Below, piece by piece: positions 1 to 64,000 of a DNA stretch of 64,000 nucleotides. The translations under genes and the position numbers were made by a program. A model generated the notes under the pieces. That model worked only from the letters and a program-made list of their open reading frames with translations. It searched no databases and was not told the origin of the DNA. The DNA is from Lineus longissimus (lineage: Eukaryota > Nemertea > Pilidiophora > Heteronemertea > Lineidae), in assembly GCF_910592395.1 (NCBI RefSeq), contig NC_088314.1, forward strand, positions 5,766,001-5,830,000, in the 5' to 3' direction. Within the stretch, counting starts at the first letter, position 1. Each line of letters begins with the position of its first letter.

Positions 1-2778
1 TGCCCCCCATTGCATGCTAGTAAGAAGCATTGGCATTGGCAAAACTTCATGCCTGTTTTAATAAAGCCTTTAACTTCAAACTTAAATCACTGGTCGGTTT
101 GGCTTTTGTTCGTCAGCACCACCTGGACTCGTCCACAGGTAATGACAAAGGGACTCTACAAAACAGTCATTTGATACCTTCAGTTTGGGCACTAAAGTTG
201 TGAATACTAGGTACAAGTGTAGGACAGGTCTCCTGTTCCAGCCCACGAGGAACAGGCATGATGTTTTTTCCAATACATTTCTCAATGTATTTCTGCATTT
301 TAATCGGCTGAATCATCTAACATGGTCAGCATTCTGTGTACACTCCCCTGTCTGGACCAATGAGGTTGATTATAGCTTTACATGTATAGCGTGGAAGATA
401 ATTTGTACTGCCTATATTTTCTACATGTTCTATATTTTCAATGGCTGAAGTAAATATGTTGTTAAAATGGAACTTGTTTGATGGTTTTGTCACCTTATTT
501 TCAAAAGCACTGATTGGCTGAAATCCTGGAGCTGGTTGTTTTTGAGATAATCAGTTATAAGATGCCAAACCCACCATCCATATACTTGTGTGTTCCATTA
601 AAATTTTCTGTAAGGTTGCCAGTCATTATGCATTGGCAAGTTTGCTTAACAGTGTAATTAATTGGTTGGCGTAGTTGGCTCTCAATCACTACATAACATT
701 ATATTTTGGCCAAAACTACACCTCGACCTATGGTGGTTGGTTTGTATGGTAGTGAAATGTATTAATGCACCTAGGACAAGAGATGTGGATCATGTTGGGT
801 CTTGAAATGAAAGGGTGTTTCATGAAAGGAAGTGATTTTGGATGGAATTAATGTTTATCCTTGATGAAATGCCTTTCTATATGGTTTATGCTAAACTTGT
901 ATATCAGGTCCATCATTGCCGCACGGGGCATTGATAGATTTCAGATTCTCTATCCTATGTTAGCAGGTTGTCCAAATTCTGGCGAAATTTCTTCTCAGTC
1001 TTAGGCGGTTCTATACTCCATGTGTACTTTCTTTAGATCATGGTTAGTGACCACTGGGGTAGAAAGATGTGCATAAAAGACTTCTTCAATTACTCACCTG
1101 TAGTGCAGTTTATGTAGATGGAATAAAACATCATTATGCCCAAAAAATTGTGTCTCTGTTGATGTTATTTTAACTAAAACATGTGTGAGCAAGCTAAATG
1201 ACAGCATAGTTACACAAGTTGTTGTTACTTGATTTATCAGAGGATTTTCCCCCGGAGAGAGTAAGATCACTTCTGCTAGAGGAAGAGACAATGTCACAAC
1301 CTAGACTCCCCCTGAAGAATACTGAGGTTATATGATAGTATAACAGAAATAATATATGAGGGATGATCTCTTCACTCCATTATCATTATTTCTTGTATGA
1401 AATGGACACGACATGGTCACAATTTGATGAAGTCGATAATGATTTTCGAGAGACCAAGTCACAGCCTTCTTATTCTAATGTCCTGATCACAATGTTACTC
1501 TCACAAGACATGAGTTCCTGCAATCTTTTCAGTGTTATTCATTATGTGACAAAGTAGGGATTCCAGAGATAATTTTGACACTAAATTCATCTGAAACATC
1601 AAAGAATATCATATGAATTATGATGGTCAAAATCAAAGACACAATCAGCTAAAATGTTTAGACCTGATGCCCATGACAAATCCCATGTGCGTCGACGAAA
1701 TGGAGGCTCATCCGGGTCTTTGTCTTCAACATGGCGGCCGATGGAGGTTCGTTATCAAAATTTTATCATCTGCGTTTGTGTCAATTTTGGTGATCTAAAT
1801 CACAATTTTTTAATATTGCAGGAGTCAGATAGCCTAATTAGTATCTCTAGATAAAAATAACGAAATTTTATGACAATGAATTGTGTTATTATGATGTAAT
1901 TTTATGTTCAAACTAAGACCGCCTTTTTCCGTGCTCGTGCGGTCTGCCATTTTGATCAATGGAGTGTTCTCGATTTTCTGCGGAATTTCATGTCCGTTTT
2001 TGCAGTAAGATACGTGCAGAAAGTGTGACTCTGAAAATGTTGGTTTGAGGTGGGAAATCTGTCCTATGTCTGATGGGAATTCGTTGAAGAAGGAGCCACG
2101 CAAAAATCAAAAAATGCGTATTTCCATTGTAATACTAATAGTGCATTCTTCAGTATAACTACAATCGGCGAATGGCGCACTACTTCATTCATTATCATGC
2201 GCATGCACATCTATGCATACATACATGCATGCAGCGCCGAAAGCCAATCGCAGGAAATTCGTCATGGGTTTCATGTTGTTGCCACCCATTTGTTCCCCAT
2301 ACCACTTTCTTGGCGAGGCTTTCCTGTTTAGCTCGGCAGTGCTGTTCTATTCACCAATTATTGTGTCGACTGAGGCTCGTAACCTTTCTTGCCAAAATGC
2401 CACCTGGCACGGCCTGATAGGCTAACCCCATTTACGTTACCTTAACATTCATTTTGGTTTGTCATTTTGATTTTCACAAGATATCATGATATATCCTCTT
2501 ACCCGTCAGATCCCATCAGGATGTGTCACCGGCTCTGTTGTGATTGTTTAAGACCATGTGACATCATCTTTGCAGGAGATTCAGTTGAAATTTGACGTTT
2601 CAGCATGACCCTTCCACTGTCTTACTGACAACAGGCCCCAATATCGGGAGTTTAGACAATACTATTACAAGAGATGTGACAAGAAGACCTGTGCCTGCCA
2701 ATCATGCAATGTCATGAATCGCTCTCTAGGCAGTTCAGCATGTGGTGGTGAATCTTAAAATCATTCATTATTTTTCAG
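1..2778. other. upstream flank, no coding gene seen
   Basis: I see no reading frame with family similarity or a convincing exon on either strand. An AATAAA near position 59 could be the poly(A) signal of a gene ending just upstream, but nothing else supports that. Around 2,205-2,235 there is an ATGC/CATA-rich simple stretch. The promoter and non-coding first exon of HUWE1 should lie in this interval. Confidence 0.5.
1690..2004 (+). promoter_or_regulatory. candidate HUWE1 promoter / non-coding first exon
   Basis: The HUWE1 start codon lies in an exon that begins after a splice acceptor (TTTTTCAG ending at 2778), so a non-coding exon must lie upstream. At 1728-1738 there is AACATGGCGGC, which fits the YY1-type motif often found at animal housekeeping start sites. 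A usable donor, GTAAGA, sits at 2005. Both facts are visible; joining them into one first exon is inference, and transcript data could place it elsewhere in 1-2770. Confidence 0.25.
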
Positions 2779-2829
2779 GCCATGTAGAACAGTAGATTTC
2801 TTGGTAATTTAAGTGGTAAATAAGCCAAC

Positions 2830-5800
2830 ATGAAAATCGATCAAAACAAACTCAAGAAAGGCACGTCGGAAGTGGTAAGTTGATCAGTAATATCAAGTTT
2901 GTCTATTTGAAATAACATTATGAATCTGAGTTTGAAATATTTGAAAACAGACATGGGCCCTTAGACACGTTAATTCAAATAAGATGGTATGACAAAGTCA
3001 TGGCTATTCAATCATGTGATCAGGTTTGAATAGTACAGTATTGCCACATTTACTTTTCCAGCCTGCCGACTGCCGGACGTTGATTGAACGTCTGAAGTCC
3101 TGTAGTCAGGATGACTTGCTTGGAGAATTGAAGCAAATCAAGTCCTGGTCCTATGGAAAGGTAAGACTATTGGTCTCGAAGGTCATCATGTCAGTTTGAA
3201 TAAAACTGAGAAGCTGTGTGATCAATCCCAGAACTATGTACTGAAAATAATGAACACCACGAAGAACAAGGAGATGTGGAAGAGGACTACCAGTCACATT
3301 GCCAAACTTAGAAACCTAAAAACGGTTACATTTGTTTTATAGCCCTCGCACAAGAGTCGACTTGTAAACATATTGTATTGAGGTCTTAGCATTTGTTTGC
3401 ATTTGGTATTTTGTTTTGTTGGCTCAGGGTTTGGACAGCTGTGTTGTACACAACAATGGTGGATTTCAGTGATGTTTTATCAAGCACATATCTGACCTAA
3501 AACTGCAGACTCACAATTCTGAGAAATTCCACCATCTCTCCGATTCTTCTGCTCTTTGGGAGACACCCTGTCTCATCCTTGTTCTCAAAAGATCTGGAGA
3601 GTTCAAATATTTTATCTGTGATATTTCACTGAATGTTGTTTTTTCAGTGCGAGTTGTTCCATTGGGCAGATGTGCTTGATATTTTTGATGAAGTTTTAGA
3701 TAAGGCATGCAGGAGGGAGACTGATACAAAGTGGATTCTCATGTGTGACCTTGAAGGCAATGAGCAGGTTAGTCATTTCTGAAGTCAAGTTGTTTGAGTA
3801 GCATATGCCAAGTTTTAAAAAGGGGCTCATGGCAATACCAAGTTGTGGTTTAAAGAAATACTTAGTTGTCATTTTGTGGATTTCAGTGATGTCGTATCAA
3901 GCACATATCTCAACTAAAAATGCAAACTATCCACAATCAATCTCATTCAGTTCCACTGGTGCTGCTGCCTAGTGCAGGATAACTCCGTTTGAAGTTGTTT
4001 TAAATGCTGTCAGAATTAGCTAGGGGGGGGGGGGGGCAAGTTAGTCCTACTCCTATTCACCCTGTGTTGCATTTTCCAATACTGATTCATTGTCTTCTTA
4101 CCACAAATTACATAATCATCATGTTCTTATCTTTACAAACCACCATCTGTATCTTTCAGTTGAAGGAACTCCTCCTCCAGGTACTCCTGTTCACCGCCCT
4201 TCTGATTGAGCACAGCTTTTCTCGCCATCTCTACAATTCGATGGAGCACTTAACAACCCTGATGTCGTCAAGTGATATGACAGTAGTCCTAGGGGTATTG
4301 AACCTTCTCTACGTCTTTAGTAAGAGGTCCAACTTCATCACGAGGCTGAACATGGAGAAGAAGCAGGCTCTCGTTCTCAGGCTGTCTCACCTGGCAGAGG
4401 TGGGTTGTGATATTCTTATCTCTCTCTAATCCTTGCACTCTTGATTTCTTGGACATATTACATTGCCGAGCAAGCTAGATTCTCTGACCCTGAATTTGCT
4501 ATATAAAATCGATACAGATCCGTTGACAAGCGAGGAAATAAATAATATGATTCAAAATGTGTGTATAATAAAAAACAAAATGCAAGGTCTTAATTTCCAG
4601 TTCAGCTCACAAGGTACTGTCTTGTTCAAAATGTCTGACTCGGTATTTCTAAATCAAAAGTAAATGACTTTTTTTGTAGAGCTGGGGAGGAAAGGAGAAC
4701 GGTTTTGGACTCGCTGATTGCTGCCAGGACCTTCCTATAAATGTAAGTTTATTTATCCTCGATTACTAATCATACACAAGTTGACTTGATTTAGATAATT
4801 CAAGATTGTTACCCCAACCCAATTTCAAAGTAAACCCTTGAGTAATGGAAACAGTCCAGACACTGTAGTGATGTGTGCCAGTATCTGGTGGATCTATGGA
4901 TTTAGATGTAACATTTGTAGCTTAGGTGAATTCGCAAATTTCCTTTTGAAGTTGTGGCAGTTCAGTTCCTACACGTATCCATATTGAGTTAAAAATGGGT
5001 GTCCAATAAGTGTTAATATTGTTTGATTTTCTTCTTATAGAAATATCCTGGTAGTGCGACAACACTCCACTTTGAATTCTATGCAGAAGTTAGTGATGAC
5101 AAGTCGGGCAGGAAGGTAAATATTAGGCTAGTGAACCCCAAAGAGTTTGCAGAGTTAGGAGGCCGGTCAGAGTGACCAATCCCCAAAAATTGATGCCTTT
5201 TTGATCAAGTCCATGGCTCTTGAAATGAGTATGCTGGTATAAAAGTTAGCACTGGAATTTATCCAGTTATTTCACTCCTTACAAATTGACACTCCATGTT
5301 TCAGAATACAGCCAATGTAGTTAGCTGTATCCATGTGGATAACTTGGACAAAGTGGAGAAATCTCCTGGAGAGATTATGGAAGAACTTCTCAGAACATTC
5401 GGTGTTCCAGATGATAAACAGGTAATTTCTTAGAGCTATAGAATGTTTGACAGAATGTTGTGTTGTTGCCCAGTGAACTACTTACTTGTTAGCCGACTTC
5501 TGATGGTCTGCCCTTGTGTCTAGCAGTAGCATGACCAGAAGTTAGGAAGAAGCACGACTGAGCCACTATAACCCTATATTTGGGTAGTTAGTATAGCCTT
5601 GTAATAGGCTTAATAAAAATATCATTCTGGTGTTTTCAATTGCTAGTAATTTTTCATTTACTCTTGTTTCAGATTTCGCTCTTCACTCACATTCGATTGG
5701 CGCATGCATTCTCCAAATATGAGCGTAGAATTCAGTGTGTACAGGCACGTCTTCAGGCTATTTCGATCCTGGGTAAGTGACAATATCTTCATTTTTAGGT

Positions 5801-8663
5801 CATGGGAATTCAATTTGTGGGTCATGTGTGCTCTATGTTAGGGTTGCACTGTCGTATCTCCACCCTACAACACTGTGTATTTGGTGGTCGTAAACTGGTG
5901 CTAGATAAAAGTCTGTGACCAGCATCGTTGGATGACAGACATGTGAGCTGTGATCTTGGTTTTTAACTGACACATTTTCCCACAATTTTGTAATGGTAAT
6001 AATCTGATATCAATCAAATAGTCTGGATAGTTTGTTGCACTGTCGTATCTCCACCCTATAACACTGTATTTGGTGGTCGTAAATTGGTGCTAGATAAAAG
6101 TCCGTGACCAGCATCGTTGGATGACAGACATGTGAGCTGTGATCTTGGTATTTAATTGACACATTTTCCCACAATTTTGTAATGGTGATAATCTGATATC
6201 AATCAAATAGTCTGGATAGTTTGTTGCACTGTCGTATCTCCACCCTATGACACTGTGTATTTGGTGGTCGTAAACTGGTGCGAGATAAAAGTCTGTGACC
6301 AGCATCGTTGGATGACAGACATGTGAGCTGTGATCTTGGTTTTTAACTGACACATTTTCCCACAATTTTGTAATGGTAATAATCTGATATCAATCAAATA
6401 GTCTGGATAGTTTGTTGCACTGTCGTATCTCCACCCTATGACACTGTGTATTTGGTGGTCGTAAACTGGTGCTAGATAAAAGTCTGTGACCAGCATCGTT
6501 GGATGACAGACATGTGAGCTGTGATCTTGGTTTTTAACTGACACATTTCTACACAGTTTTTGATAATGTCGACCACTTTTGATTTTATTGAAATAACGAT
6601 TTGTTATAAGTTAGCTTATTATCTTCCAGTGTATTCCAATGCCATTCAAGACAGTGTTAACAGTTTGCTGTACAATGGCTTGATAGAAGAGCTGGTCGAT
6701 ATCCTTGAATTGAAGGATCCCAAATTAATGGACATAAAAGCTGCGTCACTTCGAACACTGACATCAGTAATCCACCTGGAGAGGAACCCAAAGTAAGTGT
6801 CGTAAAGAGTCCCTCATTAAGTGCAGTTGGTCAGTTTTTGGTTGGGCTTGTGAATCTCGATCATGATATCAATTTATGATATAATATGCCATAAGCAGTG
6901 AAGCTTCCCAAATAGGTAGTTGTAAGGTTAGCGCCAATCATTTGCTCATTACAGTTTTGATGAAACACGGCCAGCTCAGTGAGCTAACTACAGAGTGCCA
7001 GATTCAGACTCGAAGAATATAGCACCTAGACTTGAAGGTTCTAAGATTTGTTAGAAAGCAGTACGACTCAAAAATTGTTTGCTGCAATGCATTATTTTGC
7101 TAAGTTTTCTTACAATTAATACATATTGCTACAACTCTGCTCTCTTTTCTGTGCATCACTATTATTCTTGCATAAATGCTTCAATGTTGTCATTTGTCTT
7201 AAGTTGTTGTTTAATTTCCAGTTCCAATTTTAGGTTGAATGCAATCATCGATGCCACAGGAGCAGCTTCGTACCATGGATTCCTACCGGTGCTCGTCAGG
7301 ACTTGCATACAGCACATGTCAGGTAGGGGAAATCTTCTGAAGAAACATGATTCCACATCATGTTGTAACTGTTTTGTACCTACATGTATGGCCTTTCAAG
7401 CTGAGTTGTGTTTCAAACTGAGGAAGATTCTCTGTCTTACATGATCCCAGACCAAATAAGATTGGCTGGCACTTCTGCATCGTCCATCCGGGATTATTGC
7501 ACACACTTGCCTCTGGATGAAATCTCTGGAAAATTATAAGTTGTGTAAACGAAAGCCTTGGTGATTTCTCCCTTCTGTCTTGTTGTGATCAGTGCACTGT
7601 GGTATCTCCACCCTTTACTGTATTGTGTATTTGGTGTTCGAAAACCAGTGCTAAAGTAAAGTCAGTGACCAGCATCGTTAGATGACAGACTTAAGAGCTG
7701 TGGTCTTGGTATCAAACTGATACAAAAGTTTCATTCACAATTCGTTGTCTTAAAATTCTTCTATGTAACTATGATGGCAACATTTAAAAAATCTTTCTTG
7801 CAGACAACAACTTGGAATCATTTCCGCTGCCATTTGCTACGGCTCTCTTCTCGTTCTTGTACCATCTAGCAAGTTATGAAAGCGGTGAGTATTCAATCTT
7901 TCAAAAGATTGCTGCAGACGTTGCTGTTTCTTTAAAAATATGCATTTATCGTGGTATCCAGTGATGATTTTTCCACAGATAGGGACAAATGAATATCCGT
8001 GATTAGAATCTGTGCCTGAGGATAACGTGTACGTTCAGGCACACCTGAAAATCCTATGCCCAATCTTGTCTCAAAGGCTTTTGGTAGGCTGCAGTAACTT
8101 GACATACAGTTTCAGTCTATCTTCTCCCTAATACAGGTGGTGAGGCCCTTGAATCTTGTGGCATGATGGAATCCCTACTTAAAGTCATCAACTGGTATGG
8201 TGAAGGCCAAGAACACATCACGGTAAGAATTAACGTTGTCGTTCAGAAGCTGTTGGAAAAGACTAGGCGCAGTCTCAATGAAAGAGTTTTCATGTACGAG
8301 TGTAAATGGATTTCAATGATGGCATGAACAAGCATATGTCTGAAATAAATGTGGACATTTTACGACTGAGAAATCCTTATAATTCAAATGAAGGTTAATG
8401 ATATGAAAGTCGTGGAGATCCAAAAAGATCCATCAGCTTGGTAAATATCATACTGCTTGTGATAAAGGAACTCTTGAATATCATAGGAGTTATTTAAAAC
8501 TCATGCATTCTGCAATTGCTTTCTGCCTCTTTTAACCCTTGAGAATATTGTGCATTTTCAGTTTGTCACGAGGGCAGTGAGGGTTGTTGATTTGATAACA
8601 AATCTGGACATGGCTGCTTTCCAGTCTCATGGTGGACTGTCCGCCTTCATCAACAGATTAGAG
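2830..8663 (+). CDS. HUWE1: HUWE1 exons 1-13 (residues 1-460, armadillo-like DUF908)
   Basis: Exons: 2830-2874, 3062-3160, 3648-3767, 4160-4399, 4680-4742, 5041-5115, 5305-5421, 5673-5772, 6630-6792, 7234-7322, 7804-7884, 8137-8222, 8562-8663. The 5' UTR part of exon 1 begins at 2779. Family signatures include [39 protein letters not shown] and [13 protein letters not shown]. This helical-repeat segment forms part of the ring that holds substrates. Exon 10 to exon 11 skips a short stretch that differs from human ([12 protein letters not shown] against the longer human linker). Confidence 0.95.
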
Positions 8664-11600
8664 GTAAGCCCCGTTACCCCAGTTGTTTGATCTGCATCTC
8701 TTGATTTCAATGATGGCATGAAACAAGCATATGTCTGAAATTCATGAAGACATTCATTCTCTGAGAAATCAAGCTGGAAGTAAATACCTTTGTTTGCACA
8801 TTCTACTTTGAAAGGTTCAAATATGTTTTGTCAGTAGCAAACTCGAACAACATCAGTACTTTGTAAGTCAATTTTAGAGGTCGTGTGATTGAGCATTAAC
8901 TATTGTAATTGGAAGAATCTTTGATTTGAGTCTTCAACTGAATTTTGTCGACTTGAATATGGCAGCATGAAGTCGGTATCACCTGAATTTTGATTTTGAT
9001 ACATTCCAGCATGAAGTTGATATCTGCAGAAAGGAACAACCGTTTGTGATCAGACCAGATCGTAGTGAGTCTGCGAGTGGTCTCGACTCCAACCCTGCCT
9101 CACCTGCTAGCCTTACAAAGAGTGCTTCACCAATGGATATGGATGGAGAAAACAAGCCCAGTGATCATAATGATGCGGTCAATAGTGGTGCCTCTACTTC
9201 AGTTGGGTTAACGAAGGAGCAGAAAGCAGAACTGTATGCTGAGGCTAAAACCGGTAACTAATCTGTTGTTGAATTGCCCATTTCATATTTGTGTTCATGA
9301 CTCATTTTTGTTAAGAAGTCTAAATGTCTAAAGTTTACTTTGACCTTGTGTAAGAGTTGTTCGTGAGTAAGTTGCTCTGCAGTATCTCCACCCTACAGTC
9401 GATCTGGTGGTCTCATTTCAGGATTGACATGTTTCCCCCAAAGGGCTGCTCTTCTCAAGTCCATGCTGAACTTCCTGAAGAAAGCGATACCTGACCCTGC
9501 ATTCTCAGAAAGCATCAGACACTGTGAGTAAATGAAATTAGATCTGTGTATTAGATTCTGTTCGAGAAGACTGTAGCAAATGGATTTCAATGATGGCATG
9601 AACAAGCATATGTCTGAAATAAATGTGGACACTTTTATTCTGAGAAATCCTAACAAATTTGTGATTATTTGAGCTCAAATATAACTTCATGTTGTGCAAC
9701 TGATCTCGGCCAAAGAGGCGAGTCTGTCTGCCGAATCAAACATCAATGAACGAAAAGTAATCATCAAGTTAAATAGTTGCCGCTCTGTTATAATATCAAT
9801 ATCTGTTTTTCCCTTCAGTAATGGATGGATCACTACCACGGTCATTGAAACATATCATCAGTAATGCTGAATACTATGGAGCATCTCTATTCTTGTTAGG
9901 TAAGTTGATCTTGCAGACAAACCTTAGCATTTTGTTTGTTTGATTTCGATGATGGCATGAAACAAGCATATGTCTGAAATTATTGAAGACATTCAATCTC
10001 TGAGAAATCAAGCTAAGAAAATATATATCTGTTGGCACCCAGATATAACTGTGTTGTCAGTTGAAAATAGTAGAGCACGTCGTCAGAAAGATTTGCGATC
10101 ACTCAAGCCTTTATGAATGAACTCTATTGGTGAGTTAATAGCAATCACTATTTCACTTTTCAGCAACTGATGCAGTTACGGTGTACGTATTCCAAGAGCC
10201 CTCCCTGCTGTCGTCCCTGCAAGACAATGGACTAACTGATGTTGTTCTACATGCTCTCCTCATCAAAGATGTAAGTACACATACGGATGGCTTAGCAGCG
10301 ATGATACTAATTCTGCTTTCTCAACTCTATGCTCACATGTTTCATTAGCAAGAAAATGCCATTCAGAGTGGCATTGCTTTAGAAGGAGGTGAGAAAAGAT
10401 TGAAAAATCTGGAAAACGTAAAAGCTTCAGTGGTTAGTTCGTAGTAGTACATAGTGCAGACTGATTTCAATGATGGCATGAACAAGCATATGTCTGAAAT
10501 AAATGTGGACATACAACCTCTGAGAAATCCGTTGCTATGAACATCTAAAAATTGTTGCTTTGATGAAATGTTGCTAACTTTTTCTCCGGCCATTCCAGGT
10601 TCCAGCCACACGCGAGGTATTGGCCTCCCTGCCCAATGTTTTCAGCGCCCTGTGCCTGAACGCTAGGGGTTTGGCGGCATTCGTCCAGTGTAAGCCATTT
10701 GAAAGACTCTTCAAAGTTCTACTTTCACCAGATTATCTACCAGCCATGAGAAGACGCAGGAGTTCCAATCCCCTTGGTGAGGACAAATTTCAATCCATAT
10801 CTACTCTGGTAGTGCTGCATGAATATTCAGGGTATTTTTCTCGGGGGGGTTTTGTGGCATAGTGATGAGTGTACTTCTGCAAGTGGATTCCAGTGATGTC
10901 TTAAAGAGTAAGTAAGTATCTGAAAGACAGATGTAGAGTAGTAAGTCTGAGAAGTCCACTCTTCAGGTCCCTCAGTTATTGTTATCAACCATGTATTAGC
11001 AGGTGAGGAAAAGTAGACCGAAGTAAATAAATGAACTTGGTGTATGATGTTTCTTATTTGCTCGATAGGTGATACTGCTAGCAACCTTGGTAATGCCATG
11101 GATGAGTTGATGCGCCATCAACCTTCCCTCCGATCGGATGCCACAAAAGCCATCATACAGCTGCTCGAAGAGGTCGTATCCATGGGGAAAGATCCAAAAT
11201 ATATTTGCCAGAAACCGCAACCAAAGTCTGATTCCTCAACGACAGTGACCTTGAGGTCACCGACACCCAACGAAGGCACATCCTCTGATGAAGAGGAGGA
11301 AGAAGATGACATTCCGAACGCTCAGAGTCAGACTACACCAACAAAATCTGTTGCATCAGATGTGGAAACTACTCAGTAAGTCAGAAAATCCTGATTGTTT
11401 AATTATGGAATTATGGATTTCAGTGATGGCATGAACAAGCATATGTCTTAAATAAATGTGGACAACTTACCTCTGAGAAATCCTTCAAAATATTTGTTGA
11501 AGTATTATTGCAAAAATGTTTTGTTCTTATCATATTGTTTATTTGTCTTCAGGCCATCCGCAGAACGAACACCAATTCCGTTGATGGATTACGTATTGAA

Positions 11601-14600
11601 TGTGATGAAATTTGTTGAGGCAATCTTGAGTAATAACACCACAGATGATCATTGTCGTGAGTTTGTCACTCAGAAGGGCTTGGTACCTCTCATGTCCATC
11701 CTCGGCTTGCCTAATCTACCCATAGATTTTCCCGCCTCTGCCTCTTGCCAAGCTGTGGCCACAGTCTGCAAAGCTGTCTTTGTAAGTGTTTATTTGATGA
11801 GTGGTTTTCTTTATGTTATGATGTTTTGGGTTTCAGATGGCCAGTTTCCTTAGGATTTTTGTGTTGCAAAAACTATCTTGTGCTCATGATGACACACTGT
11901 ATGATGAAACATTGAACTCTCTCACTGATGTGATGTGATTGACATCTTGTTCTCTGACAGTGTGAACAACCAGCGTGAATTATGTCTTTCATTATCACCT
12001 GATGTTTGGATTAGTTTGTGTTAAGAACTTGAAATATAAAGCAAAGGTGGCTTTTAAATTATCATGTAGATTGAAATAAACAGGTAGAAACATGATAAAA
12101 TCTTTCCATTCCAGACCTTATCTCATGAACCCCAGGTGCTAAAACAAGGTCTCCTGCAGTTGAACGAAGTCCTCATGTCTCTTGAGCCTCTCCACAAGCC
12201 CCTGGACCCTCCTGGTGGCTCAGTCCTTCTCCATGAGTTGGTCAGTGCCAACAACATCACTGAGGCCACGCTGTCTGTGAACACCACCCCGTTATTACAT
12301 GCCTTAACAGGGGCACATGCTTACATCATGATGTTTGTGCATGTGTGCAGAGCAGGACAGGTAAGCTGGTCATAACCATTTCATATATGATTGGGTTTGC
12401 CTTTAGATCGTCCTTGCTTCGGTTCAGTACTTGGCCAACTACTCTGGCCAGACATAATGTAGTTATTTAGAATAGGCGAGTAAATTTCAGTGATGGCTTA
12501 ACAAGCATATGTCAGAATCTACATGTTGACAAACATTTACTGAGAAATTTACGACAGAAAATATCACTTTTATGCAAAGGAAGTAATGGTATAGCCTATG
12601 TGTAGGTAAATGTTGAGGTGGGGTAACTTACCAGTTGGTTCAGTGCTCTCAGAATTTCAATATTGGTCTTTACTTTTCAGAGTGATATCCGTACAATATC
12701 AGTCAGTCACTGGGGTTCAGACCTGGGACTACAAGTGTTGAAAGGACTAAGTCAGTTGTATACATCGCTTGTTTGGGAGAGTACAGTCCTACTTGCATTG
12801 TGCAGTGAGAATATTCTGCCCTCGGGATGTGAATTCGGCAGGGCAGATATGGAGAAACTGTTACCAAAGGATTTCAAAACAGAAAAGGATAAAGATAAAG
12901 GAACTCCAACATCGGACAGCAATCACTCACTTACACGTAGCACCGGGGAAATGGGTAGCAACGGGGTCAGTGCAGCCATGGAATCATTGACGACACAGGA
13001 AAGCACTGTACCAAGTCCAATGGAAATGGATGACGTGACTTCTCTGGATAACGAAACCAAGAAAAACAAACTTCCACCAGCCTTACAGGCTCAAATTCGA
13101 CAAATCAAACCATTGCTTTCGGCTTCCTCAAGACTGGGAAGGGCGTTGGCAGAATTGTTCGGACTTCTTGTAAAACTGTGCGTTGGTTCACATGTTCGGC
13201 AACGACGAACTCACCAGTTGCCACCGCAGCCAATCGCACCTACGCCTGCAGCCAGAGCAGTTGCATCTTCGCTCACTAAGTTATTAGCAAATGGACTGTC
13301 ATGGACACCTCCACCTACATCTCCTGTGCCAAAACTACAGTAAGTTTCGTTAAAATTAACACTTGCAATTTGCCTGCTGGTGTTGCTGAGGTTCCCAAAT
13401 CTACCTACATTAATAATAAATGTTGTACGGGAATGAATATAGCACTCAAAAAAAAGTGTGTTGGGATTTCAATGATTTCAATCTTTCATTTTGTTTCCAG
13501 GTTAACTTTCTACATCTGTTCTGTTGGCTTCACATCACCAATGCTGTTCGACGAAATGAAGTATCCATACCACCTGATGTTACAGAAATTGGTGTCCTCC
13601 GGTGGCCAGGATGCGTTATTTGCGTAAGTCTTGAACTCATTCTGATTCATGCAAAAGAATCGTTCTCATATACTGCACTGTGGTATCTCCACCCTATAAC
13701 ACTGTGTATTTGGTGGTCGCAAAACCAGTGATAGAGTATCCAGTGACCAGCATCGTTAGATGACAGCGATTTAAGCTGTGATCTTGGTTTTCCAGCTGAC
13801 ACATCTCACCTTCTTACCTTGTATTTGCTTTCCTTTTCATTATAAATGCACTGTGGTATCTCCACCCTTTACTGTATTGTGTATTTGGTGTTCGAAAACC
13901 AGTGCTAAAGTAAAGTCGGTGACCAGCATCGTTAGATGACAGACTTGAGCTGTGATCTTGGTTTTTAGCTGACACATCTTGACTTAACATTGCCTTTTAG
14001 GAAAGTAATGCTCCAAAAATTCACATTCCGTATGTCATTTATCATATTGTACTTTATATCTTATCCAGGGCATTCAACTGGGCTCTCTCTTGTGGTGGAA
14101 AAGTATCTCTTCAAGATGGCTTAGAAAGTCCAGATCTCCCTGGTAAGGCATTTCATTTTAAAGTGTCCACACAAATTAGCGACAACCATGATTGAATAAA
14201 CGTAGTCAAGTCCCCGTGACCCTCTCCTGATTGCTGTGCAGGAATTCCACGTAAAAAAATCCACTAACATGATGAACCTCTTAGACATATCATGAATCAC
14301 AGTGTGTGTCCAAGCTCAACAGGTCTGATAGTGATGGTAATTCTTCACAGCTTGTAACTGTGTTGTTAGTTTAGAAAATACTCCTCAAGATCAAAATTTA
14401 ACAGAATTTAACCTTCCTTAAGACGAAGAAATCCTGCTCTTTTGGTGTTATTATTAACTTGTTTATGTTTTTTCCCCTAGATGGCACTGGTGAGTTCCTT
14501 GACGCCTGGCTAATGCTTGTTGAGAAGATGGTCAACACAAAGAACGTGCTGGAGTCGCGTCACACCCTTCCTACCAAGTCAACCCCACCTGGCTTTGTGC

Positions 14601-17600
14601 CGTTCAGCCCCCTCCAATATCTCATCAAAACACACAAGGTTAGTTGACTTTGCAAAGGATTGTTTGAGGTGGTTGCCGACATCACATCGGCAATCAAAAC
14701 AAAATCATAGAGCAGAGAAAGAACAAATTGGAGCACCAGTGATGATGAATTTTCATACATTAGCCATGAATAACCATGTGTGTTCAAGCTCAACAGGTCT
14801 GATACTGGTGAATTCAACTTGTAATAGAAAAAGTACAGATCAACATCACAGTAGTTTTGTTTGAAGTCTGAAATTTCACTCGTATTTTCTATTGTATGCA
14901 GGCTGCATTCCATGCCATTATGTACCTATGGGACAAGAAGCCCCTGAAGGTGTACGGTAGCCGCATGTCTGAGTCGATCCTGGCCATCCTCTGTCACATA
15001 ATCAAGGGGGAGGCGACTATCAAGGAGAAGTTGGCTAAAGAACAAGAGGAAAAGGAAGCACAGTCACCGTCCACATCAGCTGGAGCGAGCAGTAAACCTG
15101 CTGTCAAGGAACCGGAAGAACCCCAAGTCAACCAGGAACAGCTGCAACAGGTTGGTTGAGAATTGTAGCATTTCTTAGTTTTTCCAGTTAGATTGGAATA
15201 AATTAAAATGATTATTATATTTGTTTCATCGAAAGTCTCTTTCCCCATTGGTTCTTGAAAATTCCTATTGTTGAGGTCACCAGTTATGATGAACTTACAC
15301 AACAAGCCATGAATTCCCATGTGTGTTCAAGCTCAACAGGTCTGATGCTGGTGACTTGTACTGTCAAATTCCACAAATGAAATTTCTGATTCCCTTTTAT
15401 GTCACTCTGATTGCTTTATTTCTCTCTTTAAAGTAGGTGTGACTCCAGCATATCGTTTGAGACTGTCGTTGGCTAGTACAACATGATTGTCAAGGTTAAT
15501 CCCCTCTGTCAAACAATGGAAGGATTGACTGTCCGAATTCTTTCCAGAACTATCTGTAATGACAATAATTTGGTAAAATGAGGTGTGATCTGATACCCCT
15601 AATAATCGGTGATTTTCCTCACTTCAGTTGCAGGACATGGGCTTCGAGAAGGAGCACTGCTTGGAAGCGTTACTGCACTCGTCAAGTCTGGAACAGGCTA
15701 CCGAATACCTCTTATCTCATCCTCCACCTGTCTTGGGCACCCCAGCATCATTAACAGTAAGATTTATAATAAACTAACAGCTCCACTTTTAAGAATGACA
15801 GTGGAATCAGTGATGAACTAACAAAATCTGTGAGCCATCAAAATCTGGCCAATGGTATTCTTGGTGTTGCCAGGTTTCACAAGCTGGAAATACTTTGATT
15901 AATGCCATGAATGTGTTAGTCAAAATCAAGTTTGACTCCCTTCACTTTCTACATTTGTACTTCATGCAACATGCACTTTTGAAAAAAATTGTGCTTTGGT
16001 TGTTTATCCTGGTGGAAAATTCTTTTCAACAAAATCAATCTGATATAAGCATATTGCCACTGTTAACTGCAACGGTTAGGAAATACAACCCATAGCACCC
16101 TCAATTGGTGCTAACAGTTGACGTTTTCATTTTCAGCCACCGATTGCACCTGACATGGATTTGTCAGAAGAGGATCAGATGCTGCGTGCTATCGCTATGT
16201 CTCTTGGCGAGAACGTGCTGGTTTCCACTGATCAGGTACTGTGTTCCCCATTATGACTGCAGATGTAGCTTCTCTCGCTTAGTCACACATCACGCTACAT
16301 TGACGCTTTGGGAACTGAGGGGCCGAACGCGGTTCAAACTCTTTACCAGTCAAAACTGGATTCTTCATCACTTCTGATGTTCTTGAAAGTGGCCCTCAGT
16401 TCTCAAAGGCTACCATTAGGGTTTGAAATCTCATAATTTCTTACCACCTACAATTCAATAGACCGAGGAAATCTTTTTTGCAAAATAACGGGGAATGCAG
16501 TCTGCCAGATTGTGACTATCTGTTGTCAACATTTTTTTCTAGCACTGATTGAGCATGCTTTTACTTTTCGGAATCCAAAGTATATATTTTGCCAGTTCTG
16601 CCCCCTAATTTAGTTTCAGACAGCTCAGAGTGCCAGTCGGTCTTCATGACTAGGAGAGGTACAACCCATCTCTGTCGGGGCAGTTGGGCACTGAGTATAT
16701 CTTTGTTTAGCAAAGATTCTTTATACCATCATTGTGCATGTAGATAATGAAAATACACAAGTGTCGCATCCCGGAGGATATCGGCACCTGACAGAAAATG
16801 CAGCGGCCTGAGACGTCTGCTGCTGGTTGGAATGGCAGGAATGTGAAAAAAAGTTGAAACTTTTGTGTATAGTGTATGTTGGCATTGAGAGTAAATTGAT
16901 AAAAAACTCAGTCGAATCTACTTCCATTATTCACGGCTTATCTTATATCTGTCATAATTCATTTCCAGACCGATTCTAAGAAGAACGATGATGAAAAGAA
17001 ACTGGATGAAGAAAGTAATGTGGAAGAATCTCCGTTAGAGAAGGGAACGTTAGATGACTTCACGAACAATGTGATGGCTGGATGTTTGAAACTGCTGGAC
17101 TCTTTACCTGAAACTGTTTACCGTGTCTGTGATCTGTTAGTTGTTATTACGAATAGGAATGGAGAGAAGTGGAGGAATGAAATACTTGCTAACCTGGTGA
17201 AGGAGGTAAGTACACTTCGCTGTTAATTCATCATCTGGTGGTAGATAATGCATCTATTTCTAAAAGCTATATTTTTGGCAGTACTTGAATTGCTGAACAA
17301 CATACATGTACTCAGGTGGTCACTACTGTGAATTATGATCAGCTCCATGGTCATGGGCAGATGCTGCTCTGGCCATTACAAATTACACTGCTCTGAACTA
17401 AACTTCTCCTTTGGCTGAGAAAATAGTGGATGACAAAAAGTTTGCTTCTTCCAAACGATCATCTCTGACTCTTCTTTGCAGGTGTCGGACTATGCCAACA
17501 AACTGGTACAGGTGGCAGCTCCCCTGACCACGTCAGATACATGTAGCATCCTTGAATGGGCTAACAAACTCTCCACTGTTCCCGAGGCATCCAAACTTGC

Positions 17601-20600
17601 CGCTAGATTACATCTGCTGAGTTTGACTTTCGAGGAGATGAAGATGCCATGTGCAGAGGCTGTGGAATCAAGCGGACTCCTGGAGCTGCTTGTCCGTGCA
17701 CTTGATGCTGCACAACGATGTCTCTCTGCTGCCAAGGATGCTTCAACTCCAAAGTAAGTCCAAGTAAAGTGACGTAACCTCGACCAGATATATCTGGTCA
17801 GATGTAAAACATCTCAAGCTTTCGTCATAATCTTTTGGTTTTAAAAGGGTCACCAGTGATGATGAACTTAACAAAAACTTCTCATGAACAATCGTGTGTG
17901 TTCAAGCTCAACAGGTCTGATACTGGTGACTTAATGTTATGTTGTCGATTCCACTTTCAATATCCCAAGCCATTAAGGTAGCTTAATATGTTCACTTTAT
18001 TGTTTCAGGTGGCTGGCTCCTCTGATGTTGCTTATTGATCAATTTGAGAAGATATCAATCACATCTAGAAGAAAGGCTGAAGTGGAAGCACTTTTGGTAA
18101 GTAAAAGGATCAGTCAGTGAGGGAGAGTTTGCAAATGTTGACAGTTTGAAGAGTAGTGAATTTGTTCCTTAGATAGTTTATGTGCCTTTGAAGTTCAGCA
18201 GCCAGTCATGATGATTTCAACAGTAAGTCATGAACTACAGTGTGTGTTCAAGCTCAACAGGTCTGATGCTGGCAATGTGACATTGTGAAATTTATCGCAA
18301 TTTTCTGACAGTAATAATAAGGCATCGGTAGCCAAGGTACAAATCTTTATTCAGCAAACATTTTATCACCTCTGTATTGTATTGTAGGGTCCAGTTCATG
18401 TTTGGAAGTGGTTTGATGACCGCAGCGGGCGTTGGTGCACCTACAGCGCTGGAAACAACAAGACAATCGATGATGCCTACTGCGCCAGTGAAACCAACAT
18501 CCGATTCACGGCAGGCAGGAGGAGATATACTGTGCATTTCAATACGATGGTGCAGGTGAATGAAGAAACCGGTAACCGACGTCCAATTATGTTGGCGCTG
18601 CCAACCAAGGAAGAGAAAGAAAAGCAAACTGCCAAGGAAAAGGAGAAGAAGGAATTGACTGATGGAAAGGAGAAGTTAGATGGTAAGTTGTCGGATCTCA
18701 AGAAAGTTGCCATTTTGAGCTTGTTGTCCCACTTCCAGATCAGGATGCTGTTCTTATTTGTGCTTAGAAATTTACATGTATTTTTCTTTCTTGAACAGAT
18801 GAGAAGATGGATGTGGAAGAAACTGCATCATCATCCGACAAACCTGAAAAGAAGACCGATAAGAAGAAGTCGGATTCCAAACCTGTCAAAATAGTTCAGG
18901 GACTTACTCCTGACCAGTACACCAGTATTGTAAGGTAAGTCTACTTTGAATTTGTTCCTGTCCGAGACCTCACATTAGAGGCGCCAGTTATGATGAACTT
19001 GTTAAACAATCCATGAACTACCATGTGTGTTCAAGCTCAACAGGTCTGATGCTGGTGAGGATACAATTTGCCCCTAGTTCTCCAAAATTCTTGATGCTGT
19101 GCATCTGAATGCTGCACATTCCTGTAGCTTCCGTCACCTCTGGTCCAAAATTAAACTTTGGTGTCTACATGTTTATTCCAGATCTGCCGTTGGCCTACTT
19201 GGTATTCCAGTTGAAGCAGATACCCTCCATGCTACACTTCGTGTCTGCCTGCGCCTTACCAGGGACCATAAATATGCCTTGATATTTGCTGAATTGGGTG
19301 GTCCTAAGCTCCTGTTGGGCCTGACACAAGCGTCTGCTTTCCAAGGGTTCACTTCATTAGCTACGTTATTGTTGAGGCACGTGTTGGAAGAACCTAACGT
19401 CTTGAGAATGACAATGGAGAAGGTAATTCATTATTCACAGTACATATCACTGAAGATTTTGTGACATCATTTGAACATCTGTCTCATTCGTTTACACTAC
19501 CAGTCATGATGAAACCTATCAATCTAGCCATGAACTTCTGTGTGTGTTCAAGCTCAACAGGTCTGATGCTGGTACGCCCTCCAGAATCCAGGTTCAAATC
19601 CAAAAAAAAAAAAAATTTGCAACCCTTACCCTTGCACCATTGAGTAAATCAGTGTGTCACTCTGACCAAGGTTTGTAAATTTTCACCACTCACTTGCCTC
19701 ACTTCCTTCCGACAAGTTCCGTATCATGATCAATCAATCGTATGTTATCTTTCTCCAGGTGGTAAGAAGTCCAGCTCAGGGTAATAATTCCACAGTGACC
19801 GGTGTATCTCAGAGAAGCTTGGGTGCCGTTGAGATGCATTACGTGCTGCGAGTCCTTGGTCCAGCCGCTTGTCGTAATCCTGACATGTTCAAAGAAGTGG
19901 TGAAAGACGTCTTCAGAATTATCATTCCGCCACCACCGCCCCTATCAAAAAGTGAAGATGAATCGCGCTACGCTGGGCCGAATGCTGCTCAGATTCTGAA
20001 GATCCCACCACTAGGTCAGCAGAAACAGGTTCCATTAGAAGGAGCAACACGGGATGTCATCTTCGAACTATTGAATGCTCTTGCTGCCAAGTATAACTGG
20101 CTCAAAGAAGAAAGTGAGTAATCTGCTTTGCAATTTGGAGATTTATTTGGCGGCTTATTTTGTGATTCATTGAAAGAGATGTGTTCTGTCGTGTCAACTT
20201 TGTCACCTGAAGTGATTATCCTTGTCTTTTTGCCATGGTGCTTTAGCTGAAGCAGGACAAATACTAGTGCAATTGGTTTTGACTTCATCGGTTGGTGGGA
20301 AAAGGGAATTTTGAAAAAAAAGGATTACACAGTCAACTTACACTACCAGTTATGATGAAACCTATCATTCTAGCCATGAACTTCTGTGTGTGTTCAAGCT
20401 CAACAGGTCTGATGCTGGTACTCCCTCCAGAATCCAGGTTCAAATCCAAAGAATAATTGTTTTGAAACCCTTACCCTTTCACAATTGAGTGAATCAAAGT
20501 GTGTCACTTCTGACCAAGGATCCAGTGGATGATTTGAAAGTATTCCACCTTGGCAAAGTACTGATGTTGTGTGGTGCGGTTTCCTGGAGTTTTTATCAAG

Positions 20601-23600
20601 AATTGACTGAATGTACTCTTCCAATACAGATGCCTCAAGCAACAGTAACGAGGTTAAACCAGCGCAGACGTTGGCCGAGGCAATCCAGGAGGTGGTTAGT
20701 GAGGTGACGAGAGACATCAATGATCGGACAGGCATGATCAGGCAGGGGAGTGCACTCGATCTGCCATCGCAGGATGAGGAGGGCAACCCACTACCAGGGA
20801 CAGTAAGATTCATTTCACTTAAACTTGTGATCAGTAGCTGCGCTATTTTTGTGGTTGTTTACAATTACCAACCAGATTTGCTTTTGGTAGCACGACTGAT
20901 TATGCAAAGGTCATTTAGTGAATTGGAGAACTGTAGTGAGATTCCAATGAAGTAGCTGCGTTCATTCTATTTCTACCTTTGATATTGGTAACTGATAAAA
21001 ATCTTTTTATCTTCAGACTCCTCTGACGATCAGTGATGCAACGGAAGTGGCCGACTCAACAAAAGATGGTGCTAAAGATGCAAAAACCGCAGAGGAAGCT
21101 AAGAAATCTCGCCCGTTGCTCCCCAAGGCAGCGGTCTTGAGGTTGCTAGCGGAGCTGGTGCGCTCATATACGTCATGTGCTCTTCAAATTGCTCAGCATA
21201 CTTACCCTCCTGGGCTTACAGAACTGGTCACTGAGGTAAGGATTCCAGATGAGTAGAATTCTGTATTTCGAAGTCCAAATGAACACTCAGTTTGTACACA
21301 CATCTTGCTGCAGTCAAGAATGATGACAATTCTTTGTCTCCCTAGTTGACAACGATGATGGGATTCACCTTGGAGAACTGACTTGACATCCACTCAGCAG
21401 ATGCATCATGATGGCTCATTTTGACTGTCACATTCTTTTGCTGGTTAATGTATGATTTTGATCTGTCTTCCCTTCCAGGAATGTTCAGTTCTTGCATTCA
21501 TCTTGGATAACCTGCTCCCTTCAACTCAGACGTGTGGAGATAAAGACTGTCCAGCCCTATCTCGTATGCTCATAGCCAGCATGGCAGCCTGTAACAACTG
21601 CCCGGACGCTCAAGCCGCCTTAGTCAACGAGGTCAAATCAGCCTTACAGCGGGCGCTGATCCTGCCGGAAAGCTCTGAAAAACATGCAAAAATACAAGCA
21701 TTAACGAACATTATTAGCACTATGATTGACTCTTGTTCTAACCCTGGCAAGGTGCAGAATCAAGTTTTCAAGGGCCAGCAAGCGACCATGAATAATATGG
21801 TTAAAATTCTTGTGAAACGTGGCTTGGTTGTGGACTTGGCACGGATACCTCATAGCCTTGACTTATCGAGTCCGAGCATGGCGAATACAGTGAATTGTGC
21901 TCTGAAACCTCTGGAGACATTGTCGAGAATTGTGAATCAACCACAGACTGTGCCAAATAAGAATAAACCTAAGAATCCAGCGGATGGATCGACTGCTGAA
22001 GGTATTGTGGATGAGGTGGCGGAGAACAATCCAATCACAGGTAAAGAATTTGTGTCCAAATTAAACTTCATATTCTGAAGAAAAAAAACAATACTTGAGT
22101 CTAGAATCAATAACAAATGCTACATGTACCAGTGATGATGAACCTTTCATTCTCACCATGAACTACAGTGTGTGTTCAAGCTCAACAGGTCTGATGCTGG
22201 TGTAATAAGAAAAAGACTTTGGGTTACTTGGTTTTGGGAAGTGCTTTGTTTTTAGTCGATTCAAGTTTTGCCTTTCTCTGTAACAGATGCTGACCAGAAT
22301 CCTTCCTTGGAGAACAATGACAGCGCATGCCGAGACATCCAGGACATTCACATCGAGGATGTGACTGAGAGCCGAGACAGACATGAAGATCTCGAGGAGT
22401 CTGAGCCACTTGATGCCGTGGAGCCGAGACAGGACACACACGTGGAAGAACTTGAGGAGGTGTTGGACGAGTTATTCAATAGGAACAACCCAGCTGAGGC
22501 TGTGGAACAGGTCTTGGGAGAGATTATCATGACAGGTGAGAAGGATTCCAAGGAAGCTAGGGGATTTCTCTCCCCGATATTTGAGATGAACTTGACTTGA
22601 CCAGTTGACGTTAAATACTTGACTACTGTTGCTATGATTGATCGGTCAACCATGATGATACTCTTTCTTCTTTCACTAGTATCAAAATGATACTCTGTGG
22701 GTTCAACCTTGGAGAACTGATATGACATTCAATCCTGTCAAGCTTTAAATGGCAACATTGTTTAACTCTGAATTCTGGTTCTGACTGATGATAAATTTTC
22801 GTTATCTTGTTGCAGAAACGACAACCAGTGCAGCTTCCCGTGGTGGTCATGGTGATGATGATGATGAACATGTTGTGATAGATGACCACCATGATTCGCA
22901 GATGGTCAGTCAGGAGTTTTCAGATGACGAAGTTGGAGAACACCTAGGTGGTAAGCAACTTACTTTCTCCTTGATATTTAGCCATGGTTTTCTGAAACAG
23001 CCTCTTGGTTATGCCAGCACTCTTCCTAGTGGAGGCAATACCTACACTGCCCTTCTGTTCTGCCTCATTCCCCTCAATTTCAGATTTGTGGCCTGCCTAC
23101 TGGAGTGTAGTGGTGCACACCAACAAGGTGATAAGCATGTCTAAAACACTCCCGATTCTCCCAATACACATTACTTGATGATCTTTCCGCAGGTGACCGC
23201 CATGATGATCATTCAAGTGCTTCAGATACAGAAGATGACGAACACGATGGCCATGATGATGATGACGACGATGATGTGAACGATGATGATGAAGATGATG
23301 GTGCAGACGAAGAGGATGATGAAGATGAGGAAGAGGAAGATGAAGATGATGAGGTTTGTTACAAAGTTGACTTGCATATCAACTTTGAAATTGAGGCTCA
23401 AACTCTTCAAGGTGTTCTTGCCCCAGACAGCAGCATTCTGTTGGCTAGGCTGTGGCAGGGCCTCCTTTTAAATGTTCACTTGGAGTCAATATGCTTCAGT
23501 AGTGAATGATTTCTTCTCTTCAATTGGGCATTCAGTCGCACAAAAGACATAAAAAAGTTAATGATAAACTGAACTCTGCATGATGAAACATTGAACTCTC

Positions 23601-26600
23601 TCACTGATATGTTGTGAGTGACATTTTGTTCTCTGACAGTGTTTGAAATGTTCAAGGCATTTCCTTGTTCCTCATATCTGTGACCTGGATGTTGATGTGT
23701 CTGTATTTCCACTGAGACTATGATTGTCTTGCAGGGGTCTGACATGGAAGCAGACAACGACGACTACCAAGACTTCGAGGAGTCCATGGTGAGGATGAGT
23801 GATGACAATGACCTACTGGTACACTTAGAAGACATGTTCCCTCCAGGTAAGAAAATCTTGTCAATTGGAAACAAAAAACCTGTCATAATTTGATGATTTC
23901 ATAAAGTGTCATGTGTTCACAACTAAGGAGTTGGTATCGCTGAGGAATGATGCATTTAGATGAGTCAGAACTGCACCGAGTGCTATGAACACTGCATGAT
24001 GAAACATTGAACTCTCTCACTGATGATTTGTGAGTGACAACTTGTTCTCTGACAGTGCTGGTGATCCCAGTGCAACTTGGTAAATCGCATAAGGCTGTTT
24101 ATTGTTACTCCTTCGTTGAAAAATGTGTGCTTTTTTCTCTCTTCATCAGGCCAGTTGATTGTTGATAATACCCACATCCGCACCTACCAGCAGCTTCCAA
24201 TCTCTCTCCATGATGGCGACACTGGTACCAGCGATGCTCTCATTCCATCAGTTCCGCCTGCCCCGAGTAACGTCACCGCTAATCATCCCCTTCTGGTGCG
24301 CCACCCAGAAGGCCAGTCTGTGTCGGGCACGATGGCTGCGAGGATCCATCGCCATGGAGGATTCGGCCGTCAACGAGGGACATACAGGTACAACCCTAGC
24401 ACACAGACACTGCATGTACATTATCCAGCAGGAGGTGTGAGACACCCTAACCCTCCAGCCATACTGCAGAGGTAAGCCGCGAGGGAGCAGGCTATGGGCA
24501 TGCTTTAGTTGTCTTGACCTATGGACTTCTGGCTGTAAAGACTTCTCATGTGATTATCTGTATGGAATAATGGATCTAATTTGAATACTCCGATTTTTGG
24601 TTTGGAGTCAAATGTCATTGAGATGTCAGTTTTGCAAACAAAAATTGATTAAAAATTGAGTGTTGGAAAATTAAAAGCAATGCCATAGCCAGAGTTCATC
24701 TTTGTCCCATTTTACCTCTTTCTGTCTGCACTTCCTTGGCTGATAGAAGTGATAGAGTTTTGCAGTAAACAAGTGGCTTTCCACTGTGCTGTGATGGAAT
24801 TGGGTGTTTCCGCTTTCCGTAATCCTAGCTTATTAGTGTGTGCACCAGGGAATAGATTCCATTTTGCTCCTGTGAGGTTATAATATTGTTGTGAATATTT
24901 CTGTGTTTTAGTCCTGCTTGCCTCCCTGGCTTTGCTTTTGCTTGCCTATGGATAAATGGAGTGGTGAAAGGGTTTGTTTAAAGACCTATCGATAGCAAGG
25001 GACATCTTGTCGACACGACAAATGTTCCGATTACCAACCAAATCTCTGGTCTTGTTTTTTTCCATTCAGAAAATATGGACTCTGTCTTGCAAAGTTTAGC
25101 AGGACTTTGTTTAAAACTTGTGCTCTGTAGAAAATGTATAAACAGGTATGTCCATAACGAGCCCCCAACTGAAGTGGTTCTTATATGTTTATGTATGTAT
25201 TCTTGTTTGCATCACAACGCGTCTTCTCTTGCAGGTTACTTGGACCTGACTTCCTTCAGCTGACCAACAGTCTTTCATCCCAGGCTGGGACAGGACACAC
25301 TCGAGTTCTCTTTGGAAACGATGACCTACGAATATTCGCATCACGGCCAGAGGAAGATCTTCTGGATGAGTTCTTTCCGGTACGATTATATTTCTCTTGA
25401 ATTGTGATGGAGAAAAACTATTAAGACAGGGTTTGTGCTCATTATACTGCCTGCATGAATGATGTCTAAATCAGCTACTTACGAGCAAGGACAGTTTACT
25501 CTGTATGCGCTATGAAAATAAATGGTCCTCTGACATGAAGGCAGTTTAACCCAACTGAGATTCCCCCTTCCTCCTGGGCGCCCCCAAAATAGTGGGTGAT
25601 GAACAAAACATGAACCATTTGTTTGAAAGCTTTCATGGAACACTTTCTAACTTCATTTCTTTTCACCAGGATCCATATGGAGACAGCACAGGCTCAGGAA
25701 ATGTCTTATCAAGTGTGCCATCGGCTCTGACTCGCTGGACGGAGGAGTCCCGTGTCCTTGATGGGGACAGCGTGCATGACTGTGTCACCTGTAAGTTCAT
25801 TTTGCCTGAAATGCACTGTGTATATTCCTCAACATGGCTTTTTCCGTTAGCTTTCAAATTTTTTGGTCAAAATGCTGAATCTACCCCCACCTGACAGACT
25901 CTGCAAGTACTGGATTTAGATTTTTGAAGTTTGAAAATGGTATTGGAATGTTTTCACACTGATTTTGTTTCCTCTGTTTAGTGCTGAAGCCAGAGATCCT
26001 CGAGGTGCTAGAGAAATATCGGGACGAAGAGTTACAAAAGAGACGAGAGAAGAGGAAGAACAAGGACGGTGATGATAAAACTAAGGAGGATGAGAAAGAA
26101 GAAAATGAAACCAATAAAACAATAGAATGGACCTCACCACGGTCAACATCTGCTTTACATGTGAGTAGTATGGTTGCTGTTGGTTATGGGTTTTCCCTTC
26201 TAGGCCAAGAGTGCAACACTGATACTCAATAGGCTTATAAAGAGGCTTACTCAATTAGGTGAAATAGATTGGAAGACCTGTTCATTTCAAGACCGACGTT
26301 CTCGGATTCATGACTGAATTCAGATGTTACGGGTACATTCATTGTAGTAGTGTATGAACCCTTTCCTGATAATCTGTACTCTTCTTTCAGTCGTCTTTGA
26401 TAGATGCCATTGCAGTGAGCTCAGCAGCAAGTAGTATTGTGTCCCAAGCAGCACTGCCAACTAGTCTACAGTTGTCCACTGCAGCCTCAAGAGGTAGGTC
26501 TGCTGAATTTATTTCACGTAGTACTTGTTGGGAAGAGTTGCGTCACAGCCCCCTTACCTCTTTGTTGTTTTGATGGAAGCTCCCCCCCCCAAATGTTATT

Positions 26601-29600
26601 ATAGAGGACTTTGTTGAATATCTTGAATACCTTTGCTATCTCACGTCTAAATAATTGATGGAGGTCTCCCTTTGAGTGAAATCTAAGAAGTATAGACTCG
26701 GCTTAGAAAAAGTCGCATCCTTCAGGTTGTACACTACTTTTACCCTCGTCTGTTGTTTTCAGAGAATTCCAATGAGGTATCAATGGCTGAACGTCTGGCC
26801 ACTTCACTCGTGGATGAACTTCTTTCGGCACCCGTCACGTCTGCTCCTTCAATCAATACGACTTCATCTAGTCAGAGGCAAGGTACATGTACGTTTCTGA
26901 TTTTGGTTGATCGAAATCGTTAGCTGAGGCAGAAAGAAATTGACTTACTATTTCTTTCGTAGTTTCTGTTCTGATAAGGTTGTTTGTCTGCATAGAATGA
27001 TGTTAAATAATCAGCTACTTACGAGCAATTACATTCTGTATTTGCCATGAAAATAGATGGTTCACTGACATGCAAATGACTGTCAAGAACCGAAGTCGAT
27101 GTTACAAACCAATATTGTTTTGGCACTGAATGTGTTTGTGTCGTTTCACTTGCAGATTTGACCCATGGTTTGGTGCGAGCTTCATTACCAGAGATGTTAC
27201 AAACACCATCACAGTTGGTCCAGATTAGTACGCCTGCTGCTCCACTTAGGTAAGGATATAGTCGAAATGACGGTATAAAAAAGTGTTGACTTCTGTTCGA
27301 TGGTTTGTATGAGTACTTTAGTTGAATGGACTCTACTAAACTGGTTTCCCTCATTGACTATTGACCCTCATTGCATTCTGTTGAAATATTGATCTGTCTT
27401 TGCAAGAAGACTGTTTGGATTTGTCTTGATTCAGACGTAATTTTGACTTTGCAGGCTTTCAGAAACCCTTCCCACGATGCATCCGAGTTCATTTTCCTCG
27501 TCACCTTACGAAACGCCAATCAGTCGTGTAGAACTTCCCGGCTACAGCTCTGAAACGCCAATGGAAACCAACTCGGCCGCAGCGGTGTCCTCGTCCAGTC
27601 AACTTGTTGCTGAACTCTGTCGCCAGGTACCAAGTCTAAATGCTGCCTTGGCAAGGAGTGGCCGTACGATGGAGGCAGCAGTGTCCCAGAGCACGATCAG
27701 ACCTCCAAGTGAAGCAAGTGCCACCCCGAATTCAGCAACTGTGGTTGCATCTGTTGAATCTGTGATAACTCCTGAGGAACCTTCAAATATCATCAGCTCT
27801 GAAGCTGTTACTGTACATTCCACTCCTTCAGGTAAGCTTTATCATGAGTTGTTGTCCTCGAAATGATTCTGATGCGAAAAAAAGACTGCTTCTCTGTCAG
27901 ATGGAACTCTTTTTTAAAGTTACATAGTTCCAGCATGTCTGGTGCTCAGTATAAATGGGAGTTGTTCTTTACTACAAGTTGCAGTCATGATAATATCATA
28001 CATGTACATGCAATTCTTTCCTTCAGGGAGTAGTTCTGAAGAACCCAGCATTAGTACACCCTCTAGCGAGATGCCTGTTTCAAGCTCAGATACAGCAAGT
28101 CTAATGTCGAGTGTTCTTGCTGCAGCTGCAGCGGCTGCCGCAGCATCAAGGTGAGAGTTTGCAACAGTTTATGTTTTGTACCCTGACTGAAGCAGAGGAG
28201 TAGATTGTGGGTTGATCATCAGTAGATTTGTCATGTCAGACATGCACTGCATTTTTAGCCATGGACTTGTCGTATAAAAGCTCCTTTATGAAAGATAATT
28301 TGATAACTTTCATTAATCATAACGACAAATTGCTCCTCTTTCTAGTGGGAATGACCAGCCTGGGACCTCTGCCCTCACTGAAAGTGGTATCCCCCAGTCA
28401 CTTCTTTCTGACATCCTGCTCCCTGATGGGGTCGACCCATCATTCCTTGCTGCATTGCCCGATAACATCCGACAGGAAGTCGTAGCAGAGCAGTTGCGTT
28501 TGCAGAGGATCCAAGAGAGGGCGCAGCAACAGAATGAGGCAGCTGCTCAGCAGGCGCACCTTGGGACTACTGAAGTCAATCCTGAGTTTTTGGCTGCATT
28601 GCCACCAGCCATACAGGAGGAGGTAGGTGCTCTTCCCAGGATCATTGATCCTTTGTTATCTGATTTATTACCCATTCTCTCCAGCAATGGTGTAAATTTC
28701 AATGATGCAAGATCGAGACTATGTCTGAAATATTGGTAGATGTGTGCATGTTTTGTCACAACTCCATCATCCCTTCCTCATCTATTCTAGGTGTTGGCAC
28801 AGCAGCGTGCGGAGCAGGCAAGGATAGCCTCGTCCTCTGGCACCACAACCACAGAAGCGCCCGTCGATCCTGCTAACTTCATCTCCTCCCTGCCAACTTC
28901 GCTGCGGCAACAGGTCTTGGCCGATATGGATGACAGTATGATAGCTGTATTGCCAACTCAATATGCTGCAGAAGCTCAGGCCCTGCGTCGAGAACTGGAA
29001 GATCGCCATCGACGGATTATGCAAGAACGATTTATTGCTCAAACTGGTGGTTCGTCTCTATCATCCATATTGCGTCATGCAGGTGAGAAAGCATTCATTC
29101 TTGCTATTCATTCTTTAGAGAAATTTTGATTAATCGGAAACAATAAGAAATCGAATAACCACAACTCTCCTGAATAAAACAATGAAACAATGACCAATCA
29201 ATTCTGCGTGTTGATGAGAGCCTTCCTCTTACTTATTATAGTTAGTGAATGACTTCATTGTTTCTGTGGTTGATATATTATGATGCTTATCTATATCGTT
29301 TAAATTGCAGGGCTTGGTAGATTTAGAACGGGTGGTATTCGCGCTACTCCCAGGTCTGTTCAGCCATGGACATGGGCACCCCGCCGACCTGGCCAAACAG
29401 GGACTACGTCAGGGAATGTTGCTCTTCGTGGATTACACTTGCGGGGACGTCATCTTCTTGACCACGAGGCATTGACGTGTTTGCTCGTTTTGCTGTTTGT
29501 GGATGAACCCAAATTGAACACTAGTCGTCTTCACCGTGTTCTGAGGAATCTTTGTTATCATTCTCAGACACGCAACTGGGTGATCAGGGCGCTTCTTGGT

Positions 29601-32600
29601 ATCGTTCAAAGAACTAGTGAATGTAAGATAGACTCAGAGGAAACCAAATCTGGCAAATCTAGTGATAAATCAAAGAAGAAAAGTAGCCAGTCTAGTCATA
29701 GCGGAGAGTTACCGATTTACCGGCCTGAATTGAACGTCGGGCGGCAAAGTGCGCCATCGTGGCTGTCCATAGGATTAGATGCAGCCCTCGGATGTCGGGC
29801 AAATGTCTTCCAGATTCAGCGTAGTGGGAAAAAATCTGGTGGGAATGTGGCGAATTCGGTTGTGACGATTCATCCGCAGGCTTCTCCTGTGGTGTGTAGA
29901 CATGTTCTTGATACTTTGATCTCTTTAGCTAAAGGATTCCCGTGCCACTTTGCGCCGGGCAACAATAAAGCCAAGGAAGTGAAATGTGACACTGAGAAAG
30001 AGAAAGAAAAAGATCTTGATAACAAAGCGAAATCAGCTCCGAGTCTTTCTAGTCCGGCTAGAGCAGGTGGAAGTGCAAAATCTGCGGATGGAAAGGAAAA
30101 TAAGGATACAGAATTCTGGGACTTGTTGATTCGATTAGATAGCTCCACCACGAGTAAAAAAGGGAAGGGTGTACAGCGGGTTCATAGTAATCCGAATCTT
30201 GAGGGTGACACTGACACCATGGATTATGAGTCATCACCTATTGGTCAGTTAATGAGCATGCTTGCCCATCCTGTGATTCGACGGAGCCAGTTGTTAACAG
30301 ATCGCTTGCTACGTCTTCTTGGACTTGTATCTGTCGGATTACCAGAAATGAACAATTCAAGTGCTTTAGCGAACGCCATAAGCTCATCGACACCTGTGAC
30401 GAGCTTGGCCAGCACTGTGGCACCTGTTCAACCAAGTGTGATTCGTAATGCTGTGGTGGCGCCACCTGTGAGATCAGCCTCGGATGCTGCTGTGCCAAGA
30501 CCAGATGCAGCAGAGTCAATGGAGACAGTGGAGGAGAAGAAATCTGAAGGGACAGATGAGGAACCAATCCTGCCTCAGCAGCTTCAGTTGGCAGTTCAGG
30601 TATGTCCTTTGGTGTAAAAGCTATGAAATCACATGTAACATCCTCATCCTTGTCTAAAGAGCATTTACATTTTTCGAGGCAATTTGTGGTTTGGCTTCTC
30701 TTCTAGCTTCACTATTCGACTGTGCGTTCTGTAATTCTCAAATGATTCACTGGAACAACCCATTATAGCTATCTGTCTCGGTTGTACAGTACTGCATGTG
30801 TTTGACTCTTTTGAGACTCCCACTTAACTGGTTATCTCTGATCATTTCAGGTGCTCACATCCAAGTCATGCTCTGAGGAAGGTCTAGAAGATGCCACCAA
30901 TCTTCTGCTCCAGCTTTCCAAAGCTAATAATCCCACAAGGGCCACAGTGCTCGATCTTCTCCTGATGGGAGCACAGGAGCTGGGACAGACGGTCTGTGCC
31001 CATATCAGGTGAGAAACAGAATTGCATATTTCAATTTCTCTCGTATTTTCGATAAGCTTCCTGTTGCGTGCGAGCAATCGGATGAAAAGTTTTCATTGGG
31101 TGCTTGTATCGCACACCCACTGGTTTCAGATGAAAGAGAAAAGGAAGACTTTGTGACTGATAATCAACGTTTGACTGAATATACTTATAAGGTATCAATC
31201 ATTTCCTTCCAGGACACTACTACAGGAGATTCAAGAAATGTGCGTCAAAGTCTTGGAGACAGACGAGGACATGAATGAAGCAGATGCATTGGCAGCATCT
31301 TCTCAGCCAAAAGGTGTCATCGCCGATCGCTTTGGAGGCGGCAGCATGATCGTCGTGAACGCCCCAACAAAAATCAAAGTGGGTCGCGAGCTTCAGTTAC
31401 CGTCTATGGTTTTGCTAACGAATAAGACGTCAAGTCAGCAATTCTTCCTCCGGATTCTGAAGGTCATTATCCAGTTGAGAGAGGCGGCGAGATTGGCCGC
31501 TAGGAAAGCTAAAAAAGCAGGTAAGACCCTTTCCCTGGAATTGGCAGATTCAAGTCATGAAAATTGAGTATCCAGCTGCTCTTGTGCTCATCAGTCTCTA
31601 CAAGTCAGAAAAGGTTCAATCTATCTTTCAGAAGCCATGGCTAATCTTGAAGCAGAAGCCGAGGCCATCATGGAGATGGTGGGGCGACGTGATCGTTTGG
31701 AAACGCAGCGACAGGAAAATCGCGAGGGAGAAGGCGCACTGGAGATCACCATTTCAGGCAGCATATCTCAGCAAGCATCTGTTGAGAGTAGGGATACGCC
31801 AATGGATGTGGATCAACCAAGTAAGATTGCTGTCTTCTTGGAACAAGAAAGGCATCTCACCGTAGTTCTTTACATTATCATTCCACACATTCCTTAGATC
31901 CACTCCTGGGACAGCCACCATCTCGTCCTCTATGGATGGTTCATGTCCAGCAACTTTATCGGTTGTACCGTCGGGGGTGCTTGAGTCATTAGTGTGTCAG
32001 AGTAATATACCTCCACTGTTGGTCCATGGCCTGAGCTCGTCGATCAGAGGCTTTCTGATTGGTGCCTTGTGTTCAGGACTAAACCAATGATGGGGACATT
32101 TCTCATTCATTTGATTTTACTTTGGTTAAAGTTATCTTTTCCCATTGCAAATTTAAATGCCTGCAAACTTTATCCAGTTTACAGTGATCAAAAGACTTCA
32201 TTCCTTTGTTTCTTTACATCATCATTCCACACATTCCTTAGATCCACTCCTGGGACAGCCACCATCTCGTCCTCTATAGATGGTTCATGTCCAGCAACTT
32301 TATCGGTTGTACCGTCGGGGGTGCTTGAGTCATTAGTGTGTCAGAGTAATATACCTCCACTGTTGGTCCATGGCCTGAGCTCGTCGATCAGAGGCTTTCT
32401 GATTGGTGCCTTGTGTTCAGGACTAAACCAATGATGGGGACATTTCTCATTCATTGGCTCTCGTGAATAAATTCAAACAGTGAAGTTCAGTTAAAAGAGC
32501 AATGCTCTTTGAAATTCCAGGTGCCATATCAGCAGAACCAAGCAAGCCAGTTGAGAAAAAGAAAGAAGAGAAAGAAATTCCCTTGCCTCGTCTGAGCGAC

Positions 32601-35527
32601 CTTCTGAAACTGGATGACCTGTGGGAGACACTCGGTGAATGTTTGACAGAGCTCGCGAAGACACCTGATCATCACGCTGTTCTTGTTCTGCAGTCTGCTG
32701 TTGAGGCTTTCTTCATTGTTCATGCTGGTAAGATCCTGTAGCCTTTCTAGCTGAGTCTAAACATCACCAGTGATGATTGTAGTTGATAAAGTTACATTCG
32801 AATTGAACACAAAAAAGTACATGATATAATGATAGGCTCTGTCTGAGAAGAAATCATCTTTCAAATATATCACAGAATGTGTAATATCGTAATTGTTTTA
32901 CTTTAGGTGAGAAAGATACCCGGAAACCTCGCGACAGTGCTGCTCAACGACGGGAAGATCAGCTTGCTCACCTGAATGTGGACATCGGCATGCCAATGTC
33001 GCCGTTACCAGCCGCCTCCAGCAGCCAAGATGTCATTGGTCTGTTGACGCGAGAGAACTCAGTTGCTTCAGTTGTTTCCATGACGTGTAGTCTTCCACCT
33101 GATACACAGAAATTCCTCAAATTTGCTGGTAAGTGTTGGCCTGCTCATAAATCCTATGATGGCATTGTCATCAGGTCTTGGTCCAGCCCATCGATTTCCC
33201 AACATGAATGATGTCTTAATCAGCTACTTACGAGCAAATGCAGTTCACTCTGTATGTACACTGAAAATAAACGGTTCTCTGACATGTTGGCACGTTAACT
33301 TCGATTAAAAAAACAACACCTGTTGTTATGTTGTAAAGAACTCGCTAGTTGTATGAAATTATGAATCCAATATCAATATTCTTACTTGATTACCTTCCAG
33401 AAACGCATAGGACTGTTCTGAATCAGATTCTGCGCCAGTCCACCACCCCATTAGCAGATGGGCCGTTCTCAGTTCTTGTCGATCATACCAGGGTCTTGGA
33501 CTTTGATGTCAAACGCCGCTATTTCCGTCAAGAACTTGAGCGTATGGATGAGGGAATGCGGCGGGAGGATGTTGCCGTCCACGTGCGTAGGGAGCACGTA
33601 TTTGAGGATTCGTTCCGAGAGCTTCATCGCCGTACACCAGATGAATGGAAGCATAGATTCTACATTGTATTCGAAGGTAAGAAGTTGTTCAGATCAAGTT
33701 GAGCACTTAAAAACTTATAAACAAAATTTTGCATACCGTGTTAGCTCTGGCTCGGTGTAAACCTATTTGACATAGTAAGTGCCCAATTAAATTGCACTTG
33801 TCAGATCTGTGGAGATGCTTGCAACCATGAGATCTACCAAGATAGATACTGGACCAAATCAAGGAATTTGTGGTTTGCTCAAGATAAGAATTTCTATTAC
33901 TTGCAGGTGAGGAGGGCCAAGATGCAGGTGGGCTGCTACGAGAATGGTACCTTATCATCTCACGTGAGATCTTCAACCCAATGTACGCCTTGTTTGCCAC
34001 ATCGCCTGGTGATCGTGTCACGTACACCATTAACCCCTCGTCGCATTGCAACTCGAATCATCTAAGTTACTTCAAGTTCGTTGGACGCATCATCGCCAAA
34101 GCTATCTATGACAACAAATTGCTCGAGTGCTACTTCACAAGGTCATTCTACAAGCATATCTTAGGAGTATTAGTCAAGTAAGTAAGCCCTTGTCCTTAGC
34201 TGATACATGCCTGGTCCTTGAGCTTCACCAGGGATGAAAAAGTGGTGACCATCCCTGCAATTGGCACCACCCAGTACTAGAATCAGAAAGCTGCCATACC
34301 TTGGCAAATCTGAAATGGTAGTGCATTGAATAGTAACGATGGGATTAGGACCTGTATTGTGTGTTCGTGTGAATGTTATCTGCCATTGAAATATTCACTT
34401 ATTTTCTTCAGGTACACGGACATGGAAAGCGAGGACTATGCTTTCTACCAGGGCCTTGTCTACCTGTTGGAAAACGAAGTAGAACACTTAGGCTACGATC
34501 TGATGTTCAGCACAGAGATCCAAGAATTTGGTGTAACAGAAACAAGGGAGTTGAAGTCAAACGGCAAAAACCTATTGGTGAATGAAGATAACAAGAAAGA
34601 GTATGTCAAGTTGGTTTGTCAGATGAAGATGACTGGTGCTATTCGGAAGCAGCTGAATGCTTTCTTGGAGGGCTTCTATGATATCATTCCAAAGAGGCTC
34701 ATCTCCATCTTCAATGAACAGGAACTCGAGCTGTTGATTTCTGGATTGCCGACCGTTGACATCGATGACCTCAAGTCGAACTCTGAATATCACAAGTATC
34801 AGCCAAACTCTTTACAGGTAGGTTTGATTTGGATGTTGATGTTTTTTCTTTCCAATTACACTAATTGATGCCAAACAAAAATACTACTTCATGATTGCCC
34901 AATGGTTGAAAGCTTGATCCTTCCTGTTGAAACTTGACTCAAATACTGAAACGCTGAAACGGCTCAAAATTGAATATCATTTTGCTTACAGATCCAGTGG
35001 TTCTGGCGTGCTCTGCGCTCATTTGATCAGGCTGATAGAGCAAGATTCCTACAGTTTGTAACTGGTACATCTAAGGTGCCTCTCCAAGGTTTCGCCTTCT
35101 TGGAGGGCATGAATGGTATCCAGAAATTCCAGATTCACAGGGATGATAGATCAACAGATCGTCTGCCGTCTGCTCACACATGGTAAGTCATTGTTCTTTA
35201 TGGAAATTTGGGGAGAAAATGAATTTTCTTGATGATTAGTCGTGACACTAGACCAATAAGTTCTTTGGTTGTGTATCTTTACAACCCAGTTGAAACCTAA
35301 GATGACATTCAGTTTAGACTGATATTTCTGATTGAAAATCTTTTAGTCCACAATGGTTATAATGTAATGAGCATTTCTGATTTGGTATCTGCTTGAAATC
35401 ATGTTTTATTCCTCTGTTTTTCAGCTTCAACCAGCTTGATTTGCCCGCCTATGAGACGTACGACAAACTGCGTGGTATGTTACTGCTGGCTGTGAATGAG
35501 TGCTCTGAGGGTTTTGGCTTGGCTTAG
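2830..35527 (+). CDS. HUWE1: HUWE1, giant HECT-type E3 ubiquitin ligase (64 coding exons)
   Basis: This is an E3 ligase that transfers ubiquitin from an E2 through a HECT cysteine to substrates. Known substrates in other animals include p53, MCL1, MYC and histones, and it acts in nucleus and cytosol. I placed 64 exons with GT-AG introns. They total 13,374 nt, or 4,457 residues plus stop, against 4,374 in human, and all phases are consistent. The ATG at 2830 opens [10 protein letters not shown], matching the family N-terminus, and it follows an acceptor at 2778, so 51 nt of 5' UTR share this exon. Domains in order: N-terminal armadillo-like DUF908/DUF913 region (about 1-1,300), UBA (~1,372-1,416), UIM (~1,431-1,447), WWE (~1,655-1,722), acidic tract (~2,315-2,530), UBM repeats (~3,093-3,198), HECT (~4,110-4,457). 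The frame is intact. The introns carry many snoRNAs. Exon coordinates are given in the block entries below. Confidence 0.97.
3457..3534 (+). ncRNA. box C/D snoRNA, family A variant (HUWE1 intron 2)
   Basis: Terminal stem TGGTGGATTT / AAATTCCACCA, C-like box GTGATGT at 3469, D' CTGA at 3492, D CTGA at 3519. The guide before D' reads TCAAGCACATAT. Ten bases (CAAGCACATA) complement UAUGUGCUUG, a stretch I recall from 28S rRNA (GUAUGUGCUUGGCUGAG). The D'+5 rule would place methylation on the first G after UAU. The scaffold resembles the U27-like copies but the guide differs. Confidence 0.65.
3876..3956 (+). pseudogene. decayed copy of the intron-2 snoRNA (HUWE1 intron 3)
   Basis: Shares GTGGATTTCAGTGATGTC and the guide TCAAGCACATAT with the intron-2 snoRNA. 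D' has become CTCA and the terminal D box is lost (CTCATTCAG where CTGAGAAAT is expected). Likely non-functional. Confidence 0.55.
5845..5975 (+). ncRNA. box H/ACA snoRNA, family B copy 1 (HUWE1 intron 8)
   Basis: About 131 nt in two hairpins. The first has outer stem GCAC/GTGC and inner stem CCACC/GGTGG enclosing a pocket. The H box AGATAA is at 5903. The second hairpin includes GTCTGT / ACAGAC. The ACA box at 5970 lies three nt from the 3' end. This is the standard hairpin-H-hairpin-ACA plan of a pseudouridylation guide. I could not assign the target. Confidence 0.75.
6036..6164 (+). ncRNA. box H/ACA snoRNA, family B copy 2 (HUWE1 intron 8)
   Basis: Near-identical to copy 1, including H box AGATAA and terminal ACA at 6159. 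It lies 191 bp downstream with the same intervening sequence, so it arose by tandem duplication. Confidence 0.75.
6225..6355 (+). ncRNA. box H/ACA snoRNA, family B copy 3 (HUWE1 intron 8)
   Basis: Third member of the tandem array, 189 bp after copy 2. H box AGATAA and ACA at 6350 are kept. The 5' hairpin closes with GTGCGAGATAA instead of GTGCTAGATAA. Confidence 0.75.
6416..6546 (+). ncRNA. box H/ACA snoRNA, family B copy 4 (HUWE1 intron 8)
   Basis: Fourth array member, ending with ACA at 6541 about 80 bp before exon 9. Both hairpins and the H box are intact. Downstream sequence diverges from the shared spacer here, marking the array's right edge. Confidence 0.75.
7593..7727 (+). ncRNA. box H/ACA snoRNA, family B copy 5 (HUWE1 intron 10)
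   Basis: Diverged family B member. The inner stem is CCACC / GGTG, the H box is AAAGTA in GCTAAAGTAAAG, and the 3' hairpin keeps GTGACCAGCATCGTTAGATG. The final ACA is at 7722 in GATACAAAA. It is closer to the second copy in intron 23 than to the intron-8 array. Confidence 0.7.
8307..8377 (+). ncRNA. SNORD27: box C/D snoRNA, U27 (SNORD27)-like (HUWE1 intron 12)
   Basis: Terminal stem GGATTT / AAATCC, C-like box ATGATGG at 8316, D' CTGA at 8340, D CTGA at 8366. The D' guide ends ACAAGCATATGT. Eleven bases pair with 18S CAUAUGCUUGU plus a G-U at the next position. The fifth base upstream of D' faces A27 of 18S rRNA, the site methylated under U27 guidance in human. The odd point is the last base of box C, G instead of A. 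Confidence 0.78.
8700..8773 (+). ncRNA. SNORD27: box C/D snoRNA, U27-like (HUWE1 intron 13)
   Basis: Stem CTTGATTT / AAATCAAG, box ATGATGG, D' in GTCTGAAAT, D CTGA at 8761. Guide ACAAGCATATGT is intact. The stem bases differ from the intron-12 copy but compensate, so pairing is preserved. Confidence 0.78.
9010..14638 (+). CDS. HUWE1: HUWE1 exons 14-25 (residues 461-1,296, DUF913 region)
   Basis: Exons: 9010-9253, 9422-9523, 9819-9899, 10164-10270, 10599-10776, 11069-11375, 11553-11781, 12115-12360, 12681-13339, 13501-13623, 14069-14142, 14481-14638. Conserved stretches include [54 protein letters not shown] and [17 protein letters not shown]. Exon 14 carries a Ser/Asp-rich linker longer than in human. 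Exon 19 ends in an acidic EEEEEDD stretch, as in vertebrates. Exon 22 (659 nt) is unusually long for this gene. Confidence 0.95.
9374..9414 (+). pseudogene. fragment of family B H/ACA snoRNA (HUWE1 intron 14)
   Basis: GCAGTATCTCCACCCTACAG followed by TCTGGTGGTCTC matches the inner part of the family B 5' hairpin. The H box and 3' hairpin are absent and the exon-15 acceptor follows at once. A truncated relic. Confidence 0.5.
9581..9650 (+). ncRNA. SNORD27: box C/D snoRNA, U27-like (HUWE1 intron 15)
   Basis: Stem GGATTT / AAATCC, box ATGATGG, intact guide ACAAGCATATGT, D' CTGA, D CTGA just before GAAATCC. Almost the same as the intron-12 copy. Confidence 0.78.
9939..10012 (+). ncRNA. SNORD27: box C/D snoRNA, U27-like (HUWE1 intron 16)
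   Basis: Stem TTGATTT / AAATCAA, box ATGATGG, intact guide before D', D CTGA before GAAATCAAG. It pairs most closely with the intron-13 copy (both have GAAGACATTCA in the second half). Confidence 0.78.
10461..10531 (+). ncRNA. SNORD27: box C/D snoRNA, U27-like (HUWE1 intron 17)
   Basis: Stem CTGATTT / AAATCCG (one mismatch), box ATGATGG, intact guide and D', D CTGA at about 10520. Confidence 0.75.
10882..10960 (+). ncRNA. box C/D snoRNA-like, family A scaffold with another guide (HUWE1 intron 18)
   Basis: Stem AGTGGATTC / GAAGTCCACT, C-like box GTGATGT at 10893, D' CTGA at 10920, D CTGA at 10947. The guide region reads GAGTAAGTAAGTAT and does not match the U27 target. No target assigned. 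Confidence 0.6.
11415..11483 (+). ncRNA. SNORD27: box C/D snoRNA, U27-like with damaged D' (HUWE1 intron 19)
   Basis: Stem GGATTT / AAATCC and guide ACAAGCATATGT are intact, but D' is CTTA instead of CTGA. Methylation guidance from D' is probably weakened. Terminal D CTGA is present. Confidence 0.6.
11893..11964 (+). ncRNA. SNORD26: box C/D snoRNA, U26 (SNORD26)-like (HUWE1 intron 20)
   Basis: Perfect 8-bp stem CACACTGT / ACAGTGTG, C box ATGATGA at 11901, D' CTGA at 11925, D CTGA at 11954. The guide before D' (TTGAACTCTCTC) complements GAGAGAGUUCAA, which I recall near position 390-400 of 28S rRNA. The rule of five would point to an A in that repeat, the type of site given to U26 in human. 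Target naming is from memory. Confidence 0.72.
12480..12552 (+). ncRNA. SNORD27: box C/D snoRNA, U27-like with damaged D' (HUWE1 intron 21)
   Basis: Stem GTAAATTT / AAATTTAC is perfect and compensatorily changed. Box is GTGATGG, guide ACAAGCATATGT is intact, D' has become CAGA, D CTGA is at 12540. Confidence 0.6.
13674..13804 (+). ncRNA. box H/ACA snoRNA, family B copy 6 (HUWE1 intron 23)
   Basis: Both hairpins kept (CCACC/GGTGG; GTGACCAGCATCGTTAGATG), H box AGAGTA in ATAGAGTATC, ACA at 13799. First of two copies in this intron. Confidence 0.72.
13847..13977 (+). ncRNA. box H/ACA snoRNA, family B copy 7 (HUWE1 intron 23)
   Basis: H box AAAGTA, ACA at 13972, 173 bp after copy 6. Its 5' hairpin (CCACCCTTTACTGTATTG) is like the intron-10 copy rather than its neighbour, so the pair is not a simple recent tandem duplicate. 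Confidence 0.72.
14262..14333 (+). ncRNA. box C/D snoRNA, U31-like family C copy 1 (HUWE1 intron 24)
   Basis: Stem CACTA / TAGTG, C box ATGATGA at 14269, D CTGA at 14325. Guide TCCAAGCTCAACAGGT differs by one base from the other copies. Confidence 0.7.
14734..14810 (+). ncRNA. box C/D snoRNA, U31-like family C copy 2 (HUWE1 intron 25)
   Basis: Stem CACCAG / CTGGTG, C box GTGATGA, D CTGA at 14799. The guide GTTCAAGCTCAACAGGT before D pairs over 14 bases with CCUGUUGAGCUUGA of 28S rRNA (recalled). The fifth base from D faces the G of CCU-G-UUGAG. I believe that is the site served by SNORD31 in human and snR67 in yeast. Confidence 0.78.
14902..16235 (+). CDS. HUWE1: HUWE1 exons 26-28 (UBA and UIM)
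   Basis: Exons: 14902-15150, 15628-15756, 16137-16235. The UBA domain starts at the end of exon 26 (QVNQEQLQQ) and continues through exon 27 ([14 protein letters not shown] ... [11 protein letters not shown]), roughly residues 1,372-1,416, with the MGF loop intact. Exon 28 encodes a ubiquitin-interacting motif, [15 protein letters not shown] (~1,431-1,447), with its acidic patch and the Ala/Ser core. Both domains bind ubiquitin and are colinear with human. Confidence 0.95.
15276..15355 (+). ncRNA. box C/D snoRNA, U31-like family C copy 3 (HUWE1 intron 26)
   Basis: Stem GTCACCAG / CTGGTGAC (with a small internal bulge), C box ATGATGA at 15286, intact guide GTTCAAGCTCAACAGGT, D CTGA at 15342. 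Confidence 0.78.
16969..18682 (+). CDS. HUWE1: HUWE1 exons 29-32 (linker and WWE domain)
   Basis: Exons: 16969-17205, 17482-17753, 18009-18096, 18388-18682. Exon 32 encodes the WWE domain (about residues 1,655-1,722): [12 protein letters not shown], then NNKTIDDAY, then [21 protein letters not shown] domains generally bind ADP-ribose groups or other proteins. The conserved Trp pair and the Gln of the last strand are present. The segment after WWE is Lys/Glu-rich and low complexity. Confidence 0.95.
17849..17930 (+). ncRNA. box C/D snoRNA, U31-like family C copy 4 (HUWE1 intron 30)
   Basis: Stem GTCACCAG / CTGGTGAC, C box GTGATGA, intact 17-base guide directly before D CTGA. Confidence 0.78.
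18201..18273 (+). ncRNA. box C/D snoRNA, U31-like family C copy 5 (HUWE1 intron 31)
   Basis: Shorter stem GCCAG / CTGGC, C box ATGATGA, intact guide and D. The segment between C box and guide differs most from the other copies. Confidence 0.75.
18799..22040 (+). CDS. HUWE1: HUWE1 exons 33-38 (residues 1,753-2,315; BH3-equivalent region diverged)
   Basis: Exons: 18799-18934, 19182-19422, 19759-20113, 20630-20802, 21017-21235, 21479-22040. Clear family blocks are [42 protein letters not shown] and [14 protein letters not shown]. Exon 36 (residues ~1,997-2,054) stands where vertebrate HUWE1 (Mule) has its BH3 motif. Here it reads [18 protein letters not shown] and lacks the L-x-x-x-G-D core, so MCL1 binding by this route is not supported. 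Confidence 0.93.
18982..19057 (+). ncRNA. box C/D snoRNA, U31-like family C copy 6 (HUWE1 intron 33)
   Basis: Stem CGCCAG / CTGGTG, C box ATGATGA, intact guide GTTCAAGCTCAACAGGT, D CTGA. Confidence 0.77.
19489..19671 (+). repeat. duplicated snoRNA plus flank, unit 1 (partner 20335-20520)
   Basis: The region from the family C snoRNA through CCCTCCAGAATCCAGG, TTCAAATCC and TGTGTCACT-like sequence recurs in the next intron at about 20335-20520. Unit 1 has a 13-A run where unit 2 has AAAGAATAATTG. The GGTTCAAATCC in both resembles a pol III B box. Confidence 0.75.
19497..19574 (+). ncRNA. box C/D snoRNA, U31-like family C copy 7 (HUWE1 intron 34)
   Basis: Stem TACCAG / CTGGTA, C box ATGATGA, intact guide and D. 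It is followed by a flank shared with copy 8 (see the duplication entry), with a run of 13 A near 19,602. Confidence 0.77.
20344..20420 (+). ncRNA. box C/D snoRNA, U31-like family C copy 8 (HUWE1 intron 35)
   Basis: Nearly identical to copy 7 (stem TACCAG / CTGGTA, box ATGATGA, same guide). About 100 bp of 3' flank is also shared, so the two introns exchanged or duplicated more than the snoRNA itself. Confidence 0.77.
21311..21388 (+). ncRNA. box C/D snoRNA, family F copy 1 (HUWE1 intron 37)
   Basis: Stem GTCAAG / CTTGAC, C box ATGATGA at 21320, C'-like ATGATGG at 21354, D CTGA at 21378. The region before D reads GATTCACCTTGGAGAA. No rRNA target assigned with confidence. Confidence 0.68.
22127..22203 (+). 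ncRNA. box C/D snoRNA, U31-like family C copy 9 (HUWE1 intron 38)
   Basis: Stem TACCAG / CTGGTG, C box GTGATGA, intact guide GTTCAAGCTCAACAGGT and D CTGA. The most 3' member of the family. Confidence 0.77.
22287..23846 (+). CDS. HUWE1: HUWE1 exons 39-42 (acidic tract)
   Basis: Exons: 22287-22535, 22816-22950, 23193-23353, 23735-23846. They encode a Glu/Asp-dominated segment, about residues 2,315-2,533, with long Asp and Asp/Glu runs in exon 41. The segment ends in a block like the human DxDDLIxxxxDMF motif ([17 protein letters not shown]). It corresponds to the large acidic region of vertebrate HUWE1. Sequence identity is low but position, charge and exon order agree. Confidence 0.88.
22645..22726 (+). 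ncRNA. box C/D snoRNA, family F copy 2 (HUWE1 intron 39)
   Basis: Short stem GTCA / TGAC, C box ATGATGA at 22652, D CTGA at 22717. Pre-D sequence GGTTCAACCTTGGAGAA is close to copy 1, differing in the middle. The rest has diverged. Confidence 0.62.
23571..23644 (+). ncRNA. SNORD26: box C/D snoRNA, U26-like copy 2 (HUWE1 intron 41)
   Basis: C box ATGATGA at 23580, guide TTGAACTCTCTC before D' CTGA at 23604, D CTGA at 23633. Imperfect stem AACTCTG / CAGTGTT. Confidence 0.7.
23989..24059 (+). ncRNA. SNORD26: box C/D snoRNA, U26-like copy 3 (HUWE1 intron 42)
   Basis: Stem CACTG / CAGTG, C box ATGATGA at 23996, guide TTGAACTCTCTC, D' CTGA at 24020, D CTGA at 24049. Lies in the intron next to copy 2. 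Confidence 0.72.
24150..28150 (+). CDS. HUWE1: HUWE1 exons 43-51 (residues 2,534-3,062, variable region)
   Basis: Exons: 24150-24471, 25235-25379, 25670-25790, 25982-26160, 26391-26493, 26763-26882, 27156-27249, 27455-27831, 28027-28150. Anchors are [50 protein letters not shown] and [13 protein letters not shown]. Exons 47-51 are Ser/Thr/Ala-rich and align poorly to vertebrates; I include them because splice sites and phases chain without a break. Small exon changes here are possible. Confidence 0.85.
25446..25545 (+). ncRNA. box C/D snoRNA-like, family E copy 1 (HUWE1 intron 44)
   Basis: Long terminal stem ACTGCCT / AGGCAGT around C-like box ATGATGT at 25459 and D CTGA at 25530. The block TCAGCTACTTACGAGCA after box C is shared without change by all three copies, more than the pre-D region. 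Target unknown. Confidence 0.65.
26982..27078 (+). ncRNA. box C/D snoRNA-like, family E copy 2 (HUWE1 intron 48)
   Basis: C-like box ATGATGT at 26997, invariant block TCAGCTACTTACGAGCA, D CTGA at 27064. The terminal stem GCAT / ATGC is weaker than in the other two. Confidence 0.6.
28346..29082 (+). CDS. HUWE1: HUWE1 exons 52-53 (three UBM-like ubiquitin-binding motifs, DUF4414)
   Basis: Exons: 28346-28622 and 28791-29082. Three helix-turn-helix motifs of the LP-x-x-I/L-x-x-x-V type are visible: FLAALPDDIRQEV (~3,095-3,107), [13 protein letters not shown] (across the exon 52/53 junction) and [13 protein letters not shown] (~3,184-3,196). They match the tandem UBM-type repeats of human HUWE1, which bind ubiquitin. 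The motif pair straddling an intron shows the junction is right. Confidence 0.95.
29311..33128 (+). CDS. HUWE1: HUWE1 exons 54-59 (residues 3,252-4,042)
   Basis: Exons: 29311-30599, 30851-31008, 31213-31520, 31632-31820, 32521-32727, 32907-33128. Exon 54 (1,289 nt) is the longest in the gene and opens with [20 protein letters not shown], then [14 protein letters not shown]. Later anchors are [40 protein letters not shown]-type VEAFFIVHA and [14 protein letters not shown]. Joining exon 57 directly to 58 gives an open frame. A 245-bp duplication in the intron between them is described separately. Confidence 0.93.
31866..32455 (+). repeat. direct duplication in HUWE1 intron 57 (245-bp copies, 344-bp offset)
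   Basis: Copies at about 31866-32111 and 32210-32455 differ at only a few bases (TTATC/TCATC, CTATGG/CTATAG). Each starts with an acceptor-like ACATTCCTTAG. Read in the phase left by exon 57, the first copy stays open for about 30 codons and then meets TAG. Another frame is open through most of the copy but does not fit the upstream phase. I treat it as intronic. A poison exon is possible. Confidence 0.8.
33199..33290 (+). ncRNA. box C/D snoRNA-like, family E copy 3 (HUWE1 intron 59)
   Basis: Perfect stem CCAACATG / CATGTTGG, C-like box ATGATGT at 33208, invariant block TCAGCTACTTACGAGCA, D CTGA at 33279. The most 3' snoRNA-like element in the gene. Confidence 0.65.
33401..35527 (+). CDS. 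HUWE1: HUWE1 exons 60-64 (HECT domain, catalytic Cys4424)
   Basis: Exons: 33401-33676, 33907-34177, 34412-34817, 34992-35182, 35425-35527. The N-lobe has [29 protein letters not shown] and [11 protein letters not shown]; the C-lobe has [17 protein letters not shown] and [11 protein letters not shown]. The catalytic cysteine lies in SAHTCFNQLDLP. Its codon TGC is split by the last intron (TG at 35181-35182, C at 35425) and is residue 4,424, 33 residues before the end, the same spacing as human C4341. The protein ends CSEGFGLA, then TAG. Confidence 0.97.
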
Positions 35528-37775
35528 AATAAAACATCCGGTGCTTGGAATTGGAACTGAAAGAACTGTGTGTGTGACACTATTACAAAATTGCAACGCA
35601 ATACACAACCTTTGGGAAAATGGACCTGCAGATAGAATTTGTTGTAATATTCGATCCAAAGCGTTGGTGCTGCAAAAGAAGGAATATGACAAATTAACAA
35701 GTGTAGGATGAATAAAGAATGTTTTCCCAGATTTAAAAAGCAACTTGGAAGTTATTTCTATTTGCAAAGAAGTGCTGCAGTGAAATTGCAAGTCTCTGGT
35801 GAATTTAACCTTGAAGATCAGCATATGGTTTCTTCAAGAGTGAGATCAGTTGATCAGTTGATCATGTGAACTGCTGTAGTTTGTGAACATATTGTACTTA
35901 AACGTGTTCCGGTTTAAGTCTTGGAGGAAAGGTCTATATCAAGTTGAGCTGTAAATATTTGAAGCAATTTGAAGGCTGTATGTATGCTTGAACTTTCATA
36001 CAATGTCAAAGAATCTGAAGCGATTTGAATCAATAGTCAAAACTTAGTGTGAATTCTTGTCCCATAAGGGTCGTTGCCTCTAATCTGGTCAAGCTACAAA
36101 ACCTGTAAAATTTGTATGTATTGAAACCACAAACTTGTGATGTATATTACTGAATCAGACCAGAGTTAGATGTAAGGAGTGCTCAGAGTTGTTGCCTTCA
36201 GGAATTGGTAAATAATTTTCAAAATCATTATGTTCATTCTTTGAATATGTACTCGCTCTGTCAAGGTTGAGGCCGAAGCTTTACTTGCATCAATTTCTTT
36301 CTGTATGGGTTGACCCCTCATGCATATCTCTTCACATTATCTCTACCTAGCCCACACAACATGTTATTGCCGACAAAAACTAATCTTGGTCAAGTGTCCT
36401 TCACCCAAGTGTTATCTCGCAGTACACCGACACCATCGATACTTGTTAGAGGAATATTTGTATACCTACTTCAAACCAGACACAATGTTTTAACTGTGCT
36501 GAAGTCACATGCCTAAAATCCCCCTTCAGTCAACCTGATCAAATGGCACATATTTAAATGAATACCAGACATGCTTCTTTCCTTCCAAGGCTTGACCACT
36601 GTCCCTGTTATTGCCATGCCCAGGACTTTTCAAGGGTTGCGTGATGCTTTGGGCCAGAGGTTTGATGGTCTTGAAAACTACGACAAACTGGGACAAGCCT
36701 TCTAAGCAGAAGTTGAAAGTCAAGTATTAGATGTAATTCATTTGCCAGTGAGCCTTTTGTTGGTTGTCACCTGATGGTAGCAGAACTTTCTAAAAACATC
36801 ATGAAGGTTACATTTGTAGCTAATCAAGTGCGTTTCTAGTGTTCATGTGCATGTATATAAAACTTTCATTGAAGATACCATGTAACATTGAATTGTTACT
36901 TGTACAATTCTATATTGTATGTCTGATTCCACGCTTTGTAAATGCTACAGAAATCTATACAGGGATTCAAATTTTTTTATTGTTTATTTATGTCCGAAAC
37001 TTTGATGTGCTTACTTACTGTCTCTGCATTTAGAGGTATTTATTGATTGAGTGCAAAGGTGCTCCCATTTCGAATATTTATGCAACTAGAATAAAATATT
37101 CAGGCTTTATTGCTATAACATGAAATCAGATTTCAAGCCTACCGTGTTTGCACTCATCAGTGGATTTGTCTTCTAATGTGGAGATTAGCTGCAGTGAAAA
37201 TCTCAACTTGTTTTACGTTTTGTTTATCCTCTATGTAATTGTAAGTCTTTATTGTCACGAGGAAAATAGAGGGTGAAAATATTTTGGTGTTGAAAACATC
37301 CCAAGTCAGTTTTGCCAACCAAATTAACATTCTTCTGATGTACATTTTATCGGACAACATCTACTCTCTAAGATTCACAACATAAGCATGATATTTGGTG
37401 AAGTAATTTAAGGAGAGCTGGTGTGTTGTGTGTCTACTGGCGGAGGGCGGGGTTCTCTGCTTGCACAACTTGCTGGGAGGGAGGGATTCTGTGCTATGAC
37501 TGGCGACAAACTTCTGTCAACCTTCTTTTTTTCAGTTCTATGTTATTATGGTGGATTATTTTGTCCACGTGCTTGTTGTACTTTGCAAGTTGTTTTTGTT
37601 TATTTTCTTTCTGTGACAACGACCAAATGTGCTTCATTTAGGTCATAGAGACTTGCTACTATTGAAATTCAAGCTTTGAAAACTGACACTTATTTGTCTT
37701 TGTTGTGCAGAAATACAAAATTATATGGCATTTTGTTATAATAGATTGTATCGATAATAAATATGATGCCAATAA
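35528..37775 (+). other. HUWE1 3' UTR (probable)
   Basis: This AT-rich stretch after the stop has no conserved coding frame. AATAAA hexamers occur at 35528, right behind the stop, at 35711 and at 37756, so short and long 3' ends are possible. The last is the best end point, because the sequence changes to repeat-like material just after it. The choice between them cannot be made from sequence alone. Confidence 0.5.
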
Positions 37776-39305
37776 CATTTGACTTCAATTCCTCTTTGAT
37801 AGTTTGCATGACCCTTCAGGACCTGGGGGGCATTGAAAGTTCATAAAAGTGACAACCTCATATAAAGGACGAAAGTCCTTTCTGAGTTGCCCCTCAATTT
37901 TACCAGCTACAAAGGAAATCTCACTTTGAATACATTCGATGTCGAAGAGACATGGCCACTGTGGCCAGCAGGTCCTACAGGGTGGAGACGAGGTCCACCC
38001 TGAAGAAACATGGTGCACTACGTTTGGGAGAGTACACATCTAGATCAGACAGAGTACGCACAGGGGCATGAAACATCTAGCAAAGACTTGGTACACTCTG
38101 GCAACATGACAAGCTATGAAGGGGGTGGGGGCACATCCGATAGAGACATGGGGCACCGTGTAGAACCTGACACACTGCAGGTCAGAGCAATGGCACACCA
38201 TTGGGGACAAGGCCGCCAGGTAGCAAAAAGGAAGATCCATTGAAGGGAAAGGCCAGGTCGGTCTACTGTCTCAATGGCCAAAAGTCATTTCTGAAGAACA
38301 TGGTCCTCCCCAGAAGATAAACGTTAAATCCGTGTAAAAGCCTCATCATATCATATACTCTAATATGTAAAGAGCAAGCTCTAGTGAACTCACACAACTG
38401 TTTGACATGGGGAGCCCCCCAAACCCCCGTCCTTCTGGTTCTGACATATTTAGCCAGTACATTGGGGGATGAGTCCCCCAAACCCCCTCCCCCGTTCTCT
38501 GAAAGTGACAGGTTTTAGTCAGTACATTGGGGGGAAGGCCCCCCCCATTGGACTCTAAAAATAGAATTCCTTGGAGACGCTGAACTACGTAACCATTACA
38601 CTCACTACGTTGTGTGAGTGATGAATTTTGTTTACGCTTTATACGTATACGTAACCATTACACTCACTACGTTGTGTGAGTTATTAATAAGACACAACTT
38701 GGGGGTTTTACGGGCCCTTTCTGTACTTGCATATACTAGGCTTCTTAATAGAAGCTTGGTCTGCCTATCAGACAAGACCACCAAGCATTAAGCAATGATG
38801 GCAAGACCTCTTTACACATTAGTGTCACATCTGAGGACCAGACTCATGTGCAGTCCATTCGTCATCCCGATTGTCCTTCCTTGATGTATCAGGTACCAAG
38901 GCCAAGCCAGTTCATTGCGTCCAGTCTACTTGGAGCTGGTTCCTCAAAAGATTTTTATCAACAGGCGCTGGATTTGGGTTGGTGGACATACAATGCACAG
39001 CTAGTAAGTTGTCCCCATTCCCCGAAATCTAGACTGGGCAGATCTGGGACAATTTGAGCCATCTCAGTTTGTTGTGTTCCACGACAAATGGAACGATTTT
39101 TTTTCATGGTATCCCCCACTACCCCTATGGCGTAGCCAGGGGGCAAAAACAGCCTTCAACTTGCAATGACCTTGGAGGTTGTGATCACTACTTGTATGGA
39201 TCACATTGATAACATGCAACAGGTGTTCTACAGGCGAGGCCTGGTCCCAGCCATGCCACTGTTGAAAGGACAATTCTGGGCTTCATCTTGCACAAACATT
39301 ACAGG
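37776..39305. other. intergenic stretch with short repeats, no gene seen
   Basis: No convincing coding frame. At 38405-38560 a G/C-run unit (ACATTGGGGG followed by runs of C) recurs at least twice. At 38586-38618 and 38650-38682 a ~33-bp unit (ACGTAACCATTACACTC then ACTACGTTGTGTGAG) is directly repeated 64 bp apart. Single-strand conformers are possible in the G-run part. Confidence 0.6.
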
Positions 39306-39575
39306 TGTTGTATAGTAATTGTAAAACCTTTCTTATGAGTAGCACTGTAATGTGTAATTCTTGGAATTAAGTGTGCGAGATTATTGGAATTGGGTATCAG
39401 ATAAGATACCTGTGAAAATTCCCACGGTCTACTTTTAATCCTCCATTCTCCCCAGCGTGATCAATTACGTCAGCATTGATGCGGCTCCTCATTGGATGGA
39501 GACGCATCAACGTTGCCCCCTGATTGGTGCAGACAAAGCTGCGCGTGAATACAAAACAGCTGTCCGCACGCTCTC

Positions 39576-39613
<38 letters not shown>

Positions 39614-39803
39614 AGCGATAGAGAGTTATTCCAGTCTCCCGAGTATTTTATAATCACGTGCACGAATCGTCATCCCGACGAACTATTTTATCAATTATGA
39701 CTTTGGTGTGTATAATTTTGTGAAGCAGTGTTAGAATAAAGGATCCGGACGTTAGAAGGCAAATTCAGGACTTATTACGTTTGTAACCTGTGCAAATACA
39801 ACA
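39306..39803 (+). repeat. 5' LTR (498 bp)
   Basis: Begins TGTTGTAT, ends ATACAACA (8-bp inverted ends). It contains an (AG)n run near 39582-39609 and an AATAAA at about 39735, the likely R-region poly(A) signal. No difference from the 3' LTR was seen on reading. Confidence 0.95.
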
Positions 39804-39821
39804 TGGCGACCTTCCCAGGAC
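39804..39821 (+). other. primer binding site
   Basis: The first bases after the LTR are TGGCGACCTTCCCAGGAC. TGG pairs with the CCA tail of a tRNA, as expected for minus-strand priming. The tRNA could not be identified. Confidence 0.65.
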
Positions 39822-40350
39822 CTTCAATTCGTGACAGTGAGTCCGGATGCGTTTCAGTCTTGGAGCAGATTCTATTAACCGAGGACTCCGTTTTTCACGC
39901 CACGTGCTAGTGCTACTGCAGTCCATTATGTACATTACGTGTACACCTACGTGATTTCTAACTCGCTCATTTCATCGGGAGGCAGAATAGTGACGTTCGT
40001 TTGTCAATATAATATTTATAAAATCGTGAATTTTTTTCTAAACTGTTCGTGACGTAAGTGCGAATTTCATTATATTTATATATCGTCACTTTTGTTATAA
40101 ATCACTGTGATCGCCATGAATCACTGTGAGTGTGAGCGCAGCATTTTTTAATCGATTGACGGACACCGTCTTCGTCAGTACGCATAGTACACGTCTATCT
40201 CTGTGTGTACCGAACTATTCAACTTCTACATCATGACATGTGCTATAACGTTCACGGATGATGTGCCCAGCAGCCAGAATACTCTTCAATTCGCCCTGAT
40301 GTCTACTCGAGATCCGATACCGTTCCAGGCTCCAGCTGATCCAGCGTTGC

Positions 40351-40470
40351 AGTTTTAAAAGAGACATTTTATCAACTTTTTGAAAGACATTTTATAAACT
40401 TTTGAGAGACATTTGTAAACTTTTTGATAGTCATTTATATTAACTGTTTTGAAAGACATTTTATAAACTA
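40351..40470 (+). repeat. tandem ~26-bp repeats in retrotransposon leader
   Basis: Four to five imperfect units of the type AGACATTTTATAAACTTTTG follow each other in the untranslated leader between the primer site and gag. Confidence 0.7.
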
Positions 40471-40804
40471 ATTAGTAATAGGACAATATTTTTGTGCATC
40501 ATTTCCATGTTGGCAGAGTATAGTACAATACTTTGCAATATCAGTCGATTCATAGCATTTAATGCATTTAATCTTAAATTTTCACTCGTTATTGCAAACT
40601 GACTGGAACCGGACCCCGAGGATTTTGACAACTGTATATCTATAATATGAACTTTGTTTAGCTTTGCCCTGTTACAGCAAGATAGACAACGGACCAACCC
40701 AACCTTTAATGTTGCATTTACTTTTCAGAAGAAATTAACTTTTGCTTCCCAAATACCTGACTTTTTATTCCTTCATAACTAACTTTTACCCCTTTACAGT
40801 AATA

Positions 40805-42043
40805 ATGGAAGGGCCAGCAGATCCAGCACCACCTGCTTTCAGGGGCACCGATTTTCTACCTCCTTTGTTTGATGGTGAAGTGATCGACCATGACATTTGT
40901 CATGCACATATCTTATCGTTTATGGACTACCTTCACTTCCACAATCTCCACGAGCCAGCAAATGCTGCAGAGATGATTCATATCATAACATTGTTCAAGG
41001 CTAGACTTCGTGGCAAAGCACGTCTGTGGGCAGAGGGAAAAGTTTTCCCCACTATCGCTAATCTCAGAGCACAGTTTATGCAGCGGTTCAGTCCAACCCA
41101 TTCAAATTTTGCCAATGTCAAGCATTTTCATTCTCTTTCCCATACCCCAGGCGATTCAGCCGAAATGACTCTCAATAAGATACGCTTAGCAGCCCAGCGT
41201 ATTCATTATAATGAGGTCCAGGTTCGAGACAAATTCTTACAGGTTTTGCCTACCAATTGTCAGGCAGCAGTCATCATGGCTGCCCCTGCAGATGCAGACG
41301 TGGCAGTTCTCGTTGAACGTGCTCAACAATATTTAGATTTTTCTGAGCCAGACAGGCCAACTACTGCTAATAAGCAGGTATCATTTATCACTGATCAGGT
41401 CCATGTGACCACTGCTAGTGCATCCACTAACAGTAGTGCTTGCGCAGTTGACAGGCTCACTGAGCAACTTGCTGCTCTTCGCACAGAAGTGCAAGATTTG
41501 TCTATAGAGGTCAGGACTCAACCTCAGGTTCATTTTAGTCAACCACAGTCCAACTCTGATACTGGTGCTCGTACATATAGCTCGAACTACCGTTCAAGTT
41601 CGCCATCTCCTGTGAGTCATCAGTCTAGACGTCCTAGTCGTAGTCCGGCTAGAGACCGTTATCGTTATAGTCATCGTGTATCCAGTAGATCCCCATGTAG
41701 GGACAGTCGTCGTTCTCAGGGTTCCTATGGTATTTCTCGTTCTGGTAACTCTCCCCGTCGTGCCACCTCCAACATTGTCTGTTATTTCTGCCACAAACCC
41801 AATCATGTGTGGAGAAACTGTTATACTTACCAGAACATGGTCAGTCGTGGGATGAACCCTACTTTCATGCCCGTAAGGCCTCCAGCGCCACCCTTTTCTC
41901 CGTCCCATTATCAGCCATCAGATAATGGTCAACAGTTTCGTCAGGACACTCGATGTCCTCAACCCTACCCGTTCCAATCCTATAAGCCAGATAACAGGTC
42001 TAGGTTTGATCAGTACTCTGGACCACAACAGCAAAATTTTTAG
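40805..42043 (+). CDS. gag: retrotransposon Gag (capsid/nucleocapsid)
   Basis: 412 residues from the ATG at 40805 (MEGPADPAPP). The frame is open from an ATG at 40742, but that would add a hydrophobic lead unlike Gag. The first ~170 residues resemble a retrotransposon capsid (helical, with KARLWAEG and FMQRFSP). They are followed by a Ser/Arg-rich linker (~260-320) and one CCHC zinc knuckle, C-x2-C-x4-H-x4-C, at about 325-338. The tail is rich in Pro, Gln and Tyr. The stop TAG at 42041 comes straight after a slippery heptamer, so a fraction of ribosomes should continue into pol. Confidence 0.9.
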   Translation: MEGPADPAPPAFRGTDFLPPLFDGEVIDHDICHAHILSFMDYLHFHNLHEPANAAEMIHIITLFKARLRGKARLWAEGKVFPTIANLRAQFMQRFSPTHSNFANVKHFHSLSHTPGDSAEMTLNKIRLAAQRIHYNEVQVRDKFLQVLPTNCQAAVIMAAPADADVAVLVERAQQYLDFSEPDRPTTANKQVSFITDQVHVTTASASTNSSACAVDRLTEQLAALRTEVQDLSIEVRTQPQVHFSQPQSNSDTGARTYSSNYRSSSPSPVSHQSRRPSRSPARDRYRYSHRVSSRSPCRDSRRSQGSYGISRSGNSPRRATSNIVCYFCHKPNHVWRNCYTYQNMVSRGMNPTFMPVRPPAPPFSPSHYQPSDNGQQFRQDTRCPQPYPFQSYKPDNRSRFDQYSGPQQQNF

Positions 42044-45000
42044 ATAGGAGAAGCACTAACTGCCACTTAGATGCCTCTCCGACTCTATTTTCTGCTCAGC
42101 ATTCTGGTGATCAACATTCTAGTGATCATTTGTCTTCATCGTATAATCCACATTCTGAATATCTTGGTGAATCCTCTGCTGACATTCAGCTCACTTCTAG
42201 GAATTATGCCAAAGGTTATTTACCCACAGGCCAAGGTTTGGTCATTTTATTTGATTCAGGGGCCACTGAGACTCTGATTGGTTTGGAAACTGTAAGGGAC
42301 TCCCCCTATTTGTCCAAATTGCCCAAGGTTGATATTAAACCAATCAAATTTCGTATTGGTAATGGAGAATTTTTGTTTGCAAAACAGGCCATTAAGCCTA
42401 AACTTACTATTCAAGGGAACCATTTCAATGTATACAGTGTCATAGCTGAAAATTTCATTGGTCCTGATATTCTTTTGGGTACATCTACCATGAAGGAACT
42501 CAAAGGTTCTTTGGATTTCATTACAAATTCGTTCAAGGTCAGGTCAAAGAAGGCTTGGTTACGTCCTACTGTCAATACTGTCATTAGACCAGGTCAGGTT
42601 AGGGTCATTCATGTTAAAGGCAAATTGCCCCATCACATGAAAAACTCGGCACTCATATTGAATTCATCGTCTCATTTGTCTAGGTTTTGTCCTTCAACCA
42701 TGATGGTCAAATTGAAACACGGTTTAGCTCCTATTCGTATTTATAACCATTCTCGTAAACCCGTCAATATTCGGTCTGACAAGCCTATTGTCTTCACCAA
42801 CTTGGATGATTTTATTCATGTAACTCAAAGTTTGTCTCCAAGCTGCCTCAAGCAAAATCAACCCTGTGCTCCGTCACAACCACCTGTTGATGATCAAGAC
42901 TCGCATTTGTCAGCTAGGGACATTTTAAGGCGAGATGTTAAATTAGACCATAGTATTCTGTCTACGCCAGAACAGGCCAGTGTGTATGATATTTTGGAAA
43001 ACCATGCTCCAGCATTTAGTCTTCGAGGTGAGGTTGGGACTTGTCCCAATTTTGAGGTGGACATCCATCTCAAGGATGAAACCCCTTTCTATATCCGACC
43101 ATATCCGGTCGCTGAGGAAAACAAACCTCTCATTGATAAGGAACTTGATAAATTAGTCAAGTTGGGCATTTTGCATCAAGGACATACATCATATTCCAGT
43201 CCAATTTTGCTTGTCAAGAAGAAGGATTCTACTGAGAAGCGCGTTGTAACAGATTTTCGGTTTTTAAATAGTCGAGTTCATTGTGCAAATCAAGATTTCA
43301 CTCCTTTGAAAACCATCTTAGCTAGAATCGGTCAGTCAAATTGTAAAGTCTTGAGTGTCATAGATTTGAAAAGTGCTTTTCATTGTCTACCTTTGTCTCG
43401 TAGGGCACAGGCCTACACCGGCATATCTGCCTACAACGGTGGTCGAACTTTTTACTATCGTAGACTTCCAATGGGTTTGTCCATTTCTCCGTCCATTTTC
43501 TCTCAGAAAATCAATGATATCCTTTCTAATATTCCCAACTCTAATCTCTTTTGCTGTGCAGTACATGATGACATTCTCATCTTCAGTAAAGATAAGAAAG
43601 AGCATACTGTACATCTGCAACAAATTTTCCAGGCTTTGATTGCCAATGGCTTGAAGATTTCTCCTAAGAAATGTCGCTTGTTTCAGACTAGAGTTGTTTA
43701 CTTGGGTCATGTTCTGTCCATTTCTCCTGATGGTTTTGTTCAAATTTCGGCTATGAATGACAAGTGTTTGTCTATTAGGAATATGAAGACCCCTACATGT
43801 CAGAAAGCGGTCCGAAGGTTTGTCGGTGCTGTGTCATATTTGAGTCAATATTTACCTAGATTGCAGGAATTGCTTACACCTTTACATGAGCTCACACGCA
43901 AATCTAAGCATTTCCATTGGCAACCCCATCATGAGATAGCTTTTCATACTATCAAAGACTTGCTCATCAAGCCACCTGTCTTGAATGCACCCACTACTAC
44001 AGGTGAATTCAGATTGTATAGTGATACTTCACGTATTGCTACAGGTTCATATCTTGCTCAATACTCTGATGGGCAAGAACGCATCATCGCATACTATTCC
44101 AAGCGCTTGCCAAAGGCGGCAAAGAACTATTCTGTTAGTGAGCTTGAATTACTTGGACTCCTCATCAATGTAACAGCTTTTCAGTATTTGTTACAAGACA
44201 GGACTTTCCAGGCTTTTGTTGATCATTCTTCTTTGGTTCAGATTGTAAAGTCAAAGAAGCAGCCACCGACCACTAGGTTGCAAAAGCTGCTTGAGCGACT
44301 GTCTCCCTATAGTTTTCAGTTGTCGTACATGCCAGGCAAAGAGCTTGTGTTAGCTGATTTCTTGTCACGTGCTCCTCTAGATGATGATACTGAGTTAGAT
44401 AGGATTATGCCAATCGCGTTCCAGGCACAATCACCTGTTATTTATGAATTAGAGTCTCTTTCAACCCCTGTTCAGGAGCATGCATTTTATACACTGCCAC
44501 TTCCTGAAAAGATTGTTACCAGGTCATATGCAAAGAAAATGAACATTCCTGTGCCTCTTCTGCATAGGCCAAAACCAATTCCCAAACCACGAACACATGT
44601 TCCTTGTCAGCAGACGGTGTCTGTTGCACCTACACACACTCCTCTTGTTAATGGCATTCAAAACAATGTGCCACCAGTATCTATACTTCCAAAAGCTCCA
44701 CGTGTGCCCATTGTTACATCAACAGTGGCACCACCAGTGTCAGTGATTCCATTTGTTCTCCAACAGAATGACAAATCTCAATCATCAACCAAGGTTGCTG
44801 ATGAACCTAGGCTCATTGATTCCGCTCTTCCTCCATCTTCTGTCGTTGAAGAGTATTCAGATGATATTTTAGATCTCCTGGTTAGACCCACACCATTGGT
44901 TCCAAGGATTGATAGCATGCATACCAAGCATGTCCCTGATCAGGCATCTCTGAATAAGGTATTGAAGATCATCAGACGCAAGGTGATTCGGGATTACAAT

Positions 45001-46860
45001 CTCCCTATTGAGGCACAACAGCTTAGTACCGCACAACAGACATCTCCGTATTTTAAACCCATCTATGATTACTTAGTCCATGATATCTTGCCAGCAGATA
45101 AGAAAGCTGCTAGGGTCGTTAGCATCAAATCTGAGCAGTATCTGACTTTCAATGGCATTCTGTTCAGGATTTTCTTTCCCACCAATTCTGAGAATTTCTG
45201 TTTTCAATTAGCAGTTCCGGAAAAGTATATAGATACCATCATAGGCCAACATCATGGCTCAGGTTTGCTTCTGGGACACGGAGGATGTACCAGAACTTAT
45301 CTCACCATTAGGAAAAATTTCTATTTTCCATCTATGTTCCAACGCATTGTCTCGTATATTCAATCATGTGATAGGTGTCAACAACTTAAGGGAAAGTCTG
45401 ATACTATGCGGACATTTCATGAACGCATTCCAGCCAGTTTTGAACCATTCCAGACCATTAGTATGGATTTCAAATCCATGCCCACATCTCCATCAGGTTA
45501 CCGTCATATGCTAGTGGTGACATGTGCCATGACCAGGTTTGTTGTGGCCGTCCCGCTAAAGACAATTGACGCCCCCACTGTTTGTGAAGCCCTTCTCCAG
45601 AAGGTGATTACTCTGTTTGGCGTCCCATCTGTAATTGTGTCAGATGCAGCAGCATCTCTCACCGGTCATCTTGTTGAATTACTGTGTGCGACACTTGGCA
45701 TTCAACAGAAGCTTGTCTCTGTAGAAAACCATGGTAGTCTTATGGCTGAACGGCAAATCAAATCCATTGCCGACCTCATCAAAGCAAATCTCCTTGAGTA
45801 TGGTGTTTCTTGGACTCAATTCGTGTCCACAGCAGTGTACACATACAATTCATTTTCAAGTGCTCACTTGGGAGGTTACTCTCCTTTCTATTTGCTCTTC
45901 TTGCGTGAACCAGCTGATTTGTCCACTTTGAATTTCAAACCATGTCTAGGTCTCTCACGGTCACATGCTGAGTATGTCCAACATCTGCGACAGAAATTTC
46001 AGAATGTGTCCAAATGTATGCTGCAGCTCCAAGAGCACCAGCAACTGTCTCAAAATGCCAAGATTGTTAACAAACTTCAGAAATCTCCCATCTATGCTGA
46101 AGGTCAGTTGGTTTATCTACATAAACCCAACACTACAGGGATGACGGCCAACACAAGAAAGTTTAAGACTCTTTGGGTTGGCCCATTTGTTATACACCAG
46201 GTTTTGGATAGGACACACTATATTATAGCAGATTTGAAGGGAAACATCATTCCTGATATCTTCAATTTTGCAAGGTTGAAACCAGCATTTTTGAGGGCCA
46301 CAGGTCAGAAAAATGTAGCCCATCTCCAGCAGTTGCAAAACTTGCTTCATAAGGCAGACAAGGCACAGGATGAGAAAGCTGTGCATGCTGCTTATGCTTT
46401 GGATTTCACTGATGAGACAGGTTCTGCTCATGAATCCACCACCTATAGAGGCGACATCTATGCCTCACAGGCTGAACTTTGTGATTTCAATATTCATTTG
46501 TCTCATGCCGAGGGTAACCATGGCATGATTGCTCCCTCTGTGTTGTCCACTAAGCAACAGGATGATTTGTCTCGGCTCACTTGGCAATCTCCCTCAGAGT
46601 TTGATTACACCACTTTGAAACGGGCGCGTTTCAAAAATGGATGCCTAGAACTCTTGCTCTCTGTGCCTTTTGGGCAGAAACAGTTTAGCTATTGGTGGTC
46701 ACCTCAATTTGAACCACATGTTGTCAGCATTGTCCAGTTTGTGTTAAGTGCCAAGGATATAAGATGTACAGGGTGTCCCAACCCGTTAAAAATGTTCAAA
46801 GATAAGACCATTCATGATAAGTCACATATTTTGGCGAAAAGCCAAGAGAAAAGTGATTAG
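42010..46860 (+). CDS. pol: retrotransposon Pol polyprotein (PR-RT-RNH-IN)
   Basis: The frame opens at 42010, overlapping gag by 34 nt. The first internal ATG is at 42130, and numbering from it gives 1,576 residues. Aspartic protease: DSGA with D42. Reverse transcriptase: D412 (VIDLKSAF) and the pair D480-D481, with VHDD in place of the usual YxDD. RNase H: D632, E671, D698. Integrase: H1041/H1042, H1050, C1080, C1083 zinc site, then D1113, D1172 and E1207. A Pro-rich spacer (~760-960) separates RNase H from integrase, and about 150 residues after the integrase core match nothing I recognise. Likely made as Gag-Pol by frameshifting. Confidence 0.93.
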   Translation, partial: SVLWTTTAKFLDRRSTNCHLDASPTLFSAQHSGDQHSSDHLSSSYNPHSEYLGESSADIQLTSRNYAKGYLPTGQGLVILFDSGATETLIGLETVRDSPYLSKLPKVDIKPIKFRIGNGEFLFAKQAIKPKLTIQGNHFNVYSVIAENFIGPDILLGTSTMKELKGSLDFITNSFKVRSKKAWLRPTVNTVIRPGQVRVIHVKGKLPHHMKNSALILNSSSHLSRFCPSTMMVKLKHGLAPIRIYNHSRKPVNIRSDKPIVFTNLDDFIHVTQSLSPSCLKQNQPCAPSQPPVDDQDSHLSARDILRRDVKLDHSILSTPEQASVYDILENHAPAFSLRGEVGTCPNFEVDIHLKDETPFYIRPYPVAEENKPLIDKELDKLVKLGILHQGHTSYSSPILLVKKKDSTEKRVVTDFRFLNSRVHCANQDFTPLKTILARIGQSNCKVLSVIDLKSAFHCLPLSRRAQAYTGISAYNGGRTFYYRRLPMGLSISPSIFSQKINDILSNIPNSNLFCCAVHDDILIFSKDKKEHTVHLQQIFQALIANGLKISPKKCRLFQTRVVYLGHVLSISPDGFVQISAMNDKCLSIRNMKTPTCQKAVRRFVGAVSYLSQYLPRLQELLTPLHELTRKSKHFHWQPHHEIAFHTIKDLLIKPPVLNAPTTTGEFRLYSDTSRIATGSYLAQYSDGQERIIAYYSKRLPKAAKNYSVSELELLGLLINVTAFQYLLQDRTFQAFVDHSSLVQIVKSKKQPPTTRLQKLLERLSPYSFQLSYMPGKELVLADFLSRAPLDDDTELDRIMPIAFQAQSPVIYELESLSTPVQEHAFYTLPLPEKIVTRSYAKKMNIPVPLLHRPKPIPKPRTHVPCQQTVSVAPTHTPLVNGIQNNVPPVSILPKAPRVPIVTSTVAPPVSVIPFVLQQNDKSQSSTKVADEPRLIDSALPPSSVVEEYSDDILDLLVRPTPLVPRIDSMHTKHVPDQASLNKVLKIIRRKVIRDYNLPIEAQQLSTAQQTSPYFKPIYDYLVHDILPADKKAARVVSIKSEQYLTFNGILFRIFFPTNSENFCFQLAVPEKYIDTIIGQHHGSGLLLGHGGCTRTYLTIRKNFYFPSMFQRIVSYIQSCDRCQQLKGKSDTMRTFHERIPASFEPFQTISMDFKSMPTSPSGYRHMLVVTCAMTRFVVAVPLKTIDAPTVCEALLQKVITLFGVPSVIVSDAAASLTGHLVELLCATLGIQQKLVSVENHGSLMAERQIKSIADLIKANLLEYGVSWTQFVSTAVYTYNSFSSAHLGGYSPFYLLFLREPADLSTLNFKPCLGLSRSHAEYVQHLRQKFQNVSKCMLQLQEHQQLSQNAKIVNKLQKSPIYAEGQLVYLHKPNTTGMTANTRKFKTLWVGPFVIHQVLDRTHYIIADLKGNIIPDIFNFARLKPAFLRATGQKNVAHLQQLQNLLHKADKAQDEKAVHAAYALDFTDETGSAHESTTYRGDIYASQAELCDFNIHLSHAEGNHGMIAPSVLSTKQQDDLSRLTWQSPSEFDYTTLKRARFKNGCLELLLSVPFGQKQFSYWWSPQFEPHVVSIVQFVLSAKDIRCTGCPNPLKMFKDKTIHDKSHILAKSQEKSD
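42034..42040 (+). promoter_or_regulatory. -1 ribosomal frameshift heptamer at gag/pol junction
   Basis: The heptamer A AAT TTT is in the X XXY YYZ register of the gag frame and is followed at once by the gag stop TAG. The -1 frame is open from 42010 and runs into pol. This matches the classical -1 slippage signal. A downstream stimulatory structure was not worked out. Confidence 0.8.
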
Positions 46861-47862
46861 ACGACAATTTATTGAGAATATGGTTTGTATTTAAAACATC
46901 TCAAGTGGTTTCTTGTTGTCGTTGTTATGGTAATAATGTCATTTTGTGTTTCCAACAAGACGTTGCTATATTGCTTATCAAAACAAATCTTTACGAGAAT
47001 AATTATTTCACCCTCATTGCTATTTTTATAAAAGCTAGTGAGTTGTTAGTTGGATAATTGTAGAAACATCTATTAGCTATAGATGTGATATTTTTTTCTA
47101 CTTGTCTTCAATGAAGCTTTGTGCAACAGTAATCTGTCTATTGAACAGTTTTCCAGTTTGAGTATTTTATTATCAATACTCTATTTTATTGGATGTTTGT
47201 ACGGCTACATGTTAGCAAAGCCAACTCTCATCAGTCTTGGGACTGATTTATTTTCGTGATGGGTTTCTGTCTCCAAGCAGTGCTTGTGGCAATTGCTGTT
47301 TCGAGACAGCTCACACAATAGTGTATGATTTAAGCAATTTGGATACTTTTGTGACAACAACATTTTTTTTCGTTGAGGTTTTGTAAATACGCGTGTCATC
47401 CAGAAGTTCTTCGAGTTAAACTTTATTTTCCACAGTTTTCAGATGCCTCGTCGACCGGTCCAGTCAGTTTCGCAATATTCCCAGCAGAGGTTTTGAAACT
47501 TCATTGTATCATTGCATATTTTAACATGCTGTTTAGCATGAGATTAATGATTCAATGTATAATTATATTGTAACCTTATGCTCATACTTTGTCATGAATG
47601 AAGTGGTCATTCATTAGTAAGTGGAACAAAATACATATATTGTAACTAAATTCGGCCGCTGGCTGAACACTGTTGGGAACCCCGAACCATATGATGTAAT
47701 TTAAGTTCATTCGCTGCATGAACACCTCGTTTAAAGCCTTATTATCATTGATTGTACCCCATTCAACAATACTATGTGTTAAGCCAAAGTCATATTCCTC
47801 TAACTGTTTTTAAAAAAAAAAAATATTTTAACTTCGTAAAATATTTTACCAGTTCCGCGGGA
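46861..47862 (+). other. retrotransposon 3' untranslated region, no env
   Basis: About 1 kb of AT-rich sequence between the pol stop and the 3' LTR with only short frames. No envelope-like gene (no signal peptide or transmembrane frame). The bases before the LTR (TTCCGCGGGA) make a weak polypurine tract. Confidence 0.75.
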
Positions 47863-48132
47863 TGTTGTATAGTAATTGTAAAACCTTTCTTATGAGTAGC
47901 ACTGTAATGTGTAATTCTTGGAATTAAGTGTGCGAGATTATTGGAATTGGGTATCAGATAAGATACCTGTGAAAATTCCCACGGTCTACTTTTAATCCTC
48001 CATTCTCCCCAGCGTGATCAATTACGTCAGCATTGATGCGGCTCCTCATTGGATGGAGACGCATCAACGTTGCCCCCTGATTGGTGCAGACAAAGCTGCG
48101 CGTGAATACAAAACAGCTGTCCGCACGCTCTC

Positions 48133-48170
<38 letters not shown>

Positions 48171-48360
48171 AGCGATAGAGAGTTATTCCAGTCTCCCGAG
48201 TATTTTATAATCACGTGCACGAATCGTCATCCCGACGAACTATTTTATCAATTATGACTTTGGTGTGTATAATTTTGTGAAGCAGTGTTAGAATAAAGGA
48301 TCCGGACGTTAGAAGGCAAATTCAGGACTTATTACGTTTGTAACCTGTGCAAATACAACA
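47863..48360 (+). repeat. 3' LTR (498 bp)
   Basis: Same length and, as read, the same sequence as the 5' LTR, including the (AG)n run. Followed by the CAGG target copy. Confidence 0.95.
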
Positions 48361-48434
48361 CAGGTATGCAAGGCAGGAGGGCTCTTTAGGTAGATTTCCG
48401 GAAATGCTATTAATTAGTTTTTCCAGAGAACTGG

Positions 48435-48955
48435 CAGCAACTATTACTAACTAGTTTAAAGGCACTCTTGCACAAACCATGCACAGGCGCGGAGCATATT
48501 TTGCAGGTATACTACACCTTATATGCAGTAACGACAATTTCTGCCCATTTTTATCTATTTATAACTTCTGCAGCTCCAATCCTATCGTGATGGCAAGACC
48601 ATTTATACAGCAACTATTACCAACTACAGTGGAACCTCTTTAGCGGACACCGCTCTATTAAGGACAACCTCTCCATTAAATACACTAGTTTTGGTCCCAA
48701 GTTGGTTGTTACCATTCAATTTGACCTCTCTAATCAGGACACCTCTCTATAAAGGGCAGCACTTGTCAGTCCCGAGGGTGTCCTTTATAGAGAGGTTCTA
48801 CTGTAGTTTAAAGACTCTCTTGCACAAACCATTTACAGGCGCGGAGCATATTTTGCAGGTATTCTACACCTAAAATGCAGTAACAACATTTTTATCTTAT
48901 TACTTCTGCCCATTTTCATCATATTACTTCTGCAGCGTCAATCCTATAGAGTCAT
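48435..48955. repeat. ~173-bp tandem duplication, second copy interrupted by a MITE
   Basis: CAGCAACTATTAC begins at 48435 and again at 48608. The units continue with CTCTTGCACAAACCAT, GGCGCGGAGCATATTTTG and CCAATCCTAT. In the second unit the match stops at 48626 and resumes at 48804, either side of the MITE. Confidence 0.8.
48627..48803. mobile_element. pogo/Tc1-mariner-type MITE (177 bp)
   Basis: Begins CAGTGGAACCTC and ends GAGGTTCTACTG, with imperfect inverted repeats of about 28 bp (including GGACACC / GGTGTCC), flanked by TA on both sides. No coding capacity. The CAGTxGAACCTC end is typical of pogo/Tigger-like non-autonomous elements. Confidence 0.75.
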
Positions 48956-49232
48956 GCTGTACAATTAAGCAAACAAGATGATACTTATTGCAGTTTTTAA
49001 TTCCGATAATAACTAAATTTACAATGCATATCTTTTTCAATCAGCGGCATGGCTAGCTTTAAGATCTTTAGGGGGCAAAATAACACTTCTTCAAATTTTT
49101 CTACCGAAATCGTGGTCAAAAACAAACTTTTTGGTGACGTCTGGAGGGGGGAGGGGGGCGGGCATTTGCCCTCTTCCGCTAGCTATGCCCCCGACAATGC
49201 TAGAACTTGTAGAAATGCAGCACATGGTGCTC

Positions 49233-49375
49233 ATGGTGGATTAGAATCACAGAAACTATCCTCAAATGAGCCATTGAATGTAACATGTAACAAGCAACAC
49301 TACTTTACAATGGACGTGAAAGAGTTAAAAGTTTGACAGGAACGCCACATAACTATCAGGTACTGGTGACAATCA
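49233..49375. repeat. 150-bp repeat, copy 1 of 3
   Basis: GAATCACAGAAACTATCCTC through CCACATAACTATCAGGTA recurs at about 49685-49805 and 52384-52504, inside the two large duplicated blocks. Copy 1 is more diverged. Confidence 0.75.
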
Positions 49376-49427
49376 GACTGGCGATGTCTTACAACGTCAT
49401 AAATGGTTACATAATATATATATTTTT

Positions 49428-50587
49428 CATCAAGTAGGGTACCTGTAGGCTTAGCATTCCCAAAGTTTCATTAGCCTAAACTTTTTCTTTGGCTCGGGGC
49501 TTTCCTGGCAGCACTTAATTGGCTCTTTAACAGCGTCTTGGCTCTTGGCTCTCAGATTAGGGCATCCCGCGGATATTCCATTCTACAATCTTTACTCCAA
49601 TAACCAGATTTACAACTTTTTAGATCACATACTACAGAGCACAAACTACACAGTTTAGGTTTTAATGGGCCTGCTCATGGTAAAGTAGAATCACAGAAAC
49701 TATCCTCAAAGGAGCCATTGAATGTGACATGTAACAAGCAACACTAATTTACAAAGGATGTGAAAGAGTTCACCGTTCGACGGAATGCCACATAACTATC
49801 AGGTAATCGCCCTCTGAACTGGTGACAATCGGACTGGCCTGAAATTCTCATTATCGTCCACTCCTCAGTAAAATCCAACTAAAATGGGGTCATTGTATAC
49901 AGTGGTACTGTATTACCCCGATGAGAAGCAAGTACGTCCCCCACTCTCAGCCAAGATATTTGTACATGGACCGGTTTGACTACGGGCTGAAGTTGACGAT
50001 GTACTCCTGACGGAGCCATTGGGTTCTTCGCCCGCTCATTGACCAAGGTGTGGTGACCTGGAGACAGTGACCGGGTTAGCACTAGCTGGTCGAAGGACAT
50101 ATTCTAAGGCGTCCATTCGCAACTTCTCATCTTTCAGGTACAACCTATTCACGTGGACCAAGTCTTACCCAGAACCTCCCCTTACGTAGCGTGGGGTACC
50201 AACCCACCGCAGATTCAAGAGATGTGTGCGTGGTAACCAGATATCCTACACCACCCCCAGATCTCAGAACTGGTTGTGATGCTGCCCATTCGCAATAGAT
50301 ATAACCGCCGTCATGCCCCTTTGATTTTGCCATTCAACGCCACCATCGGGACACAGGCCTCAAATTGAGGGATGGGCGACAATGATTATTTCAGACCGAT
50401 CAGAATGTCACAAGCCCAGAGCGAAATCACCAGACAGTTATATGGAGTTACACCAAAAGGCTGACCCCCTCACTTCATTTGTAAATAGGTGTTGGATATT
50501 TTTGTCACATTTAATGGACCCAGTCCAACAATCTCTGGAGGGACCTTCAGTGCGGCAAATCGAATAGGTTTTTAAAAGTGAAAACAA
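49428..50587. repeat. large duplicated block, left copy
   Basis: About 1.16 kb, almost identical to 52127-53286 (offset 2,699 bp) with only a handful of differences (e.g. AGATATAACC/AGGTATAACC, CTCTGG/CTCAGG). It contains a minus-strand frame of 73 codons in both copies (49879-50100 and 52578-52799), which I do not recognise. A lower-identity match extends about 45 bp further upstream. The left copy is cut at its right end by the next element. Confidence 0.85.
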
Positions 50588-51700
50588 TGAAATGGCCAGG
50601 GCCATTGTGCTCACCTCATGTGGAGGAAAGACGGATAAAGAGCATGGTATTGTGTCATGTAGTGTTAGGTTTGATGTAGGTCCAAGCAATTACAATTTCC
50701 CCAAAATGGCCAATTTACAGTACATTCGACCTCTGTGACCTTGAAAAGTAGGTCAAATCAAAGAAGACCCGGGTGACACATTGAATGGTTGTTAGAATTA
50801 GATGTACCTATGATATAAAATTGGTGCCAATCGGGCAAGTCATTACTAGGAATAATGGCATTTTGAAGAATTTAGGATTTGGCCCCCTCCCTGGAGGCCA
50901 AACGGCAAATCAGATCGCACCAAACTTCGGTACCTAAGATCACCTGACCAAGGGGTACATGTGTACTTAATTTGTGATCAATAGTCATTGCAGTTAAGAA
51001 ATGTGCCATAGTTACGGCCTGACGGCGAATTTACGCCAATTGACCTCTGTGACCTTGACAAGAAGGTCAAATTAAAAACCTGTGTGACATATACTGTATG
51101 GTGGTTAGATGTACCCATGATATCAAATTGGTGGCAATCGGGCAAGAAGTTAAGGAATAATCACATTTTTAAGGTTTTTGGATTTTGCCCCCTGGTGGTC
51201 AAGTGGTGAATCATATTGGACCAAACTTCGGTCCCTGAGATCACCTGACTAAGGGGTAAATGTGTACCAAATTTGGTATCAATAGTCATTGCAGTTTAGA
51301 AACGTGCCATCAATACATCCTAACGGCCAATTTACACCATTTGACCTCTGTGACCTTGAAAAGGAGGTCAAATCAAAAACCCGGAGGATATATGATGCAC
51401 CTTTGCTAGAAGTACCTACCATATTTTTTTCAAAATTTCCCGACTACTATTAAGGGAGATATTGCATATTTTCACTTTTAACGTTTGGCCTCCTGGTGGC
51501 CAAACCATGAAACGAATCGGACCGAAACTTGGTCTCCAAGGTGTCATTACATAAGGGTACATGTGTACCAAGTTTCAACTCAATAGCTCTAACAGTTACG
51601 AAACGTGCCCTGCTAACGGACGACGGACGACGACGACGACGACGACGACGACGGACGCCACGGTATGGGATAAGCTCACCTCTGCTAAGAGGTGAGCTAA
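50588..51700. mobile_element. 1.1-kb element with ~300-bp internal repeats and a terminal hairpin
   Basis: Starts near TGAAATGGCCAGGGCC and ends in a hairpin AGCTCACCTCT / AGAGGTGAGCT (51672-51698) followed by AA. GCTCACCT near the start (~50609) is inverted at the end. Inside, about 300-bp monomers start at roughly 50727, 51039 and 51337, each opening with GACCTCTGTGACCTTGA and AGGTCAAAT. A (GAC)n run lies at 51630-51655. The uninterrupted right block (AAAACAAAAAGGTCAC) shows the empty site. The CTAA end after a hairpin would suit a Helitron-like element, but its position is not canonical. Confidence 0.65.
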
Positions 51701-52126
51701 AAAGGTGACTACACAGTAACTAAAGAATACCAGGTGTGGATATTGGGACACCCTAATCCTAGAGCCAAAAGCCGCGATAACCGTCGGTTTTTTTATAGTA
51801 CAGATAGGCAGAGTACCGCTATCTCATTACTTGAATTGGCAGATTTCAATCAAGAATTTACAAATTTGGGCAATATCATGCCTTTTGAAAACAATTTTGA
51901 TTGAACTATTTGCGCAAGGCTACATGATACGGCAGGAATGACAAACAAGTGTGATTGTACACAGTGTATGAAGTGCAGACTCATGTACACTGTACTTGCC
52001 CTATTGTATTGACGGCATAACAAGAGTACAATAAAAAATCCTGGCATGGTAGACTGTGAACTATATAGCTATCAAGGTGGTGATTTCTTACAATGTCAAA
52101 AATGATTACATAATAAATTAATTTTT
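51701..52126. other. spacer between duplicated blocks, no gene seen
   Basis: The first ~50 bases continue the left duplicated block (TAACTAAAGAATACCAGGTG). The rest is unique AT-rich sequence without a credible frame. Confidence 0.55.
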
Positions 52127-53286
52127 TATCAAGTAGGGTACCTGTAGGCTTAGGATTCCCAAAGTTTCATTAGCCTAAACTTTTTCTTTGGCTCGGGGCT
52201 TTCCTGGCAGCACTTAATTGGCTCTTTAACAGCGTCTTGGCTCTTGGCTCTCAGATTAGGGCATCCCGCGGATATTCCATTCTACAATCTTTACTCCAAT
52301 AACCAGATTTACAACTTTTTAGATCACATACTACAGAGCACAAACTACACAGTTTAGGTTTTAATGGGCCTGCTCATGGTAAAGTAGAATCACAGAAACT
52401 ATCCTCAAAGGAGCCATTGAATGTGACATGTAACAAGCAACACTAATTTACAAAGGATGTGAAAGAGTTCACCGTTTGACGGAATGCCACATAACTATCA
52501 GGTAATCGCCCTCTGAACTGGTGACAATCGGACTGGCCTGAAATTCTCATTATCGTCCACTCCTCAGTAAAATCCAACTAAAATGGGGTCATTGTATACA
52601 GTGGTACTGTATTACCCCGATGAGAAGCAAGTACGTCCCCCACTCTCAGCCAAGATATTTGTACATGGACCGGTTTGACTACGGGCTGAAGTTGACGATG
52701 TACTCCTGACGGAGCCATTGGGTTCTTCGCCCGCTCATTGACCAAGGTGTGGTGACCTGGAGACAGTGACCGGGTTAGCACTAGCTGGTCGAAGGACATA
52801 TTCTAAGGCGTCCATTCGCAACTTCTCATCTTTCAGGTACAACCTATTCACGTGGACCAAGTCTTACCCAGAACCTCCCCTTACGTAGCGTGGGGTACCA
52901 ACCCACCGCAGATTCAAGAGATGTGTGCGTGGTAACCAGATATCCTACACCACCCCCAGATCTCAGAACTGGTTGTGATGCTGCCCATTCGCAATAGGTA
53001 TAACCGCCGTCATGCCCCTTTGATTTTGCCATTCAACGCCACCATCGGGACACAGGCCTCAAATTGAGGGATGGGCGACAATGATTATTTCAGACCGATC
53101 AGAATGTCACAAGCCCAGAGCGAAATCACCAGACAGTTATATGGAGTTACACCAAAAGGCTGACCCCCTCACTTCATTTGTAAATAGGTGTTGGATATTT
53201 TTGTCACATTTAATGGACCCAGTCCAACAATCTCAGGAGGGACCTTCAGTGCGGCAAATCGCATAGGTTTTTAAAAGTGAAAACAA
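52127..53286. repeat. large duplicated block, right copy
   Basis: Partner of 49428-50587. It is uninterrupted and continues into AAAGGTCACTTCAG and ACCAGGTGTTGGATATTTTT, the equivalent of the sequence found after the inserted element on the left. Confidence 0.85.
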
Positions 53287-53751
53287 AAAGGTCACTTCAG
53301 TAGCTAACCTACAGTAACTAGAGTACCAGGTGTTGGATATTTTTGTTACATTTAATGGAGTCACTCCAACAATCTTTTGAGGGATCAATGCAGTTGATCA
53401 TGATGGCTTTGTAAACTGAAAACAAATGGGTCACTAACACTGCCTTAAGTTACTGTGGCAAACAAAATGACACTTGTTCCATTGTACAATCCTTACTCCA
53501 ATCTTTTCAAATCACATACTACAGAGCACAAACTACAGTTATAGGCCTAAAGCAGGCCCAGGGGCTTTAGTCCTAACTTGAAAAAAGGTCCTTCTCAGCT
53601 GAAAAATTGAATGTCCAAATATTGTTTGTGCTGTCTTTCAGAATATTCTTCATGCTCAGGATGTTGTGTCCAAACTTTACCATCAGAAGACCTACTGGTG
53701 AACCAAAGCTGAAATAATGATAACAACTGATTAAGAGTGAAAGAAAATGAG

Positions 53752-53925
53752 GGTTACCCATTCAATTGAAAGGTGTCCGTCAATCATGATGTTTACAAGA
53801 TGTTGTACCGAAAGATATCAGTCATATCGAATACTCGAATTACCCATTCAATTGAAAGGTGTCCGTCAATCATGATGTTTACAAGATGTTGTACCGAAAG
53901 ATATCAGTCATATCGAATACTCAAA
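53752..53925. repeat. 86-bp tandem duplication
   Basis: TACCCATTCAATTGAAAGG starts at 53755 and 53841. The two units are nearly identical through ATATCGAATACTC, with one G/A difference. Confidence 0.85.
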
Positions 53926-55122
53926 TTACTTTTGTGGCATTATCAAGGGAGACTGGTTGTGACTTTGTCCTTGAATTTTTCATGGCAGGAAATTAGAATC
54001 ATGTACCACAGACTATCCTTCCGTGCAACAATGTTATCATTAGGATGATAGTTGCAGTCACAGAAGGGTATCCTGAGCTTGCCTAGGCCTCAGCCAGATC
54101 AGCCATATTTAGACCTATACCGCAAAACACAAGTTCTGCTATAAACAATCAACAAACCTTTGTAGTCAAAGACGCCTGGACATCACAGGGCAATCTTGCA
54201 TCAACATTGTAGATTCCTCATCTTTGTCTTCAGTAAGATATTGCTGCAGTCCACTGATCCCAGCTGAGAGCATTGGTAGTGGTGTTGGAGGGCCAACCCT
54301 CCCCATCTGGATTGGTCTTGGCTTGTTAACCAGGAGGACGATTGTGCGGTATCAGTCTTGATCACCTGTGCTATTTTCCAGTCCAGTTCATGAGGTGTTG
54401 GCTGCTGGAAAGACCAATAGTATTCATTTAATTTAATTTCAATCCTCGATTTCCGTTTCTCTGAAATTTTGAAAGGTCATCCTCTCCTCCCTTGGTTTTT
54501 TTATTTCTGAAGATAAAATCAAAACTCAGCCACCTTGTAAATTTGGGACAATTCAAATTCCAATTTAATACCGCAAGGGAGTCTTGGCCATAGCCAAATT
54601 CCTTTTAATCTTCCACAAACATTGTGTAACTTGGCACAACCTACATTTTACCACAAGGACTTCTTGACTGCATCCAAAATTATGGTCTTATGGTCTGGTG
54701 TCATAACTTTCAACGCCAGTCTTTCCAAAAAAGCAACCTCAGCGTTTCTATTCATAAAGCTGGGTGGAGTTAAACAAGATAGACAGTGACCTGCCACAGG
54801 TCTCATGCCAACTTTAAGGTTCAAACGATGGGCCTCTGGAGTTCAAGCAACTAATCCACAGAAGCTCTGGTACATATGTTGATGTGTCGTCTTCCCAACC
54901 TGCTGTCACTGTCTCACAAAGTGCAATGATTTGAAGCCCTAACTAGCACACATCACAGGCAAATGGAATAATTTCAAAATGCATGCTTACAGCAAAGGGT
55001 ACCTGTACTTGTCACTAAACCACCTGTCATTTTACTGTCTGGTGCAGTCTCTCTTGGACAACCTCAGGGACAAAGTTCATATTTATTCAAACTGAAAACT
55101 CTTAATACATTTAAAAACTTAC
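53926..55122. other. no gene recognised
   Basis: Mixed sequence with only short frames on both strands. No family similarity, snoRNA boxes or repeats were recognised. Confidence 0.5.
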
Positions 55123-56434
55123 AGGAAAAGCCTTTAGTTTCCAATGGATCCATCTTCAGTCCTGCCATTGGTGACGTTGGCAACATGATAGGGATTGTCA
55201 ATAATCTTAGCTTGGTTCAGCCCCAGCTCTTGTTCACAGCAGGCATACCAGGGGTGACAAGTGTCTCCGAGCATCCATGCACTATGGTTTCTCCAGGCCC
55301 CCGTGACACCCAAGCCCAATGATCTTGAAACCATGCTGAAAAACAACACGAACCATTTAAATAATCATAAATTTGTTGACAATTTTACATAAAAATTCGG
55401 ACACTTCGACATCTGGAAGCATCCATCCTATCATCGACTGGCTGCTGATATCTCATCCTAGCAATTGCTAGGTAATTGACTAGCTGTGGTGGTTACCTCG
55501 TAGATATGTTCCCAGGCGGCACAACCCTAATTTCTGTCCCTGTTGATAATCTTTCACTATCACAAGTCCAATTATCACTATATGAGCAGTTTTCACTTCA
55601 CCTAAGATCACAAGCAAGCACTTTTTAAACTGCAGAATTACAGCAGAATGAATGTCACTAAACAATGAGACAGGTAACTTCATGGCACACAGGCCTCCAC
55701 CGCCTTTGATGGACAGTTTGCCTGCATACTTGAGCCACGCCAAACCAAAGTGCTCCATCTACCTGATCAAGTAGGTTGCTGAATCTCCCTTGGACAGCCT
55801 TCGTGGGAACCATGCCCTCTGATCTTGCTATTAGGCTGAAAAGAAACATCAAGATTTATCATAATTAATGCAGGCTATTACCGCATGCAAGAGTCTTTGA
55901 TATCTCGCTAAGCATACATCCTTTGATTGACTGCTTCCAATCTCCTCTGTTTGAACATCATCCTCATTGTCTTGCCATGGGAGAGGGTTTGAACCCTGTT
56001 GGTATCCTTTTCTGATACGGCCAGTGGTTAGCCACTAGCTTGATAAATTAAGTGGGTACAGATTGCCTCCTCGCCACGCACTTGGCATGTAAGAAAGGAA
56101 TATAGCAAGTAAGGAGCATCTCATATAGCAAGTCTGGCTGGCCCATTCTTTATGGGTAACACAATTGACTTTTTCTAAAGTTGTTTATTACATCACCAAA
56201 TATCATGCAGATTCCACACCAACCTTGTATCCCAAGACGGATTCTTCTCGCGACAACATTTCCAGTTCAAATGGTATTGTGGTCAGCAAAACCCAGCCAA
56301 TGTCGCAGCAAAGAACTGTGGTCCTTGGTAAATTTTGTTAACGGGCCATGGCTTGTCAGTAGAATGACGATGCCATACCAAATCTGAATGCCTTCATCTC
56401 CTTCCCTGTTAATGTGGGTCATCAGGTGGAGGGG
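55123..56434 (-). other. possible spliced minus-strand transcript (lncRNA or decayed gene)
   Basis: On the minus strand four candidate exons have canonical acceptor and donor sites: about 56434-56225, 55835-55763, 55601-55497 and 55335-55123. Each acceptor follows a pyrimidine run (e.g. TTTTTCAG, TTCTTTTCAG). The last two join in an open frame for about 75 codons before a stop, but the first two cannot be joined to them without stops. So it is either non-coding or a broken gene. No family recognised. Confidence 0.3.
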
Positions 56435-56560
56435 CTGAAAAATATAATGGTTCTCACTCAACTTTTGATTCTGAATGGTAAATTCTCCACGGCACTCGCG
56501 GCAAATGGTAACCCCAAAGTTATGGGCCTGGCTGCCTTATTCTAATTATACAGCCCCAGT

Positions 56561-57250
56561 TCTTAAGCCGAGGACACACTACCAAGAAAAATTGGCCAAT
56601 GGTGATTAATTTAATTGACTGCAGATGTCTTGTCATATGTGAACGGTCCAGCAATTCACTTGGCCAGTGAAATTAGATACTCTCACCCAGTCTTGGTGAG
56701 TTGGTGGGGAGTTCTATATTTTCGCCAAGATTGCCACCACAGGGGGGCTACTTCAGGTAGAATTGTCGTTTGTGAACGGTTCACCAACTGTTTCGAGCAA
56801 GGAAAATGTAAACAAGAGGTTTTGTTTTTAACTCTTTCAAGCCCTTTACACCAAGAAAAAATGAATTCATGTTACTAGGCACTAGCTCTTTTAGCTATTT
56901 GAGTCTACATTTAAAGGTGGAGTTCCGATTATATGTTTTTGACATGTAAACCCGTACTTTGAAGATGGTTGGCTGTTTTGAGAATGTCCATGGGCCTATA
57001 AAACTACAGGTATATACCTGATTAATCAGGAGCAATGACAGCAGGGGTCTCATAAGTAAGCTGTGCATCAGGTGATCAAAATGTTTCCCTCCAGTGACGT
57101 CACAGACAGGTACAGGTAGCTAAAATTGTCTGGGCCTGACATTGGTGTGAACGCACAGTTGTTGAGGCCAGCAAGAGTGACTTGCCAGGTGACCCTACAT
57201 CTGTTTTTGATCTTGGTGAGCAATAGTTGGTAGTGTGTCCTCGGCTTTAG
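56561..57250. mobile_element. possible DNA-transposon relic bounded by short inverted repeats
   Basis: AAGCCGAGGACACACTACCA at 56561 is inverted at about 57229-57249 (TGGTAGTGTGTCCTCGGCTT). The 690-bp interior has no transposase. No clear target duplication was found, so the outer limits are uncertain. Confidence 0.4.
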
Positions 57251-60200
57251 GCTCCGGATCCAGGTGTGCATTGCCAGGAGCTCCGCAATCACTCTGGCAG
57301 GGTTGCTATGCCTAAAATAAGCTGAGGCAAATTTGTCTTGGGCAAGGGACAAATTGCTGTTGAGAGGCCTCTACCTCCACAGCACTTTTTTCAAGAAATG
57401 CTTTGGAGGCAAAATCCTGAATTTTGAGGCCCGAAAACATTGGAGATGAAACATTGGCTTTCCACATCAAGTTCTTCTGCCAAAGATTAAGCTTTATAAA
57501 ATCAGAAGAGTCATTTAACACCAACAGCTTTGAAGTAAAGAATTTCAAGATTGAGGTCCAAGGCCAAGTTTTATGTTTCAAAGGACACATAACGAACTCT
57601 GTGAATTAAGACAAAATTAAGAAGCAGTCATCCCTCCAGTCCACATACCAGAGTTTCTGGTTGTTTATGATCACAATGACAAGGATATTGTGGGTTCAAC
57701 TCTCACATAATCTGTGCCACCTCATCTCGTTGTCCTTGAGCAAGGCACCTAATACTTCATTGTGTCGCCCCAAGATTGAGGACACTCAAAAATCTCTGTC
57801 AATGTAAACCTATGTCAACTCATCCTGATATTTTGACGAGGAGACCCTAGGCTTCCACTGATCAGCACATCTGGGAAATTTTTAACTATGGAAGCACAAA
57901 AAGGGCCTTGTCCAATCCCAGTTTGATTATGAATCACTGTATGAAATATCAGGTGGGCCAAATTTGGTATTTATTGTAAATTGTCAGTCAGGTACTCATC
58001 TGGAAATACTGTTTTTTTCAGTTGAGTGATCCCTTCTTGGCTTTGTTGCTCTCCAGGCTGGGAACCACCTTCCTCTAAGCAAAGCTTCCTCTGCAACTGT
58101 GCTTTCAGGCAACAATGGGCATCACCAATAAACTTGATTGTTTCATTGCTATAATCAAGAAAATGGAAGAATATTTACAATGGGTAGTCTTGTTTAATAC
58201 ATCCAAGACCTTTTCAACTTTTCCTTCGACCAAGCTCATTGCTGAAGACTAGAGTGTCAGACATTTTTAAGAATAGCACAATACTCAACATCTTCATCTT
58301 GATCTTGGGTAGGTGGACATTGGGGACTTAGCCCTAAATCTTGTGAAAGTAAAAATCTGGCAAGGGGGGTCTGAGCATGGGGTCCCCCAGAAACATATGG
58401 GCCACATATTTTTTCCTGACATCTGGATTCCAATAAATACACTAGGCTGTAAAACCTTTGCCTTTGCTGCTGCTGGAATATCGATGGTTTGCGAAAATAT
58501 TAAATATCAGCCATTTTTTTCACAGGAACTTGAGGAAGTGTAATTTTTTCAACGACAATTGACATCACCCTTGTCGAAAGAGTAATTCTTCTAAATAGCT
58601 TTTAAAAGTGCGACCTCGAAAGAATTGTCTTCCTCTAAATAATAAGAAATATAGGCTTCCAAGTCTATTTCCACATGGATGGGCAGTATTTTAATGTGGA
58701 TGGAGGGATAAGCTACAGAGCATCACAATGCACTGAACTGAATAGTGAATGCACTGAATGATGCACACATGATGCACATATGATGCACAGACATTCAAGT
58801 TTTTTAAGAGTTTTCAGCTGCGAATTTCAAATGCCACACCTACATTCTCGCCTCAAAATCGACGAAAAACAGAATAGAAATACGAATGTTAACTGCTTAC
58901 CAATGGTTATTCTGTGTGTTAATTCCTGAACAGTTTACTTATCCAATTCGATCTACGATTTCCAGGAGGCGAGATGCCATTTCAGCCACAAGACGGCCAC
59001 GAGAAAAACGAAACGTGTCACGGGATAAGCTCGCGAAAAACCGTTGTAAACAGCAGATTTCAACCTGAAAATCAAAAGGAACGACTTACAATGACGAACA
59101 ACAAGTTATATTTACTAGTTATCAAGTTTGGAGCTGTCAAACCAGGCTGATTTATGATCAAAAACGACCATGAAATCATCATCACTGTTGCGCGAAACAA
59201 TGTATTCATCTATATCAAGAACTTGCCGTCGTTCGAAGTTACCGTTTTCAAAAATCCCTTGTATATGATATCGTACGAATACTTTTTCACAGTATTTGTT
59301 CATATAGATGTAGAAATTCACAAAGAACCTCAAAATAAGTATTATTGGTGCTAATTCACAAGGATGATGAAGGATTTGATCGGTGTTTCGCGGCCGATTT
59401 TTGCTCCGAGCATGTGACGCGAACTGGCGCATTGCGCATTTCGAGAAAAAAACATCACGCTAACTTCTCCGACGGAAAAAATAGGGAACAAGTTGACTAA
59501 AATGAAAATGAATGGGCCTGTTATGGACACGAGATCATAAACAAGAATTCGGACATAAAACTTCTGTTATTTACCCGACAAAAACTGTCTTTGAGGACCA
59601 AAAATAACCACGAAATGTCAAAAGTTTCCGAAATGTATATCGTCTGCGTCCACGGCGTGCAGGAGTGCGGGCGTCACGTGATAGCAATGACGCGATGTCG
59701 TTGGTTGGAAACAACCAAATATGGTCCTCAAATTTGGCGGGGTATTGGGTCCACAAACCAACCCTCAAAATGGCGTTTTTTGGCTTTACAAACCACGTAT
59801 GGGTCCTGAAACTGACTATGAATTTAAGATGATAATATCTCTGGCAAAGAACGCTGCAATGACCCTGTTTTTGTTTTGTTTTGTAAGAGTTCATTCACCC
59901 CTACCCCCTCCCCCCAAACCTCATTGGGCGGGTCCATTTTCCCTTTCCGTTGCAGATGCGAAAGCTATAAAATGGGATAGGAGCCGTCACGGCGCCATTT
60001 AGTGTTTATAGCACATCCAGAAAGAACATCTGCATCTAGGGGTTGTCAAGCGGGGTCGGGGTAGTGCGGTGCATAGGCCTACTCAGGGATTGTTTCATGA
60101 TATCTTTTAAAGTCATTACATCAAAACCAGGCGAAAAGATATATAAATATATAAATACGCAGCCCTATTGAACGAAGGACAAGAGAGGAAGACATTGTAA

Positions 60201-60450
60201 CAATCTTACTCGGCCACAATTGTTCGGTACTGTCGCAATCTTATTGTCTCAGAAAAGAAGGAGTATTGCCTCAAATGACTGACATGGAGACATTTTCACA
60301 ACCTACCTCTTTCAGAATTGTAAGACATGCGATTGAAATCTGCGCCTTCGCCTTGCAATAACTGAATAAGGTTTGTATAGACAACTTACAAAGGATCATG
60401 GCCAGAAACAAAAATACATCGTCACAACCGAGTTTTCCAGTGTATACTGT
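57251..60450. other. no gene recognised; CpG-richer part 58.85-60.0 kb
   Basis: Short frames only. The part from about 58,850 to 60,000 has more CpG than the surroundings (CGCGGCCG near 59390, CACGGCGCCATTTAG near 59990), as around a start site, but no transcript can be traced from it. Confidence 0.4.
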
Positions 60451-60670
60451 TGCCTTCCTATACAGAATGTCTCTGAAAAGGATCTGCTGGTTGGCATACC
60501 GTTGCAATCGTTTGATGTTTCTCTCAACTTATTCTTGCAGTCTTAGACTGTCTCGTCCCGTGCCTTCCTATACAGAATGTCTCTGAAAAGGATCTGCTGG
60601 TTGGCATACCGTTGCAATTGTTTGATGTTTCTCTCTAATTATTCTTGCAGTCTTAGACTGTCTCGTCCCG
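60451..60670. repeat. 110-bp tandem duplication
   Basis: TGCCTTCCTATACAGAATG starts at 60451 and 60561. Both units run to AGACTGTCTCGTCCCG with a few differences near the end. Confidence 0.9.
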
Positions 60671-60984
60671 AATAAGCCCCATCTCGTCAGGCTCATGAGC
60701 TGCCATCGTCTTTTGCCGTATGGTCCAGAAAATATATCCATAGTGCCTTGTTCAACAAGGGCTCAACATGTGGACATCCTCACAATCGATGCCTCTCGCA
60801 TCATTGAGACATGCTGTCCGCCTTGCTATGTACAGGACATCTCAGAAAGGATCGACAAGGCTTTCAAAACCAAGGACCTGACATGGAGAAATCATCACAA
60901 CCTAGCTCTCTCGCACCAGTTGTAGACGTTTTAATATTCCTTGCTATATACAGTCCTGGTCCATCTTTTTCTGTCCCCATATTC

Positions 60985-61410
60985 GTCGCCTGCTTGTCCA
61001 CATTACCAATCTCTAAGAAGCCAGCCAGTGTGTCGGGAAGCTAAGATCCCAGCTATTTCTTGATCTTGCGGTGGTATGTTGGGACTTGTCTCCTCGAGGT
61101 CCATCTATGTCTGTCCCCGTAATTGTCGCCTGCTTGTTATCCCCGTGACCAATCTCTCAATGAGCCAGCCAGTGTGCCAGGGAACTAAGAACCGAGTTGC
61201 TCCTTGATCTCGTGGCGGTATCTTTGGACTTGTCTCCTCGAGTCTGTCCACAGTTTCGTCGCCTGCTTGTCCACATGACCAATCTCTCAAGGAGCCAGCC
61301 AGTGTGGCAGGGAACTTTGGAACGAGATGCTCCTTGCTGTGGTATGTTTTGACTCGTCTCCTCGATGTCTTTCTATGTCTGTCCTCATATTCGTCGCCTG
61401 CTTCTTGTCA
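60985..61410. repeat. ~135-bp tandem repeat, three units
   Basis: TCGCCTGCTTGT-type starts recur at about 60985, 61126, 61259 and partially 61392. Each is followed by ACCAATCTCT, AGCCAGCCAGTGTG and TTGTCTCCTCGA. Spacings are 141, 133 and 133 bp. Confidence 0.8.
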
Positions 61411-62025
61411 CAACTGTGTTTTTGGGACGTCTCTTGAGCAGGAATGGGGCTACTAACACATTGTGCTCTTAAAGACAGCCACAACCCTGACGGTGAAGTC
61501 CCTGGATGTGATCCAAGATATAGTGCCACAATCAAGTCAGATCCACATAGCATCTTGTCCCAGATGTGCCATAAGCTATGGAGACAGAATCAAGTCAAGT
61601 CAGATCTACACACACAAGGGAGAATGATTTTTGATGAATTATCACCAATGTAATGAGGGGACATATAAAAGTTACGCTTTTTGTAGAATCGCTTGCCAAT
61701 TAATGCTGCCAGCTGGTTAGTGCCCTAGGATCAACTGGGGATGATGTTTCACTGTAATATATTCATACTGGAGAAAAAACATTCTCATGTGCCAGTTTGT
61801 CCTCTCTTCTCAACTGTTGATGCTGCTTTACTGTTATGTATTCATATTGAAGAAATACCATTCTAATGCCACAGGCAGTCTCTGTCCAGACAAAAGTCAT
61901 ATATGTGGTGTTGCTGTGCGACTGACATGTTCATACGGAAGAACTGCAGGCCAATTACTATTCAAAACATGTATTTGTATGATTTATTACTTGCAAAATT
62001 TACACTTCATGCAATATCATTGAAC
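61411..62025. other. no gene recognised
   Basis: Only short frames and no repeats of note. A weakly repeated phrase (TACTGT-ATATATTCATACTG / TACTGTTATGTATTCATATTG) occurs near 61755 and 61830. Confidence 0.45.
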
Positions 62026-62060
62026 CATGGAGGTATAAATAAGATATTTATACCTCCATG
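62026..62060. repeat. perfect 15-bp hairpin
   Basis: CATGGAGGTATAAAT and ATTTATACCTCCATG flank a five-base loop AAGAT. Too short for a gene; might be a relic of a palindromic insertion. Confidence 0.8.
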
Positions 62061-62690
62061 ATTGAGCCGACTAGAATGCATATGCGAACGAGAGAGATCA
62101 AAATACATTTCATTGATAATCAAAAAAAGTCCTGCATGGTGTGGAACTAATTTTGCCCCCTGGACAATTATTCCTACCACAAAATAACGTTCGTTGAGGA
62201 GTGTAGCATCAAACATGATGATCCCCACCCACCCTGACCCACACCGACTGTCCCCACCTGGAGCATATGATATGAGGTATTACATATCTCAAAAGTTAAA
62301 TGGTTGACCCTCGATTTTTTTTGTGTAGCGTAAGCAACTGTCTTTCATGGGAGAATGATCTCTGTAAGAATTATTCAGGAAGAAATGTATCATATTTGGG
62401 GGTTTTCGTGATTGTCCGGCCCAATTGGCAATATTGCCATTTGGGATGGTGAACAGAGCTAGGAGCAAATGCGACGCTTATGATTTATTTAAAGAAATAA
62501 AATGCCCGATTTAACATCCTGCAGAATCAGGGGAATCGGGCGTTTTGATATACGACACAAGTGGGTTGTCCTCATGCATTCACTTTGGAAACGCATTTTA
62601 AAATAGATGTTACGTCCTGTTAATGGGGCACGTCATCATCGCGTACATTTGGGAAAAACTCCCTAACGAGACCTACATGATGTCCCACAC

Positions 62691-63626
62691 GCGAAATTTT
62701 TTTCTGCAGGATACTTCTGCCATAGTGTACATCTGACAGCCAATCAGAATTCAAGGCAAGCACGTGTCTTTGTTGACATCATCTTTCCACATGGCGCAAT
62801 AATGTCAACAATGCCACGTGTTCTGATAATCTTGGAAAGAACAAGTTAGCAAATGGTTAGAGGAGTATATTAGCTAAAATATATTTATTTGCAGTATCTT
62901 AACATGTATTTTCATTGTCGAGTGGACTGTATTTATTGGACTTGTCTGTTAAAGGCGCACTGTGCTCGGCAAAATAGCCGAGGTTGAATGTTTATCTGTC
63001 AACCGTGTAACTAGTTCTGCTGTATATGCATAGGTGGCGCCACCATTCAATTTATTTTGTTTGCTTGTCAAAATGTGTTTTATACAATGGCCCTTCAACA
63101 ATGTTCAAACTACCAAAATAGGCCTGATACCTTCAACAGCAGACATTGGATACACTGTCCCTTTAATAATTATCAACATTGGCAACACTGTCAGTGTCAC
63201 TGCCCCTTAAAATTTCACAAATCGCGAGACATCGGATACACTGTCCCTTTAATAATTATCAACATTGGCAACACTGTCAGTGTCACTGCCCCTTAAAATT
63301 TCACAAATCAATGCATGCACTGCAATGTAGCGATCAGATCAGCTGATGCCTCTTTTGTACGCATAATATCATCAATTTTACAATGAAGCTGTGCAATTCA
63401 TTCCTAAACGCTACGACACAAACCTTGAGTTGAGCATAATTGGGGTCAGACAATGAACTATTGTCACATTCACAGTTGAAGTGGCACTCGGCATGCGACT
63501 CGGTATCGTCCATTGTATTTGCATTATCATGCATAAATAAACAGTGTGACGTCAAAGATCGCGCCAATTGTGATTGGCTGTCAGATGTACACTGTGGCAG
63601 AAGTATCCTGCAGAAAAAAATTTCGC
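62691..63626. mobile_element. 936-bp non-autonomous DNA transposon, 9-bp target duplication
   Basis: Terminal inverted repeats of about 60 bp (GCGAAATTTTTTTCTGCAGG ... and its complement) differ at a few positions. Both sides are flanked by GTCCCACAC (62682-62690 and 63627-63635). A 9-bp duplication and long inverted repeats suit a Mutator-like (MULE) MITE. No transposase inside. Confidence 0.8.
63141..63308. repeat. 86-bp tandem duplication inside the 936-bp element
   Basis: Units start AGACATTGGATACACTG (63141) and AGACATCGGATACACTG (63227) and share CCTTTAATAATTATCAAC and TCAGTGTCACTGCCCC. Confidence 0.85.
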
Positions 63627-63635
63627 GTCCCACAC

Positions 63636-64000
63636 CCGCACTTCAGTGGCGCCGGTGTGAATAAATCTACTTGTGTGAATGGTCAATGGCTCATGACGTC
63701 ATGAAATAATTGCGTCACGAGGAAGGAAACAATGGGAATCACGTCCGACGTGGTAACTGTGGGTGCGGTGCGTCGTGAATGCAGGATCGGCCAACGCGCG
63801 GCCCGTATGGAATGCAACAAACTGTACCGGAACCAGAATTGTCATGGGTCTGCACAAATTTTTTCAGATTCGATGGACATGATTACGGTGGCCCATTAGG
63901 GACATCATGTTTTTTTTTAGATTCAAATACGATTTTTTTTTCTCGAATTTTCTCCACGGAATTAAGTATTTTCTCCACGGAAATAACATTTATCTCCGCG
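63636..64000. other. right flank, no gene seen
   Basis: CpG-containing sequence with a repeated TTTTCTCCACGGAA phrase near 63950-63985. No coding frame or RNA recognised. Confidence 0.4.

Follow-up and report, generated by a model that had tools for sequence, protein, structure and literature searches.

Predicted snoRNA genes of many kinds, densely set in the introns of HUWE1 in Lineus longissimus

Genes that host snoRNAs in their introns are mostly related to the ribosome or to translation, and loads above about 10 are, to our knowledge, rare among protein-coding hosts. The SNORD115 and SNORD116 copies lie one per intron in a non-coding host. These imprinted loci, with their large tandem C/D arrays, are one likeness to the locus described here (PMC11028025, available portion). 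Another is the Drosophila minifly gene (mfl; DmSnR60 a-d, snoH1, snm60 a-b), a protein-coding host in which repeated copies of one C/D snoRNA and an H/ACA snoRNA lie one per intron, DmSnR60 being some 70 nt away from the 3' splice site (PMC1821038, available portion); a third is provided by the ribosomal-protein genes of sponges, invertebrate protein-coding hosts with copies in neighbouring introns (PMC3412847, available portion). Among the matches listed in the open-licence literature, a body that leaves subscription papers mostly outside and that includes the available portions of PMC7016697 and PMC8172852, none presents HUWE1 as a snoRNA host.

The window, by which we mean the whole 64,000-nucleotide stretch analysed, holds what appears to be an intact HUWE1 gene on the + strand. 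A home-made gene finder, using codon use and splice-site weights, returned a model that codes for 4417 residues in 65 exons, its frame open throughout (0 internal stops). Against human HUWE1, two open frames of the window score E=7e-92 and E=3e-56, and two pieces of the model (985 residues, E=0; 1267 residues, E=4.5e-285) are colinear with it; the human comparison consists of these two pieces of the 4417-residue model and the two open frames, and the end of each piece's alignment falls outside the portion inspected. With WWE and HECT domains also found, the colinear homology bears out the identification of the host as HUWE1 made in a prior sequence-only reading. Its start codon lies at 2830 and its stop codon at 35525-35527, directly after SEGFGLA; the last exon of the model, at 36590, is false, the stop having come already. 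The first exon was absent from the model, and once the false last exon is also removed 64 introns result, 39.7% of the modelled span being exonic. One exon runs on to 10777 instead of stopping at 10689, and further small errors in the model are likely.

Just downstream of HUWE1, at 39306-48360, stands an LTR retrotransposon whose open reading frames encode reverse transcriptase, RNase H and integrase domains and whose two 498-bp LTRs are 100% identical, which indicates a recent insertion. Tandem repeats follow at 50708-51503 (period 301) and 60958-61403 (period 144).

The introns of HUWE1 contain 35 apparently intact snoRNA genes, 26 of box C/D and 9 of box H/ACA type, in 30 of the 64 introns (Table 1). 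With 3 relics the total is 38 elements in 33 introns, spanning 3456-33290, every one on the + (sense) strand. Twenty-seven of the 30 introns with intact elements have one each, and the other three have 4, 2 and 2. The sequence-only reading had reported at least 33 such elements, all sense and nearly always one per intron, and our count of 35 intact-looking elements plus 3 relics, the strand of all 38 and the 27 single-element introns agree with it; its six families were too low a number, for we count ten kinds (D27, D121, D81, F2, F4, one H/ACA family, SNORA53 and the singles 7950, 10882 and 21313). All elements fall within predicted introns, as had been claimed, a placement that is partly by construction, the final gene model having been barred from placing exons on elements. 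Three exons of the unmasked model lay on elements: 3428-3458 (31 nt), 18199-18260 (62 nt) and 24056-24079 (24 nt). Against the first two stands the colinear alignment between the masked model and human HUWE1, which crosses each junction without a gap of that size (at GK|CEL for one, in the WWE exon for the other); the third disappeared with the masking.

Table 1. Positions of the host gene and of the putative snoRNA genes and relics in its introns (position 1 is the first base of the window).
Feature	Position	Strand	Evidence
HUWE1 host gene	2830..35527	+	start codon to stop codon, ~65 exons, 64 introns; ab initio models + human homology
SNORD121A-like C/D snoRNA	3456..3535	+	42.8 bits (gathering 44); 11-bp closing stem
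Relic, SNORD121A-like copy, without D box	3873..3938	+	sequence read
H/ACA copy H1, first of tandem array of four, period ~191	5845..5977	+	repeat, alignment, fold
H/ACA copy H2	6036..6166	+	repeat, alignment
H/ACA copy H3	6225..6357	+	repeat, alignment
H/ACA copy H4	6416..6548	+	repeat, alignment
H/ACA copy H5	7593..7727	+	alignment
Single C/D snoRNA, 11-nt antisense to 28S TGTCCCTATCT	7950..8029	+	box scan, guide
SNORD27-like copy a	8308..8376	+	53.9 bits (gathering 52)
SNORD27-like copy b	8700..8773	+	Rfam sub-threshold; box scan; alignment
Relic of H/ACA family, 5' part only	9367..9412	+	nhmmer E=5.8e-5; sequence read
SNORD27-like copy c	9582..9650	+	Rfam sub-threshold; box scan
SNORD27-like copy d	9935..10016	+	Rfam sub-threshold; box scan
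SNORD27-like copy e	10459..10533	+	Rfam sub-threshold; box scan
Diverged D27/D121-like C/D element, changed guide	10882..10960	+	box scan, profile
SNORD27-like copy f, D' box changed	11415..11483	+	Rfam sub-threshold; box scan
SNORD81-like copy a	11893..11964	+	box scan, guide; no own Rfam match at E<=1
SNORD27-like copy g, D' box changed	12480..12552	+	Rfam sub-threshold; box scan
H/ACA copy H6	13674..13806	+	alignment
H/ACA copy H7, sub-threshold SNORA8 match	13847..13979	+	25.1 bits (gathering 38)
F2 copy a, guide CAAGCTCAACAGG at D box (SNORD12/snR107 target site)	14262..14333	+	box scan, guide
F2 copy b	14734..14810	+	box scan, guide
F2 copy c	15274..15357	+	box scan, guide
F2 copy d	17847..17932	+	box scan, guide
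F2 copy e	18201..18273	+	box scan, guide
F2 copy f	18982..19057	+	box scan, guide
F2 copy g	19498..19574	+	box scan, guide
F2 copy h, younger duplicate of g or reverse	20344..20420	+	box scan, guide; flank comparison
Single C/D snoRNA, guide TTCACCTTGGAGAA at D box, string common to Rfam Afu_294	21313..21387	+	box scan, guide
F2 copy i	22125..22204	+	box scan, guide
SNORD81-like copy b	23570..23645	+	27.2 bits (gathering 50); box scan, guide
SNORD81-like copy c	23990..24057	+	31.1 bits (gathering 50); box scan, guide
F4 copy a	25446..25545	+	box scan, profile, guide
F4 copy c	26989..27074	+	nhmmer E=1.4e-15; sequence read
Relic of D27-like copy	28692..28740	+	nhmmer E=2.6e-4; sequence read
SNORA53 copy a	31884..32100	+	98.7 bits (gathering 38)
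SNORA53 copy b, tandem, 99% identical	32228..32444	+	98.7 bits
F4 copy b, weak partial match to Rfam snoR12	33199..33290	+	box scan, profile

The C/D elements were sought in bases 1-40500 by a scan for a C box, a D box and a closing stem, with the - strand and six order-2 Markov sequences as controls. At a score of at least 14 the scan gave 25 candidates on the + strand, 2 on the - strand (one of which attains score 20) and 0-1 per Markov sequence; at 12 or above there were 27 on the + strand, of which 25 were kept and two with score 12, 16246-16322 and 35223-35339, were dropped as chance. Family profile searches added two relics and one intact copy that the box scan had missed, F4c, recognised by profile and sequence reading as the 26th C/D element (its coordinates were two bases off in the intron-placement analysis, counts being unaffected). 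A RUGAUGA-like C box, a CUGA D box and a closing stem are thus found in 26 elements, and the boxes and stems that the sequence-only reading saw are indeed there. A de novo H/ACA scan was not discriminating, with 7 hits on the + strand (4 overlapping known copies) against 3 on the - strand, and missed five of the nine known H/ACA elements. Outside the elements, the eight guide strings searched for are absent from both strands of the window.

Curated family models recognise few of these elements. At gathering score the 64 kb yield three Rfam matches, SNORA53 twice (RF00563, gathering 38; 98.7 bits in both copies) and SNORD27 once (RF00086, gathering 52; one copy of seven above, at 53.9 bits, and the remaining six at 38.2-49.3). 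The other 32 of the 35 intact elements score below gathering or remain unmatched in Rfam at E<=1, this being judged for 7950 and 10882 as parts of longer queries. The best SNORD121A score is 42.8 bits against a gathering score of 44 (RF01191), although the guide string does not differ from the consensus of that model; SNORD81 (RF00136, gathering 50) reaches 31.1 and 27.2 bits, the third copy having no match at E<=1; and H7, the single copy of its H/ACA family submitted, reaches 25.1 bits with SNORA8 (RF00393, gathering 38).

All seven SNORD27-like (D27) copies carry the 11-nt string ACAAGCATATG. It is antisense to the 5' region of 18S; the fifth base is an A, and the predicted mark is the 18S A in CAUAUGCUUGU, which we take to be the A27 site of SNORD27. 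The complement of this guide is contained in an 18S primer from the 5' region (PMC7883443, available portion). Guide and D box are invariant among the D27 copies, with identities of 0.93 for the C box, 0.86 for D', 0.65 for the stretch from D' to D and 0.24 for the flanks, the same as random. Compensatory change is present in the terminal stems of D27 and the SNORD121A-like (D121) element: stem covariation in an alignment of seven D27 and one D121 sequence is 0.279 against 0.124 +- 0.040 in shuffles, 0 of 500 of which reach it. The three SNORD81-like (D81) copies have 11 nt antisense to the SNORD81 site of 28S, again with A as the fifth base, so that the 28S A in GAGAGUUCAA is their predicted mark. 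For the D121 element at 3456 and for element 10882 no antisense target was found; the latter may have a new specificity or be an orphan.

The largest family, F2, has perfect antisense of 13-14 nt to 25S/28S CCUGUUGAGCUUGA in all nine copies, adjoining D and not D'. The D-box rule points to the fifth base, which here is the G in CCUG and occupies the fourth place of the 14-nt target; in S. pombe 25S the fourth of residues 2480-2493 is G2483, the snR107 site, with human G3878 as the SNORD12 equivalent (PMC11971394, available portion), and F2 is predicted to mark the 28S G that corresponds to human G3878. Antisense target and predicted base are common to F2 and to SNORD12/B/C in ZFAS1, S. pombe snR107 and yeast snR190, but the antisense of the latter lies upstream of D', whereas that of F2 lies upstream of D (PMC11971394, available portion). 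Whole-RNA similarity to Rfam SNORD12 is absent for F2c submitted alone at E<=1 and for every F2 copy in the sub-threshold Rfam search. This, with the placement of the antisense, rules out plain SNORD12; F2 probably works like SNORD12, snR107 and snR190 and is not filed as such. C box, guide and D box are 100% identical in the nine copies, the linker after the C box 0.45, and the flanks 0.22 upstream and 0.31 downstream (random 50-mers 0.23, range 0.19-0.27), the downstream excess fitting the flank common to F2g and F2h. These two, 91% identical over 183 aligned columns, are a younger duplication. Stem covariation in F2 is weak (0.244 against 0.176, 25 of 500 shuffles reaching it), partly because the row of F2a is out of register.

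String CAGCTACTTACGAG is present in all three F4 copies and is antisense to 28S AGUAGCUGG next to a degenerate D'; checked on copy a, the pairing needs that degenerate D' and one G-U pair. A D-box guide for the whole family was rejected, as only copy c fits 28S well. The Rfam family snoR12 has a guide like that of F4, with a weak match (E=0.43), and snoR38 matches better (E=0.16). The single element 21313 has 13 nt antisense to 28S and meets eight Rfam C/D families at E<=1, the best being Afu_294 (E=0.0027) and seven weaker; its match to SNORD12, at 20.7 bits (gathering 43), concerns another target than that of F2, and with several weak C/D matches we withheld a family name. Element 7950, with an 11-nt 28S match, has weaker evidence. 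Altogether 21 of the 26 C/D elements have rRNA antisense at D or D' (F2 9, D81 3, 21313, the weaker 7950 and D27 7), a count that F4 would raise to 24.

The H/ACA family has the form hairpin-H box-hairpin-ACA, with boxes in all seven copies (by alignment; H box ANANNA) and a consensus fold, in which 0 of 32 pairs show compensatory two-sided change; among single-sequence minimum-energy folds the full two-hairpin form is clear only for H7. Four copies occupy one intron as a tandem array at 5843-6548 (3.7 units of 191 bp), and the two SNORA53 copies share another within a tandem duplication at 31866-32455 (spacing 344). A pseudouridylation pocket generally lies some 14-16 nt from its box, and the U-to-ACA distance is 15-16 nt in all seven H copies. 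Their 3' pockets form 12-13 Watson-Crick pairs with 18S ACCA[UA]AACGATGC, and their 5' pockets pair with CGA[UN]AGATAC over 10-12 positions, with one G-U pair included in H5-H7. In all seven the best targets of both pockets fall in one 18S stretch, with uridines 25 nt apart, in a search of a printed fragment covering part of 18S (PMC6245355, available portion) and three LSU contigs, with pocket limits set by hand after the 18S match had been noticed by eye. The 18S U in GACGAUNAGAUACC and the 18S U in ACCAUAAACGAUGC are the predicted marks.

As 28S reference we used contigs present as contaminants and recognised by Rfam as eukaryotic LSU. Eukaryotic rRNA genes in three bacterial MAG records and one IMG/VR contig (L001, L002, L003, L004) look like contamination. 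Against the LSU contigs, 10 of 11 antisense matches of at least 13 nt on the + strand of 3001-36700 fall in elements, which make up 3562 of those 33700 bases, and the - strand has 5 in total. At 11 nt, 15 of 63 fall in elements on the + strand (48 outside), with 65 on the - strand; this signal vanishes against background, and 11-nt matches were therefore used only with other evidence. Further predicted 28S marks are the A in GUAGCUGG, the C in UCUCCAAGG and, weakly, the C in UGUCCCUAUC. Eight rRNA sites are predicted in all, so the locus would be rich in copies rather than broad. Within the introns, the end of a C/D element is at least 65 nt from the 3' splice site, a minimum matched by 1 of 20000 uniform placements (P=5e-5), with P=0.028 for the distance to the 5' splice site and a median to the 3' splice site of 113, near the null of 103. 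The minimum agrees with a splicing-coupled spacing rule (PMC1821038, available portion). Between pairs of D27 or of F2 copies homology mostly stops within a few bases of the element ends, running past them for 97 nt in F2g/F2h and for 12-13 nt in D27b/D27d and D27c/D27f.

Host gene, intron location, boxes, stems, guides and the pattern of conservation can all be read from the DNA, and we consider it very probable that the elements are canonical intron-encoded snoRNA genes copied within one host, HUWE1. The pre-mRNA would be transcribed and spliced, the excised introns debranched and trimmed back to the closing stems of the snoRNAs, and the RNPs assembled; C/D snoRNAs would then direct 2'-O-methylation of rRNA five bases from D or D', and H/ACA snoRNAs pseudouridylation at the pocket. 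This is the established pathway, set out in part in the available portions of PMC11028025 and PMC1821038. The copies probably arose by repeated intron-to-intron duplication of whole snoRNAs inside HUWE1, with selection keeping the guides while linkers and flanks decayed. Transcription, processing, the modifications and dose as the keeper of copies are inferred. The dense, multi-family snoRNA host proposed earlier is thus well supported by the sequence; its description as a major rRNA-modification locus fits in copy number only, most guides being repeats and eight sites being predicted.

Alternative readings share much of this evidence. Chance C/D-like motifs in introns, which the two score-12 matches judged chance and the - strand candidate at score 20 might recall, are contradicted by the - strand and Markov controls, and Rfam matches and repeated families with invariant guides speak against them too; we give this reading practically no credence. 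Neutral snoRNA birth and death, in which a handful of expressed copies would suffice for each family and the others are passengers becoming relics, has more in its favour and is nonetheless improbable. Three relics among 38 elements, one younger duplication (F2g/F2h), two tandem arrays and the altered D' boxes of D27f and D27g are what it would lead one to look for, but neutral loss should have spread further than 3 relics against 35 intact elements, and should not have left guide, C and D boxes unchanged in nine F2 copies with linkers 45% identical.

That homology in D27 and F2 pairs mostly ends near the element ends would also suit snoRNA-derived mobile elements, such as those reported for platypus, dense here by happenstance. 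All copies are in sense orientation with guides intact, and outside HUWE1 the 64 kb contain no copy save weak profile hits (E 0.03 at 40110 and 0.082 at 53388, both +; others weaker), and we judge mobility a very remote explanation. A role in cis, steering HUWE1 splicing or intron retention with rRNA guiding secondary, could account for half of the introns being loaded, and cis-regulation by intronic snoRNAs has been reviewed (PMC11028025, available portion); the fit of the guides to rRNA with canonical box spacing counts against it, and we find it quite unlikely. We therefore retain the reading of canonical snoRNA genes copied within HUWE1.

A ligase gene with about 35 snoRNAs would be one of the most heavily loaded protein-coding hosts. 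The ligase itself targets ribosomal proteins made in surplus: yeast Tom1 degrades unassembled ribosomal proteins, and human Huwe1 does so for overexpressed RPL26 (PMC5026473, available portion). A functional link between the ligase and its snoRNA load, by way of such surplus proteins, is possible. One might go further and suppose, as a rather doubtful extension, that in this lineage these guide RNAs come chiefly from HUWE1, selection for dose having multiplied the copies. The pre-mRNA of the ligase would then also release up to 35 guides at a time, in fixed proportion, which modify rRNA and help it fold, and protein surveillance would be tied to rRNA maturation at a single locus; F2 would be a solution for the SNORD12/snR107 site that arose independently or by rearrangement and was multiplied to nine copies. 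The locus is also a natural experiment: nine copies of one guide with decayed linkers reveal what selection preserves in a snoRNA, and their number raises the question of whether rRNA modification is limited by snoRNA dose.

Set beside the known systems, the parts of this locus are ordinary; the host gene and the copy number are unusual. Where mfl carries seven ncRNAs in the gene of a pseudouridine synthase (PMC1821038, available portion), HUWE1 here carries 35 in that of a ubiquitin ligase. Where SNORD115 and SNORD116 combine orphan guides with imprinting (PMC11028025, available portion), HUWE1 combines a protein-coding host with guides to conserved rRNA sites. The sponge hosts, unlike HUWE1, are ribosomal-protein genes with single or duplicated copies (PMC3412847, available portion). 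And the Rfam families SNORD27, SNORD81, SNORD121A, SNORA53, SNORA8, Afu_294 and snoR12 resemble the elements here in guide or in whole RNA, whereas in HUWE1 most are amplified, and no more than three elements attain the curated thresholds.
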